A stretch of 64,000 nucleotides of DNA from Sabellastarte sp. h YS-2021 (lineage: Eukaryota > Annelida > Polychaeta > Sabellida > Sabellidae): assembly GCA_964017235.1 (NCBI GenBank), contig OZ024935.1, forward strand, positions 36,001,596-36,065,595, read 5' to 3'. The translations under genes were made by a program, and so were the position numbers. The notes below the pieces were generated by a model. The model was not told where the DNA came from. It saw only the letters and a list, made by a program, of their open reading frames with translations, and searched no databases. Shown piece by piece: positions 1 through 64,000 of this stretch (positions are counted from its first letter, which is position 1; the number at the start of each line of letters is the position of its first letter).

Positions 1-240
1 CCATGAAGAAGCCAAATAAATCTGGGAGTGAATTTTATAATTATAAGGGTTTCTTTTCCATGGTGCTGCTGGCCCAGGTCGACACAGACTAGATTCCTCT
101 GGGTAGATGTTGGGTCAAGTAGACTGGGTTAATTTCCCATGAGTCCTAGGATTCAAAACAAGTCTTGCCCACATTCACTGAAAGATTACAGCTGCTTGGG
201 AATCTTTTCCACAGGCAATCTTCCTGGCCTTGAAATTTAA
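1..240 (+). pseudogene. PIF/Harbinger (HARBI1-like) transposase fragment
   Basis: Bases 3-92 read KKPNKSGSEF, YNYKGFFS and MVLLA, the conserved stretch of HARBI1-type DDE nucleases, followed after a one-base shift by a RFLWVDVG-like run near 93-115. The same segment occurs in the minus-strand transposase at 59207-59566 (KKPKKSCSDYFNYKGYFSMVLLALEDADYKFLW), here on the opposite strand. The upstream part lies outside the window. Stops and the shift show it is dead. The exact end is uncertain, since nothing is recognisable beyond about 200. Confidence 0.7.
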
Positions 241-439
241 TTTCTCGTGAGTTTTGTTCTAAAGGTCTTGAATATCCTTAACAAAGTCTTCCATACCCTC
301 CTCATCTGAGCCTGTTAATAATAAATGTTCGTCATATATGTCCTTTCTTGTGCCTGGATTGGCACTGAATGGATGTTTGGCTGGTCTCTCCTCCACCTTC
401 TGTGTCCATAAACCTTCACCCCTCTTAGTTCTTGGCCTT

Positions 440-800
440 TTTCAGCCACTGTCTCCTGTATTTGTAAAATATCCTCCAGTGGAATATGTGAAGTATCTGT
501 ATACTAAAAACTACTTTTATTTCCAAAACAGCCTATTTCAATGCTGCCAGGTGTCTTCCATTGTTGTTGAAATTTCAAATGGTACTTTTTACATGCTAAT
601 TTATCCTTTATAACCACAGATCCCATAACCAACAAGCCGTGATATGGTGAAATGAAAACGACCTGCCCTGGTCTGTTGTTGTAACTACCTTTTTTGGTTT
701 CTTGTTACATCCTGTCCTTCTGGGTTCCTAGCTTGTCCTGCTGTGATGAAACCAACTCTGCAAACAAAGACTTGGTAACTTCCCATTTTAATGGGAAGTG
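440..800. repeat. Distal block of the tandem duplication, copy 1
   Basis: This block matches 60510-61110 in the same orientation, with shared runs such as CACTGTCTCCT, TGTAAAATATCCT and CAGATCCCATAACC. Copy 2 has about 250 bases of extra sequence near 60545-60800. Together with the upstream match at 4690-6780 / 61200-63445 it shows that the duplication reaches well upstream of the channel gene. The short open frames at 338-613 and 60428-60736 owe their resemblance to this duplication and are not supported as genes. Confidence 0.6.
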
Positions 801-1560
801 AACTAGTGAGGTCTTGGTTGCTTACAACAAGCCACTTTCCTTCTATGGGTTGTAATGGAGTGATATTGTGGTACGCACCACGGAGATGCTTTCTTGGAAA
901 TCACTACAGCAATCTTCGTTTTTATATACATTCAGCACACTTTTATTAAAAATATTATCATATGTGTTGCTTTTTATGTAGTTTCTTAGTTAGATCGTAT
1001 TTTTACATCAATATTACCCCCAGTTCACTGGTATACTTACTTCCTCAAACAGCAGGTATTATCACCCATATGGCAGGGTATTATCGCTGTTATTTTCATT
1101 AAATATTTGGAAATTATTAGCCCCACATCAAGTATTGTGTATAATCAACATTCTAATTTGTGTCTTGTAAGTTTTACTTTGATTAAATTCCAATCAGTTT
1201 ATAACCATTACTCCTATTGTTGGTGTCTGGTTGTATTGTCACTTAGCTTAAGGTGAGGTTATAGTGTGGGGTGTTAGGGTGCCTGTGAGTTGCCCACAGG
1301 ACAAAAAATCACGACTGTGTTGAGGTGTAGGGAGATATTTCTTGAGGCCCCCACTGTTGAGCTTAGCTGTATGGCTTTTTACTCATGAACAATCCCCCCA
1401 GTAATGTTTTGTCTTCAGGTACTCCTCTTTATCACACTGTTTACTGTTGCCCTGGCTCACAGGTATCAGAGGTTCAACACTAGAGTATCCTCCTTTGATT
1501 AGAATTGCAAAAAATATTTTCATATATTTGTTCCTGTAGAAAATTTTCAACCATTGTTAA
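801..1560. other. No recognisable gene or element
   Basis: This is AT-rich sequence between the duplicated block and the LINE remnant. I found no coding frame with homology, no terminal repeats and no RNA gene. It lies in the 800-4640 segment that has no counterpart upstream of copy 2, so it may have arrived with the LINE insertion or been lost from copy 2. Confidence 0.4.
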
Positions 1561-1591
1561 CAGAAGAGGGCTTTTGTTGTTACTGCTACTG

Positions 1592-2088
1592 GGAGGAGAT
1601 GTGTCCCTCAACCCTGGTCCACTCACACTAGGTGTGCTAAATGCCAGATCCATATAGAATAAGAGTCCACTCCTAGCCGATATGGTTGCTTCAAATGACC
1701 TTGACTTTCTCTGCCTTACAGAGACACATATTTGTCCCTTTGATTCAGACAGCTTTATATGGTCTATAACTTCTCCTGATTTTATTTTTCCTCACAGACC
1801 TCATTCCTCAGGTATTGGTGGTGGTTTTGTTTTTTTCATTAGATCATCCTATTGACCCAATAAAATGAATCTCCCCATTACCAGTCATTTGAGAATATGG
1901 TGGTGTCAGTTGAGCTTCATGGCTGTTCATTATTGTTTGCCTGCATCTACCACCCTCCAGGATCATGTACCTGTAACTTTCTGAAAGAATTCATGTCAGT
2001 TGTTGATTTCCTGTCATCTATTAACTCTTCATATTATCTATGGTGATTTCAACATTCATGTTGATGTTCCAGTTGGTGATGGTTATAA
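1592..2088 (+). pseudogene. LINE leader with NPGP motif and endonuclease remnant
   Basis: The frame reads GGDVSLNPGP and then VLNARSI with a stop in place of the next residue, NKSPLLADMVASNDLDFLC and LTETHI, the start of an APE-type endonuclease. GDFNIHVD near 2043-2070 corresponds to the internal catalytic block. Stop codons and shifts occur near 1658, 1855 and 1985. DVSLNPGP resembles the C-terminus of 2A-like peptides described from the N-termini of some LINEs, except that the usual Glu is Ser. No function can survive here. Confidence 0.6.
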
Positions 2089-3410
2089 ATGACCTGTTTT
2101 GATTCATGTGATCTGAAACAGTTAGTCAATCAACCTATTCACCTGCACGGTCACATATTGGACCTCATACTATCTCCCAGTATTCAGGATACTATTGCTG
2201 ATGTCCAAATCTGGCATTTTGTATCTGATCATGCATTAGTCAAATGCTTAATTGCCGTCCCTCATCAAGTAGCTCATATTCCAAGTAAAGTTAAATATAG
2301 GAGGTACCACCGTATCAACATGTCTGATTTCCGCTCAGATCTCAAAAATACTTCCTTCATCAAGTTCCCTGCTGCAGTTGATCTTTCTGAACAATATGTA
2401 CATGATTTAGGCAATGTTCTTGACAGGCATGCACCTCTCATATCTAGAATGACAATGAAAGATTCTGCGGATGGGATGTCTGATGCTTATCGACGTGAAA
2501 AGTCCCTTACGCACCAATTTGTGAGAACTTGGTGTAGGGCCAAAAATCCACTGAACAGAAGTTGGCTTCATCGTCAAATTGCTTGGTGCAATGCACTTGT
2601 AAACAATGATAAGTCACACTATTACAATGCACTTGTAAGAAATGATAAGTCAGACTATTACAGCAAACTGATTTTAGACAATAGTCATAACTCTAGAAAA
2701 CTATGGTGTGAACTGCATAAAACCTTAAACAGGGTCTCTGAGGTGACACTTCCATGGCATGAGTCTGAAAAGTCATTGACTGACCAGTTTACCTCCTGTT
2801 TGTCAAACAAAATCAAGAAAATTAGAGATACTTTTGCTCCCTCTGGCACCGAATATGAGGTTCACCCTACATTAGATCCTCCAAAAATTACTCTCTTTAG
2901 GGAAGTTTCTGAAGATGATGTTGGTAAAATTATTAAATCCTCACCAACAAAATCCTGCCTGTTGGACCCTTGGCGTACATTTCTTATCAAGGAGTGCATT
3001 GATATATTGCTACCATCTATTACTAAGCTGGTGAATTCCTCGCTCATGGGGGATGCATCCTTGATGCTTTCAAAACAGCTGTAGTCACTCCTCTTATTAA
3101 AAAGGCAAATATTCCTTCTGACAACCTCAAGAATTATTGCCCTGTATCTGGTCTCAGTTTCATATCTAAATTGGTAGACTGTGTGGTTGCTAAGCAGCTG
3201 TTAGAACATATCCAAGTCCACAACTTAGACAACCCGTACCAGTCGGCATATAAAGCAGGTCACTCAACAGGGACAGCTCTTCTCTCCATAAAAAAAGAAT
3301 TTCACTTATCTTTGACAAGAGGTGAACCCACTGCCTTAGTATCGCTAGACTTGTCTACCGCCTTCGATACCATAGATCATTCCACTCTTCTCAGCTGCCT
3401 CCGTATTTGA
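2089..3410 (+). pseudogene. LINE linker and N-terminal reverse transcriptase
   Basis: The first 331 codons (2089-3084) hold the endonuclease-to-RT linker (HILDLILSP, SDHALVKCL, KSLTDQFTSC). After a frameshift near 3060-3080 the RT continues with TPLIKKANI, NYCPVSGLSFISKLVD, NPYQSAYKAGHSTGTALL and the motif A segment ALVSLDLSTAFDTIDH. The frame ends at 3410 and the sequence jumps to the post-RT region, so motif C is gone. An internal near-duplication of about 36 bases is visible at 2588-2665 (NALVNNDKSHYY / NALVRNDKSDYY). Confidence 0.7.
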
Positions 3411-3429
3411 TTTCAGACATGTCAGGCGG

Positions 3430-3945
3430 TTACTTATTCATGATATTTCTGTACTTGTGGCCAATGCTCTTGTTAGTAGTCGGTTGGATTACTGTAAATT
3501 ACTTTTCAGGAGCCTCTCTAATCTATGCAAATTACAGTGCATCCAAAATAGTGCAGAATTGTATCTAACACCAGTCGATACACCAGTATAACTCCTGTGC
3601 GTAAGAAATTGCATTGGCTTCCTGTTGAACAGTGCATGGTGTTTAAAACAGCCATACTTGTTTACAAGTTTCTACACACAGGTTTTCCTAGGTATTTTGC
3701 TCCATATCTTTCTTCCTACACCAGTCCTTATAGCATCAGGCCCAGCCAAAGTGGTGGCACTTTCCTTGCCATTCCAAAGTTTTACCCTTCTGTTCATAAA
3801 TCTATCAAACAGTTAGGTTATAGTTTTGCTTTTGATGCTCCCATGTGTGGAATGCTCTTCCAGATGTGATTCATGCCTCTCCATCCTTGGCCTCTTTCAG
3901 AAAGCAGCTTAAAACCTACCTGTACACCAGAGCATACTCACCTGA
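3430..3945 (+). pseudogene. LINE C-terminal domain remnant
   Basis: Frame-shifted pieces read ANALVSSRLDYC and KLQCIQNSA, then from 3597 the long piece VRKKLHWLPVEQ, VFKTAILVYKFLHTG, FAPYLSSYTSPYS and GYSFAFDAP, ending at 3869. The family usually continues with WNALP, which can be read in another frame just beyond. This region follows the RT in CR1/L2-type ORF2 proteins. Confidence 0.65.
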
Positions 3946-4489
3946 GTCTGGATCATCCCCTGGTGTTCTCTGTGGTGCTTGACCCCTCTTCTGTCTCTGG
4001 ATACTGAAATTTGGTCTACTGCTCTTCTGGTTTTGTTGCACCTTATAGTACTATTGCTTGGGGAGATTAAGTGCTATAAAAGAATTACTTGAATACAACA
4101 GGCTGGCAAGTGACAATAACCTTTTGGGACTGGTCTGGAAGTGACTACAGCAGGATGTAGAGAGATATGATGGTTTCCAGGTGGGGAGCTATGGTTCTGA
4201 TCAAAAGTTGTGGAGGATTGGTTAAATATCAAAAGCGTTTGATATTTTCCCACCTTCCAAGTAAAGCTAGTAAAGCATAACTGAGCTAATTGACACTGTC
4301 AACAATGTAACTGACCCCCGCCCCACAAAAAAAAAGAAGAAAAAAAACTTGACAATTGACAACATGGCTCCATTGGAATAGCCCCATTACGTTTTCACAT
4401 TCTTCTGTATTATTTCAGTTTTTCAAAGTTAGATATATAAAATTTGGATATTTGTACCATTTTTATATTCATTTAAGCAATAATTATGC

Positions 4490-4605
4490 TTGACTCAAAT
4501 GAGACTATTGTCTCAGCTAACTTTGAACTTAATTTCTTTCCTAAAGTTTTGCCAAAACCAAGCTGAGACAAAAGTCTTTGGGCTTAAGTCAGGGCTAGGA
4601 GTTCA
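4490..4605. repeat. Fragment of the AGACTTTTGTCTCA foldback MITE family
   Basis: It contains GAGACTATTGTCTCAGCTAA and, 60 bases later, AGCTGAGACAAAAGTCTTTG, an imperfect inverted pair. The same words form the arms of the element at 53361-53802. This is a solo or eroded copy with no coding capacity. Confidence 0.45.
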
Positions 4606-4689
4606 GTTAAAAACTTAAATCTAAGTTTAAATGTTTAATGTGTTCTTGTCCAGCATACAGGAATGTGTGTTATGACACACTAAGAGGTC

Positions 4690-6780
4690 TTCCTGATCTT
4701 ACCACAGTCTCTGAAAAAGAGGATAAAATACAATTTTGATTGCCATTTTGTATTGACAAGAAAATTTCACAGGCATCGGGTTTTGTAAAAAAATACTTAA
4801 CCAAAAAGTTTTATTAAGAATAAATTAGAATATTTATATTGCAATTCATTTTGCTCAGTATAAGTTTCGCTGTGTAACTTTCAAGAATATAATTCTAGAT
4901 GTAATTTATATGCCATCAATAGGAGAGGAGATGAAAATGAAATCAAATTTGGCAAACATACTTCAATTGAAAATTATGCTTAAAAAACATGACACAAAAA
5001 GTGTATTATTAATTGAATAATTACATTAGTAAAATTATTTCTGTCTTTGTGGGATACAATGAAATGAAAATTTAATTTCCCTTTTCAAAAGGTTGTTTTT
5101 GAGGCACATATTGAGATTAGCATCAAAAATCAATTACTGATAGCAATAGAATAACTAATGTAATAACTAATGTAATGACATACGTTATCCATTATGTTTC
5201 ATTTGTGTGACATTTTTCATACATAGCAATTATTTCATGCATAAAATGTCATCGTTGTTACAGAAGGTTTTAAAATGAAAAATACTGTTCATTAATCATA
5301 CACAGAGCACTCGCTGGCCAAGTGTGTTGCAATTTTGATATTTCATTAATTTCTTCTAATGCTACAGTCACACTACAAGTGGTATTGGTTCTGTTTATAG
5401 ACATCATGAATAAGGCCTCATTCCTTAATGTATTGCTAGACTTCTGTTAGTAAAGTTTGCATACTGTGCCTTTCCTAGCTTACTATGGTCTCACACACAT
5501 AAGTTTTAAAATGTAATTTTCACTAACCATAGACTTTATAATAGCAGGGTGTCCTATATTTTCTCTAGGCATTCCACTGCTGGCTCCAGTGACGCCAAGT
5601 ATTTGCCATAACATTACTCTCTCTGAACAGCTTCTCTCCTGGGTCTTTTCTGTATCTCCTCAGCAAGCCAATCAATAATGCGAGTGTCGAAAGGCACTGT
5701 AATAAAATTAAATTTTCTCCTTTGCCAGTAATAGAACAGTTGTTATATTTGTTGACAATATGCAAAATTAACATTTCACAACTTTTATTGATTTAAAAAC
5801 TTTTAAATACATTCTGAACATTCACCAAATTGATCTTGCAACAGGCAAGAAATCTTGTTATTTCCTGAAATGCTCAAATGTGAAATATCAAATATGCACA
5901 GTTTCTAAACTGATAAAATGTATAAAATTGACTCCTTATAAAAAGAAAGAATGGGTCAGTTTGTTGCATTTTGGTACTTGATGTGCACATAAAATGTTAA
6001 ATTCAGCCTCTCGCACATGACTCAAAACTTATTAGCCCCAATCCGCCAGTCCACAACCTTCTCAGTCTACTTGTGATGGAAAAGCTTTTGTACCCATATT
6101 GCATGGTCAATTTACGCTAACTGCTTGAAAATGTAAATTTATTTGTGGCTGTGTGTACAGTGAATCATATATGTATGTGTACATTGTCTATTTCATTTGA
6201 CCTGTTCTTAAAATATATTATTTTTCCATTTTGTTGCTATTTTAATTGGCAGGGTACCAACCACTGTGGTGACTACAAACCTTAAAGTAGGATTTCCCAA
6301 TAATGAATCAACAGCCAATGAGGATGCTTGATGTGTATGGGGAATCGTTGGGTGTCTACTTGGTATAATTTAACATTAATGTTATTGAGTTTATTGTAAA
6401 CTATTGACTCACTGAAACATGAATTTTTGTTCGAAATGTATAAGCATTAAAAATGCATTTAATCCTGGTAAAATGCGTCATCTAAATTACTTTATAAAAT
6501 AATTACTTTATAAATTAATGAAAAAGTGTTAACTGAAATTACCATTGCAATAAATGAGACAAAAATTAGTGGAATAGGTCGAGTTGGAGAGATACCAACA
6601 GTAACAAAGAAGAACTTTAGTCATTGTGTTATCCAAGATTAAATGATCTACATTGAGACTAATAATATTCTTTGATGAGATAGTTTCTTACAATAACCAA
6701 TCTCATGATTTATAATTGTGTTGACTTAACACCACACCATTTGAAGATACATTTACTGAGATCATATAAACTGGCAAAAT
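4690..6780 (+). other. Upstream region conserved between the two channel genes (copy 1)
   Basis: The sequence aligns nearly end to end with 61200-63445, upstream of the second gene. Shared words include ACAGGCATCGGGTTTTGT, TAATCCTGGTAAAATG and the run into the start codon GGCAAAATATGCAGCTGATA. Promoter and 5' UTR should lie here, but I cannot place a transcription start. The short minus-strand frame at 5565-5774 is not preserved as a meaningful protein in the other copy and is left out. Copy 2 carries a SINE (61914-62144) that is absent here. Confidence 0.6.
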
Positions 6781-7192
6781 ATGCAGCTGATATTTTGGTT
6801 AGTATTTCTGTTGGTACTAGCAGTTTCTTCAACTAAACATAACAAAAGGCCCAATAAAGTGAGAAATAATCAGGGTAAGAACAAAGTCAATTCAGAAATA
6901 AAACTTTTTGCCCTTCGACAGAGTGTTCATCCGTATGCTTTCAGGGCAATAAATTTTGATAATGATACATTTAGAGGCCCAGTGTCAACACATCTGAAAC
7001 AAATCCTGAGAGTATGTTTTGAATCAGAGGTCATCTTGGAATACACTAAAATCTCAAGTCAGTCACAAGACACAGAGTCTCTTATGAATGATGAACAAGT
7101 GGTATTTCCTGTGAGAAAACAGCTGCAAGATTTAGTGGTAGAAGCAGACATGTCTCGGGATTACAAATATATACCAGTGATCGAAAGTCCAG
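6781..7192 (+). CDS. Channel gene copy 1, exon 1: signal peptide and S1-like lobe
   Basis: The ATG is followed by a hydrophobic leader (MQLIFWLVFLLVLAVSS) and then a polar extracellular stretch with one N-glycosylation sequon (NDT, about residue 60). The donor is CCAG|GTGAGT at 7193. It ends one base into a Gly codon. The homologous exon at 63446-63854 starts and ends at the same points, which supports both start and donor. Confidence 0.85.
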
Positions 7193-10100
7193 GTGAGTAA
7201 CATTGTTGGCTTATTTCAACATCTTTCAAGAATATACAATATACTAGTCATAGAGAATATCATGTGAGTTATTCAACATCATAGCTTTTTTTTCAGCTTA
7301 GTTAAGTATATTCTAGCCATAGAAAGTCCAGATTACTTAGTATGTATCAGAACTAAAAAAATTGGGAAAGCTACATTATAACATTTTGCTTCAACTTTGT
7401 TAAAGTATGTATCAGTCATGGAAAGTCCAAGTTAAGTTATCATGCTTTCAATTTTTTTTCAAGTATGTATCAGTCATAAGAAATCCAGATGAGCTACACC
7501 ATAGCATCAAATCAAATCATTTCAAGTATTATATTAGTCATAGAAACACCATACTATTAATTTCAACCTCAAGGGATGTTTAGTACAGCTTAGTGGAGTG
7601 TCAGTGAATGAGGCACATTTCCTAATCACATGTTTGTTTCCTTTTTGATCCAAAATTATGGATCACAACTGTCTCTCATAGCATAACCAACTACTTGGTA
7701 TGGTTTTACCCCACAATTAAACTACCTGCCTTGCTATCAAACATTTTTAAAGAATGATTTACCTATCAAAATTTCCTGATATTCCCACTAGGTGCTGTGA
7801 TCCTGGTAGAAGATAAGAGCCAAGGGAAGTATATTTTGAAGGAATTCTTTCAGCAATGTTGGCCATTTGCTCTACTTGTATTCAGTTCAGCCCTACTAGC
7901 TGGCATCATTATTTGGATATTGGTAAGTACAATATCTCTTGTTGCATCATACTAATGAATTGGATTTCTGAACATATGACAGGCCTTGAAAATGAACAAC
8001 TGGCAGCTGTTTGTGGATGTCTTGTGGCATAACTCAGTGTACTCTGCTTCACTGTGTGCTACACTGAATAAGATTTAGTTTTATAAACTATGCACTAAAA
8101 GTCTTTTCACCAGCTTTCACAACTTGAAAAGATATGGCAATAACAGTTGAAAATGAACCTATCAGATAATATTGTTTAAGTTGAATTTTTGCTGTAAAAC
8201 CAATAAAACCTTGATCCCACTCAAAAGTTTACAATCTACTAAGAAACCATTATTTTCAAGGCTTTTTTTCTTTTTTTTTGTTAAGTGAAAGCCAAAATTA
8301 AAAATGCAATGTAAAATAGAGGGTAGCTAATATTATACTGGAAAAAAATTGTCTGAACAGCTAAGAAGGAAAGATTACATTTTAATTTTAATTTTTAAAT
8401 TTTAAATTAAATTGTGGGTAGCTGTGTATTAAATAAATTATCCTTGACATTTTCTATAACTCTCAAAAATTACAATACTGTCCATGTACTCCATGCTTCA
8501 GTTCATGCTTTAAAATTAAAAATACTATATGAATAAATTAAACTTGAATTTTGACACACATTATGCTCTAAGTAGGTTCTAGGCATGTCTGATATCCAAG
8601 TCTGGTGTTATAGATATTGCAATAATAACTGAAATTCTGTCAGGTATCTCATTGCTTTTTGCAGAAAATTTCTCATAGAAACTAAATGGTACTTTACAAT
8701 CAAACTTCTTGTGTATTTTTTTTTGTGAAAGTTTCCAGAATAATATCAGAGAAGTAATATCAGAGAAGGAAACAAGATTTAAGACATTTATGGTATGATG
8801 TGTAATCCCTGTTGATATGTTTAAAACAATTTGCCTTTGGAATTTGGTCCACTGTTTGGCCTAAATATCTGGCCAACATGCAGTTATTACTATGTCATAA
8901 CTCAATTTACCAATTTCAGGATCACCAGAGAAATACTGATGACTTTCCAGAACCCTTTCTTAAAGGTAGTTGGGAGGGAATATGGTGGGCTTTTGTAACC
9001 ATGACAACAGTTGGGTAGGTTTGAATCATATCAAGAATAAAACATCTGTCAGTATTGTGTCATGCAAAACTGAAAAAAATCCACATTTCCTGAAACTGAA
9101 GTAATTCAAATATAGTGAATAAAATTGTGTTTTATATATTGAACATATATTGGATAATCCTGAAGTAATTGAAATCATGAGACAAGCAAATGTAAGTGAC
9201 AACATAATCATTCAAATTTGTCTACTCAAAAATACAACAATCTGAATATTATTTGAAAATTGCATCAAAATACAGAATTTGATTTGGTATCATTTTTGTT
9301 GTCTTTTTAGGTTGTATTTTGAGACTTTTACAAAGTAAAAATAGTACAAAGTACCATTTATTTCACTCAATTTAATGACTAGTGACAATAACATGTTTGG
9401 TTCTCTAGGACTTAGATATGATATATTCAGTGTATTCTATTTTTGAGTGTATTAAAAGGTGATTGCAAAATTAAATAACAAATGTTTTTGCATAAATGTG
9501 AGCTAGATATGGGGATCGTTCCCCACGGTCTATACCTGGGCGTATCTTTGGACTACTGTGGATGTTTGTGGGTATCATCATGATGTCCATCTTCACTGCC
9601 ACCCTCACCCTGGCATTCGCTTCTGACCAGGCTGAAGAGGCTACAATTAATGGATCTATGGTACTAGTTTAAACTAAACTCACATATAATGACTACATTG
9701 TTTATGTCAATATATATATCTGTACACATTAAAATCAGAAGACTAATTTTGGATCAAAAACATGTAAAATATGTTTGACTGACTACATTTGCTGTTCTGT
9801 ATTCATGACCTTGAACTAATGTCTATGTTCAACTTTAGCGAAAACATTTGCCTTCAGATGAACTAATGAAAATAACTTTCAGATAAACTGATTTATCTTC
9901 TTGTTTGTAGTTAGGTGTCCTTCAGGGATCAAGAGAAGAAATCCTGGCAATCAAAGGTGGTGCTCAGGTTAAAAGTAGGTTGTAAACCATTAGATTTGTG
10001 AATCCTTATTTCCTATAAAAAAATCGTAAAAAAAAACATTGAAAATATATTGACAAAATCTCCGATATCTATAAAGATGGATTTATGATATATACAACTT

Positions 10101-13100
10101 CTTTTATTTCCAACTCATATTCTTTGGGTTTCACTTTCCTATAATAACAGGAATCTGGGATTAGTATTTTTTTAAAATAGCTTTCCACAATTAAGTGTCC
10201 CAATTCAGCAAGCTGGGTTAAATCAATGTCAGAGATCTATATAATATTCACATCCTACTCTATCTCAACATAGTCCAGAACATAATCCCCTACACAAATG
10301 TTCCGTTAGGCAGATGATTCTACCATTGCACTTCCCTATTTGCCTCCCTTACAAATAATGGAGTTTCATGAGACTAGCATGTTCAAAATTTACTCAACAA
10401 TACGCTTTACCCTTGGTTGACCACAGGAAGCTTCCAACCGGATTAAAACTTGAAAACTTATTACCTATGACATTCAGACAGCCGGGACTATCCATAACAA
10501 CGGTCACAGTTGATGACATTATTTAGCACTGGTGCAAGTACAAGCACCTGATAGCTTGGCTATGTGACCCAGTGAATCTATCAACTGCTGGCAAGAGCTC
10601 TTCCTCCATTTTTTGTTTGAACCAAGCCCCTTAAAGCAGTGAGTAGTCTGGCAAAGCGGGGAAGGCCAGGGAGGGCCTGTACTATTGTTGTACTACAGCT
10701 GTCCGGAGGTTAACTTGTGTCACCAAGGGGGTAAGATACACTGTCTGAGGCCATACTTCCAGAGCAAGCACTCTTATACAAATAAATCTGAAAAATAAAG
10801 TACAAAAAGTACGATGAAAAAGGGGTGTCAGGAAACATTGATACAAAATAAGAAAATTGTTGAGAAGGTAAGGTTAAGAATACAGAAAAATTAAAACTTA
10901 AGTTACATTCTCAAGAACTTTTGAGAGAGAAAAAAACAAACTTCTGGTAACAAATTAATGAAGAGAATAATGAAAGTCATAGAGTACAAATAATTACATT
11001 AATTGGGGAGAAGATCCCCCAGAGGATTATGACACTCCCCGTTTAGGTGGTTCTCGGTGTCTTGCCCCATGCATATTTTCTTCCCTGGTGGAAGGAGGCA
11101 TAACCTGCTGAACTGCAACAAAGGAACCTATATAATAAGAGCCTTCTTTTTTGTCTTGTCCAGCAACTATCTTTGAGGTAGAATCTGGTGAAAGTGTTGT
11201 GTGATTTCCAATGCCAGGTTTGCATAATTTGTTCTATTGAGATTCCCCCGTAGATGGTCTTTGAGGATGCAAATGCTCTAACATCATGGGGCCTTTACCC
11301 GAATGAGGTCCATGTCTGCATTATCCACCTTGGAGTAACAGAATTTGGAGGGTTTTTTAAATCCAAGACGAGAAACACTAAAGGACACTGAATATCCTTA
11401 GAGTGGCCCAGTTTGTAGGAGATAAACATTAATTGTCTACCCACTCTTGAGTCTTTGGCCCACTCCACTGAGGGCCCTTATGTCTTGAGAGTCTTCGTCG
11501 CACTTCAAGAATAAATAACCACTGGGGATATGACCTATGGGCCCTCCCTAGCTAACTGTTTTTTTGGTAAGGAAGGAGGATAAAAGGGAGAATTGGACTT
11601 GATCCCAGTTGCCCAGGCTTAAAGTTTTTTCATGTGTCCAGGCATGAATCTCGCTGCATTTCTTTCCTAAGGCTATGGCTAGTAGAAACACTGTCTTCCA
11701 GGTGAACAGGTGCCTCTTCTTTAGGTTCAAAGCTAGGTTGGGTGAGTCTCTGTAACACCAGTGACAGGTTCCATTTTGGTAAGATCCTAGAACTCTTGGA
11801 CTAATCCTTGTACAAGCTAGCAATCAATATTAGAGCTCTTTTTGTTCTTCTTGTAGCACGTTTTGAGGGTCTAACCACCTTTCTGTGTTATATCATCTTC
11901 TGATTCCAGGGGACCAGTGTGTCCAGACGGCACCAGATATTTCCCATGATTCTTGAGATGCCACTGAAAACGTCTCATATGTATCCTGTCCAATTTCATA
12001 GTCTTTTTCATTGATGCAAATAATCCAATGGTAGACATAAAAGTCCTTGCACTGATAACAGACTTCAAGAACTCGAAACAAAGTTTTGTCCACCTGTTTT
12101 GAGCGGGCTTGACAAGCACCAGATCTAGCAAAAAATGGTATCCTGGGAAGTCGAATCTTTGGGAGGGAATGAGTTCCGACCTTTTTTTAGGTTTACCACA
12201 AAGCCAAATCCTTCATTAAGAGAAGCAGTTTTTTTTGTCTGTTGGTTGCACTCTTACTTGGAGTGGGCAGAGATCAGTCAGTAGTCCAGGTATTGGTGTA
12301 TTTTGCTTCTTTGACAAGACTGGCAAAGATCAGTTAGCTGTGGCAATGCCGAAATAAAGGCGGGTAAACTAGTAAATAATGCCTTGGTGACAAAACCTGA
12401 GATACTTCTGCGACTGGGGATGAATGGACATATGCAGATAGACATAGGTGAGATCAGTGAAAGTGACCCACTCACTTGTGATGCTTGTATGGATTATTTT
12501 GTTCTATCTTGAACCTTGGAATGGCCAGGATTTTTTCAGGCAAATTAGGTTTATAACTGGTCTCCAGCGGTTGTCTGATTTTGATACCAGAAATAGGCAG
12601 CTGTAAAAACCTAGACTTTCTTCTTTTTGGATGATAGCGATTGGGCCTTTTGGTAGTAAGTCCTGAGAAGAGGTCAGTACCAGTAGAAGAAACACTTCAG
12701 TCTGTCTCCCACTGGCAGGTCTTATTGTTTTGAGGCTTGATAACTACACCATGAGACTGTACACAAGGAGTTGTTTCCCCCTCCTATGGGGATTGTACAC
12801 AAGGAGTCTCTTTCCCATTCCATGGCGTTGGAACACAGAGTCTTTAACTCTCTGATGAGTCTTTTCACCCTCTGGTGGGCACACCCGCGAGCCTAATCCA
12901 CATGGTTGTCTGAGCTTATTGTAAGTCCTCGTCCAGGGTTTGTGGAGAGCAAAAGAGTTTGAGAAATGTCATTGAGGAGGCTGCTGCTGCTTGCCACCAT
13001 GTGTGCTACACCCAAGGCCCCAACCCCTGTAACCGCCTCTGCCTCACCTGCGGTAACCCTGTGGAAGGTGGGAGAAGAAGGGTCTCTCTACACCATATAC

Positions 13101-16100
13101 TGGGGTTCTGGCATTGGTTGGTAAAAGATTCTTTGATGAGTCTGATGCTGATGTCCACCTCAAACCTTCTTGTTCTTATGTAGGGGTGAAATCGGTCCTG
13201 GTTTGGTTGAGCATGGTGGAGATATACATCATTCCTCAGTAGCACTAGATTGGTCAGGGAGGAGATGAAGTAAGCAACCAGGTCGGCATAGGCCTTAGAC
13301 ATGCTCCAGCTGAAATTGGGCATGCAGGGAGGCTTTCTGCTGGGTAATTTTGAATAGTTGCAGCATGATGTACTCCCCAGTGGGTCCATCCTGCATGGTC
13401 CGAAACTGGTCAGAGTTTTTCTCATTGATCTCTTGAGAGTTTCAGGTTATTAAGACAAGACTCGCTGTCCATGCCAAAGATGGAGAGGAAATTGGCAATA
13501 CTTATGTTTGATATGAAGACCTCTTTGTAAAACTCTCTCTCAGTCTCTCAGGTGTGTCCATTGTTCCTCAGAAAGTATAGAACATGATGAACACTGTGTT
13601 ACATCGGCCACCTGCGCACTTGGCTCCCACAGTTTCTCTTAAACCCTCTTTGTAAAAGAATAAAACAGTCTACACACAGTTTAAGCACTGTAACTGATCA
13701 CTGAAGTGAGAGCTACAAATAAGCCAGTCTTAACAAAAAGCGAGGAAGAGCTCCTATGAGCAGCTGATAGATTCCGTAGGTCATGCACCAGTGCTAAACA
13801 CCAGCATCCACTCTGACCATCGTTCTAGACAACACCCGCTATCTGAATTTCACCGGTAATAAGTTTCCAACTTTTTCTAGAGTTGGATGCTTCCCTTAGT
13901 AAACCACCGGTAAAGCATATTGTAAAAATAAGTAGGACTATTGCAGCATGATAAAACTCAGTCTTTCAGTTACTACACACTTGCTATCTGGTACTGTCTT
14001 TCTTTTAATATAGGAACCAATCTCTTAGTAATATCCTTCTGGGAGCATTTAAAGACCCACCTTTCAACTCAAGACTCTCCACAGAGTATTTTCTTTTGTT
14101 CACATCAACACCCTGAATTATTGAACTAGATTAGCTGCTTGAATATTACCTTTTGCTCGGTGTTGTTGTTATTTTGAGTTTACCACTGGATCTCCCACTT
14201 TAGCAGTAGATAATATCAGATCATTATATTACTGTGTGTCTTACTCATTGAACTAGAATATTCAATCAAGTGCAAAATTGTTTTGACATCAAACCAATAC
14301 AAGTCTGACAAAAGACAAAATGTAACAAAACCCAAGGGTCTCACTGGCAAGTTGGTTATCAGGTTTGTTAAATCATTATTAATTCCTCATATTTTGCCTG
14401 TCACAATATAACTCCATTTTCACCGTTCCATACTTCAATTCCTATCTATGTTGATAAATGTGTAAGTGTGTCCATTTGGAACTGTAGCCAATGAAATTCA
14501 TGAAATAGACGTTATCTCTTCCTAGAAGCTAGATTTAAGTGCCGCACAGAGTGACCCCAAAATATTGTGAAAAGATGTCACTAACCTTTACAAATATCTG
14601 TGGATTCTGTGGTTGTAAGCTTTGTCTTGATGTTTTCTCTTTAACCTCTAACTTACAACTGATGGATTGTGGGTTCATCTCCTGTTACAAGCACTTCTAT
14701 GGGGAGGTGTTTTGCGGCACCCGCTTCTGGTCGGGAGATGCTATTCATCACTTCATTTTCGTTGTGAACAGATCCCTCAGGTTTCTTTTCGCTAGAGCAC
14801 ATCTTTGACCTTTATTTGGATATCACAACAGTTCTTTGACATGTAGAACAATGTTGATAATCCCTCTGTTGGTTTAGACACCGTGTCACAACAGTTCTTT
14901 AACATGTAGAACAATGTTGGTAATCCCTCTGCTTTGAGAAGTTTGAGCACGAGAATATTCTCACTTTCAGGTTACCACAGTTCTTGCATATATACAACAA
15001 TGTTGATCATCTCTCCTCTTTGAAAGATATGTAACAGTACAATTCTCAGAACAATGTTGATGATTGCTCCATAACAGTTCAGTACACGGAACAATGTTAA
15101 TAGATTTTCCAGTTTTGGAACATACCACAGTTCATTTGCTGTCTAAAACAATGTTAACGTATCCTCTTCCATTCAGGTGCACACTCAAGACAGGTGATGC
15201 AGCTCACTTGAGACCATATAGATCATTGGTGTTCTGGCTGGTTACCTGTAGTTCTTCCTTTACAGTGGTGTCTTTCAATTGAGCCACTCGGCGAGCCACC
15301 TCTTCCAGACCATAAGGGTTGTTACAAGAGCACTTAGAGTGGGGGCTATTAGATAAGCTGAGTCCGTTTCCAAGAGAATTTGATCCAACTCTAAATGTTG
15401 TACAACCTTCCCCAATTCAGGATGATAGTCCTGTTGTAGCAAATTTGCAGTGAACCCAAACATTATCACTAGTGGATCCAGGGGGGTTCAGGGGGTTTGA
15501 ACCCCTCTCTTGAAAAATAATGTAAGGGGTTCAACCCAAAGTACAAAATTATTTCTTGAGAGTGGTATTAAATTTACAGGAAATGCACTGTATTTTTACC
15601 AAAAATTAATTTTTTTTCCTGGGGGGCATGCCCCCCGACCCCCTTAGTTATAATATGTCTGATGTGAACACCCACCTTACTCAATGTGAACCCCCACCTT
15701 ACTTAAAGGCTGGATCAACCCCTGATTATACTCGATGTTTACTGATCGAAGGGTTGTGGCCACAGGGAGCATGCTTCAGATTCTGCACTTCCCTTTTGAC
15801 ATCCTTCACTTGTTCAGCTAGATCATCTAGATCTCGATGCAGCAAAGAGACTTCCCACTGATGTTGACTCTCAGCATTTTCAAATCGTTGAAGAGAAGTT
15901 ATCGCTTCATTGTGAGATTTCTGAGTTTCTTTGACTGACTCCAGTTCCTGGTCAAACATATCTTGATGCTGTGTCAAAATGGACTTAAAAGAAGAAAACT
16001 CATTTTCTGCTGATCATTCTCTTCAGTCTGTCAGTCCAAATGAGAATCCAGTCTTAAAAACCTAGACTTCGTTTCCTGCATCTTGGACTGCAACTGTCGA

Positions 16101-19100
16101 CCAAGATTTGAAACATCCCCATAGCAAAAGAATGCAACTTCCTGCTGAGAAGAAGTTAGGCCGATCACAGCACTCTTCAACATTGTGGTATCCCTTTCCA
16201 CCCTGTCAAGTTGTTGATGCTTCTGCTTGACTACATCTACTCTCTGATCTAGGCAATCAACTGTAGACTTCAGCTCAAGTTCAGCTGTACTGGTTGAATA
16301 AACTGAACGGTTCAATTCTTCCACAGTGCGGAACAACAGAGTAACTTTGCTGTTGGTATCAACCTAGCAGATTCAAACTTCTCCACACACTTCTCCATCT
16401 TGGACATGTCATTCTGGATTTTGATCAGGACTGACCACATATCTTCAAGTCCTGGTTTACCATCAACTATTGGTCTGGAGTCTGAAGTTTCAGTTTCAAA
16501 TCCTGAAGTTTCCTGACTGGAAAAAATCTGATAGGATGAGCCCAACAACTCTACTTTTTGCCACTGCAACTTCTGATGATCAGTTGACAATCCGGACAAA
16601 TGCAAAAATTCTTTGTCAGGGAAAGCACACTGGGCATCTGAATCTTCATCGTTCTTCTCCTCGACCTCATGAAAATCCTGAATGCCAACCTGAACTTCAA
16701 GGTGTTCCTGACTGGAGTAAAACTTATAATCAGCTGACACATTTTTCTCACCAAATAGGATGAAACCTGAGTGCTGAAGCTTCTTAATCACAGAGTTGCT
16801 GACAACTTTGGACTTCTGAAGATCATGTAAGGTCAGGGTACCACTATTTTCTTTCCTCAGGTTCAAGATCCTGTCTGCTTTTGCTTCACCAATGCTTTTT
16901 ATTGACAATAAATCAGCTTTGGTTGCATCTTCAATGTGAACTGTTTTTGTTCCCACCAGTAGCCATTCAGGCTGTTTTTAGGTGACTTCACTAAATTCAA
17001 TCAATCAATTGACAAATACACGAAAATCAAAAACCAACTAGCAAAACAATGCCAAGTCAATTAATGAAAATTCAAGCAAATAACACACAAATCCTATAAT
17101 TTAACTTGCAAGACAGAGCAAAGTTAAATTGAATTTAATCAGACCCAATCTGCACGACAATGTAAAGATATAGGCCGAAGTACAATAAATAACTTGCAAG
17201 ACAAAGCAAAAGTTATTTAGCAAAAATCATAACTTGAAAATATCTGTTACAAATGAAATCAAGTAAGTAATAAATACTGTTCAAAATATTTTCACATTTA
17301 CAGAAAGTTCACTACTTTGATTTCCATTATTTCAAAATAGAAAATATATAATTTACCCTAGACCTTACTCAGATTAAATTTTATTTCAGTTATTGAAACT
17401 CAATAAATTTTAACCATGAAAGTTTTTATGCAATAAAAAAATTAAAATATTGTAAAGCTACAACAAAAAAGTTTTTTTTAATTGAAAAATCTATGCAATA
17501 AAAATACTACTACAAATTTTAACTAATATATGAAATCATGCAAACAATTTAAAAATAATGGTTCTTAATTACTGTTAGTAAGGGCAATATTCATAAAATT
17601 TCAATCTACAAATAATTAAAAATAATATTCAATATACTATGCAAAATTTAATTTGAATCACTAGAAAATTACTTCAAAATGCTACCAACAGAAAATTTAA
17701 TTACTTGAAAATTTACTAACACTTTACTAGATATATAAATATTTTACCACAATTATTGTCACAATAACTAGACAGAATTATTTATAATTTCTTTAAAAAT
17801 AGTTACTACAAATATACTAGAACAAATTCACTACATACACAGTACCAATAATATTAACTTTACTGAAAAATTACAGCTGAGCTGAACAAGACAGGTACAA
17901 AATTTTCAAATAACGGTGCTGATGACCAACAGAATATGTGACAAACAACATGTACACAATGGAACAACAGAAAAACTCGATCGATATGCACAAGCAAAAA
18001 TTACTGAGTTGTAACAGACAACTGACAAACAAACCGACCGATGGACAAACAATATATGAAAAACAATAATGCAGCAGGAGAACGAAATTTACACTGCTAC
18101 ATGCACAAATATGATATTTACAAATTATAAACAGCAATGCACCAAAATCTTATACTGCCGTATACCAAATATGCAATTTGAAAATAGAAAATATATTTGT
18201 GACAATAGTTGTTCAGAACAAAACATCTACAAATACTTTGCAAAATAGTAGATATTACATTGAAGTATGACGCCAAGATGACCTATTGTCACACTAAAAA
18301 TAAAACGAAAATTCAGGCTAACTATTGCCGATAATTCACACTAAGAATGATTGATGTGTGAATCAGAAATAATAGATTACTTCATCTAATACATATATAA
18401 GACTAAAATTATCAATAAAACATACAAAAACCTATTTTGTTCACCACAAAACACCAACAAAATTCAAATATATTTTAAATTCATGTGGTGGACGAAAATG
18501 GCAGAATTAACACAAATAAAGAAAAATCCTCACAAAACCAATTCCAGAATGCTGCGGGTCAATCTATCACACACTTCTGGTACCAGTGTTGTGAAAAGAT
18601 GTCACTAACCTTTTCAGATATCTGTGGATTCTGTGGTTGACACGGATGTGTCTGTCATTCTGATTGGCTAAGAGCAATTTCTAAACCGTCTAAAATACTG
18701 AATCAATGCAAAAGCTGTAGCATCAACTTCCCCATGCATTTCATATAAACAGAAGAAAATGTTTCTGGTTTTGTTATTTACATCAGTTACAGTTACATTA
18801 GTTTGCTTTGCTTTCGTGCTCTGACTATGCCAACCAGTCTAAAATTCTGCATTTAGACATTTTTTTCATGCTATATTCCTATTTCCTGTTACCTATTTCC
18901 TGTTACAAGCACTTCCTATGCTTCCGGTCGGGAGATGCTTTTCGTCACTTCAGTATTGGCCTATGCTAGACCACTGTGAAATATGAAATATGATTGCATC
19001 TGTCCATCAATAGAAAGTGTGGTCGCTTTATAAATTAGACTGCCATATCTATGTAATGTTACACATTACAATCCACCTTCATTGTGTACTGTTTTGTTAC

Positions 19101-22100
19101 TTATATTTCAATATAGATTATACTAAGCTAACTCACATGAAAGGAGATTTACTCGACAAGAAGATTGATGGAATTCTGTTGGATACCTACCACGCACGTT
19201 TTTCAGTGAAACTGATGACTAGACTTGAAGAAGCAGCATTTATAGAAGATAGTAAGTCAACTATACCATTCTATACATTACTGAATCTTTTCCATTGATT
19301 TGAGTTCCTTGTAATGGTGTACTTCACAATTTGAAAGTCCTAAGAATTTCAGTAATTATCATTAAAAAATTGTAATCTCTTCGACAACAATACCATCACA
19401 TAGTTTACAACAGCTGAGAAAGTTATGAAAATAAGTATATAAAACGTAACTTAAAATGCAACAAATAAGATTTCAGTAGCAGTTCTGAGGCTTTTCCTGA
19501 ATTTTTCATGCAGGTCACCCTAGGCCAATTCAATATCACTGCTGAACTATCTGTGAAATTGTCCATTTCGTGAAATGGACATGGAATTTGTCAATTTCAT
19601 GAAATGGACAACTCAACTGTCCATTTCATAAAATAGATAAATCCACAGCTTTTATGCCATCTATTTCATGAAATGGACAAAGTAATGTAGAAAATTAAAT
19701 TTTGTTCATGGCTCGACCTTTGCTAAAGGCTAATTATTTTATTTCTCAAGTAACTGACTACTATATACAGTACAATTGCAAACAAACACAGTGATCTGAG
19801 AACTAAGAACGATTATATAATAAAATGTCTGGCCACTGTTATGTACATAAGGTGTTTGTAATATATCTCAATTCACCTTCTATAAATTTTGTATTTTCAG
19901 TGAATTACCATAGAAGTATCTCTGCATTACATTACATTTAATTCACCAAAATCTAGTTCTTGATTACTGAACCTTGCCCACACTGATTAAGCTATCGGAA
20001 AAAAACATTGAAATCATATGATTACATACATAAAATATTTGTAAATTGTACTAACAATGATGGATGAAATTTCCATATTTCACATTTTTTTAAATGACTG
20101 TATGCACAAAAAAAAACGATTTCAAAAAAAAGATGGGACTTTATCCCACAATTGATATCGTAAGGTATTTTCTCTAAAATCTACTTTTTAAACTGCAGCA
20201 ATTAAGAACTTTCATAATGTAATGTGTATTTATCTTTATGAACTTGCAAATTGTTAGGAAGTTGTTAAATATGCGAAAATGTATACTCCTATTGCAAAAA
20301 AAAAATAAAATAAAATAAATAAATAAAGTAAAAATATAAAACATTACTGTTTACACATATCGCGTAATGTATTTTATTGGTGTGATATCAGACTTTTTCC
20401 TAGAAATGCTAAACTAATAATCTCTGTTGTGGAATTCACAGAATCTACATACATGTATTTATTAACTTATTAACTGTTCTTAACTGATGTAAGTGGCCAA
20501 TCCATAGAAAAAGGGTGTCACAGAATATCTGATTTCCAGAACTAAGGATACCCTCTGGCTTCATTTTACTTTTGACTCAACATCAATTTATTTGTCAAAA
20601 GTGGAACGTGAGTTTGGATGTAGAATAATTTAAAAACAATGTAGGAATGCTGTGATTATGCTTTTGAACTTTACAAGTGCAATGACAAGTTGCGCAAGAC
20701 TGTGATCTTGATTGCATAATTTTAGGCAACTGGGTTGTAAACTTGGCACTTTGAAACCATTGGGCGTTTAAAAATGGCTTGGTCGTTTTAAAACGACCAA
20801 ACAGATATTTTGGCCATTTTCAAAAACGTCTCAGATTTAAGTGATACACCTAAATAAATATTTATATATAAAAAGGGGGGTCTGGATATAATTTTAAATA
20901 TATATAATTTTTAAAAAAACTATGACATTATAACTGGACAAAACCTAGATGTACATTTTGTGTGGTATTCTTTTGAACTTTATTAGTCTTTAAACTTAAG
21001 GAAAAGCCTCAATGTGAGTTCGTACTCTTAATGTTGATTCGTTATCCCTTATTAATCCCTTTTATGCAGTCTACTCATCTACAAGTAAAACAGACCAACA
21101 TTTAAAGAGTACTAGAACAATAGGCACAAATCCAATTAAAGAACCTGACAATCGAATGAATATTTAAGGGTACAAAGAATTTGATTTATTTGGTTTCTGT
21201 AATTATGCAATGTCTGTTTAGGAGAGATTAAACCGAAATATATTGACAGTTATCAAATTGTAAAAAAAAGAAAAGAAAATCTTTATTAAAGCAAATACAA
21301 TTGGCTACTATGGAAATCCTTTCAAGTCAAAGGGTCACAGTAAAGGTCAACTAGTATATTTACTACTAGTAATTTTACACTTGTTTGTTACTTTTTAATC
21401 TTATTTCATGTATTAGACATTAGTTTTCTTTAATTATTAAAGCTCTATGGATAGTTATAATAAGCGCTATACAGTCCATATTTGATAATTAAAACAAACT
21501 TTATCTGTACTTTGATCAGTTAGGTTTTGAAATAGCCAGGCCATTTCTAAATCCATTGAGATTTTGAAATGGCCAACAGCCATTTTGAAATGGTCAGATT
21601 GTGAAACAGCCAGGAGCATATTAACTAAAAATTCCTTTCACTAGGTACATTCTTTGGAATCATCCTGCAAAATCAGACATATGAGATTCAGCAATGCTTC
21701 ATGCGAGAAACTTCAAAGTCAAAGGACAAATTGTTGAGGGACCTTTTTGAAAAGCGAGCCATTAGAAAGCAGGTCTGAATAAACCTTTTGTCCTTGTTTC
21801 AAAGTAAACAATGTTCACAAGTTAACAGATATTAATGCATTTCGAGCCCCTATTGTTGATTTTAATTTCAAATTGATTAATACACATAAGTTATGGTGTA
21901 AAAGAAAGAATTTTTTCTGACAAGAGATCTATATATCAAGAAAAAAGAAAATATTAATTGGTTAGAAAACTTAATTGCATTGAAGAGTGAAATATTCTAT
22001 AGAGCAAAGTGAAATTTATCCCCATTGTAGATTGTTTTATTTATAAAATTATCATTGCCTCTGGTTCCAAATACAAGTGAAAAGCAGGGGTGGGATAAAA

Positions 22101-25100
22101 TATGTTTTATTTACAATTAATTAGCATATATATATATTTGTAGCACACTAATGTTTATTTACAATTGTTGACATTCATTTACATATTCATATAAATTAAT
22201 TTATGCAATTTATTAATATTGTAATTTTTTTATATATGAGGGCACCTTAAAGTCGCCAACCCAAGTTTGGCACTTGCCAAAGTGTGAGCCAAAGGCCATC
22301 TTAAAGCAAGTGGATACAATCTACTAGTGACAGGGCGAAGCTAAGGTCACCCCAATGTTTACAAGAATGAAAGATGTGACCCTAAGGTCACCATAGGTTA
22401 GCATGAGTTTGAGGTGGCCTTAATGGTTGTTTAAGTTGATTTACAATTGAAAGCAGTTGTCAAATCTTTGTAAGGGTTAATTTTTTAAAATATTAGGTTG
22501 GTGAATTACAATATAACTGCTACAAGGAAAATTTGAAAATGAGAAAAAGTCCCCAAACCCCAACTAGTGAGAGGTAGGGATGTATAGTTGTCTCTTGAAG
22601 GTAGATGCAACCTGATCTGAACCCTGATGATCTAGGGTGATATACCTCCAGACGCATTCCGACGTCCAGGTGCCATGGCTTTGGATATGCTGTAAATCTA
22701 CATTAGCATTGAAGGCGTAGGTGGCACCTGAACGCCGGAAGGCATGGAAGGTGAGTTTAGAAGTGGCTAAGTTTAATTTTTTGAGGACTAGCCGAAAATG
22801 TCTCCTGACCTGTGTATCTGTTAGTGGAACCCAACCCCTGGAAGTCTTATACTGAAAGAGGGGGTGGTTATTAGAGCCTGGAGTGATAGCCAGTAAATTC
22901 TTAATAGCTGTGACTGGGCATATGGGATTAGAGCCTAAATGAGGAATTTTTAAAATTTTTACAACATTCCTGGTTTGCATTGTTTTTGACCATTTTATAA
23001 GGACTTGAATGCCGGGATGTGAAAAAATAATGTCAGCCCTTGCCAGATGGTACAGTGGAGAGAACTGGGGAGTGGTGTGAGGAACTAGATTAGATAAGCG
23101 TAGGAAAGAAAAATAAGCTAGGGTATACACTGCCTTAAAAACTTGACCCATATACATCGAATCACAGGCTCTCACAATTAACTGTAAGGTGTCAATATCA
23201 ATGATTTTTTTCAATTGGACTTTAAAGGGTTGGTGGAGAATCATGGCTTTGTGGAAATACTTAATCCTCTGGTCATCAAAAATCTTTGCAGAAATGCCAA
23301 ACAGAGATAATTTTGCTTTAATGGCTGACATGTGGTTGGCCATAGCCGATGGTGAGAATTGATTAGATTCTAAGAACTGTAAGTATGCTATTAAGATCAA
23401 AGGAGTAAGCTGGAAAATACTTAGCTTCATGAAGACTGTGAATGCTAGAAACAGCCTGAACATGCTAGTATAGTTTCTATCTGTAGCAGGTCTGAAGGCC
23501 ATATGGGTCTTCTGAAGGCCAAGGTGCAGTAATTTGACAATTGATGGATGAAGGCCTACAGAATAAAGGAACATTAAATGGACCAATCTATAGCAATATG
23601 ACTCTCATTAACGGTAGTCCATGTGTGGACAGGTAACAGATGACACAGGGTTGCATTTGCCATGGGCCTACTACCCCACCTGGACAGGAGGTCTGCAATA
23701 ATGTTAACTTTTCCTGGGATATGGGTGACTTTAAGATTAATATTCATGGACTGTAACTGACGCTTTGAACAGTACTTTTTATTGGTCCATTGGGAGCACA
23801 TATCCATAATCTCTTTGAGCTTTGCTGGTGGTATGGACATTGTAAAAGTTTTAGTGTCTATCATGATACCTAGGCAGTTCAAGGCCGTAGTGGGAGGTTC
23901 CAATTTTTTCTTAGAAATCTGGAAACCGAGTTCTGGCAAGAGATGACACAAAGCGTCAAACGAGGCGTCAATTTTACTAGGAAGGTCAATCCCAAGAATA
24001 TCATCAATATAATTGATGACGTCATAATTACTTTGATGCATGATATGATGCACAGCGTCACTTAAGCGTTGAAATAAAGCACTTCCGTTCCTGTACCCAA
24101 AAGGCAGGCACGTATCAACGTAATAACGGTCGTGACGTAATCATAAGAGGTCATACTCAAGGGGGTCTAACTTAACATGGCGAAAGGCACGACTTATGTC
24201 GACCTTATATAGCTTACAACCTCTGCCTAATGCCTTGACTTGATCAATAATAGTATCCACTGTGGGTAACTTAAGGACAAAAGGTGTGGTTAAGTACTGA
24301 TCCCTTGGTATACCTGCATTCACAGATTGACCCTGGGGGAAACTAAGGTAAATGATGACCCTACGAGCCGGAGCATTGGGTTTTTCCCTGGTCATCATGG
24401 GTGATATGTGCAAATTTTTTATAGGTTTGGTATCATAAGGACCTAAGATTGCATCATATTGAATTTCTTCAGCCAGGTAAGTGTTGATATCTTCAGGATA
24501 ATCTACAGCTGAAGGGTGATTAACTTCTTGACTATGTAGATTCCCTTCTCTGTCATAATCTAGAGGGAAACCAAATCTTATGAGAAGTGGCAACTGTCTA
24601 TCCCAATAGTCCTGAAGATAGTGATCCCAAACATCTGGTTTTAATTGTGACCTAAGAGTAATTTGACTTTGCAAGAAATTATATTTCTTAGACTCCTGTA
24701 CTTTAGTATGCAGTGTTATGGGGTCATCCTTACTTTGCACAGGGTTAACTAAGTTTGGCATAAGCTGCTTACCCAGAGGGATGAAGCCAAACTTAAATTT
24801 ACTTTGGGCTTCCCAAAGTTGGAGTGTTGGACAATCAGGTAACACATGCTTGTATGTTATGGACTTGTCCTTAATCAGCAGGGGAAGGTCATATTTAGAG
24901 CAAGCAGTGACCTTTGGTACACTTTGTTGAGACGTTTGATCTATTTCCTGGTTGGCCTTTACTGCCGCCTGTGATTTAGTTACCCTGTAGTTTGACTTAA
25001 CCATATCATGGCTTTGAGAGCTGGCACTGTCAGCCTTGGAGGAAACTGTTTCAACGTTTTGCTCAGAAACGACGGCGTCGACGGGCAGAACGTCATAAAT

Positions 25101-27575
25101 ATTTTTACAAACAACATTTGTGTGACCTTTATGCTGACTTACCTTGCTCTGTGCCTTGTTACCTTTAACTATGGTACAGATTGGCTTTGTACGCATGCAT
25201 TTGTCTTGAGGTACTTTTTGAGTACTTTTTACCTCCCTATCAGTGATATTCGCCTTATATTTATGGACTTGAGCACTGATTTTTGGTTGGTTTTGATGTT
25301 GAATGACCATTTTAGTTTTAACTTTGGCTTTACTGAGGACCTGAGCATAGGAGAGATTCGCGAATCTGTAGTAGTCTGCTCTCCAATTGCTACTGGGTCT
25401 AACTACATCACTTGAGTTATGTACAATTCTATCTTTAACTTTGGATTCAAATACTTGAGGATTCAATTTATTACTTGAAGCCTTACTGATATGGGAATTG
25501 ATAGGCACTGCAAATCTGCAGTGCCTTATTCGTTTTTTGAATCCTGACGCTTGTTTCTGCAATCTTTTAATGCATGTGAAAATCTTTTTCCCAAACTATA
25601 GCAGTGGGAACACCAGTGCTTATAAAGTTGGCCATTTGTAGTGTGGTCAGTTTTATGGCTGCACTTACCAGATTGAAAGTATTTACACATAACACCTTGG
25701 GACTCATTTTTTGTTCTGCCACTTTGACCTGTGCTTGAACTATTGGTGAGTACTTTTTGAGCATGTGCTCTTCTGAGACGGTCAAGTTTGTCAGAGTTTA
25801 GCCAATCTAGTTTACCTTCCTCCATTCTACAGAGGATTAGAGCATGTGCCCCTTTTGCTGAGGCCCAACCAAAATCTTGGGCGTCTTCCATTAAGTCAGA
25901 CATATAATCTAGCATTGCATTTTTGACCTTAGTACTTTTTTCCTCCCTAATGATGGCACAAAAACCTGCCATCCATTGGAAAGTTGTTAAACTGTCATAG
26001 GTTACTCTTGCTTTTGAGGTACCTGCCAGTACATAATTTTGAGGCCAAGGAATTTGCTGCTTAACTGTAATGTTATCATTAGTAGCTCTTTGTGACTTGA
26101 ACTTACCTTGTTCATTGATCTTTGTGAGTTCCTGAAGTCTGAGGTCAACAGCCTCCTGTATGTGTTTTGATGATTTTAAATATTTGACGGTGGGTATGAC
26201 GGCGTCGTCTCCAGCGTCACTGTCCTCATCACCATCTTGAGAGGGTGGACTGCTCACATTCAGGGGGCTGCTTGTAGTCACAGCTGATTGTACCTGAAGC
26301 TGTTCCTCAGTCCTGTCAATCCTCTGCTCAATTGCAGACAACCTACAACTAACAGCATTAAGCGCATTAAGAATCTGTGAACTTTCATCTTTAGTGTGAT
26401 CAGAAACAGTAGCCGAAGTACTTGAAGTACTTTGTTCCATTATCTGACATTTGCTGCCAACGGGCCGTTTGTGTTGACCATTATATTTTGAACAATGAAA
26501 TACTTTGGGCATGGTTACTATTTCCCACTATAGTAGCAATACAAGTTGATGGGGCAATACAAACAATACTAAGCAATACTACTTTGAACACGAATTACAT
26601 AATAGAATTCAATACTGACAAGTGAAACTCCCGTCCACTCACCTACATACAAGATTTAAAACATAAACAGAATACCTCCGTGATATGTACACTGTAGGAC
26701 GGCAATATGTCAACAAACTGAAATACTAAATGAAAATACTAATACTACGTTACTGAAAGCACCAATGACAACTATTACATAATAGAATTCAGTAATGACA
26801 AGTAAAAGCCCCCGTCAACTCACCCACATACCAAATTTAAAACATAAACAGACTACCTCCGTGATATGTACACTATAGGACGCCAATATATAAAACAGAC
26901 TAAAATACTAAATGAAAAATACTAATACTACGCTACTGAAGGCACAAAAGACAACATAAAATTTTTTACTGATACATAATACTGTAAAAATGGCGTCCTG
27001 TTAGTTCGACTTCCCTCTCAAGAGTGAAGAACTAATGGCTTAGGTGGGAAATTTTTAATGAAAGGTTAATGGTCATCCAATAGTATGATAGTAGGACAAA
27101 CAAGAAGTACCTTTATTAAGGAACTGGAGCAATGAAATGTGTGGTACTTCTTGTACCCCACCCCCACATTTCTCTACATTTTACCTTGAAATAATGTTTA
27201 ATTTTTGCAGAACAGCAAAAAATATTCAAGTTTAAAGTTTCACTGGACCAAGTTGCTGCTGTTCAGCTAATGTTCTCACTGACCATTAATTTCTGGTGTA
27301 ATATTTTAAAAGTTGTAAATTATTGCAATTTCCTGACAGTAACACTTTTCGTGTGTACAACTGCCACTTCTCCTAAAAATTGTTATTCTTTTATGAATTA
27401 CTTTAAGTTGCTGGGGCGAAAAATCAAAGAATCAACTGACACAGCTTTTAGAGGGATGACATATGCAGGGATTGCAGTCACAGTTTGTTGGGTTGTCCTG
27501 GGAATAGCCTGTTTGGTCTGGCAATATTTTCAGCAGCGCAAGATGTCAAACAAGATTCATTCTCTGAAGGGTTAG
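6781..27575 (+). CDS. Glutamate-receptor-like channel with K+-selective filter (8-exon gene model)
   Basis: Proposed exons are 6781-7192, 7792-7922, 8920-9014, 9507-9660, 9911-9974, 19117-19251, 21645-21772 and 27408-27575. All joins are GT-AG and in phase, giving 428 codons. Layout: signal peptide (1-17), S1-like lobe (about 20-155), helix M1 (161-181), P-loop WEGIWWAFVTMTTVGYGDRSP (199-219), pore helix (226-250), S2-like lobe (265-385) and helix M4 (392-411). S2 has LQGSREEIL and DGILLDTY, which align by eye with the iGluR segments holding the ligand-contacting Ser and acidic residue (Ser271, Asp308). The filter is that of K+ channels; the iGluR SYTANLAAF motif is absent. Known precedents of the layout are Synechocystis GluR0 and rotifer AvGluR1. 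Ligand and selectivity are inferred. The exon 8 boundary is the weakest point. AATAAA follows the stop directly. Confidence 0.72.
7160..7560 (+). repeat. Decayed tandem repeat of the exon 1 tail and splice donor
   Basis: The exon 1 end (ATACCAGTGATCGAAAGTCC plus AGGTGAGT) recurs about five more times at 55-90 base spacing. Later units read TACTAGTCATAGAGAATATC, TTCTAGCCATAGAAAGTCCA, TATCAGTCATGGAAAGTCCA, TATCAGTCATAAGAAATCCA and TATTAGTCATAGAAACACC, each followed by a T-rich tract and CAAG or CTTAG. Several units keep a GTGAG or ATGAG at the donor position. The same array begins after the second gene's exon 1 (63840-64000), so it predates the duplication. Confidence 0.7.
7792..7922 (+). CDS. 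Channel gene copy 1, exon 2: end of S1 and helix M1
   Basis: The acceptor is TTCCCACTAG at 7782-7791 and the donor TTG|GTAAGT. The split Gly codon is restored, giving GAVILVEDKSQGKYIL and then the 21-residue helix WPFALLVFSSALLAGIIIWIL. Confidence 0.8.
8920..9014 (+). CDS. Channel gene copy 1, exon 3: pore helix and first half of the filter
   Basis: The acceptor is CAATTTCAG and the donor GG|GTAGGT. It encodes DHQRNTDDFPEPFLKG and then SWEGIWWAFVTMTTV. The intron falls inside the Gly codon of TVG, so the selectivity filter is split between exons 3 and 4. Confidence 0.85.
9507..9660 (+). CDS. Channel gene copy 1, exon 4: filter YGD and inner pore helix
   Basis: The acceptor is GAGCTAG and the frame continues G-YGDRSPRSIPGRIFG, then the helix LLWMFVGIIMMSIFTATLTL and FASDQAEEATINGSM. 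The donor is ATG|GTACTA. YGDRSP after TTVG is diagnostic of K+ channel pores. Confidence 0.88.
9911..9974 (+). CDS. Channel gene copy 1, exon 5: start of S2-like lobe
   Basis: The acceptor is TTGTTTGTAG and the donor AAAA|GTAGGT. It encodes LGVLQGSREEILAIKGGAQVK. GVLQGS followed by a charged helix resembles the first strand and helix of iGluR S2. Confidence 0.75.
10430..10620 (+). repeat. Inverted terminal repeat of the DIRS1-like element (left)
   Basis: It is the reverse complement of 13738-13925 at roughly three-quarters identity by eye, with shared words GAAACTTATTACC (as GAAAACTTATTACC here), TTTAGCACTGGTGCA, AATCTATCA and GAGCTCTTCCTC. Confidence 0.6.
11043..11830 (-). pseudogene. DIRS1-like tyrosine recombinase remnant
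   Basis: The frame at 11823-11548 reads LNLKKRHLFTWKTVFLLAIA and LGKKCSEIHAW, matching the motif around the first catalytic Arg of DIRS1 recombinases, although the Arg itself appears to be replaced (GKKCSEIH for GKRRSEIH). At about 11300-11150 shifted frames give AHDVRAFASSK-like sequence, HWKSHNTFTRFYLKD, with the H-x-x-R block and the C-terminal Tyr. Interrupted, not functional. Confidence 0.65.
12278..12700 (-). pseudogene. DIRS1-like reverse transcriptase remnant
   Basis: The frame at 12695-12504 reads DLLPKGPIAIIQKEESLGFY, SCLFLVSKSDNRWRPVINL, the conserved N-terminal block of DIRS-type RTs. A shifted continuation at about 12470-12280 includes FTDLTYVYLHMSIHP and QKYLRFCHQG. The catalytic YxDD is not seen intact. 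Confidence 0.65.
12950..13600 (-). pseudogene. DIRS1-like gag remnant
   Basis: The clearest frame (13425-13006) includes SKAYADLVAYFISSLTNLVLL and RNDVYLHHAQPNQD, a pattern I associate with DIRS1 ORF1 proteins (two helices and then LLRRD..L). Its start is not preserved and the end runs out of frame. The assignment rests on this short match and on position upstream of the RT. Confidence 0.5.
13738..13925 (-). repeat. Inverted terminal repeat of the DIRS1-like element (right)
   Basis: Partner of 10430-10620. In minus orientation it is the 5' end of the element, upstream of the gag remnant. It ends near the ACCGGTGGTTT-like motif seen on the minus strand at about 13900-13912. Confidence 0.6.
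14563..14755 (-). repeat. 3' LTR, shortened
   Basis: It matches the two ends of 18587-18952: TTGTGAAAAGATGTCACTAA, GTGGATTCTGTGGTTG, CCTGTTACAAGCACTT and GGTCGGGAGATGCT. About 170 bases of the central part are missing or replaced compared with the other LTR. Confidence 0.7.
14825..15175. repeat. Minisatellite inside the LTR retrotransposon
   Basis: About six degenerate units carry ACAGTTCTTTGACATGTAGA then ACAATGTTGATAATCCCTCT, spaced roughly 45-75 bases. Units 1 and 2 (14826 and 14887) are nearly identical; later ones keep ACAGTT and AACAATGTT. It lies between the TatD fragment and the 3' LTR. Confidence 0.6.
15185..15469 (-). pseudogene. TatD-family nuclease, C-terminal fragment
   Basis: The frame at 15469 reads FGFTANLLQQDYHPELGKVV, QHLELDQILLETDSAYLIAP. 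After a shift near 15330 it continues HSKCSCNNPYGLEEVARRVA and QLKDTTVKEELQVTSQNTND. LLETDSPYL, NPYGL and the final helices are hallmarks of the TatD metal-dependent DNase/exonuclease C-terminus; the Asp of ETDS is a metal ligand. The N-terminal HxH and central His ligands are missing. It sits inside the LTR retrotransposon between gag and 3' LTR. Confidence 0.7.
15470..15728. mobile_element. MITE with GGGGGGCATGCCCCCC palindrome
   Basis: About 260 bases bounded by AGTGGATCCAGGGGGGTTCA on the left and, inverted, AATCAGGGGTTGATCCAGCC on the right. Near the right end is the 16-base perfect palindrome GGGGGGCATGCCCCCC (about 15620-15635). It separates the gag fragment from the TatD fragment. Both flanks hold ATTAT, possibly a target-site duplication. 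The superfamily is not assigned. Confidence 0.5.
15729..16956 (-). pseudogene. Gag-like protein: helix-hairpin-helix plus coiled coil
   Basis: Reading from 16956, MGTKTVHIEDATKADLLSI, KSIGEAKADRILNLRK and LTLHDLQKSKVVSNSVIKKL form a helix-hairpin-helix of the ComEA type in the first 65 residues. A Ser/Glu-rich linker and a long coiled coil follow, in three frames joined by shifts near 16330 and 16030. The last piece (15977-15726) is heptad-like (LHRDLDDLAEQVKDVKREVQ). A HHH plus coiled coil at the head of an LTR element is unusual for a gag, but the position after PBS and leader argues for it. A captured host gene is the alternative. Confidence 0.55.
16957..18569 (-). other. AT-rich untranslated leader of the LTR retrotransposon
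   Basis: About 1.6 kb between primer site and gag start, rich in A and T, with no supported frame. A minus-strand frame at 17871-18137 looks like random low-complexity translation. Confidence 0.4.
18570..18586 (-). promoter_or_regulatory. Putative tRNA primer-binding site
   Basis: The minus strand reads CTGGTACCAGAAGTGTG directly after the 5' LTR. TGG at this position is the usual complement of a tRNA CCA end. Which tRNA primes is not determined. Confidence 0.55.
18587..18952 (-). repeat. 5' LTR
   Basis: 366 bases. On the minus strand it starts TGAAGTGACGAAAAGC and ends CTTTTCACAACA, so it is bounded TG...CA. The direct repeat TATTTCCTGTTACC occurs twice near 18887-18908. Confidence 0.7.
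19117..19251 (+). CDS. Channel gene copy 1, exon 6: core of S2-like lobe
   Basis: The acceptor is TTCAATATAG and the donor GATA|GTAAGT. It reads NYTKLTHMKGDLLDKKIDG, ILLDTYHARFSVKLMTRLEE and AAFIED. LLDTY matches the position of the amine-binding acidic residue in iGluRs. It starts and ends in phase 1, fitting exons 5 and 7. Confidence 0.75.
19558..19682. repeat. Cluster of four GTCCATTTCATGAAATGGAC-like palindromes
   Basis: Near-perfect palindromes occur at 19561-19580, 19589-19610, 19619-19640 and 19657-19679, each of about 20 bases around TTTCATGAAA. They lie in intron 6, 300 bases after exon 6. No protein or RNA function is evident. Confidence 0.6.
20745..21605. repeat. Possible TIR element with GGCCATTTCAAAA ends
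   Basis: Near the left end are TTGGTCGTTTTAAAACGACC (within a 22-base perfect palindrome, 20779-20800) and TTTTGGCCATTTTCAAAA. Near the right end the inverted words ATTTTGAAATGGCCAACAGC and CATTTTGAAATGGTC occur. The arms are short and noisy, so the boundaries are approximate. Confidence 0.3.
21645..21772 (+). CDS. Channel gene copy 1, exon 7: end of S2-like lobe
   Basis: The acceptor is CCTTTCACTAG. It reads STFFGIILQNQTYEIQQCF, MRETSKSKDKLLRDLFEKRA and IRKQ; TFFGIIL resembles the FGIAL strand of iGluR S2. The donor GTCTGA is weak, and the frame reaches a stop two codons later if not spliced, so a truncated isoform is possible. Confidence 0.7.
22564..23586 (-). CDS. Tyrosine recombinase of YR element copy 1
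   Basis: 340 codons, open. It has an N-terminal SAM-like core-binding domain (about 25-115; TDRNYTSMFRLFLAF, ANHMSAIKAKLSLFG) and a catalytic domain with Arg163 (FSFLRLSNL), Lys201 (IKWSKT), His281-x-x-Arg284 (TFHAFRRSGAT), His304 (SHGTW) and the nucleophile candidate Tyr315 (CVWRYIT). The full R-K-HxxR-H-Y set is present, so the enzyme may be catalytically competent. In DIRS and Ngaro elements it integrates a circular DNA intermediate instead of a DDE integrase. It overlaps pol by 13 bases. Confidence 0.82.
   Translation of the reverse strand: MVHLMFLYSVGLHPSIVKLLHLGLQKTHMAFRPATDRNYTSMFRLFLAFTVFMKLSIFQLTPLILIAYLQFLESNQFSPSAMANHMSAIKAKLSLFGISAKIFDDQRIKYFHKAMILHQPFKVQLKKIIDIDTLQLIVRACDSMYMGQVFKAVYTLAYFSFLRLSNLVPHTTPQFSPLYHLARADIIFSHPGIQVLIKWSKTMQTRNVVKILKIPHLGSNPICPVTAIKNLLAITPGSNNHPLFQYKTSRGWVPLTDTQVRRHFRLVLKKLNLATSKLTFHAFRRSGATYAFNANVDLQHIQSHGTWTSECVWRYITLDHQGSDQVASTFKRQLYIPTSH
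23574..25562 (-). pseudogene. RT polyprotein of YR element copy 1, one nonsense codon and RNase H deletion
   Basis: A single frame runs from 25562 to 23574, broken only by TGA at 24138-24140 where copies 2 and 3 encode Gly (DLLG). It has an N-terminal spacer, WDHYLQDYWDRQLPLLIRFG, then RT motifs: NLHISPMMTREK, RRVIIYLSFPQG, LYKVDISRAFRHV (first catalytic Asp), LPFGYRNGSALFQRLSD, NYIDDILGI (catalytic YIDD-like box) and LNCLGIMIDT. After QLQS the frame jumps straight to INLKVTHIPGKVNIIADLLS, so about 190 residues covering the thumb and most of RNase H are missing in frame. The final RNase H Asp (ADLLSRW) remains. Confidence 0.75.
25526..26512 (-). CDS. Gag-like protein of YR element copy 1
   Basis: 328 codons, intact. 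The N-terminus has a Cys/His-rich start (MPKVFHCSKYNGQHKRPVGS), then a short coiled coil (SCRLSAIEQRIDRTEEQL). A conserved core (residues about 155-245) has WPQNYVLAG, TYDSLTTFQWMAGFCAIIRE, AMLDYMSDLMEDAQDFGWAS and AHALILCRMEEGKLDWL. A C-terminal zinc-binding region follows, with CKYFQSGKCSHKTDH and HWCSHCYSLGKRF. The core is shared with copies 2 and 3 (QWMVGFC, QWMAGFC), which defines it as the gag of this family. The stop lies inside the start of pol. Nucleic-acid binding is inferred from the Cys/His pattern. Confidence 0.75.
   Translation of the reverse strand: MPKVFHCSKYNGQHKRPVGSKCQIMEQSTSSTSATVSDHTKDESSQILNALNAVSCRLSAIEQRIDRTEEQLQVQSAVTTSSPLNVSSPPSQDGDEDSDAGDDAVIPTVKYLKSSKHIQEAVDLRLQELTKINEQGKFKSQRATNDNITVKQQIPWPQNYVLAGTSKARVTYDSLTTFQWMAGFCAIIREEKSTKVKNAMLDYMSDLMEDAQDFGWASAKGAHALILCRMEEGKLDWLNSDKLDRLRRAHAQKVLTNSSSTGQSGRTKNESQGVMCKYFQSGKCSHKTDHTTNGQLYKHWCSHCYSLGKRFSHALKDCRNKRQDSKNE
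26592..26951 (-). repeat. Two-unit tandem repeat in the 5' leader of YR copy 1
   Basis: Unit 1 (26592-26761) and unit 2 (26776-26951) both begin ATTACATAATAGAATTCA and share AACATAAACAGA, CTACCTCCGTGATATGTACA and ATACTAATACTACG, about 90% identical by eye. Such leader repeats could hold promoter or packaging sequence. Confidence 0.7.
27100..27154. repeat. 12-base inverted repeat near the edge of YR copy 1
   Basis: ACAAGAAGTACC (27100-27111) pairs perfectly with GGTACTTCTTGT (27143-27154) across 31 bases. It lies at the 5' side of copy 1 (minus orientation), about 60 bases before the candidate acceptor at 27210 of the channel gene. Confidence 0.55.
27408..27575 (+). CDS. Channel gene copy 1, exon 8: final helix M4 and C-terminus
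   Basis: The frame is LLGRKIKESTDTAFRGM, then the helix YAGIAVTVCWVVLGIACLVW and a basic tail ending at TAG (27573-27575). The chosen acceptor (TACTTTAAG at 27399-27407) joins in phase 0 with exon 7. The same frame is open back to 27213, and a better-looking acceptor, TTTTTGCAG (27202-27210), would need a different phase. The helix is solid; the start is not. Confidence 0.6.
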   Translation: MLGRKIKESTDTAFRGMTYAGIAVTVCWVVLGIACLVWQYFQQRKMSNKIHSLKG

Positions 27576-27581
27576 AATAAA

Positions 27582-29720
27582 CAGTATTCTTTACAATAGC
27601 AATTCAGAAGCAAAGAACTTTTGTGTTTTGTTTTAATATAACATGCCTTTGTGTCAGGTTCAGATTGACTTCAGAGCAGTGAATGCCAGATTTGAACTAG
27701 ACGTTCATTGGACCTCCTGAGGTCATGGATCAGAATCTTCAGTAACTTCTGAAAATAAGTGGGGAAGCTGGTACCCACAACTGTTTATACTATTATTTTA
27801 TTGTTGTGGTGGTTTTAAGGAGGAATTCTTTGTCGGGCTAATCTTAGCAAGAGGTTATGTATACAAAATCAAGATCTTTGATGAGTCCCTTTAAATTTTT
27901 GAAAAAAATAGTAATGAAAGGGTTAGTTATCAGGTTGCATGTGTGATGTAGCAAGCGAGTTTCAGAATAATGAAATTCTTCTATGGTAGAGCGATTAACA
28001 ACAGTTGACTTTCTTTTATTTTCAAAAAATATAAGTTTAGGCATTTATCTTGTGACAGTCCAAAAATATGTATACAGCTATTTTAGACCAAAATTGAAGA
28101 GCACATACAAGACCAAACATTTTGCTGACTAATTTGAAAAAATTGAGAAAAATTTGGATAAAACTTCTTGGATAACCTGAACAGCTGTATTTCATTAAAC
28201 TTCAAAGGTTTTAAGAAATTGCAGTTAATTATAGTAAAACTTGTTACAATCACCTATGCAATGATTTGTATGTTTTGTATTCTGTGGACCTAAGTTAAAT
28301 ATACTTTACATGGTGAACAAGTTCTTGTCATACACTTTTGCCACAATTTATTGTTATCTCCAACGTGAGTACTGGCTAATAAAATTTAGTTGTTTTTTTT
28401 TTAATCTGTACTACAGCTTAAACTCTCTATACCGGACAGTGTTCTGATTTCAGTTTTATTGAAGTAAGTGTAAATAATTTTTTATATTGTTTCAATATAG
28501 TTTTAATTGACATTTGCTGTAGAAAAGGGAATAATTTGTTTATTAAACCAATGATTTACAGTATAACTTTCAGAAAATTAAAAACAGTCCAAATAATCTG
28601 GATTTATTTGTCACTATTATTTCTAACTACCTTAAATAGAACATCAAATAATACTTGGTTTTATTTGACCAAAACACTGAGACATATTTTTCCTATTCCT
28701 CACAGTGGAGAAGCTGGGGGAGAAAAATATTTTTGCACAGTCCCTCTTCATTTTTATTACATTAAAAATCCACACAGAAATGGATAAGAAAGTTACAAGA
28801 TAAAGTTTTTATATTTACTGATGCCCCTAAATACTTGACAAGCTTTTTCAACCTCATTCTTTAGATGAGAACTCCTTTCACTTGTTTTTTTATCCACACA
28901 AAATGGTGAATAATAAAACACATCCCCCGTCAAGCATATACAAAAAATATATATCACTAAAGAAAATGACTAAAATAATACTAGTTCTACTCATTTATTC
29001 AATATTATCATAACCATGATTTATATATATATTTCCTGTATATCATTCACCAAGTTTTCCTATGTGCTGTGTAATATCAGTGTTTTTTTCCTATTTTGTT
29101 CAGTTGAGGAATGGAACGGAAATCATAATGCAACTGATGTATCAAGAATCCCTAACAAACAAAAAACAGTGACCTGAAATATATTGATATAGCAACGATA
29201 CATTACCAAAAAAAAAAAAAAAAATGCTAAGAAGTGTGTGTCAGTTGAAGCCTGCAGTAGAATAGACTCAGTGTTGCTTGACTCATAACTATAAAATAAG
29301 ATAAACATGGATGTTGTGTTTTTCTTTTACACTAATTATAATACAGTCGATTTTTTTCTTACACATACCTATAAGTTGTTGTATTTTGGATAGATAATAC
29401 AAAAAGTGCAAAAATAGAAGTACAAATGCTTTTTTCAATGTATCTAGCATATACTATTTCAGTTAACTTAACCATACATTTCAAGGTGTAAAGCACACAC
29501 TATACCATAAAAAGTTATGTGCCATAATTACCTGAAGTTTCATCAAACAGGTACCATTGCGATCTGAATATGGTTTCAGGATTTCAGATGTTTGTTCAGG
29601 AAATTATTTAAAATGAATTTCAGAATTTTTGTTTTCAATTGTTCTGTGTTTCCGATAATAAAATAATCTTTGCTGACATTTCTTTTTTTATAAGTTATAC
29701 ACATTCAAAGTCATGTATAC
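27582..29720. other. 3' flank of channel gene copy 1; no further gene seen
   Basis: AATAAA at 27576-27581 directly follows the stop codon. The rest is AT-rich with an A tract at 29208-29223. Short frames at 28536-28787 and 29123-29308 have no recognisable domain. Nothing else is supported. Confidence 0.4.
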
Positions 29721-29723
29721 ACT

Positions 29724-30570
29724 CCCAGTACACATTTTTGAGGTTTGCAAACGTTTGCTTGTTTATTTGGGGTTTTATGTCGCTTTCAACACTGTACAGG
29801 TCTTATCACGACGGGTAGTCGGAAGGGCAGAAGAATCCAGTACATACAGTTCGTCAGGGTTCTGTGCTGTAAACTGCCGATCAAGGGCAAGCAACTATAA
29901 GCTTTCCCACTTGAGGCCATGCTGGGAACCGAACCCCAGCCTCAGAGTTGGGAGGCGAGAGTGTTACCACTCTGCCACAGTGGCCCCTTGCAAACATTTG
30001 CAGGGAAACATTCGGTAATGGTTTGAAAATGATGGGTATGAAAACCATTTATAATAAAACGTTATCAAAATGTTTTATCCGTACCATCTAGTAAACGTTC
30101 AATGAGAAATGTTAGAAAAACGTTACAAATGAACATTACAATGTCTCAAAAGTATTACTTTAGCATTGCTTAGCAATATTAAACTCAATTGGGGTCAGAG
30201 GTTAAAGAGTTTCTGGGTTGCTCACCAATGAAAATATTATTTTTATGTGTATAATTGTAAGATAGTGGCTTCAGAATTATGCTCTCATTCAATTCTTACT
30301 TCTAGGCATTGCATATGGGGTAATTTGACAAAGTCCTCTAACATCCCCTATTTTGCTCACCACCATCTATGTTTGCAAATGTTTGAAGGTTAATTCTGAA
30401 AACATGGGTACAAAAATGTTTGTGATAGAATATTAAGACATTTGATAGAAAGCTTTTCAATACTGTTTTAAAATGATGAGAATAAAAACCAGTTACTATT
30501 AAATGCTTGTAAACATTTTCAGGGCAAACACCTACAAAACATTGTCAACATGTTATCAAGATTTTTTTTA
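29724..30570. mobile_element. Diverged copy of the AT-rich TIR repeat, split by a SINE
   Basis: The segment 30180-30400 matches 51500-51720 (GATAGTGGCTT, GCTCTCATTCAATTCTTA against GCGCTCATTCAATTCTTA, ATCCCCTATTTTGCTCACC against ATCCCCTATTATTGCTCACC). Both are flanked by AAACATTT/AAATGTTT-rich sequence. The left part (29724-29758) is separated by the SINE at 29759-29987. Ends are uncertain. Confidence 0.5.
29759..29987 (-). mobile_element. tRNA-derived SINE, family 1
   Basis: The minus strand starts GGGGCCACTGTGGCAGAGTG, a tRNA-like head with A box (TGGCAGAGTGGTAACACT) and B box (GGTTCGGTTCCC), and ends in GAAAGCGACATAAAACCCC. Target-site duplication: TTGCAAACGTTTGC (29745-29758) and TTGCAAACATTTGC (29988-30001), one mismatch. 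Confidence 0.8.
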
Positions 30571-30925
30571 CCAACACTTAGTGCAAAAGCTTGCGATCCT
30601 GGTGGTAAAGTCGCCCAATCTGGAGTGGTTACTAATGCAACAGGAAACTTCTGATGACCAGACCTTTTGACAAGCCTCTGTTGCTGACCTGCAGGCAGAC
30701 TGAGAATGACATGCAAGCATTAATAATGACTTTGTACTATAGTACCATCCCTCATCTGGAAATATTTCTAGCATCATGCAGGTTGTGAAGATATCTACAG
30801 AGAACTTTCAGCACTGTACCATTTGCATCCCCTAATACTTGGCACAAGTATCACCACCATTCAGTCCATGGGCAGAGAACAGATGAACCCATGATGTAAA
30901 CCTTTTAACACATTCACTGATAACA
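30571..30925. other. Unassigned, possible transposon remnant
   Basis: Overlapping minus-strand frames at 30519-30777 give readable but unrecognised peptides. No conserved motif is seen. The region leads into the BESS-like remnant and may belong to the same element. Confidence 0.25.
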
Positions 30926-30927
30926 AT

Positions 30928-31340
30928 TTGTGCTTCGATGTATGGGGGTGTTCCAATGGGGCACTCTTGCTGGAAAAAATGCTTCCAGAGTCGTTTAGGA
31001 TTGCTTGTAGTTTCTTAACTTGTCAAGGTGGGTCGGCAAACTATCAAACATGCCTGACATCTGAAGTTGAAAATTTGGAGGAAGGAGAATTTCAGACTTT
31101 CACAAATGAGGCAGTTAAACTTTTAAGAGGGACCAGTCAGTTACAGCAACCCACATTTTAGAGGAGTTCCACAGTAGCCACAGCAGCCAGCAGCCTCTGC
31201 TAGGGAATATTCCAGAATCCCAGATGCCAGCTTGGTCAAACAACCAGCTCAACAGAGTGCAAAGTATGCACAGGTGCCCAGACAAAAGCAACAACCCGGC
31301 GGGCCACAGGCTTCCTACGTAGTTGTTGATGACTAACAAC
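30928..31340 (+). pseudogene. BESS-like DNA-binding protein remnant (Harbinger ORF2-like)
   Basis: The frame includes CLTSEVENLEEGEFQTFTNE and AVKLLRG, then a Gln/Pro-rich tail in shifted frames. The same block, YLHSEIENLEERDYG, occurs at 59330-59373 next to a Harbinger transposase. It resembles the C-terminal BESS motif of MADF-BESS proteins, which often accompany PIF/Harbinger transposases. The N-terminal Myb/MADF part is not seen. Confidence 0.45.
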
Positions 31341-31794
31341 CTGGAACTTCATGACACCTACATTTCATCATCAGCCTGACCAAGACCTTCTAACCCACCA
31401 TCAGTAGAGTATGTCACAGACTCCCTGTCACGGACTCTCCAGCATTTTTAGGAATCTACAGCCAGTTATGAGCTACCAGCAAATGGATACAACTCAATCG
31501 TTTATAACCAAGTGACCCTCATCAACACAATGCCTCTCCTCCAACCACCCAGCAGCAGGAGCCTCCTCAGCAGCCAGCCCCACAGCAATCATTGGAGCCC
31601 AAGCAACAGCTGTAGTAGACTTACTGAACCTACCTACAAAAGGTCCTTTTCATGACAACTGCTTAATTCATAGGACCTTGTCACTACCACCTGAATCGTC
31701 CAAAAACAATTAACAAGCTGAATGTTTAAAAAACACCCCCCGCCAAAACAAAAAACATTACTCTACCCACACCAAACTTAGTGATCTTAGTGAG

Positions 31795-31832
31795 TGGATG
31801 AGTGAATGAGTGAGTGAATGACTTAGTGAATT
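31795..31832. repeat. (GAGT)n-type microsatellite
   Basis: GAGTGGATGAGTGAATGAGT and GAGTGAATGA form a short imperfect array. It is followed at 31870-32150 by low-complexity sequence with repeated TTTGACCTTT and CTTTGAC words. Confidence 0.6.
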
Positions 31833-32159
31833 ATTAAAAATTTGAAGCTTAAAAAGAAAATTCAAACTCGGATGTGAAACATTTTGACCTTTTCAAAACC
31901 TGGAAACTTTGTACAAAATTTATATTAAAAAACCTCGAAATTTTTAAAAATATTTTGACCTTTGTCAAATTTCTCAGATTTGAAAAAAACTTGGATCTTA
32001 CAACAACTTTGACAAATTTCAGGGTGGTTATTGTCCTTTAATAAGAACTTTCCTAAATTGGCAAAAGTCTTTGACTTTTGAAGAACTTTGACAATTTCCA
32101 AATGACTTTGACTTTTGACCTTTCACCCTTGACCTTTGAGAAACTTTTCACTGTTAAAT

Positions 32160-35100
32160 TATCTTTAAAATATAAATACTCAAAAAAAGAGAAAAAAAAT
32201 GTAAATATGTAAAAGGAATAGTAGCACAGATTATACCAATATTAACTTCACATAATATACATCACAGTGCAAACAAAAGACCGACAAAACAGCAAAATGA
32301 ACACCAATTTCATGCTGGCAAGCACCTGCTGTGTAACTAAAGAGACTTTTAGTCCGGGTAAATTCCTGATATGTCATGGAATTCTACCTGATGGATCAAG
32401 AATACCTGATAGGTCAGGATTCAAGGAATGATGCATCAGAGATACCCCATAAATTTTACTTTATATGTTTTGGCCATAATTAAATATACAGCAAATATAT
32501 GATATATGACTGTCTAATGATTTTAAGAAATAACAGCTAAATAAAACATTTGATTAATCCAATACAAATACAATACTTTCTGATAAAGGGCAGACTGGGC
32601 GTATATATAAAATGACAAATGCCTTTTTTATTTACTGTATGCTACATTATTTTGTTTGGTTGCAAAGTGATGCAACTTTAGATAAAAACTCTATAAGAGT
32701 ACGTTATGCATTGTTATAAATTGTTGCCATTGGTTTCTCTGTCACCCTCTTTTCAATTATACACTTCTTTTCTCCTAAATTGTTTCAAAATTTATATTTC
32801 AGGGTTAAAGTTTATTCGGGCTATCATTATTATTGTGGAGCTTAGGTGTAAATTATCATACTTCAGGTGACAGGGTTATATGTACTGCCATACTTTTATA
32901 ACTATATATATACATGCTACAAATATCTTTAAAAGATAATAATAAAATATTTTAATTCCATATCTATCCATTAATGTCTTAGGGGTGCGTGGAAATGTGA
33001 TGTATATTATGTGAGAGTTATTCTCCATAAAAGGACAAGGTGAGGTGGGGCGACACAGGTTCAATGATTTGTGGTCAATGTTTGTAAGTCAGAATAAATG
33101 TTGGGTTTTTTTTACATCCTATCAAAATTGATAACCCTTCTAAACTTCCTGACCACCCCAGCAATAAGGTTTGGAGCAAATTCATGCTGTAATGCAACCT
33201 ATGTTGGTTACATTTTATTTCAAATGTTGCAGAAAAGCTCTTAATTAATGGGGCAATACTGTGTCATAGTGTTTACCCAATAGTGTTATTATGAAAGGCA
33301 AAGTTTAACTGAATTGAATTGAGTTCACAAAAGCACAGTACCAGTCAAGTAGAACAGTAATTCTAAATAGCTGCAGCTAGTTAAATTGAAACTGGCAAGG
33401 CTTGAGTTCAATTTTGTTCCTTGTGAAAGCAAGGGCATAAAAAGAACGAGAGATACTGTCACATCTGATAGTCAAATATCATTGGATTTTCAACTGCAGA
33501 GTCAAACGTTCACATATGGAACCCTGACATGTTGCCACTATTGGTCATTTGTGATATTGTTGAACAAGTGAGCCATAGACATTCACTTTTTGGCGCCTGT
33601 TTATCATCTGGCTAATTACAAATATCAATTATTTACTTGTTTGATAAAAAACTGTTGAAACAAAGTATTTGCCAAGTCAAAATTTACTCAAATGTTACTG
33701 CAGTGAGAGTATGGATGACAAATTTGGATAGTGCATCTTACCAACAAACTCGGAGCTGAGTGAAACAGGTGCTGGGAAAATTATTTATTAGAACATCTAT
33801 ACATGATACTTACTTTACACAAAAACACCAAACTAATATTTCTAAAAAATACTAGACACTAAAACGAACAAGTTAAAGACAATAAGGGGAAATTCCAATA
33901 AGGTATCTTTATACATATAAAGTGCCCATGTGCAGTTATTTGGGGCATTGTGACGGCCCCTTATATGAGATGTTACCACACTTCTGAAGGCAACACATAT
34001 TTTTGTGGCTTAACACCCACAATTAAGCTATATTATATTTCAGATGACAAGCAGAGGTGAATACATGCATTTTTTGGTGTTAATTCCCCATCCACAGTAC
34101 TGGCGGTATCACTCTTGGTAACCCACATTTAGTGAAATGTCGCTGTCCTAGGATCACTGTCTGATATCTGTATGCAACCTTGCGAGTCAGTGGCAAACTG
34201 TCCATTACCTTGCACATCCTACGAAAATTTTAAAATGTTAACTGTTAACAGTTAACTGTGACTGTTTTGGCAGCTAATTTTGGTACCGTGAGCATGCACA
34301 GATGATTTTGTGCATGGGTGTATGAATTTCTTACTACGGTGGTCCACGATATACATAAGGTTGTGATTCGGTCATCTTTCAGTGTAATACGTTGACATAA
34401 GATGAGCTAAGGTGTTGCTCATTTTGCCACATGTTCATCCAATGGCTAATGAAGGTGAGTTGAGGTTAATGGGGGTTCGATCTCGGCGACCAACGTTGGT
34501 AGTACTGTCATCCTACTGTTACTGACATTTAAAAAACTGTGTTCAAATCAGTGGCCATCTGCCCGTAGTGTGAACCACTCAGATGAAATGGGGCGAACTG
34601 GGGGCGGTTCCACCGCCGAAAAAATCTTCTAACCATGGGATGTGCACTTTAAGTGTGAATGGCGCATAAATGAAATTTAAAAAATGATAGTTGATAGTCT
34701 TTCTTCAAATAACAGAATAAAGAAAGAGGGAGTAGAAAAGGGGATCTTTGCATCTTATCGAAAGATAAAAAATATAGTTTATATGTGCTGTTGGATATAT
34801 TTTCAATAATTGGACTATTACTTGTTTGATGTATCGGTTAAAGTTTTCCCATTTTTGAAATCAATGGATATATCATATCCTTTGACACTTTTCGTATTGA
34901 TGTATTTGATAAACTATGGGTTTATATTCACAAAGGCTTGTAAATAGTCAATTTCATGGAAAAATTGTCAGAGTTAAATAAAGTTTTACCAATATCAAAT
35001 TGTTTTACCCATACAAGTTATCATATTTTCATAACAACATTTTAATCATTCTGCCGCTAATACTCAGGAAATTATTTTCTAAAATTAATATTTGTTCTTA

Positions 35101-35290
35101 GAATTTTTTTCTAAAATGTCTGTTTTCAAAGTATCATTTATAAAATTCACAACATATAAAATTATTCCTATAGAGATCAATTTAGTATTTGACGTGAATC
35201 AGGCAATAAGCAAAATGATAAAAAACATCACAGAAAAAAAGTGTTTTAAGTTATTACATTTTCAGATTTCTTTCCTACTTCAATATAAGA
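32160..35290. other. Long non-coding stretch; nothing recognised
   Basis: No conserved frame, RNA gene or terminal repeats found. A short palindrome, TTAACTGTTAACAGTTAA, lies near 34239-34256. The plus-strand frames at 33386-33571 and 35092-35298 are simple AT-rich translations. Confidence 0.35.
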
Positions 35291-35299
35291 CTTTTTAGT

Positions 35300-35703
35300 G
35301 GAACCAAAAGGATCTATTCTTGTTGAAAGTGGACTTGTGAGTTAGCGCATAGTCACAAGCATAAGCTGCTGCTTTTGCTAAATTTTTAACTTTCTGTTCA
35401 TCTAAATCGGTTTAAATGTCATCACGAACAGACCTTTTGAACTCTTCAATCAAAATAACTTGCCTAAGTTTTTCAAAGTCTGTACCTACTTCCCTAGAAT
35501 TACACCATCTGTCAAAGTACACTTCTTTCTCATGGGCAAATTCAACATGAGTTTGACTTTCTTGGTTATGATAATTTCTGAATTTTTGACGATATGCTTC
35601 TGGTATCAACTCGTATGCTTTCAAAATAACATTTTTGAAACAGTTATAGTCCACACATTCAGAAATTGGCAAAGCTGTATATGCCTCCTGGGCTTTTCCC
35701 TCC
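35300..35703 (-). pseudogene. SCAN-like retroelement gag, C-terminal piece
   Basis: Minus strand from 35703: GKAQEAYTALPISECVDYN, CFKNVILKAYELIPEAYRQK, FAHEKEVYFDRWC, VILIEEFKRSVRDDI, a stop at 35412, then TDLDEQKVKNLAKAAAYA, DYALTHK. This is the continuation of the frame that ends at 49202 (KWPADQWPLLLQSVF). The two halves fit the SCAN-like module (VPPF..SEVDKYF ... LLQSVL.GKAQEAY) with YR element copy 2 inserted exactly between them. Confidence 0.75.
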
Positions 35704-35733
35704 CATTCCCAACCCCCCCACCAAAAACAACAA

Positions 35734-36381
35734 TGGGATTATATTTTTTATTACATTCAATAACATGTTACTACTAAAATGTCTGTATGGCTACATCATA
35801 ATGTACTAATATACAGTATTGGTCAACATAAAATATTTAAGTAACCATTAATAATAAGACACAGTTATACTAAAAGATAAAGTAAATCACGAGGCCCAGT
35901 ACTATCAAAATAATTACACTACAAGCCAACCAGACCAGGTGAAAATATATATAAGTAAAAGGTCACTATAAAACCCAAGGTCATAATATTAATGCTAAGG
36001 GACACCAAAGGTCCAAAGAACAACTTGGTTCACAAGGTGCAGCAAAATCACAAGCCTATCACACCAATGGCCGAAGGCCAACGAGGCTGCATCTGAGTGA
36101 ACTGAGACAATATAAACCCAAAGGTCAAATATGAGGCTCCAAGGTCACACCAATAACAGGGCGCCCGTAAAAGTAATGAGATCAAGTGACAAAGGACAAC
36201 CTGTTTCCACTGTAAGGAGAAGTAAATGGCCCAGCAAGCAATAAGAACTATATCTATGAATATATATGTACATATGTCCCCAAACCCCGATAAGAAGAAG
36301 TGTACCATAGTATATATAATAGAATGGCATGTAAATGTAACAAACTAATGGTTGATACCGGTAAGAGGAGAAAGGCACTCC
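35734..36381 (-). repeat. Split direct repeat B2 of Ngaro copy 2
   Basis: About 650 bases, nearly identical to 37864-38519. Differences are a handful of substitutions and a 7-base insertion (ACAATAT) in B1. Identity ends at AGGCACTCC on one side and TGGGATT on the other. The low divergence suggests a fairly recent insertion. Confidence 0.85.
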
Positions 36382-37646
36382 TCATTTCATTACTAAACCA
36401 GAATTCACATCAACATTACAGAAGTTACATAACAAGATATAACATGATGAATTACAGGTGTGTAATTGGAAAGAATAAAAATGCTTTAAGCTTAGTAACA
36501 AGAATTAAATGAAGAATTAATGAGAGTGGCCAGGTGGCTAATTAGAAAGCATGAGCTTAAGTTAAAGTTCATGACAAATAGTAAACAACTGAATGAATTA
36601 CCAAGAAGAATTTAACACAGATGTAGCCATAAAGTAATGACAAATTGAACAAAGAATCAAATTAATCATTTACTTAAAGTCCCGAGGATTTAATGAGCAG
36701 TCCCGAAAGTTCATCACGAGAAAAATATTAATTCAACGGTCCATGGCGCATCACAATGACGACAGGTCATCATCCTGTAGGTGTTTATTGAAATGTCCAT
36801 AAGAAAGTCCAGAATCATAGGCATTACACAGGTCAGATATGTTAAGCACATAAAGATGAGCAACATCTTAGAGGAGCAATACTGATGACTTAGTTCCTAA
36901 AAGTTCATTAACTTCCTATAGATAAGGTTGTCATACTGTAAGTAACATTGTTCCTAAAGTTGAAACACTTAAGGCAGACAAACATCCACCAATTCCATGA
37001 CTGGGGGTCCCAGAAATTATTATTAACAAATTTCATAGAATTATTGAGTCCATGGCCAGCTAGGAATTACAAGCAGCAGCAGCAGGTGGTAGTCATGCTG
37101 TAAAGGCAGGACATCCACAGAAGCTGACTTCGATCATAGAAGAGGCAGGTTCTAAACAGGTAGACAGTTCCCAGACATAGAAGAGGAAGTCCATGTAGAC
37201 AGTTAACCATGACACGTGAAACATGTAGCATCTCAGTAATTATATGACCACTTGCTGAAGTTCAGATGTAATCCTGAGTGAATGCACTACCAGTGGTTAG
37301 CAGGAACATGCAAAAGTTTGATAGTGGGGCCAGCCTGCACTATCAGCCCCCAGTAGAGTGGGGCAATATGACATCCAAGCAGTCGATAGTGGCCCAAGAC
37401 GCTCAGCCACCAGTAGAGCAGGGCAACAACAATTAGCAACTAATCCAATAGACAAGGCCCAGGCATGAAGAAACTCTTCATTGAAGAATGCACATAAACA
37501 GTGAGGCATCACCCTAGGAGAGGGTACAGAGAGCACCATCCCTCCACCACCAAGCAGCTCTGAAACCAAACATACCAACAATGAGTACGACATTGATAAC
37601 AGAGAAAAAAACCACTAAGCAGGGGGGGGAAGGGTGGGAAAATAGA
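36382..37646 (-). other. Unique segment between A2 and B2 of Ngaro copy 2
   Basis: About 1.26 kb with no supported gene. The minus frame at 37297-37593 has repetitive CCCACTCTAC-type content but no known domain. It may be a 3' untranslated region of the element or a later insertion. Confidence 0.4.
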
Positions 37647-37852
37647 TTTTTCTTCCAGAGGTCTGTTCTGTTACATGTTCAATGACAAAATGGCAGAGGT
37701 GAATCACTGGAGGGAAGGACAGGACCCTGCAACCAATGAAATTAAAGGTAAAAAAATTATGTCACCTACAGAAAGTTAAAACATCTGAGATAAATACGAT
37801 TTAAGGTGGGAGGCAGGAATGAAAGCTTGCACACCCACATGTGCAATCACAC
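37647..37852 (-). repeat. Split direct repeat A2 of Ngaro copy 2
   Basis: 206 bases matching A1 at 48998-49201 with few differences; shared words include TTCTTCCAGAGGTCTGTTCT, GGACAGGACCCTGCAACCAA and CACACCCACATGTGCAATCA. It abuts B1, separated only by the short CATTCCCTACCC junction. Confidence 0.85.
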
Positions 37853-37863
37853 ATTCCCTACCC

Positions 37864-38519
37864 TGGGATTGTATTTTTTATTACATTCAATAACATGTTA
37901 CTACTAAAATGTTTGTTTGGCTACATCATAATGTACTAATATACAGTATTGGTCAACATAAAATATTTAAGTAACCATTAATAATAAGACACAGTTATAC
38001 TAAAAGATAAAGTAAATCACGAGGCCCAGTACTATCAAAATAATTACACTACAAGCCAACCAGACCAGGTGAAAATATATATAAGTAAAAGGTCACTATA
38101 AAACCCAAGGTCATAATATTAATGCTAAGGGACACCAAAGGTCCAAAGAACAACTTGGTTCACAAGGTGCAGCAAAATCACAAGCCTATCCCACCAATGG
38201 CCGAAGGCCAACGAGGCTGCATCCGAGTGAACCAAGACAATATAAACCCAAAGGTCAAATATGAGGCCCCAAGGTCACACCAATAACAGGGAGCCCGTAA
38301 AAGTAATGCCATCAAGTGACAAAGGACAACCTGTTTCCACTGTAAGGGGACGTAAATGGCCCAGCAAGCAATAAGAACTATAACAATATATCTATGAATA
38401 TATATGCACATATGTCCCCAACCCCCGATAAGAAGATGTGTACCATAGTATATATAATAGAATGGCATGTAAATGTAACAAACTAATGGTTGATACCGGT
38501 AAGAGGAGAAAGGCACTCC
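37864..38519 (-). repeat. Split direct repeat B1 of Ngaro copy 2
   Basis: Starts about 20 bases past the YR stop codon (38540-38542) in minus orientation and runs to the B1/A2 junction. Partner of 35734-36381. Apparent minus-strand frames here (38178-38543 and the like) also exist in B2 and reflect the repeat, not a gene. Confidence 0.85.
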
Positions 38520-38539
38520 CCAAGCACAGAGGTAGGTAG

Positions 38540-39480
38540 TCATATAGAGAGGTGGGTACGAAATGCAGATGCCACAGGTGACATTTCAGAAGAAGGCAAT
38601 TGCATATATCTCCACATGCAAGAGGAGGACCAGGTGCCTTGAGCCTGTATATCCTGAAGGGGCACCCCATGCCTGAAAGCCCAAGTAGCCCCACCACGCC
38701 TGAAATCATGAAAGGTGAAGGTCTTTGGAAAACCTAAAGACCTAGAAACATCCTTCAGGTGTTTACGAGCAATTGAGTCTGTAAGAGGAATCACCCCATC
38801 CCGAGGCGGCACCTGAAACAAAGGGAAGTCTTGGTCCAGTGAAATGTGGTTGAACATGTCCTTCAAGGCCCTCCACGGACACAGCTTGGACTGAAATGGA
38901 AATAGTTGCCACTTTAGCTCTATCTTGTAATGTTTTAGACCACTTTATGACCACCACTATGGCCTGGTCTGAAAAAAAGGTCTCCCGTACAAAGGTGCCT
39001 GGAAGAATCAAAGGTGGCAACTGTATGTGGGAGGATATTGGACAACCTGAGGAAGGAAAAATAAGTGAACAAATACAAAGCCTTAAATATTATTGGATGT
39101 GAAAAGTGATCACATGCCAAAATCATAGACAATAGAATGTTCTCATCTATGACAGTGTTAAAAACAGGCTTCAGAGATCTGTTAATTTTTACAGATTTAA
39201 TAAACAAGGGGATCCTATGAACCCTGAAAGCCGAGGCATCACAATTATAAATTATTAACATTGATCTAATAGGAGTAAGATGATTTGTAATATTTGCAGC
39301 TGACATACCAGATTCCAGTAAATACTCCATGAATGCCAAGACATCCATGGTAGAGACCTGGGATAACGACTGGCCCATGGCCACCAGGAAGCCTAAAAAG
39401 AGTGCAAACATCCGCTTATATGCCACCAAAGTAGCTGGTCGAAAGCCCTGCCAAAGTCTATTCACTGCCCTGTTGGCCAA
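38540..39480 (-). pseudogene. Tyrosine recombinase of Ngaro copy 2, frameshifted
   Basis: Three frames join as one YR: 39480-38935 (core-binding domain; YFSFLRLSNILPH with the first Arg), 39020-38890 (VVVIKWSKTLQDRAK) and 38866-38540 (FTFHDFRRGGATWAFRHG, then AQGTWSSSCMWRYMQ). Shifts fall near 38950 and 38870. The position of the second active-site His (HGTW in copies 1 and 3) is Gln here (QGTW). Tyr is present in WRYM. Broken by shifts, so inactive. Confidence 0.75.
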
Positions 39481-39524
39481 GGAAGCTGTCGCTACCCTAG
39501 GATCTAAAACATAAAATAAGAGTG

Positions 39525-42060
39525 CTACAAATCATGATTTAACAACATTAAATCAATGTGAGTATTCATCCAAATGGCTTGAGGTATAAAAGTATGCAAA
39601 GTTTTAATATTATCTTCAGAATAATTCCATCTGGACAGAATGTCAGCTACGGAATTATTCTCACCTTCTATATGAACCACAATCAATGAAATATTATACA
39701 ATGCTGTTAACAGCCAGATATTACGAGCACATGTGGCCATAATGGCATCTCTAGCTCTACCATATGTAAGAATATCCACCACAGCTTTATTATCATAATA
39801 GCCTTTTGGAATAGGGATGGAATAACCATATTATTAAACGCCCCACCCAAACCTTTCAAACAGGCATCTAAATGGATCTGATCCTGAAGGGGTCTAATAT
39901 CATAAAAAGTAACTCCATTATAAGAAGCAAGGAAGGTTTTAAACCAAGTAAGATCCTTAACAATTCAGAGGTAACCTTAATTCTATTTTTATCAAAGTTG
40001 TCTCTGAGAAGTTGGAGCATACGATTCAAAAAATATCTGGCGGGCTTAACACATTTACTTACATATAAGGGCAGACCTAAAAGAGATTGGAGTTGATTCT
40101 TAGTACAGATTCGTTTATCCGACCATTCTGCACATACTTGCATAACCTGTGCAAGTTTATCAGTAGGAATGGACATAGTTTTATGGATAGTATCAATTAG
40201 TATCCCCAAGCAAATGACTTTGGTGTCAGGGGGGTGGAGTTTCTTCCTACTGATTTCTAGTCCTAATTCCTTGAGCAAACTCAATAAGGATTGATATGCT
40301 TTATCTACAGAAGAGGGCAAACCAATATAGATTACATCATCTATATAATTTTGAAGATAAGGATAACCTTTTTGTTGCATAATATAACGAATGGCATCCC
40401 TTATTTTCTGGAAGTAAAAAGCTCCCAAGCGAAATCCAAATGGCAGACTCAGATCCAGATACATCTGATCCCTATGTATGAGTCCCAAAAGGTCAATATC
40501 TCCAGGACCTATACCAATATGTCTAAAAGCTCGACTAATATCGACTTTAAAAATCCTGGCTGCAGGTCCAGTTTCAATAACCTGTTGAATAATAGTATCC
40601 ACAGATGGATAATGCATTTGAAAATCTGTTCCTAGATAAGAATCCTTTAAGACTCCATCATTCACTGAAGCACCTTTAGGCCAACTTAAGTCTATAATAG
40701 TACGCCTAGTATTAGAGCCTGCCTTGTCCTTAGTCATGAAAGGGGATACATGCATTTTAAATGACATCTCATTAAAAGGCCAAATAATAGCTTGATGAGA
40801 TAACTCTTCTTGAATATATTTATCCACATGATCTATAAATTGAATGGCAAAAGGATGGTTATGCAAAGTACTAGTAAGATGCAGACTCCTATCAAAAGAA
40901 AGGGGGAACCCAAATTCAATTAAATCTGGAGCTGCTGATCAAAGTAATTCACGAGATACTGCCTCCACTTATCTGCCTTCAAACTATTCGGAACTGGAAT
41001 CCTCGTACCCAGAAAATTGGGTTTGCCACTAGCTTTCACCAAAGTATGGGCTTCAATGATGCTTGGAACCTGTAGCCATTGAATATCCGGACCCGAATAA
41101 GTGGTTATCGGACTAAGAGGTACACAGCCAAACCTCAGACCTATCTGTTGTTTGCATTTTTCAAATTCTGTACACCAAACAGGTAAGAAAGCCATAGTGT
41201 CCATGTGACTTGCTTGTGAAACTGGATCCGTATTATCTGAACTACCCAATGAATTCACACCATCAGCACGCCTTATTGTATTGCCACTGTTGAGATTTTT
41301 GTGTACTTCAATAGCCATATTAGCATTAACTGAGTTCTGGCCATGACAATGTTCCTCCACAACTATATTCCTAGCAGTACCATTTCTTAATTGTAAAACT
41401 TCTGTCATCCGAACATTCAGACCTCTGAAGGTCATGACAGCAAGGCAACTGATTGGGAACTAAAATTGGGGCATCTAGAACTGATTCAACATCAGAATTT
41501 TTTGCCAATACTTCAAACTTGTTAAAAAGGGGCAATTCATTGATATATGTATTCCCTGTTTTATTGTTTGAAGTTACAGGACTCTTAACAAGCTTCCTGA
41601 TATCCGAACTTCGAATGTTCGCTTGAAGTGGCCAGAGTTTGTGCATTCACATTATCCGAAATACAATCATAGTATTTTATTTCAGTACATACCTTACCAC
41701 CCGGATCCGATTCACTCTAAGCCAAACAAACCTGCTTATTGTTTTTATGTGACACTTTATGTTTGCTACCATCAAACTCATGTTTCCTACTAGAATACTG
41801 ACCACCAAAGGCAAAAGTACTGTTTGTACAGTAACTACTGCCAGTACTGGCCCACCATTTATCACTTTTGTGAAGGGGGCTGTCACATTTAGAGGACCAT
41901 GCCTGTGCATACGATCTGCCATCTCATTTGGTACAAAAGGCCATGGCCCTTTGAAGAACTGATTTCATATTATCTGGTAAAGAAAAAGGGCCATGGTCCA
42001 AATCAAGATTCCAATTCGAGTTAACAAAAATTCGAGAACGATGGGCATGTCTTGACCTTG
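39525..42060 (-). pseudogene. RT/RNase H polyprotein of Ngaro copy 2, frameshifted
   Basis: Frames at 41646-41371, 41435-40920, 40866-39868 and 39782-39525 follow each other. RT motifs: KMHVSPFMTKDK, RRTIIDLSWPKGASVND, IFKVDISRAFRHIGI, LPFGFRLGAFYFQKI, NYIDDVIYIGLP, VICLGILIDT and CTKNQLQSLLG. The RNase H end has VDILTYGRARDAIMATCARN, IWLLTALYN and NNSVADILSRW. The YIDD box and both catalytic Asp motifs are readable, but at least three shifts disrupt the frame. Confidence 0.78.
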
Positions 42061-42084
42061 GCATGCCCATCTTTACTCATTTTT

Positions 42085-42957
42085 TCATAGGCTTTGGCAT
42101 TTTCTACACTCAGATTGTGGGTGTGCAAAGTGCTTTCCATCTTTTGACCAAGAAGAAGCACATATATGCTTGTACAGAACTCCTTTGGTTTCATGAGTAG
42201 CCTTTTGTACGCAAGTACCTTTGTTGTAATAAACACAGGGGGTACTTTTACCAGTACTTTGACTTTTATCTGACCTGGCTGAGGCATTATGAGTACCTAC
42301 ATGTCTCTGTGCATGGGCCCTTCTGACCCTGTCGATTTTTTCCGTATCCGACCAACTGCCAATTTCACCCTGTTCCATGCGGCATAGCAAGATGGCATGG
42401 CTGGCCTTTGCAGAGGACCATGAGAAATCTGTATCATCTTCTAATAAATTAATGCAATAATCTAACATATTTTCTCTAATCTTGCTATCAGATTCCTCCT
42501 TGATACTTCTGCAAAAGCCAACCATCCATTGAATGGGAGACAGTTGATTGTATGAAATCCGGTCTTTGGTCTGGCCTGCCAACACATACTCATGAGGCCA
42601 TTTCACTCTTTTTGAAAAGAACACATCCACAGAACCACCTCTTTGAGACTTAATTTTGTCTGTACCTGCTTTTGCCCTATCCGCCAGATGCAGTAGTCTT
42701 GCCTGCACTTCCTTTTGTATATATGCTTCTTGTCTAAGCTTATCCGGGGTTGGGATTCTATTGCTTGCCAAACCTACACCCATCTCCACTTGCTGATGAC
42801 TTGGACTAGACTGTGCGACAGCCCCTTTAGAACGCTTGACCTTATTTGATGTTTTGATTTGTTTCGCATCAGTAGTTTTTTTATAAGGTTTATGTCCTCT
42901 ACTGCCTTCAATAACAGCCAAACGATCCCCCAGATTACTGAGTTGTTGCAAAATTTT
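42085..42957 (-). pseudogene. Gag of Ngaro copy 2, C-terminal part
   Basis: Minus frame from 42957: KILQQLSNLGDRLAVIEG, then WPHEYVLAGQTKDRISYNQL, QWMVGFCRSIKEE, HAILLCRMEQGEI, RRAHAQRH and the zinc-binding CVYYNKGTCVQKATHETKG with YKHICASSWSK and CRKC. It is the continuation of the N-terminus at 48938-48600. The junction reads QAQQK | ILQQLS in frame, which places copy 3 inside this gene. Confidence 0.75.
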
Positions 42958-43231
42958 CGGGCTGGCACCTTGGTGCCACCTTGGTCATTCCTGGGGGGAC
43001 CTTAAATTTCTCCTTTAGTTGTTACCACCATGCTGTTTGTAATCTGTCTGCTGATTGGCTGTGGCAGCTCCCTGTGTTAAAATCTACTGACCCTTCTTAC
43101 ATTTGCATTCTAGATCTGGAAGGGGCAACACTGAAAATTTCAAAATTAGTTTTTTCCATTTGTCACGTGTTAGGTTATTTTATCAAGTTTTTTTTTAAAA
43201 ACTATATATCAAGGTTTTAGTTCACTGACTT

Positions 43232-44450
43232 ATGGAAAAGACAAAGAAGTACAACTTGCGATCTGCAAGCAGTGATACACAGATGCAGACTCAGCTGGCT
43301 GGCGACATGGAATTTGTCACACAACTGCTGGGGGCAGGTCCTAGCACTTCCAGCCAGCAGGGGTGTGAGAGCCAGTCGTCAGACAGTGAATTAAATTGCA
43401 GCGATGTAATTAATGCATCTGATTCGGATGATACGGGCAGCCGGAACCGGTCTTTTAGCAAATTTTCCACAGAACAGTCAGGCACTTCGGATTCTCATGC
43501 TTTGGACACACAAACAATTATCAACCAGCAAATTTTAGCACAATTAACTGACATTGGTCAGCGTTTGCAAAAATTGGAAAAGACTGATTGTAAGAAATCA
43601 AGTGATGCCACAAAGCATAATAACAAAAGTACCCGTACTTCTTCAAAACCCACAGCAAACATGTATACAAAAAGTACTAGTCAGTCAACCGTTAACTCTG
43701 CAGTCCCTGGTACTGTAACTTTTCCCTTCAATTCCGTTACTGTCCCTTCTCTAGCTGACATTCGACAGAATGCAAATATACAGGAAAAAGTCGATCAAAG
43801 AATCAAAGCACTTCAGCAACTGTCAAATACAGGGACTGATTCAAAAATTAAATCCCTTAGAGGTGGTTCAGTTGACATATTCGTAAAGAATCGAGTTAAA
43901 TGGCCTCATGAACATGTCTTGGCTGGAAATATCAAAGAGCGTGTTTCTTATGACCAGTTGACCATGGGTCAGTGGATGGCTGGCTTTTGCCGCACCATGA
44001 GGGAGGAAAAAAATAAAAAAAATAAAGAAGCAATGTTAGACTATTTGATAGCACTTTCGGATGACAGTAATGATTTCTCTTGGGCTGCGGCAAAGGCCAG
44101 CCATGCAGTACTCCTGTGTAGAATGGAGCAAGGAGAAATTTTAGATTACACACAAACTGATTTAGTGGATAGGGTTAGGAGAGCTCATGCACAAAGGCAC
44201 ATCACCCACACTTCTTCCAATTCTACTCAAAATTTCAAAAAATTCAAAACAACCTAGTCCATGACCTGTAACTTCTACAACCAAGGTTCTTGTAACTTTT
44301 CAATGACCCATGAGACAAAAGGGTTGCTTTATAAGCATATATGTTTATTTTGTTTCTCAAAAGGGGGAAAAATTTTGCACATGCTGAAACTGAATGTAGA
44401 AGTAAAAACAAGCATGCAAAAAACGACTAAACCTGGGCGGGGGTCGCCAT
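43232..44450 (+). pseudogene. Gag of Ngaro copy 3
   Basis: 341 codons open from ATG at 43232 to an in-frame TAG (44255-44257), after which the same frame continues MTCNFYNQGSCNFSMTHETK and LLYKHICLFCFSKGGK, the zinc-binding region, then shifts near 44380. Core motifs WPHEHVLAGNIKERVSYDQL, QWMAGFCRTMREEK and HAVLLCRMEQGEI match copies 1 and 2. The stop separates the putative nucleic-acid-binding end from the core. Confidence 0.75.
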
Positions 44451-44707
44451 TTCACTAGACAGTTTGTTTCTAGGTATATTGGTCAAGTAAGATTGACAAG
44501 AAAACCATATCTGAAGAATTTTTAGTAGATACACCTACACTTTCCACATGGTTTAGTAAAGGTAATTCTTTTGCAAATATTCGGAATGGCAGATCCAACG
44601 CTCAGGTGACTGCTCAGAAAAAATGACTTCCGGTTTCGGCTGCCTGTGTTCATCATACCCCTGATAGGAATGCAAATGCCATGAAGAAAGTTCATAACTT
44701 TCCTTAA

Positions 44708-46980
44708 ATGCCTAAAGTATCTGCCTCAAAAAATATCTATTCTGCACAGGTAGGATCCACCACTCCATGTGTTACTGGCCCTATCTGTGCAGAAAAGAGG
44801 AAAACACATGCTCATCACAAGTCTTTGGTCAAACATCAATCCAATGTCCAATCCCTCACCTTGACCAATAGATTTCAGGTATTGCCTGTAGACGAAATAA
44901 ATCTAGAAAATTTCAATGTTCATACTCTTGACACTCAGTCATCTCAAAATGATGCTAAGGGACCTCAACTTAAGGCTCATGGGAATAACATTTCTGTGAA
45001 TCGAACTATTTCTCACAAAAATGTCCTTTCTACCCCAACTTCTGTTGTTGTTAGCAAATCAGCGAGTCCAGAACTTACTCATGTAAAGCTCACAAAAGGT
45101 GATCAAATTCAATCAAGTATGACAAATGTTACAGATGACACTTCTGCAGACCATATGCACCATGGTCAGCTGGATTTTCATATGGCTTTTGCCCAAATAA
45201 AAAATGTCCCTGATGACGTTTGGCAAAATCGGTTCCATTCTAAAGATTATAATGCATGTGTTCATCAGAATGGTCATAACTTTGGCTACATTCCATTAAA
45301 TGATCTGCATATATATAAAGGCCCTGCAATCCAATGGAAGTCACTTCCTGACATATGGCAAGCAAATAAGCTAATTCGTGAAAGCAAGGTGCCAAATTTC
45401 TTAAATTGTCGTATCCCTGTGAAGACACAGTTGAATCCTGATAAATGGCATTCGTATTTGGCTCATTATTGGGATCAGCAACTTCCTGATCTCATACAGT
45501 ATGGTTTCCCTCTGGACTTTAACAGAAATTCTAACCTTGTTTCTACACACGTTAACCATACTTTGGCTATTGAACATGAGCAACACATTGATCAATATAT
45601 TGCTGAAGAACTTAAATATGGTGCTTTGTATGGCCCATTTAAAGATACTCCTATCCCTGTGCATGTTTCTCCATTAATGACCAGGGCAAAGCAAAATTCT
45701 GATAAGAGGCGTACTATTGTTGACCTTAGTTTGCCCAAAAATGCTTCAGTTAATGCTGCAGTTCAGAAAAATGTCTATCTCGGATCTCATTTCATACTTA
45801 AATATCCATCCCTTGATGACATAACCAGGGAATTGAAAAATTAGGTCCAGGAGCTCTTATATATCAGGTCGACATTAGTAGGGCCTTTAGACATATCCGG
45901 ATTGATCCAGGCGACATTGATCTGCTGGGAATTCGTCACAGAAGCTTATTCCTGGACGGATCTTTGCCGTTCGGATTCAGGCTCGGATCCGGAATTTTTG
46001 AGAGGTGTTCCGATGCCATCAGATATATCATGAAAAATTTTGGTCATAACGCCCTCATGAATTACATTGACGACCTCATATATATAGGCCTGCCATCAAA
46101 AATTTACCATTCTTATTATCAGCTGTTGTCTTTGCTTGATGAGCTAGGTCTGGAGGTAAGTCAATCAAAACTTGTATCTCCCTCCACTTCTGTTGTTTGT
46201 CTGGGAATCCAAGTTAATACGGTTGCAAGTACGCTTTCCATTCTGGACGAAAAATTAGCTGAAATTAAGCAGTTATGTGAACATTGGGTTCATAAGAAAA
46301 ATTGCACCAAAAGTCAACTCCAATCCCTGTTAGGGTCCTTACTGTATATCACCAGATGTATACAGCCCGCCAGAAATTTCCTTAATAGAATGTTACAAAT
46401 TCTCAGAGATCATGTACATAAAATTTCATTGTGTTATCTGATCATTTCTTTCAAGACCTTAACTGGTTCAGAGTGTTTTACACCAATTTAATGGAGTTAC
46501 TTTTTATGACAATAAGTTAATACATCATGAAGCTAACTTAGATGCCTCTCTAAATGGTTTAGGGGCCTGTTTTGGCAACAGGGTGTATGCACTGCCTTTA
46601 CCTGTCAGTTTTATGAATCTCCACATCACTCAACTCGAAATGCTGAATGTTGTGGTAGAACTCAAGGTTTGGGCCAACATATGGGCCAACAAGAGAATAA
46701 AAATTAATTGTGATAATTTGGCTGTGGTAGAAATCTTGAAATCTGGCAAAACCAGGGATTCTTTCTTGGCCACTTGTGCCAGAAATATTTGGCTCATCAC
46801 TGCCATGTTTAATATTGATATTATAATAATTCATGTCCCTGGGGTCAGTAACCAGGTTGCTGACTTGCTTTCTAGGTGGACTGTTACTTGTAACCCACAA
46901 AGTAAGCTCACACATATGTTGCCTCAATTTGAATGGACGGATACTCATATTGATTTAACGAAGCTAAATTATTTCATTTA
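44708..46980 (+). pseudogene. RT/RNase H polyprotein of Ngaro copy 3
   Basis: Three frames: 44708-45844 (spacer; WHSYLAHYWDQQLPDLIQYG, VHVSPLMTRAK, RRTIVDLSLPKNASVN), 45846-46491 (YQVDISRAFRHIRI, LPFGFRLGSG, NYIDDLIYIGLP, VVCLGIQVNT, LLGSLLYITRCIQPARNFLN) and about 46450-46980 (RNase H). RNase H shows HEANLDASLNGLG, ITQLEMLNVVVEL, INCDNLAVVEIL and NQVADLLSRW, a complete D-E-D-D set, so this copy shows what copy 1 has lost. Shifts lie near 45843 and 46450. Confidence 0.8.
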
Positions 46981-47029
46981 GTTCTGTTCTTCTTTATTTT
47001 CAGATCTACCACTTCTTGCAGCCCAGTTG

Positions 47030-47976
47030 GCCACCAGTGCTGTCCACAGGTTGCGCCAGGCTTTTTTCCTGCTACCCAGAGAACATATACACGAATGTTT
47101 AGGGATTTCTGTGGCTTCCTGGTGGCCACTGGGTTGCCCTTTTCTCAGGTAACTCACCTTACTTTATTGGCTTTTATGGAGTTTTTGCTGCAAAATGCTA
47201 TTACTCCCTCTAATATTGCCAATTATATGGCTGGCCTTAGGGCCTCCTTTGTGTTATATGACATGAATACGGTTCGCTTCCAACATCAACAACTCCAGTA
47301 CTTTCACAAAGCTGCTAAGCTTCAAACTCAGAATTTTGCTAAAACTAAGCTTCATCTGGATGAAAATTTATTAACCAAAATTATTACTGCTTGTGATGTG
47401 TTACAATTTCCTGTCATTTTTAAACCGCTTTACCTATTAGCTTTCTTTTCCTTTCTCAGAATCTCAAATATCTTGCCACATGCCATCACTTCTTTTGACC
47501 CTACTCAACTGGCTGTGGGTGATGTCATTTTTTCCCACAATGCTGCCACCATCATCATTAAATGGTCTAAAACTTTGCAAGATAAATAAAAAATTCACAC
47601 CATCCCTCTTCCATTTTTAACAGCTTCTCCCCTATGTCCTATTCAGGCCCTACAGGACATGTTATCGCTTATGCCAGGTGACTCCAATGTTCCACTGTTT
47701 AGGATCCCCAGATCACATGGCTTGGTCCCATTAACAGATTCTGTGGCTAGACGTCACCTAAAATCCGTATCTCACATCTTGGGCCTCAACCCTTCCCTCA
47801 AATTTCATGATTTTAGGAGGGCTGGGGGCACTTGGGCCTTTAACCATGGGGTTCCCATGAAAGACATCATGCTCCATGGCACCTGGAAGTCAGATGCTGT
47901 TTTGGCATATATTCAGTCCATCCCTGTTTCAAAATCTCCAGTTAGTGCCACTTTCCAACAACACCTTTCCCTCTAG
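47030..47976 (+). pseudogene. Tyrosine recombinase of Ngaro copy 3
   Basis: An in-frame TAA at 47587-47589 splits it into 47095-47589 and 47590-47976. It has the core-binding domain (LTLLAFMEFLLQNAITPSN), then LLAFFSFLRISNILPH (first Arg), TIIIKWSKTLQDK, LKFHDFRRAGGTWAFNHG (HxxR), LHGTWKSDAVLAYIQ (His and Tyr). All catalytic residues are present, but the stop codon disables it. The start is not preserved as ATG; homology begins near 47030. Confidence 0.78.
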
Positions 47977-48109
47977 CTCTCCCTACTTCACTACTGGGTG
48001 GTTTGGTGGCTGTTCTCCTTTTTATTACATTTTCTGTAGTATTTTCAACATAATTCATTTCTTTAACTACTACATTTTCCACATTCTAATTTACAAGCCC
48101 TTTTATATT

Positions 48110-48316
48110 TTACGTCGGATACGACCTTCCTTTGACCTTTACCTTGTCATTCAAGGTCATTCCCATTCACTGTATTATACAGTCTCCTGTACTGGTATTC
48201 TGTTCCACCTAGTACAAGTCCTCAAAATTCTGAATTCCAATTCATCTTTTCAGAGGCCGGGTATGACCTTTCCTTTGACCTTTACCTTGTCATTCAAGGT
48301 CAGTATCATTCATTTT
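48110..48316 (+). repeat. Direct repeat pair in the 3' region of Ngaro copy 3
   Basis: CCTTTGACCTTTACCTTGTC followed by ATTCAAGGTCA occurs at about 48130-48160 and again at about 48273-48303, 143 bases apart, with similar flanks (GGATACGACC, GGGTATGACC). Candidate B1/B2 or A2-type repeats of the element, or a local duplication. Confidence 0.5.
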
Positions 48317-48599
48317 ATTCTGTTATAACAAATTCTACCAGGGTGGTGTGATGCTAAACCAATGCCTATACATCTTACTTTGTAAATCTTCATGACATTT
48401 TAACTTTGACATTAATTCTCTAGGTTATTAGTATATGCATTCACTTGGTAACTTTTGAATTTATATTCTGATTTAAAATACTGTTTTACTAACTGTAATA
48501 GTTTGTTCATAATGTTTTCTTCAAAGTTAGTGATGTATGTAATAATGTGATCTTAAAAGTCTTAGTAGATAATAAATATATATATTCCCAACTGCCAAG

Positions 48600-48938
48600 T
48601 TTTTGTTGGGCCTGGGTCCCCTGGGGAATGTGCCTGTTGATATCATTTTGGGAAATAGAATCATTTGAAACCTCTTGATTTGCCGGGCCCTGTCCGCCCC
48701 CTGGGAAAGCCTCTGCATCCCTACTAACCGGATCCGACAAATTTTGATCAGAATGATTAATTAAATCAGAAACATCAATCTCTGAATCACTCGAATCTGT
48801 ATGATCAGATTCAAAAACTTGCCCAGAAGTTGAAGGTCTAAGTGCTGCCATGAAGTCCTCATCACTAGCAAGCTGGAGCTGTATAGGAATGCTACATTCT
48901 TTTTTCTTTGACCTCAGATTATATTGTTTGTGTTCCAT
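48600..48938 (-). pseudogene. Gag of Ngaro copy 2, N-terminal part
   Basis: Starts MEHKQYNLRSKKKECSI and continues LASDEDFMAALRPSTSGQV, SDSEIDVSDLINHSDQ up to QAQQK, paralleling copy 3's gag start (MEKTKKYNLRSASS, EFVTQLLGAGPSTSSQQG, DSELNCSDVINASD). Beyond 48600 the frame runs into copy 3 sequence. ATG to break is about 113 codons. Confidence 0.75.
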
Positions 48939-48997
48939 ATCAATAAATAGTCAATAACTAAAACAACTAAAATAAAATGAAGTAAAATAAAATAAAC

Positions 48998-49201
48998 TTT
49001 TTCTTCCAGAGGTCTGTTCTGTTGCATGGTCAATGACAAAATGGCATAGGTGAATCACTGGAGGGAAGGACAGGACCCTGCAACCAATGAAATTAAAGGT
49101 AAAAAAATTATGTCACCTACAGAAAGTTAAAACATCTGAGATAAATACGATTTAAGGTAGGAGGCAGGAATGAGAGCTTGCACACCCACATGTGCAATCA
49201 C
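48998..49201 (-). repeat. Split direct repeat A1 of Ngaro copy 2
   Basis: Partner of 37647-37852. On the minus strand it is the outer 5' end of the element (GTGATTGCACATGTGGGTGT), directly against the interrupted SCAN-like gag, and lies 60 bases upstream of the gag ATG at 48938. Confidence 0.85.
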
Positions 49202-49352
49202 AAAAACACTTTGTAGCAATAAAGGCCACTGGTCTGCTGGCCATTTCAAATTTTGAGCCACTCTCTCAAAGTACTGAAAGTACTTATCAACTTCTGATTC
49301 ATTAAAAGGTGGTACCAGTTGCACATTTTTACGCAAATCAAATTTGGTAAAA
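49202..49352 (-). pseudogene. SCAN-like retroelement gag, middle piece
   Basis: The frame reads KTFTKFDLRKNVQLVPPFNE, SEVDKYFQYFERVAQNLKWP and ADQWPLLLQSVF, then copy 2 begins. The frame resumes at 35703. VPPF..SEVDKYF..FE..A..L.WP is the hallmark of a SCAN-related gag found in vertebrate and invertebrate LTR elements. It is cut on its N-terminal side by the LINE tail. Confidence 0.75.
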
Positions 49353-50020
49353 GTTTTCAATATAAACTATTACACCGGGCAATTCCAACTAATAAGTATC
49401 TTTTTCAGTGCAAAATTAAAGATTCAGATCTGTGTTATTTTTGTCATGAAACCACTGAAAGTCTTGAACACTTATTCTGGTTTTGCCCAAAGGTCAAAAA
49501 TTTTTGGAATGAGGTTAAGTGTCTGTTTAATCATTGTCAGCTCCCTGGAAATTTCATGCCCCCCAAATCAGTTATGTTGGGATACAGAGGTAGTAATGAT
49601 ATAATTTTGAACCATGTGTTTAACTTAGCAAAATATTATATTTTTGTAACCAAATGCAGAGAGAGAACTCTAAATTTTGAACTGTTCAAAAGAAAAATTT
49701 CACATACATATAATTTGGAAAAGAATATTGCTCAAAGAAATTCAGATAAGAGCTTAGACCTGCACAACAGAAAATGGCATTTGCTATATAACATTGTAGA
49801 GAATACTAATACTTATGACATGTGATTTATATTAGATTACAACTTCTTTTGTAAAATCCTTTTATTATAGAATTAGGTGAAAGTGTGGCGTTGGGTGGTG
49901 CTTCCTATGCCTATGTTGTATTCTGTGTTCAGGTTTTGACTTTCTTCTTTAAATCTGTATAAGTTTATTACCTATTTATTTAATTGGGTATTAATTTTCC
50001 TTCTACTAAAAAAAAAAGGT
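49353..50020 (+). mobile_element. 5'-truncated LINE tail with C-terminal zinc knuckle (zf-RVT)
   Basis: The plus frame from about 49353 to 49825 reads FQYKLLHRAIPTNKYLFQC, LCYFCHETTESLEHLFWFCP and VKNFWNEVKCLF, the CCHC zinc-binding C-terminus found after the RT of L1/Tx1-type LINEs. The left junction is abrupt against the gag frame, consistent with 5' truncation. An A tract (50008-50018) marks a likely 3' end. Confidence 0.7.
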
Positions 50021-50199
50021 TTTTGTTTCCCTCACCAAAATGAAGTACATGTGTATTAATTTTACTAGAGGTATGTTATGTGTTACACAACTATATATTT
50101 AATTATTGTAATGTTGTACTATTATTATTTTTCTTTCCTGTTTGTACAGTAATTTGTAAAGCCTCTGTGAGATGGTTGCAACCTCTCCCATCTCTACAG

Positions 50200-50593
50200 A
50201 GTGTCTCAAAAAGTTTTTATAGAGGGAATAAAAGCTATAAAAAAATTTTGGTAGCAATGGAATCTTCAACTGTTCAACAATATGCCTTTTAAGCCCATGC
50301 TTATGTGTTGACCTTTTCACATCTAACTGTAATTCTTGTGCTATTTGCATTAATATATCTTTTATAAAAGTTTCTAGAACTTCTATAGATGGTGACTGTA
50401 CAAACTCTTTAGCACTAGCCATTTTGAGCACTGTTGACTGTAATAAATTGTCAAATCGTGGCCCCTTTCTGGTTTCTGTGACACAAGTTACTTGTGCACC
50501 TCTACAGAGAATGTATGTCAGGAGTAGGTTGACTTTCCAATCCACTGTTAGTGCCTGTTCATATTTGTAAAACATCAGTAGACCCTCACTCAA
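50200..50593 (-). pseudogene. SCAN-like retroelement gag, N-terminal piece
   Basis: The frame includes MASAKEFVQSPSIEVLETFI, KDILMQIAQELQLDVKRSTH and HGLKRHIVEQL, the SAP-like N-terminal helix pair that opens gags of this type (a Ser-Pro-Ser-x-E start, then DLL.IA..L.L.V). The frame continues upstream of this Met without recognisable similarity. About 100 codons between this piece and 49352 are missing or unreadable around the LINE tail. Confidence 0.6.
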
Positions 50594-50639
50594 ATGAAAG
50601 TTTAGCTTCTACTCCGAATAGTGAAGATTCATCTAAACA

Positions 50640-51067
50640 ATCCTCAGAATCAAATTGAGAATGATTTTGCTTTAGTCATTTAAAGAACAACCCATGTCTA
50701 ATTTTCATCCAACTTATTTTTTTATTTTATTTATTTATTTTATTTTTTTTGCATTTTTATTCCTATTGTCATCATTAAGTTCATTGGCCATAATATAAAA
50801 ATAAAAATGTCGTGAAACTTTGATCAGTGATTTATCCTAGATAGATAAACAAACAAATGGCAAGAAACACCTATGGAGTGAAATGACATTGTATGACAAA
50901 CTTTTCAAGCATGTAAAGGTAGAATCTATGTTATGACCGTTTCTATCAGTGAATAATTATTTACACTAGAAGATTTGTTTGTCCATTTAAAATTAGTTTA
51001 GTCGTGTTATGATAATGATACTGTGAGTTCTTACTGTTAGGGCCTGTAAATCAAAGCCATCTTTAAA
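50640..51067. other. No recognisable gene
   Basis: AT-rich, with a T/A low-complexity tract (50717-50752). No conserved frame or repeat seen. Confidence 0.4.
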
Positions 51068-52837
51068 CCCAGTGAGCATTTCATATGTTTATAAATGTTT
51101 ATAGACATACACATTGAAAGGTTGATATTAGGTTTAAAAACGAAAACAGGCTAAATGTTTAGATTTAAAACATTTATAAACGTTTATTTTGTAAATGTAT
51201 TTCAATGTTAGTATTTGCAATGTATATAAACGTTGAGGAATTAAAAAAAATTTAATGTTTATTAATGTTTCTTTATACAAATATCATCAATGCAGCATAA
51301 GTTTAAAAATATTTATTAATGTTTTCTTAAAGTACATACTTATAAACATTTTATTCTGACAAATTAACATTTGGTAAGAGTAAAAACCAGATCAACAAAT
51401 AGAAATAAGATGTTTATCAATGTTTTTAAACCTTAAGATTGGATTATTCATGTTAAACTTATAAATGTTAAAAAACCAACAATTCTCATTTAAAAGTACA
51501 AATAACATCATAAAGAAGGGCTCTCAAAGGATAAGAATATCATTTTTATGTCTAAATTTGAGAGATAGTGGCTTAAAAATTGAGCGCTCATTCAATTCTT
51601 ATTATTGGGTGCTATATGTTGAATAATTATTTTATAAGTTCCTTAAAATCCCCTATTATTGCTCACCGCCATCTTTGATGACACCTAAACATTTATAAAC
51701 ATTTATAAATGTTAATTTAAATGAATATTGGAAATTTTTCTAATGTTCCTAAACATGAAAGAAGCTACTAATGGTAATACTTCAACCATTAAAATGTGGG
51801 ATAAGTTTAAGTTTGCATTAAAATCAATATTTATCAAATTTCATGGCTAATAATTTAAATCAATGATAAATAATGTAAATAAACATTTCAATGTTGATGT
51901 ACATTCATTTTGTATATTTATTTGGAAGGTTTCAAATTAATCACTCTGGTTGGAAAACCTAATGATTTTGATCTTGTGTTTTACATTTAATAGGAAATGT
52001 ATCTTAAAATATGCAAATCAACACACCAGACATTTTGACTGACATTAGTTAATATATGACAAGGTTCATCAATGTCAGTAAATGTACATTAAATGCATTA
52101 ATAAATGCATTTAAACAGCCAAACGTTGCTTTACATTTCAATTTTATATTATATTTAAGGTAATTAATGTCAGTATCTGAAAAATTAATTTTATTTAAAC
52201 AAACATTTTGACAGTATTAATCACAAGGTGAAAGTAGTGGGCCCAACCTTCAAATCATACATTCATGAAAAGTTATTTAAAAACTTGCAAGTTAATTATT
52301 TCCTAAGTCAACATTTCATATGTTTATAAATGTTTATGAACATACCTATTCAAAGGTTGATATTTGGATTAAAAATGAAAACAGGCATAAACATTTAGAT
52401 TCAATATGTTTATCAACATTTCTTTTGCAAATATATCAATATTTATAAATGTTACTGGTTAAAATACAATGTTTATTGAGGTTTATAATACAAACCTTTT
52501 TGTAAGTTGATAAATTAAAATTTGTATGAATGTACCCAGTTAAAATTTCACAATTTTGTAAAGAAGATATATATTTTAAATATGAAATCAATGTTTTTAT
52601 TTCTTATCACAAGATTTCAAAAACATTTCTTTATGTTTTTAAACATTTGATAATAGCTCAGTAAATGTTTTTAAACATTGATAGATGAAAGGTAAACATT
52701 TACAGATCCTTTAACCTTTCACAGTTTGCTCAAATTCAGCCAGTTTGGTTTTTTTACAGCTGTAAAATGTTGATATTTCATCGATAAACTTTGTCAATGT
52801 TTATAAACGTTTATAAACATATGCAATGCTCACTGGG
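51068..52837. mobile_element. AT-rich non-autonomous TIR element full of ATGTTTATAAACAT-like words
   Basis: It begins CCCAGTGAGCATTTCATATG then TTTATAAATGTTTATA and ends with the inverse (TATAAACGTTTATAAACATA then TGCAATGCTCACTGGG), flanked by AAA on both sides. Inside are dozens of TTATAAATGTTT/AAACATTTATAA words. A sub-block (51078-51240) is repeated at 52312-52470. No frame longer than background. Part of it (51500-51720) is shared with 30180-30400, so this is a family. Superfamily not assigned. Confidence 0.65.
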
Positions 52838-53360
52838 AAACAACGATGTTGTTATGTCGCAGTTGACGAAATTTAACCAGGGAACTGTATAAATCAAAGA
52901 CATGGTTATTTTTACCTATAGTTGTTGTCTGCTTAAAATATTGATTTTTTTACTATGAATCTAGACTGGTCGTTACACTATGGTTAATACTTCAAGTTAA
53001 GATTGTGTTTCACTTTTTGGATGACATAAAACACAATAAAGGACTTATATCTTAACATCATTTGAAAAATATGTGTAAGTATTGAACATAGTTTAATGTT
53101 AAACTGGACAATACACAGTTTAATGTTTAAACTGGACATATAATGTATTTATTCATATCTTGGCCTGTAGTAATTTTAACTGTTCTTAAATTTACGGTAT
53201 CTATTTTTACCAGGATATATTTTCAATTGACACAACCCACACGTGTGCATGAATTCTATCATTCATCTCTAGTGCCAAAGATTTCAAATTAGCCTGTTCA
53301 GGATATGGCTCATAGATTCTAGTTGACCAGATTCCATAGATTCTATATGTGGTGACATCC
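52838..53360. other. No recognisable gene
   Basis: Intergenic AT-rich sequence. A short direct repeat around ACAGTTTAATGTT / CATAGTTTAATGTT (53089-53128) is visible. Confidence 0.35.
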
Positions 53361-53802
53361 GGGTCGGTATTCACAAAGGGTCTTAGCCAGGGCTTAGGCT
53401 TAAAGTTGAGACTTTTGTCTCAAGTTTCTGCCCAAAAACTGCCCAAAGACTTTTGTCTCAGGCTTAGTGGTATTCACAAAGAATTTAAGACTGGTCTTAG
53501 GCTTAGCCAAGGGCTCAACTTTAAGACTGGCAAGTCGGAGGCTTAAATATTAACATGATATGTGTTTGTCTGAAACCTTACACAAAATCACGCACTATAT
53601 TATTAGCAAAGATTAGATTGGATGGCAGGCGTGACTTAAATATTGGTGGTGTTAAGGAGTTAAGACAAAAGTCTCAGCTAAGTCCCCTTTTGTGAATACG
53701 GATTTAAGACAAACCTTAGCTGAGACAAAAGTCTTAATTTAAAGACCAGATTTAAGCCTAAGACCTGCCTAAGTCTAAGACCCTTCCTGAATATACCAGC
53801 CC
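53361..53802. mobile_element. Foldback MITE with AGACTTTTGTCTCA arms
   Basis: Left arm GGGTCGGTATTCACAAAGGG, CTTAGGCTTAAAGTTGAGAC, TTTTGTCTCA; the right arm is its inverse, ending near ACCCTTCCTGAATATACCAGCCC. The arms are about 80 bases at roughly 70% identity, and the middle holds further CTTAGG/CCTAAG words. GTATTCACAAA also repeats internally (53469-53480) and inverted (53686-53700). The frame at 53349-53546 is an artefact of this repeat. Confidence 0.6.
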
Positions 53803-54024
53803 AGACCCTGTTTTATAAACTGCTGTTTTTTTTGTTTTTGTTTTTTTTTTGATTAAGTGATAATTGACTCTAAAATGCATCATTTTTTTAAATATGAATT
53901 TATTTGACTGACAAATCATACAAAATAATAAAAGTACAGTAAAACTGGTATTTTCCAATTAGGTTCAATGAAAGAAATGTGTAGAATAGAAAGCCTAAAG
54001 CAACAGGATTAAATGCAGTTGGAA

Positions 54025-54040
54025 GGGGGGGGGGGGGGGG
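54025..54040. repeat. 16-base G tract
   Basis: An uninterrupted run of 16 G. It is likely length-unstable. Confidence 0.9.
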
Positions 54041-54164
54041 TTAAGGCTGTTTGATAATTTGGATAATAGAGTCAAATAACACACATTATAGAGGTTCTAG
54101 TGTATAGCATCCGTCATTAAAGATTTATGCAGTGTTTCCACTGGAACCGACCCTGTAACTGACC

Positions 54165-54390
54165 CTATGGTCGGTTGCAAAAGTCGTAGCCCCGACAGGA
54201 CGGTCCACTTACAGACAGGACGTAATGACCTTCCAGACAAGATGTAGGGTTGGGGATGTTTATTGAATGGCCAGTCTTACAAGTACTACGACAAGCCCTA
54301 AACCCCTAACAGACAAGCCGTAGCAGGTCCCGACAAGCCGTACTAATAAACAGACAGGACTGGAAAAACATACAGGACCCCACGACCAGA
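54165..54390 (+). repeat. Left inverted arm of a Harbinger-associated element
   Basis: 54185-54335 matches the reverse complement of 60340-60485: CGACAGGACGG, CACTTACAGACAGG, ACAAGATGTAGGGT, AGTACTACGACAAGCCCTAA, CCCCTAA. Within it the word (A)GACA(A/G)G(A/C)C is iterated about eight times (for example CAGACAGGACGTA, CAGACAAGCCGTA, CGACAAGCCGTA). The partner arm lies beside the HARBI1-like transposase. Whether the two arms bound one element of about 6.3 kb or are separate copies is open. Confidence 0.55.
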
Positions 54391-54420
54391 CCTCAAGTCG
54401 CTATTGTCGTTACAGTTTTT

Positions 54421-54850
54421 GATGAATTTGGGAAAATGAGGATCAAGTGTCCACCAATAAACAATTCTTAAACTAGGTCAAGGCATAATATTTGGATCCC
54501 ATCACATGACCAAAATGTCCAAATTTATTTTTTTTGTTATTTTAATAATAGTTTCCATGTTTTTCTTTCACATACATAAAAATAAAATCAATGTATGTCT
54601 GCTTCAATTTATGAACAAAAAAGTCATTTAAAATATAAAATTTTCATTAAAAATGTAAAATCCTGTGGAAAGAAGCAGGGAGATGTGCTTCTAACAATCA
54701 CTCATGTGACAATGAAACCTTCTACTTGTTCCTGCCTTTTATACCCTGCTGTAGTTCTGGTCACGTGATGGAATCCAAATATTTACTGGTGACCTAGTTT
54801 AAGATTAGTTGATTGGTCGACACTTGATTCTCTTTTTTCCCCAAAAATTG
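54421..54850. mobile_element. Foldback MITE, arms of about 90 bases
   Basis: Left arm 54421-54514 (GATCAAGTGTCCACCAAT, CTTAAACTAGGTCA, ATATTTGGATCCCATCACAT, GACCAAAA) and right arm 54757-54850 as its inverse (TTCTGGTCACGTGATGGAAT, CCAAATATTTACTGGTGACC, TAGTTTAAGATTAG, ATTGGTCGACACTTGATTC), about 80% identical. Middle sequence 54585-54670 recurs at 58998-59090. No coding potential. Confidence 0.65.
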
Positions 54851-55175
54851 CTAATGGGTTTTTACAGTGAGAAGAAATATCTTGTGATTAGAGAGGTTGC
54901 ACAAAAGTTTTCAACTCCGTAAGTACTATACTTAACATTGTGACGTCGGCAGATTGTGTGTTTTTCGTCATTTTCTGGCGGAGATAAGTATATCAGCTAA
55001 CGTTTTTCACGTATAAAATGAATGTTTTAGGTAACTGAATCCCCTAAATGTTTTTCTCATACAAAGCCCACACAATAGACATTTCAGCAACTGGCATTGA
55101 TTAATTTTATGTCTCGTCTACCATTTGATATATTTGATGTGGTTTTATATGAACTAGGATATTTACAACAGTCTA

Positions 55176-55327
55176 GAGGTCCTCAGTGGCCTAGTGGTTA
55201 GCAAGTTTGGCATCTAATCATATAGGCTGTCACCTCTGTGGGTTCGAGTCCCACAAGTGGCAATTCTGAGGACCTGTCCCAATATGACCCTGGCTGTTGA
55301 ACGGGACGTAAAACCCCAACTTTGACC
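55176..55327 (+). mobile_element. tRNA-derived SINE, family 2
   Basis: 152 bases. A box TGGCCTAGTGGTTAGCA (about 55187-55203) and B box GGTTCGAGTCC (55241-55251) are near-perfect Pol III promoter boxes. The tail GGGACGTAAAACCCCAACTT matches the family 1 tail. Target-site duplication TTTACAACAGTCTA at 55162-55175 and 55328-55341, perfect over 14 bases, implies a recent insertion. It is not a functional tRNA gene. Confidence 0.85.
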
Positions 55328-55698
55328 TTTACAACAGTCTATAAATGAATTCACCCTAAATATATCTCTTTGTGGAGAAAATCTCCTGGTGGTTTTAAGC
55401 CAAAGCAATGCAATTCTTTGTATTTTGTACAGCATTCTTTACTGCATATTTGTCACCAAATTAAATTGATACCTTATTATTAGAGTAAGGATTTATTCTT
55501 CATGTTTAACTTTGAAAAGTTGAACACCATTGAGTAGATTGTTTTCACATTTATACAGAATGTTTATAAACTGGGGTAGGTTGTGGGATGATCTTGTAAA
55601 AGATCTAAAACTTATACTTTGTAAAACATACCTATATGTTCCCTTGGCCTCACTTGAGAAATGACTTTTGGTGCACTGACAATATTGTACTATGAAAT

Positions 55699-56188
55699 TA
55701 GACCGAGGGTCTGTCCCGTCGCCAATTCCTATTGATATACTGATGGACACAATGGCGAGGGACAGAGCTCACATGTACTAGTTTTTTGTGTAAATTTTGA
55801 ACGGCATATTTCTAGGCATATTACAACAAGTATAAAGTGTTATTTGAATTCTTTTTTGATATTTATGTGCCGTTCACTAATATTAAAATGCCAAACAAAC
55901 TGGCATGCATGTATTTCAACCTGTTTTTAAAATGTAAACAAATCGTCAACAGTACATAGTTATCTATAAAAGAAATTTTTTGCTTGTAAATGCAGTTTAG
56001 TTAAACAGCATGTGTACTGTAAACCAGATACAGCTACATGGGCATAATAATTACTTTTTAAATTAAATAAAATAATTTCCCATAGTTTGAGATTTACACA
56101 GAAAACAAGTACATGTGAACTCTGTCCCTCGCCATTGTGTCCATCAACATATCAATAACAATTGGCGACGGGACAGAAACTCGGTCTA
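55699..56188. mobile_element. Long-TIR MITE with 9-base target duplication (Mutator-like)
   Basis: 490 bases. Left end TAGACCGAGGGTCTGTCCCG, TCGCCAATTCCTATTGATAT; the right end is its inverse (ATTGGCGACGGGACAGAAAC, TCGGTCTA). The arms are about 105 bases and about 85% identical. Flanked by CTATGAAAT at 55690-55698 and 56189-56197, a perfect 9-base duplication. Long TIRs with 9-base duplications are typical of the Mutator superfamily; no transposase is present. Confidence 0.75.
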
Positions 56189-56210
56189 CTATGAAATATA
56201 CATCATAGAA

Positions 56211-56935
56211 GCGTGAATCAGTTTATGGGTCTAATTTTGGTGAATTTTTGACTTTGAACCTGAATAACACAAAGAATATTTCATATATTTTCAATGTTAA
56301 TAGAAGCATTAATCAGTTTATGGGTCTAATTTTGGTGAATTTTTGACTTTGAACCTGAATAACACAAAGAGTATTTCATATATTTTAAATGTTAATACTT
56401 CAAATAATAGGTGTGTTATCCCTTTATTACTGTGCCAAATATTCATCCCCTAATATTTATGCAAATATTAAAAATACTACTTTTTCTATCTGTAATTGAC
56501 CAAAACCCTTGAATCAGTTTTTGGGTCTATTTTGAAAAAAAAGGTAAACACTGACTGAATACTTCAACTATATGAAGTGTACCATATATGGCATTATTAT
56601 ATGTGGTCAGTAATCAAATAATGAGGCTGTTTTACCAATTTCAAATGTGAAGTAGTGTCTCTGCATGTTTATATTTCTAGAATATGAAGTGTTTTTTGGT
56701 GGAAGTAATGATCAGTTCATGGGTCTAATTTTGGTATCTTTTTTAGTTCAAAACTTAATAACACATCCAGTATTTCATATTTTGTTTTCATGGTAATAGT
56801 TCAGATGTTATCCCTTTATCATTGTACCAGATATCATTTTCTAAATATTTGTAGAAATATTAAACACATTGTCTTTTTGTTTCTTTTTGCTGAAAACCCT
56901 GTGATCAGTGTATGGGTCTATTGTGGAAGAAAATG
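56211..56935. repeat. Array of diverged 'GTTTATGGGTCTAATTTTGG' repeats
   Basis: A unit of about 93 bases (TCAGTTTATGGGTCTAATTT, TTGACTTTGAACCTGAATAA, CACAAAGA) is tandemly duplicated at 56216-56308 and 56309-56400, nearly identical. The longer context (to TGACCAAAACCC and TTTTTGGGTCTATTTTG, 56545) recurs more diverged at 56710-56935 and inverted at 58270-58505. No protein coding. Confidence 0.65.
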
Positions 56936-57348
56936 TTATACTTGACTTATCACTTCAGAGATTTACATATGTACTGTTATCTGTGGTCACTTAGGACTGA
57001 CCAAATCATGATTTCAAATTATCCAAATGCAGGTATTGTTTTTCCCATGGCAACTAGCTGTGTTGACATGTGAATGGATGGGTGGGCAGGTGGGCAGGGG
57101 CAAATATCTTGTCTGGCCTGTATCTCAGAATCTGTCAGATGTTACCAAGGATGTTGACACTTGATAGGGGTATAGGTTAGGGGTTATAGATGTGCAATGT
57201 CATACTGTGACCTTAGTCTGACCTTTGACCTTGACTCTGTCAAAATGTTTTCTACAGAAATATTTCAAACATATTTCTCTCATGACAATGATATATAGAT
57301 TGCTGTAACTGATTTATTACCTCCACCAAGGAGGTATCATTTTTATAA

Positions 57349-57573
57349 TGGGGGCCATGGAGGCACAGTGGTAACACACTCGTCTCCCACCTCTGAGATC
57401 AAAGTTTGAATCCTGGCCGGACTTCTAGCACGTAAGTGGCTTGCCCTTGGCCAGCAGTTTACAATACAGAAGCTTGACCAATTATATGTACTTGTTTCCT
57501 CTTCCCTTCCAACTACCCGTCGTGATATGACCAATGTTACAGTGTTGAAAGCGACGTAAAAACCCAAATAAAT
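57349..57573 (+). mobile_element. tRNA-derived SINE, family 1
   Basis: Head GGGGGCCATGGAGGCACAGT, GGTAACACACTCG, diverged B box (AGTTTGAATCCTGG) and tail AAAGCGACGTAAAAACCC. Target duplication ATTTTTATAA at 57339-57348 and 57574-57583. It is more diverged than the other copies. Confidence 0.75.
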
Positions 57574-58072
57574 ATTTTTATAACTGTCTGCTTGTCTCTT
57601 TGTTTGCTTGTCATTAGCAGGATATTGTAAATACTACTAGTTGGATCTTCCTAAAAAGAAATCACAAGATGTGTCCACCTTGGATCCTGTTAAACTTTTA
57701 GAGTGATCTGGATTATCATCCGGATACAAAAAAATAACTTAGATTTATCTATTTACTTATTATTACATGCATTGGCAGAGGTATGCACTCTCCCAAGTAC
57801 TCTGGTTATAGGTAATTCTACCTAACTGCTATTTCCATTGACAACAATACTTCAATTAATAAATTTTAAAGCTTCACAACTTTTAGTTTACCAATTAATG
57901 ATTTGATATTGCCTTGTTTTGATACTTTGCATACATTTTATCCCTCTTACTTATTTGTCTTGCACATTACTATAGCTTACAATGCAAGTTCTCTATGTAC
58001 TATTGTCCAATGTTATTTTCCCAGACTGTTAAACTTTATTAAAAGAGATGAACAGAAAAATACAAATGTTCT

Positions 58073-58975
58073 AATAAAACACCCAAACATAAATATATGT
58101 TTATATTTGTAATTATACAGCCAACACACAATTTTTTTTATAATTGAAGTACTTGAAGACACACCACTACACAAAATACTTGCCAAAATAGGCTCAAAAT
58201 TTGGTCAGTGTCCTTGTGTTACAGTCTATATATAGTGAACATGAAACAGCCGGGGTTCAGTCAAGTGTGACATTTTTTTTCCAAATAGACCCAAAAACTG
58301 ATTCAAGGGTTTTGGTCAATTAGAGACAGAAAAAGTAATATTTTTAATATTTGCATAAATATTGGGGAATTAATATTTGGCACAGTAATAAACGGATAAC
58401 ACACCTATTATTTGAGGTATTAACATTGAAAATATATGAAATACTCTTTGTGTTATTCAGGTTCAAAGTAAAAAATTCACCAAAATTAGACCCATAAACT
58501 GATTCACGCTTCTACCTCAAATAATAGGTGTGTTATCCCTTTATTATTGTGCCAAATATTAATTCCCTAATATATATACAGATATTAAAAATATTACTTT
58601 TTCTGTCTCTAATTGACCAAAACCAAGTATTTTGTGTAGTGGTGTGTCTTTAAGTACTTCAATTATAAAAACTTATGTGTGTTTGATGTATAATTACAAA
58701 TGTAAACACATATTTATTTGTTTATTTAGGGTTTTATGTCGCTTTCAACACTGTACAGGTCATATCATGACGGGTAGTTGGAAGGGCAGAGGAAACCAGT
58801 ACATAGAGTTCGTTAGGGTTGTGTACTGTAAACTGCCGACCAACGGCAAGCAACTACCAGCTTTCCCACTTGAGGCCTTGCGGGGATCGAACCCCAGCCT
58901 CAGAGGTGGGAGGCGAGAGTGTTACCACTCTGCCACCGTGGCCCCCTAAACACATATTTATGTTTGGGGTGTTTT
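58073..58975. mobile_element. TIR element of about 0.9 kb interrupted by a SINE
   Basis: Left arm 58073-58190 (ATAAAACACCCAAACATAAA, TTGTAATTATACA, TATAATTGAAGTACTTGAAG, ACACACCACTACACAAAATA) and right arm 58622-58975 as its inverse (AAGTATTTTGTGTAGTGGTG, TGTCTTTAAGTACTTCAATT, then the SINE, then TTTATGTTTGGGGTGTTTTA). Without the SINE the arms are about 115 bases. The interior holds inverted copies of the GGGTCTA repeat. Confidence 0.65.
58727..58946 (-). mobile_element. tRNA-derived SINE, family 1
   Basis: Minus strand: GGGGGCCACGGTGGCAGAGT, GGTAACACTCTCGCC, B box GGTTCGATCCCC, tail AAAGCGACATAAAACCCTAA. Target duplication TAAACACATATTTA at 58713-58726 and 58947-58960, perfect over 14 bases. 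Inserted into the right arm of the TIR element at 58073-58975. Confidence 0.85.
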
Positions 58976-59127
58976 ATTACATTTTAATATTTAATGAAAA
59001 ATAAATCAATGTATGTCTGTTTCAGATTATGAACAAAAAAGCCACTTAAAAAAGAATTTTTCATTAAAAATGTTATCCTGTACAAAAAGCTTCAGTTCCA
59101 GATACATCCAGAGACACAGAATATGAG

Positions 59128-59373
59128 ATGGAAATCAGCATTGCATCAGATGTTACTCATCAGCCTTCGAGCACCAGTCCCAAGCGACAACAGCCTCCAG
59201 TCTTGACTACCACCACTTTTGCAAATCCAGTCTTAGATCAATTTCAGCAGATAAGGTTGATGATTTCCACATTTCTGGGTGCACGTCAGGACCCCACTCC
59301 AAGTCCAAGACAGTCGTTCTGCAACTATCTCCACTCTGAGATTGAAAACCTTGAAGAAAGGGACTACGGTTGA
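59128..59373 (+). pseudogene. BESS-motif protein remnant (Harbinger ORF2-like)
   Basis: 81 codons: MEISIASDVTHQPSSTSPKR, VLDQFQQIRLMISTFLGARQ, SFCNYLHSEIENLEERDYG. The last segment fits a BESS C-terminus and matches 31050-31090. It is tail-to-tail with the minus-strand transposase and overlaps its degenerate end, which suggests an internal deletion that fused the two genes of the element. Confidence 0.45.
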
Positions 59374-60082
59374 AAATCTGTGCATCAGATGATGACCCAC
59401 TGGCCCCCGCATTGACCCACAGGAACTTGTAATCTGCATCTTCTAAAGCCAAAAGTACCATGGAGAAGTAGCCCTTGTAGTTGAAATAGTCACTGCATGA
59501 CTTCTTGGGCTTCTTGATAGCAATGTGTTTTCCATCTACTGTACCGACTACATAGGGACATTCCATCTGTTTCTAAATCTTTCAAAATCTAAATTTTCTC
59601 AATTTTCTTCCAATCTTCAGGATCAGTGGGGCACACCAGATACTGTTGTTGAAATTCTTTCAAAATGGCTTTGCAGACTTGGGGGACAAATTTGCAGATG
59701 GTCGTTCTTCCAACCCTCCAGTGGTATTGCAGTGAGGTGTAGCTTTTCCCTGTGGATAAGTGTCTCAAAGTAACTGCCAGTTTCAACCCGACTTCCAGTG
59801 GCTTCCCAAAGTTGGTAATTGACTTCCTGAGGTGGGGGTGATTCTTTCTTCAATCAAATAAAAAAATGCTGATTCCATCCTGGTGAAATTTCTGTAGCCT
59901 GGTATGCCAGTAGTGATTAGCTCGTCCAAGAGTGTTCTGTAGCAACCTCTCTCCTCTCTCTTCAGTTTCCAGGGCAGGACCCATGGATTCTGTTGCTTCC
60001 TTCCCCTTCTGGGTGGTGGGGGTGATGGTGATGCTGGCTGGGCAGGTGCTGGGTTATGCTGTCTTCTGCGTGTTGAAATCAC
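59207..60082 (-). pseudogene. HARBI1-like PIF/Harbinger transposase, truncated
   Basis: From 60082: basic N-terminus, then WVLPWKLKREERGCYRTLLD, GYRNFTRMESAFFYLIEERI; after a shift LAVTLRHLSTGKSYTSLQYH, RVGRTTICKFVPQVCKAILK; after another shift (59566) CPYVVGTVDGKHIAIKKPKK, YFNYKGYFSMVLLALEDADY, KFLWVNAGASGSSSDAQIFN, RSPFLQGF. First (GTVDGKH) and second (SDAQIF) catalytic Asp are present; the third, Glu, lies in the deleted C-terminus. Two shifts and the truncation make it inactive. Confidence 0.8.
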
Positions 60083-60239
60083 AACATATAAAAATAAATC
60101 AACTCAATAAAAAACAAAAGGACCCTCAAGTGATCTATCAGTTGCTCTTGATGTGTCCCTATCATCCTTGAAGCGTGAAATGAATGGCAGATCACATGGA
60201 ACGGGGGTTTTTATAGTGTGATATGGATCACGATTCTGG

Positions 60240-60505
60240 ATCCCGACTCTAGATAGCGACCCTCAAAAACAATCAGTCCTGTCAGGAAGGGTCGGGAGCA
60301 TGTTCCCGGCATGTCTGTTTGTCTTTACGGCTTGTCTGTTTGTTATCTGGCTTGTCTATTAGGGGTTTAGGGCTTGTCGTAGTACTTCTACGACTGGCCG
60401 TGCAAAACACATCCCCGACCCTACATCTTGTCGGGATGGCCATTACGACCTGTCTGTAAGTGTACCGTCCTGTCGGGATTTCATAACCGGCTCTGCATTT
60501 TGGCG
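60240..60505 (-). repeat. Right inverted arm of the Harbinger-associated element
   Basis: The reverse complement matches 54185-54335 and carries the same iterated words (GACAAGCC, GACAGG, CAGACAAGCCGTAA). It lies upstream of the transposase N-terminus. The sequence on its outer side (60510 on) is the distal duplicated block. Confidence 0.55.
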
Positions 60506-60509
60506 CACT

Positions 60510-61110
60510 TTTACTCACTGTCTCCTCCATCTGTAAAATATCCTTCTGTGGAGTATCTGGAATCCTGGTTTCGTCCTTCTCCCTTTCCTTCCTTTGTTGT
60601 TTCTCTGCCTCCTCCCTTTCGCTATGTTCTTCCTCCCCCTCCTCCTCTGGATGTCAGCAGCTGTATTTCCCAACTAAAACTCTGTAGTTGTGTCTGTGAG
60701 ACTTCTATCTTACTTACATTCTTTCTTAATTTTTAGGACAAATCTTTTAAATCTATTGAAGGCAGTCTTTTTAAAAAAACAAAAGCTAGTCAGCAAAACT
60801 TATATCTGTACACTAAATCCTAGCTTTATTTAAAATAAAACAACAGCCTATCTCAATGCTACCAGTTGTTATCCATTGGTGTTGAAATTTTGATTGATAC
60901 ATTTCACATGCCACAGATCCCATAACCGGCTTGCCATAAGTCAGTGAAATGAAAACAACCTGTCCTGTACAACTGGCTTGTCTGTTGATGTAACTGCCTT
61001 GTTGGTTTCTTGTTATGTCTTCTCCTGCTATGTTCCCGGTTTGTCTTGCTGTAATGAAATAAACTCACCAGACAAATGACTTGGGGATTTCCCATCTTAA
61101 TGGTTTCTAG
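60510..61110. repeat. Distal block of the tandem duplication, copy 2
   Basis: Counterpart of 440-800 (CACTGTCTCCTCCATCTGTA, CAACAGCCTATCTCAATGCT, CCACAGATCCCATAACCGGC). It has about 250 extra pyrimidine-rich bases at 60545-60800. The end at 61080-61110 (GACTTGGGGATTTCCCATCT) matches 768-790. Confidence 0.6.
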
Positions 61111-61199
61111 GTGGTCAGGATCAACAGTCATTGACAGTCAGACCTACCAAGTCAAGATGGGAACTGAGATAGATCTAATCGACTGAGATAATCAACACT

Positions 61200-63445
61200 T
61201 TTACCACAGCCTCTGAAAAGGAGGATAAAATCCAATTTTGATTGTCATATGTATTGGCAAGAAAATGTTACAGGCATCGGGTTTTGTTAAAAAATACTTA
61301 AATTTTTTTAAGAATAAATTCGAATATTTATATTTGCGGCTTTTTCGCAAGTATACAAGTTTTGCTGTGTAACTTTCAACAATATCATTCTTGATGTAAT
61401 TTATGTGTGTCATCAATAGGAGAGGAGATTAAATGAAATCTACCTTGCCAAAAATACTTCACTTGGAAATTCTGATAGAAAAAGCGTGATACAAAAAGTG
61501 TATTATTAATTAAAGTTTTACATTAGTAAAATTATTTCTGTCTTTGTGAGATAACATCAAATGAATATTTAATTTCCCTTTCAAAAGGTTTGTTTTTGTG
61601 GCACATACGGTTGATGTTTGATTTACGTGCATTCATATAGAAAAAAATCAGCAAAACAAATTGTGATTAGCATCAAAAAGCAATTACTAATTGCAACCAA
61701 ATAATTAATGTGATAACTGGTGTAATGATATACATTATCCATTATGTTTACTTTGTATGACATTTTTCATACATGGCAATTATTTCACGCATAAAAAGGC
61801 ATCATTGTTACAGAAAGTTTTAAAATAAAAAGTACTGTTCATTAAACATAGAGAGCTCGCTGGTGGAGTGTGTAGCAAATTTGACATTTCATTGATTTTT
61901 TCTAATGCCTCAGGGGGGCCACGGTGGCAGAGTGGTAACACCTCTGAGGCTGGGGTTCGGTTTCAAGCACGGCCTCAAGTGGGAAAGCTGGTAGTTGCTT
62001 GACGTTGGTTGGCAGTTTACAGTATAGAACCCTGACAAACTGTATGTACTGATTTCCTCTGCCCTTCCAACTACCCATCATGATATGACCTGTACAGAGT
62101 TGAAAGCGACGTAAAACCCCAAATAATTAAATAAATTTAAAAAACTAATGCCTCAGTTACACCACAAGTGGTATTGGCTGTTTTTATAGATACTATGAAT
62201 AACACCTAATTCTCTAATGTATTGCTCGATTTTTGTCAGTAAAGTTTGCATACTGTGACATTCCTTGCTTTCTATGATCTCTCACACACATAAGTTTTAA
62301 ACTTTTATATCACTTACCATATAACTGCAGGGGGTCCCATCTGTTCTCTAGCTGTTCTACTGCCTTCCCTGGTAATTTTGTGTTATTTCTGTGTCTCCAG
62401 TGAGGTCTAGTTTTTGTCATAACATTACTGTCTCTGGACATCTTCCCCTGCATCTTTTCTGTATCTCCTCAACAAGCCAATCAATAATGTGAGTGCGGAT
62501 AAGCATTGTGATCAAATTAAATTTCCTCCATTGCCAGTAATGGAACTACTGTTATATTTCTTGATAATATGCAAAATTAATTCTTCAAAACTTTTACTGA
62601 TTTAAAAAACATTTAAATACATTCCAAACATTCGCCAAATTGATCTTGCGGCATGCACTGTTATTTTGTGAAATACGCAAATTTACCTGCACAATTTCTA
62701 AATTTATAAAATGTATAAAACTGTAAAGTAACTCCTTACATAAACAAAGAAAGGGTTGCATTTTGTACAAGATGTGTACATAAAACGTTAGGGGCACAGG
62801 CGTTGAGATTCAGGCTCTTGTAAGCTAACTGCTTGAAAATGTAAATTTAGTTGTGGCTCTCTGTACAATGATCCATTATGTATGAGCACATTGTCTATTT
62901 CAATTGACCTGTTCTTAAAATATATTGGTTATTTCTTATCTTTTGTTGCTGTTTTAATTGGCAGGATACCAACCAATTATAGGGTGTCTACTTAATAGAG
63001 TTTTACACTGCTGTTATTAATTTTATTGAGTTCACTGTAAACTATTGACTCACTGAAACATTAAATTTTGTACTAAATGTATTGGCCTTAACAATGCAGT
63101 TAATCCTGGTAAAATGTGTCGTCTAAACTGCTTTATAAATGAAAAAATTACCTTTTAAATAAATGAAAAAGTATCAACTGAAATTACTATTGCTATAAAT
63201 GAGACAGAAATTATTGGCATAGGTAGAGTTGGAGGGATACTTATGGTAACACAGAAGATTTTAGTCATTGTGTGATTCAAATGATTTACTCTGAGACTAA
63301 CAATAATCTTTGGGGAGACATCTCCTTACACTAATCAATCTCATGATTTATAATTGTGCTGACTTAACACTGTACCATGTTGATGATACATTTACTTACA
63401 TCACTGTAATTACACAATAATTTACATTACATTTACTGGCAAAAT
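61200..63445 (+). other. Upstream region conserved between the two channel genes (copy 2)
   Basis: Counterpart of 4690-6780 with small indels. Additional features are the SINE at 61914-62144 and a short insertion at 61610-61660. Similarity continues without break into the coding start at 63446. The short minus frames here (61201-61416, 62594-62797) are not conserved as proteins. Confidence 0.6.
61914..62144 (+). mobile_element. tRNA-derived SINE, family 1, with paralogous empty site
   Basis: Head GGGGCCACGGTGGCAGAGTG, GGTAACACC, with about 16 bases missing after the A box; B box GGTTCGGTTTC; tail AAAGCGACGTAAAACCCCAA. Target duplication CTAATGCCTCAG at 61902-61913 and 62145-62156. The duplicated region in copy 1 (5355-5366, CTAATGCTACAG) has a single uninterrupted site. 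Confidence 0.9.
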
Positions 63446-63854
63446 ATGCAGCTGATACTTTGGTTAGTATTTCTGTTAATACTAGCAGTTTCTTCAGCTG
63501 AACATAACAGCATCGGTGCAGTGAGAAATAATCAGAGTAAGAACAAACTCAATCCAGGAATAAAACTTTCTGCCCTCAGACAAAGTGTTCATCCATATGC
63601 TTTTAAGTCAAATGAGTTTGAAAATGATACGTTTAAAGGCCCGGTGTCAAGCCATCTGGATCGAATCCTGGGAGTATGCTTTGAATCAGAGGCCATCTTG
63701 GAATATACTGACATCTCAAATCAGTCACAAGACACAGAATATTTTATGAATGATGAACAGGTGGTATTCCCTGTGAGAAAACAGCTGCAAGATTTAATAA
63801 TAGAAACAGGCATGTCTCAGGATTACAAGTATATACCTGTTATAGAAAGTCCAG
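63446..63854 (+). CDS. Glutamate-receptor-like K+ channel gene, copy 2, exon 1 (partial gene)
   Basis: The ATG frame encodes a signal peptide (MQLILWLVFLLILAVSS) and the S1-like lobe; about 75-80% of residues match copy 1's exon 1 by eye, with one codon fewer near residue 22. The donor CCAG|GTGAGT at 63855 and phase are identical to copy 1. The pore and remaining exons lie beyond the window. Substitutions are spread through the lobe while the frame, signal peptide, Cys (VCFESE) and sequon (NDT) are kept, which suggests a functional paralogue. Same inferred role: extracellular ligand-sensing lobe of a tetrameric channel. Confidence 0.8.
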
Positions 63855-64000
63855 GTGAGTAATATTGTAGCTTTATTTCAACATGTTTCAAAAATATACA
63901 ATGAACTAGTCATAGAGAATATCATGTGAGTGTGTAACGTCATAGTTTTTTTTCAGTTTATTGAAGTATATACTAGCTATAGAAAGTCCAGATGACTTAG
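63855..64000 (+). repeat. Start of intron 1 of channel gene copy 2, with the same tail repeat
   Basis: Units CTAGTCATAGAGAATATCAT and ACTAGCTATAGAAAGTCCAG follow the donor as in copy 1 (7230-7340). The window ends inside the array. Confidence 0.65.

Follow-up and report, generated by a model that had tools for sequence, protein, structure and literature searches.

Gene structure at the locus

The window, a stretch of 64,000 nucleotides on contig C11 (104 Mb) of a 1.79-Gb genome, contains on its forward strand a gene (6781-27575), called D here to distinguish it from its copies A, B, C and E and the partial loci F, G and H, whose eight exons, separated by seven introns that are all of the GT-AG type, join to a single frame of 428 residues. 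The exon joins, splice sites and kept frame of this model, as given by the first-pass annotation, were all reproduced exactly. Exon 1 (6781..7192), conserved in copies C and E and more distantly in A, B and F, provides the ATG, a signal-peptide-like segment (6781-6831) and, from about 6898, most of the S1 part of the predicted binding domain; an in-frame stop lies upstream of the ATG (6757-6759), and the signal-peptide-like start directly precedes S1. Exon 2 (7792..7922) encodes the end of S1 and the first pore segment M1 (7860-7922), exon 3 (8920..9014), with a homologous exon at all eight loci, the pore helix and the start of the selectivity filter (Thr211, Val212 and two bases of Gly213), and exon 4 (9507..9660) the remainder of the filter (G-YGD) and M2. 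The filter TVGYGD, residues 211-216 of the protein, consequently stretches from 9007 to 9516, the codon of its first glycine being split by the intron 9015-9506. The S2 part is distributed over exon 5 (9911..9974), with the codon of Ser271 at 9929-9931, exon 6 (19117..19251), with that of Asp308 at 19182-19184, and exon 7 (21645..21772), which encodes the C-terminal part including Cys348, and exon 8 (27408..27575, stop included) adds a linker, the hydrophobic segment M4 (27453-27524) and a short tail. Ser271 (in QGS) and Asp308 (in LLDTY) are found exactly where they had been located before.

Conservation with the neighbouring copies, C and E in the case of exon 7, revealed exon 7 and showed where exon 8 truly begins; a start of exon 8 at 27211, used in an earlier version of the model, was discarded, because in copy C the conservation of this exon does not extend upstream of 27408. 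In hydropathy, the D protein displays the signal-peptide-like start and hydrophobic segments near residues 161-181, 226-250 and 389-412.

Several further frames were noticed in the introns of D and in the remainder of the window. Intron 7 harbours retroelement-like frames on the reverse strand (22567-23604, 24144-25595 and 25529-26527), the first of which matches Phage_integrase just under the cut-off (6.7e-6), as in tyrosine-recombinase elements, and the other two of which have no Pfam match. Stretches at 38178-42984 on the reverse and 43229-47976 on the forward strand resemble these frames by eye in opposite orientations, with a weak Phage_int_SAM_5 match of the frame 46954-47586 in the latter. 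Also present are a DDE_Tnp_4 transposase fragment (59210-59572, reverse strand, 2.7e-14), a non-LTR element remnant with a zf-RVT match (49298-49822, forward strand, 6.9e-9) and, inside intron 5 of D, a frame on the reverse strand (16315-16977) that weakly resembles a helix-hairpin-helix family (HHH_3, 4.7e-5, below the cut-off). With respect to the assembly, all four Chitin_bind_4 (arthropod-cuticle-type) matches of the genome are on the small, high-numbered contigs C632, C472, C125 and C217, perhaps contaminants. Another small contig has a COX1 frame that is best translated with AGR as serine, as in most bilaterian invertebrates, and the protein may have a somewhat bivalve-like look. The haemocyanin family was of no use as a taxon marker, the controls being without a match as well.

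A multigene family with a conserved exon layout

Searches of the genome with the D protein and with copy B identified four further copies on the same contig, namely A (35.867-35.886 Mb), B (35.912-35.920 Mb), C (35.954-35.966 Mb) and E (36.065-36.083 Mb), all assembled with eight exons except B, in which the start exon is absent. Exon 1 of E, the next tandem copy, is still inside the window (63446..63854, forward strand), its other seven exons being located beyond the window end. Locus F (C11, 39.249-39.276 Mb) is partial with the filter exons present, and at C1, 119.09 Mb (locus G), and C6, 94.25 Mb (locus H), the filter region alone was seen. Exon 1 of copy B has a second match upstream of copy A (C11:35864094-35864189), which is stop-bearing and perhaps represents a decayed exon.

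The splice phases 1,0,2,0,1,1,0 are identical in A, B, C, D and E (B without the start exon), and TVGYGD is kept at 8/8 loci found, always divided over the same pair of exons. E is 77% identical to D, C 71%, B 39% and A 36%; comparison of the A/B with the C/D/E group gives identities of 63-73% in the pore, 22-28% in S1 and 27-35% in S2. Median dN/dS is 0.46 for D-E, 0.40 for D-C and 0.35 for E-C, and all 200 codon bootstraps of each pair remain below 1 (600/600 in total), whereby three of the ten pairs are covered and the distant pairs are saturated at synonymous sites; dN is also smaller than dS in S1 and in S2 separately. These three close pairs are under purifying selection. Because of the copies with the same layout, the further loci with filter exons and dN/dS below 1, the eight-exon model is beyond chance, and D is confirmed, from DNA alone, as a real gene at the sequence level; a chance frame or a pseudogene is ruled out by the conserved exon layout together with purifying selection.

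A K+ channel filter in a glutamate receptor-like pore

The D protein matches the Pfam families Ion_trans_2 (54.2 bits, cut-off 22.5, E 1.4e-14), Lig_chan (40.7 bits, cut-off 30.8, E 2.7e-10) and, over the cut-off, Ion_trans (E 2.4e-10), all of which are matched by each of the five copies, and the pore passes the Ion_trans_2 and Lig_chan cut-offs in 5/5. The pore is thus homologous to those of both K+ channels and iGluRs, and a K+ filter with Ion_trans_2 homology is placed between S1 and S2. The order S1-M1-P-M2-S2-M4 with TVGYGD in the P-loop, as given by the first-pass annotation, is supported. From the signature sequence, the pore is predicted to be selective for K+. M2, the equivalent of iGluR M3, bears FTATLT where iGluRs have YTANLA. 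A plain K+ channel gene misread through exon joining is ruled out by the Lig_chan match and the binding-protein S2.

Relatives were sought in prokaryotic genomes (one scan), in the PDB and in the animal's own genome. The prokaryotic scan delivered 23 loci, the 11 best E-values of which all belong to GluR0-type proteins of Bacteroidetes; a profile of four of these proteins retrieves the GluR0 domains 2pyy (2.8e-24) and Slr1257 (2.9e-17) from the PDB, and alignment of the family with five of them by hhalign yields a probability of 99.7 and an E-value of 3.5e-25 over residues 48-317 at 25% identity, anchored by the pore. A search of viral contigs gave one match, which was not used. The pore comparison, tree and AU test comprise 10 GluR0-type loci out of the 11 (L063, truncated by the end of its contig, is left out), 6 bacterial K+ channels taken from the 12 other loci of the same scan, 6 of the 8 K+ channel loci of the own genome and 3 iGluR loci. 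The D pore scores 63-81 bits with the 10 GluR0-type proteins, 40-51 bits with the 6 bacterial and 45-50 bits with the 6 own-genome K+ channels, and 24-34 bits with the 3 own-genome iGluRs.

NCBIfam contributes weak K+ channel matches in the pore and nothing else. Single-sequence searches of the PDB with D put K+ channel pores on top, and filter and pore helix are K+-channel-typical, so that D could be seen as a chimera, an animal ionotropic receptor with pore exons taken from a K+ channel of its own genome; grouping with those channels is not rejected by the AU test (p 0.174). Such an origin is nevertheless very improbable, as the pore scores higher with the GluR0-type proteins than with any of the 12 K+ channels tested, these 12 channels constitute one clade of the maximum-likelihood pore tree that excludes the family (98.6/98), and M2 has the iGluR-like FTATLT with the Lig_chan cut-off passed.

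The position of the family among the GluR0-type and iGluR sequences of the tree is weakly supported (65.3/56). The AU test rejects none of the five constrained placements, K+ channels included (p 0.585 for grouping with all K+ channels), and it is only the scores that favour a GluR0-like ancestry. Among prokaryotic, PDB and own-genome sequences, the closest relatives found are, by these comparisons, the Bacteroidetes GluR0-type channels. The suggestion of a lineage that arose independently of GluR0 does not fit well with GluR0-type proteins being the best matches over S1-S2 and in the pore, although the tree is compatible with other origins. That bacterial proteins are the closest relatives found would also be expected if an ancestral animal had acquired a bacterial GluR0 gene by horizontal transfer and this gene had later gained introns and an M4. 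This route is considered unlikely: eukaryotic relatives, AvGluR1 among them, lie outside the comparison set, and the seven introns and an identity of only about 25% to the GluR0-type proteins speak for a great age of the family. The domain of AvGluR1 is absent among the 39 PDB matches of the binding-domain profile and among the 60 listed with the GluR0-type profile.

Other genes of both kinds were noticed in the genome. Lig_chan occurs in frames of 653-733 aa at C1:86.61-86.66 Mb, C5:12.25-12.39 Mb and C11:28.44 Mb, apparently intronless iGluR/IR-like genes that are partly clustered, and several close-set K+ channel frames of about 284-315 aa at C6:76.95-77.12 Mb represent a possible local expansion.

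A probable split binding domain

A profile of the binding domain without the pore, constructed from the five copies, retrieves 39 sequences from the PDB with E-values up to 10. Of these, 38 are named as amino-acid-binding proteins, transporters containing them or the Nostoc GluR0 domain (E 1.3), the remaining one being named a lytic transglycosylase; three of the 39 have E-values up to 0.001, led by AncQR (7.4e-7). The match spans the end of S1 and S2. Aligned alone with its bacterial GluR0-type counterpart, S2 scores above 40/40 column shuffles and is recognisable from its sequence as an amino-acid-binding-protein fold. S1 alone is not above chance against bacterial S1, with 2/40 shuffles equally good, a result repeated with six copies (4/60 as good) and three copies (1/60) and without a signal in global mode; against the PDB, S1 alone gave nothing significant, with one unrelated chain at 0.8, and the predicted fold of its exon-1 part has a mean pLDDT of 55, too low to be informative.

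With SBP_bac_3, one of the profiles proposed at the outset, S1 of copy A matches positions 6-64, the first half of the profile, in register (E 0.0091, under the cut-off), which is the only Pfam match of the A binding domain, and the binding domains of B, F and D alone have no SBP_bac_3 match. As the D binding domain alone gives irrelevant weak matches in Pfam, the best at 0.0035, an E-value of about 0.009 is unconvincing on its own. The identity of S1 as a binding-protein lobe is consequently weakly supported, and a two-lobed S1/S2 domain in the D family is likely, the calculations showing its second part only. S1 had been described as short; with about 110 columns in the family versus about 101 in the bacterial GluR0-type set, this description is not supported.

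Downstream of S2, D possesses the fourth hydrophobic segment M4 (389-412); on inspection by eye, the last exon of each of the copies A-F encodes a hydrophobic segment. An ANF_receptor-like amino-terminal domain was not found near D, the best candidates listed being 41 genome matches of which one is on C11, at 60.4 Mb; this search rules out that such a domain in the neighbourhood of D was missed.

A putative ligand pocket without the arginine clamp

In amino-acid-gated iGluRs, an arginine binds the alpha-carboxylate of the ligand and an acidic residue of S2 its amine. The pocket was compared in an alignment of 17 proteins, the 5 copies, 10 GluR0-type proteins and 2 iGluR frames from the own genome (2 of its 3 iGluR loci), in which residue 308 is Asp and residue 271 Ser or Thr in 17/17. 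Both residues thus occupy the columns of iGluR/GluR0 ligand contacts, as had been read by eye. The canonical arginine that could not be placed is truly absent: its column is Met in D, E and C and Thr in A and B, as opposed to Arg in 10/10 GluR0-type proteins and 2/2 own-genome iGluRs, and copy F has no Arg in that stretch of S1 either. Arg126 of D lies two columns past this position and is Gln in E and C, Asp in A and Arg in B. Lys113 is invariant in the five copies and faces a gap in the GluR0-type alignment; Tyr52, equally invariant in the five, corresponds to Tyr or Phe in the bacterial GluR0-type proteins. All five copies have Cys79 and Cys348, which the bacterial GluR0-type proteins lack; the usual topology would place the two cysteines in lobe 1, so that they may form a disulphide specific to the family.

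Two readings of this pocket compete with a ligand-gated channel of unusual specificity. An ordinary amino acid might still be held by another basic residue such as Lys113 or Arg126, which would make D an amino-acid-gated K+ receptor like AvGluR1 and GluR0. The retained Asp308 and Ser/Thr271 and the invariance of Lys113 are in line with this, as is, according to the available text on AvGluR1, the response of that receptor to amino acids with chloride as a co-activator (PMC12226733); with Met or Thr in the Arg column of all five copies, Gln or Asp instead of Arg126 in C, E and A, and a place of Lys113 in the pocket that its position opposite a gap does not fix, this reading is nonetheless rather doubtful. 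Alternatively, the much diverged S1 and the loss of the ligand-binding Arg could indicate a constitutive or modulatory K+ pore on which the binding domain persists as a structural or regulatory relic and ligand gating does not occur. We regard this as improbable, as dN is below dS in S1 and S2 of all three close pairs, Asp308 and Ser/Thr271 are kept, and diverged binding domains over a conserved pore better fit a diversification of ligands. Indeed, a multigene family in which the pore is conserved and the binding domains have diverged suggests that its members are sensors tuned to different ligands.

Proposed function and significance

D is, with good probability, a subunit of a K+-filter member of the iGluR superfamily, a ligand-gated K+ channel with an unusual pocket. 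Its ligand-binding domain, divided between S1 and S2, would be on the secreted side, presumably outside the cell and without an amino-terminal domain, and would be connected to a two-helix pore with an inverted re-entrant loop bearing TVGYGD, followed by M4; the K+-selective pore would consist of four subunits. When a ligand binds, the S1/S2 clamshell would close around it, pull the pore open and hyperpolarise the cell. The pocket retains Asp308 and Ser/Thr271 but not the Arg that clamps the alpha-carboxylate, and because of this loss a plain amino acid in the usual pose is an improbable ligand; amines or other small molecules are candidates.

A more far-reaching proposal, possible but tentative, is that the genes constitute a chemosensory-type multigene family of inhibitory ligand-gated K+ channels in a non-rotifer animal, with pockets free of the amino-acid clamp that sense amines or small molecules. 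If this is true, K+-selective iGluRs would be an old animal lineage rather than a rotifer oddity, and the D family would bring inhibitory members into a receptor superfamily known for excitation. The view that excitatory glutamate receptors are descended from a combination of a K+ channel with an amino-acid-binding protein rests, in the available text of two sources, on GluR0 and, in eukaryotes, on AvGluR1 (PMC11479355; PMC12332018); a multi-copy animal family with a K+ filter, M4 and an intron inside a filter codon would offer several natural intermediates for comparison, and the absent Arg makes the choice of ligand directly testable.

Comparison with known systems

Unlike classical and voltage-gated K+ channels, the D family possesses after the pore an S2 that matches amino-acid-binding proteins. 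Many protostome ionotropic receptors (IRs) lack the ligand-binding Arg, and IR pores are not known to carry TVGYG. As described in the available text of one study, many IRs resemble the D family in being devoid of an amino-terminal domain and in building lineage-specific multigene families (PMC2924276). With the metazoan iGluRs of the AMPA, kainate, delta, phi, NMDA and epsilon classes, the family has Lig_chan homology, M4 and probably the split binding domain in common, as well as the Asp in the column of residue 308 in both own-genome iGluR frames, but differs from them in the K+ filter, the lack of an amino-terminal domain and of the Arg, and FTATLT instead of YTANLA. The available part of a survey of the Pacific oyster reports 12 iGluRs of 794-1224 residues, none of the size of D, and in a search of open-licence papers the rotifer was the only animal for which such a gene was found described; relatives that have escaped annotation or publication could well exist.

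The bacterial GluR0 (Synechocystis Slr1257) and the K+-filter Group 1 prokaryotic receptors share with the D family, according to the text available, the arrangement S1-M1-P-M2-S2, the K+ filter and the lack of an amino-terminal domain (PMC2950845), a combination that in the same text was then known only in bacteria (Ger et al., 2010). The Bacteroidetes GluR0-type proteins have in addition a similar S1 length and a profile match over the whole length. On the other hand, D is an animal gene with seven introns, the hydrophobic segment 389-412 after S2, where GluR0 and Group 1 receptors are without M4, a pocket that lacks the Arg, and Cys79 and Cys348 of its own. AvGluR1 of the rotifer Adineta vaga, compared here by description only, combines, as far as the accessible text goes, the eukaryotic iGluR layout including M4 with a K+ filter, as does the D family (PMC12226733; PMC11479355; PMC12332018). 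It responds to glutamate and other amino acids, chloride being the co-activator (PMC12226733, available text), whereas the D family is without the ligand-binding Arg. In the best reading of its sequence, the D family would be a variant of the kind already known from GluR0 and AvGluR1.
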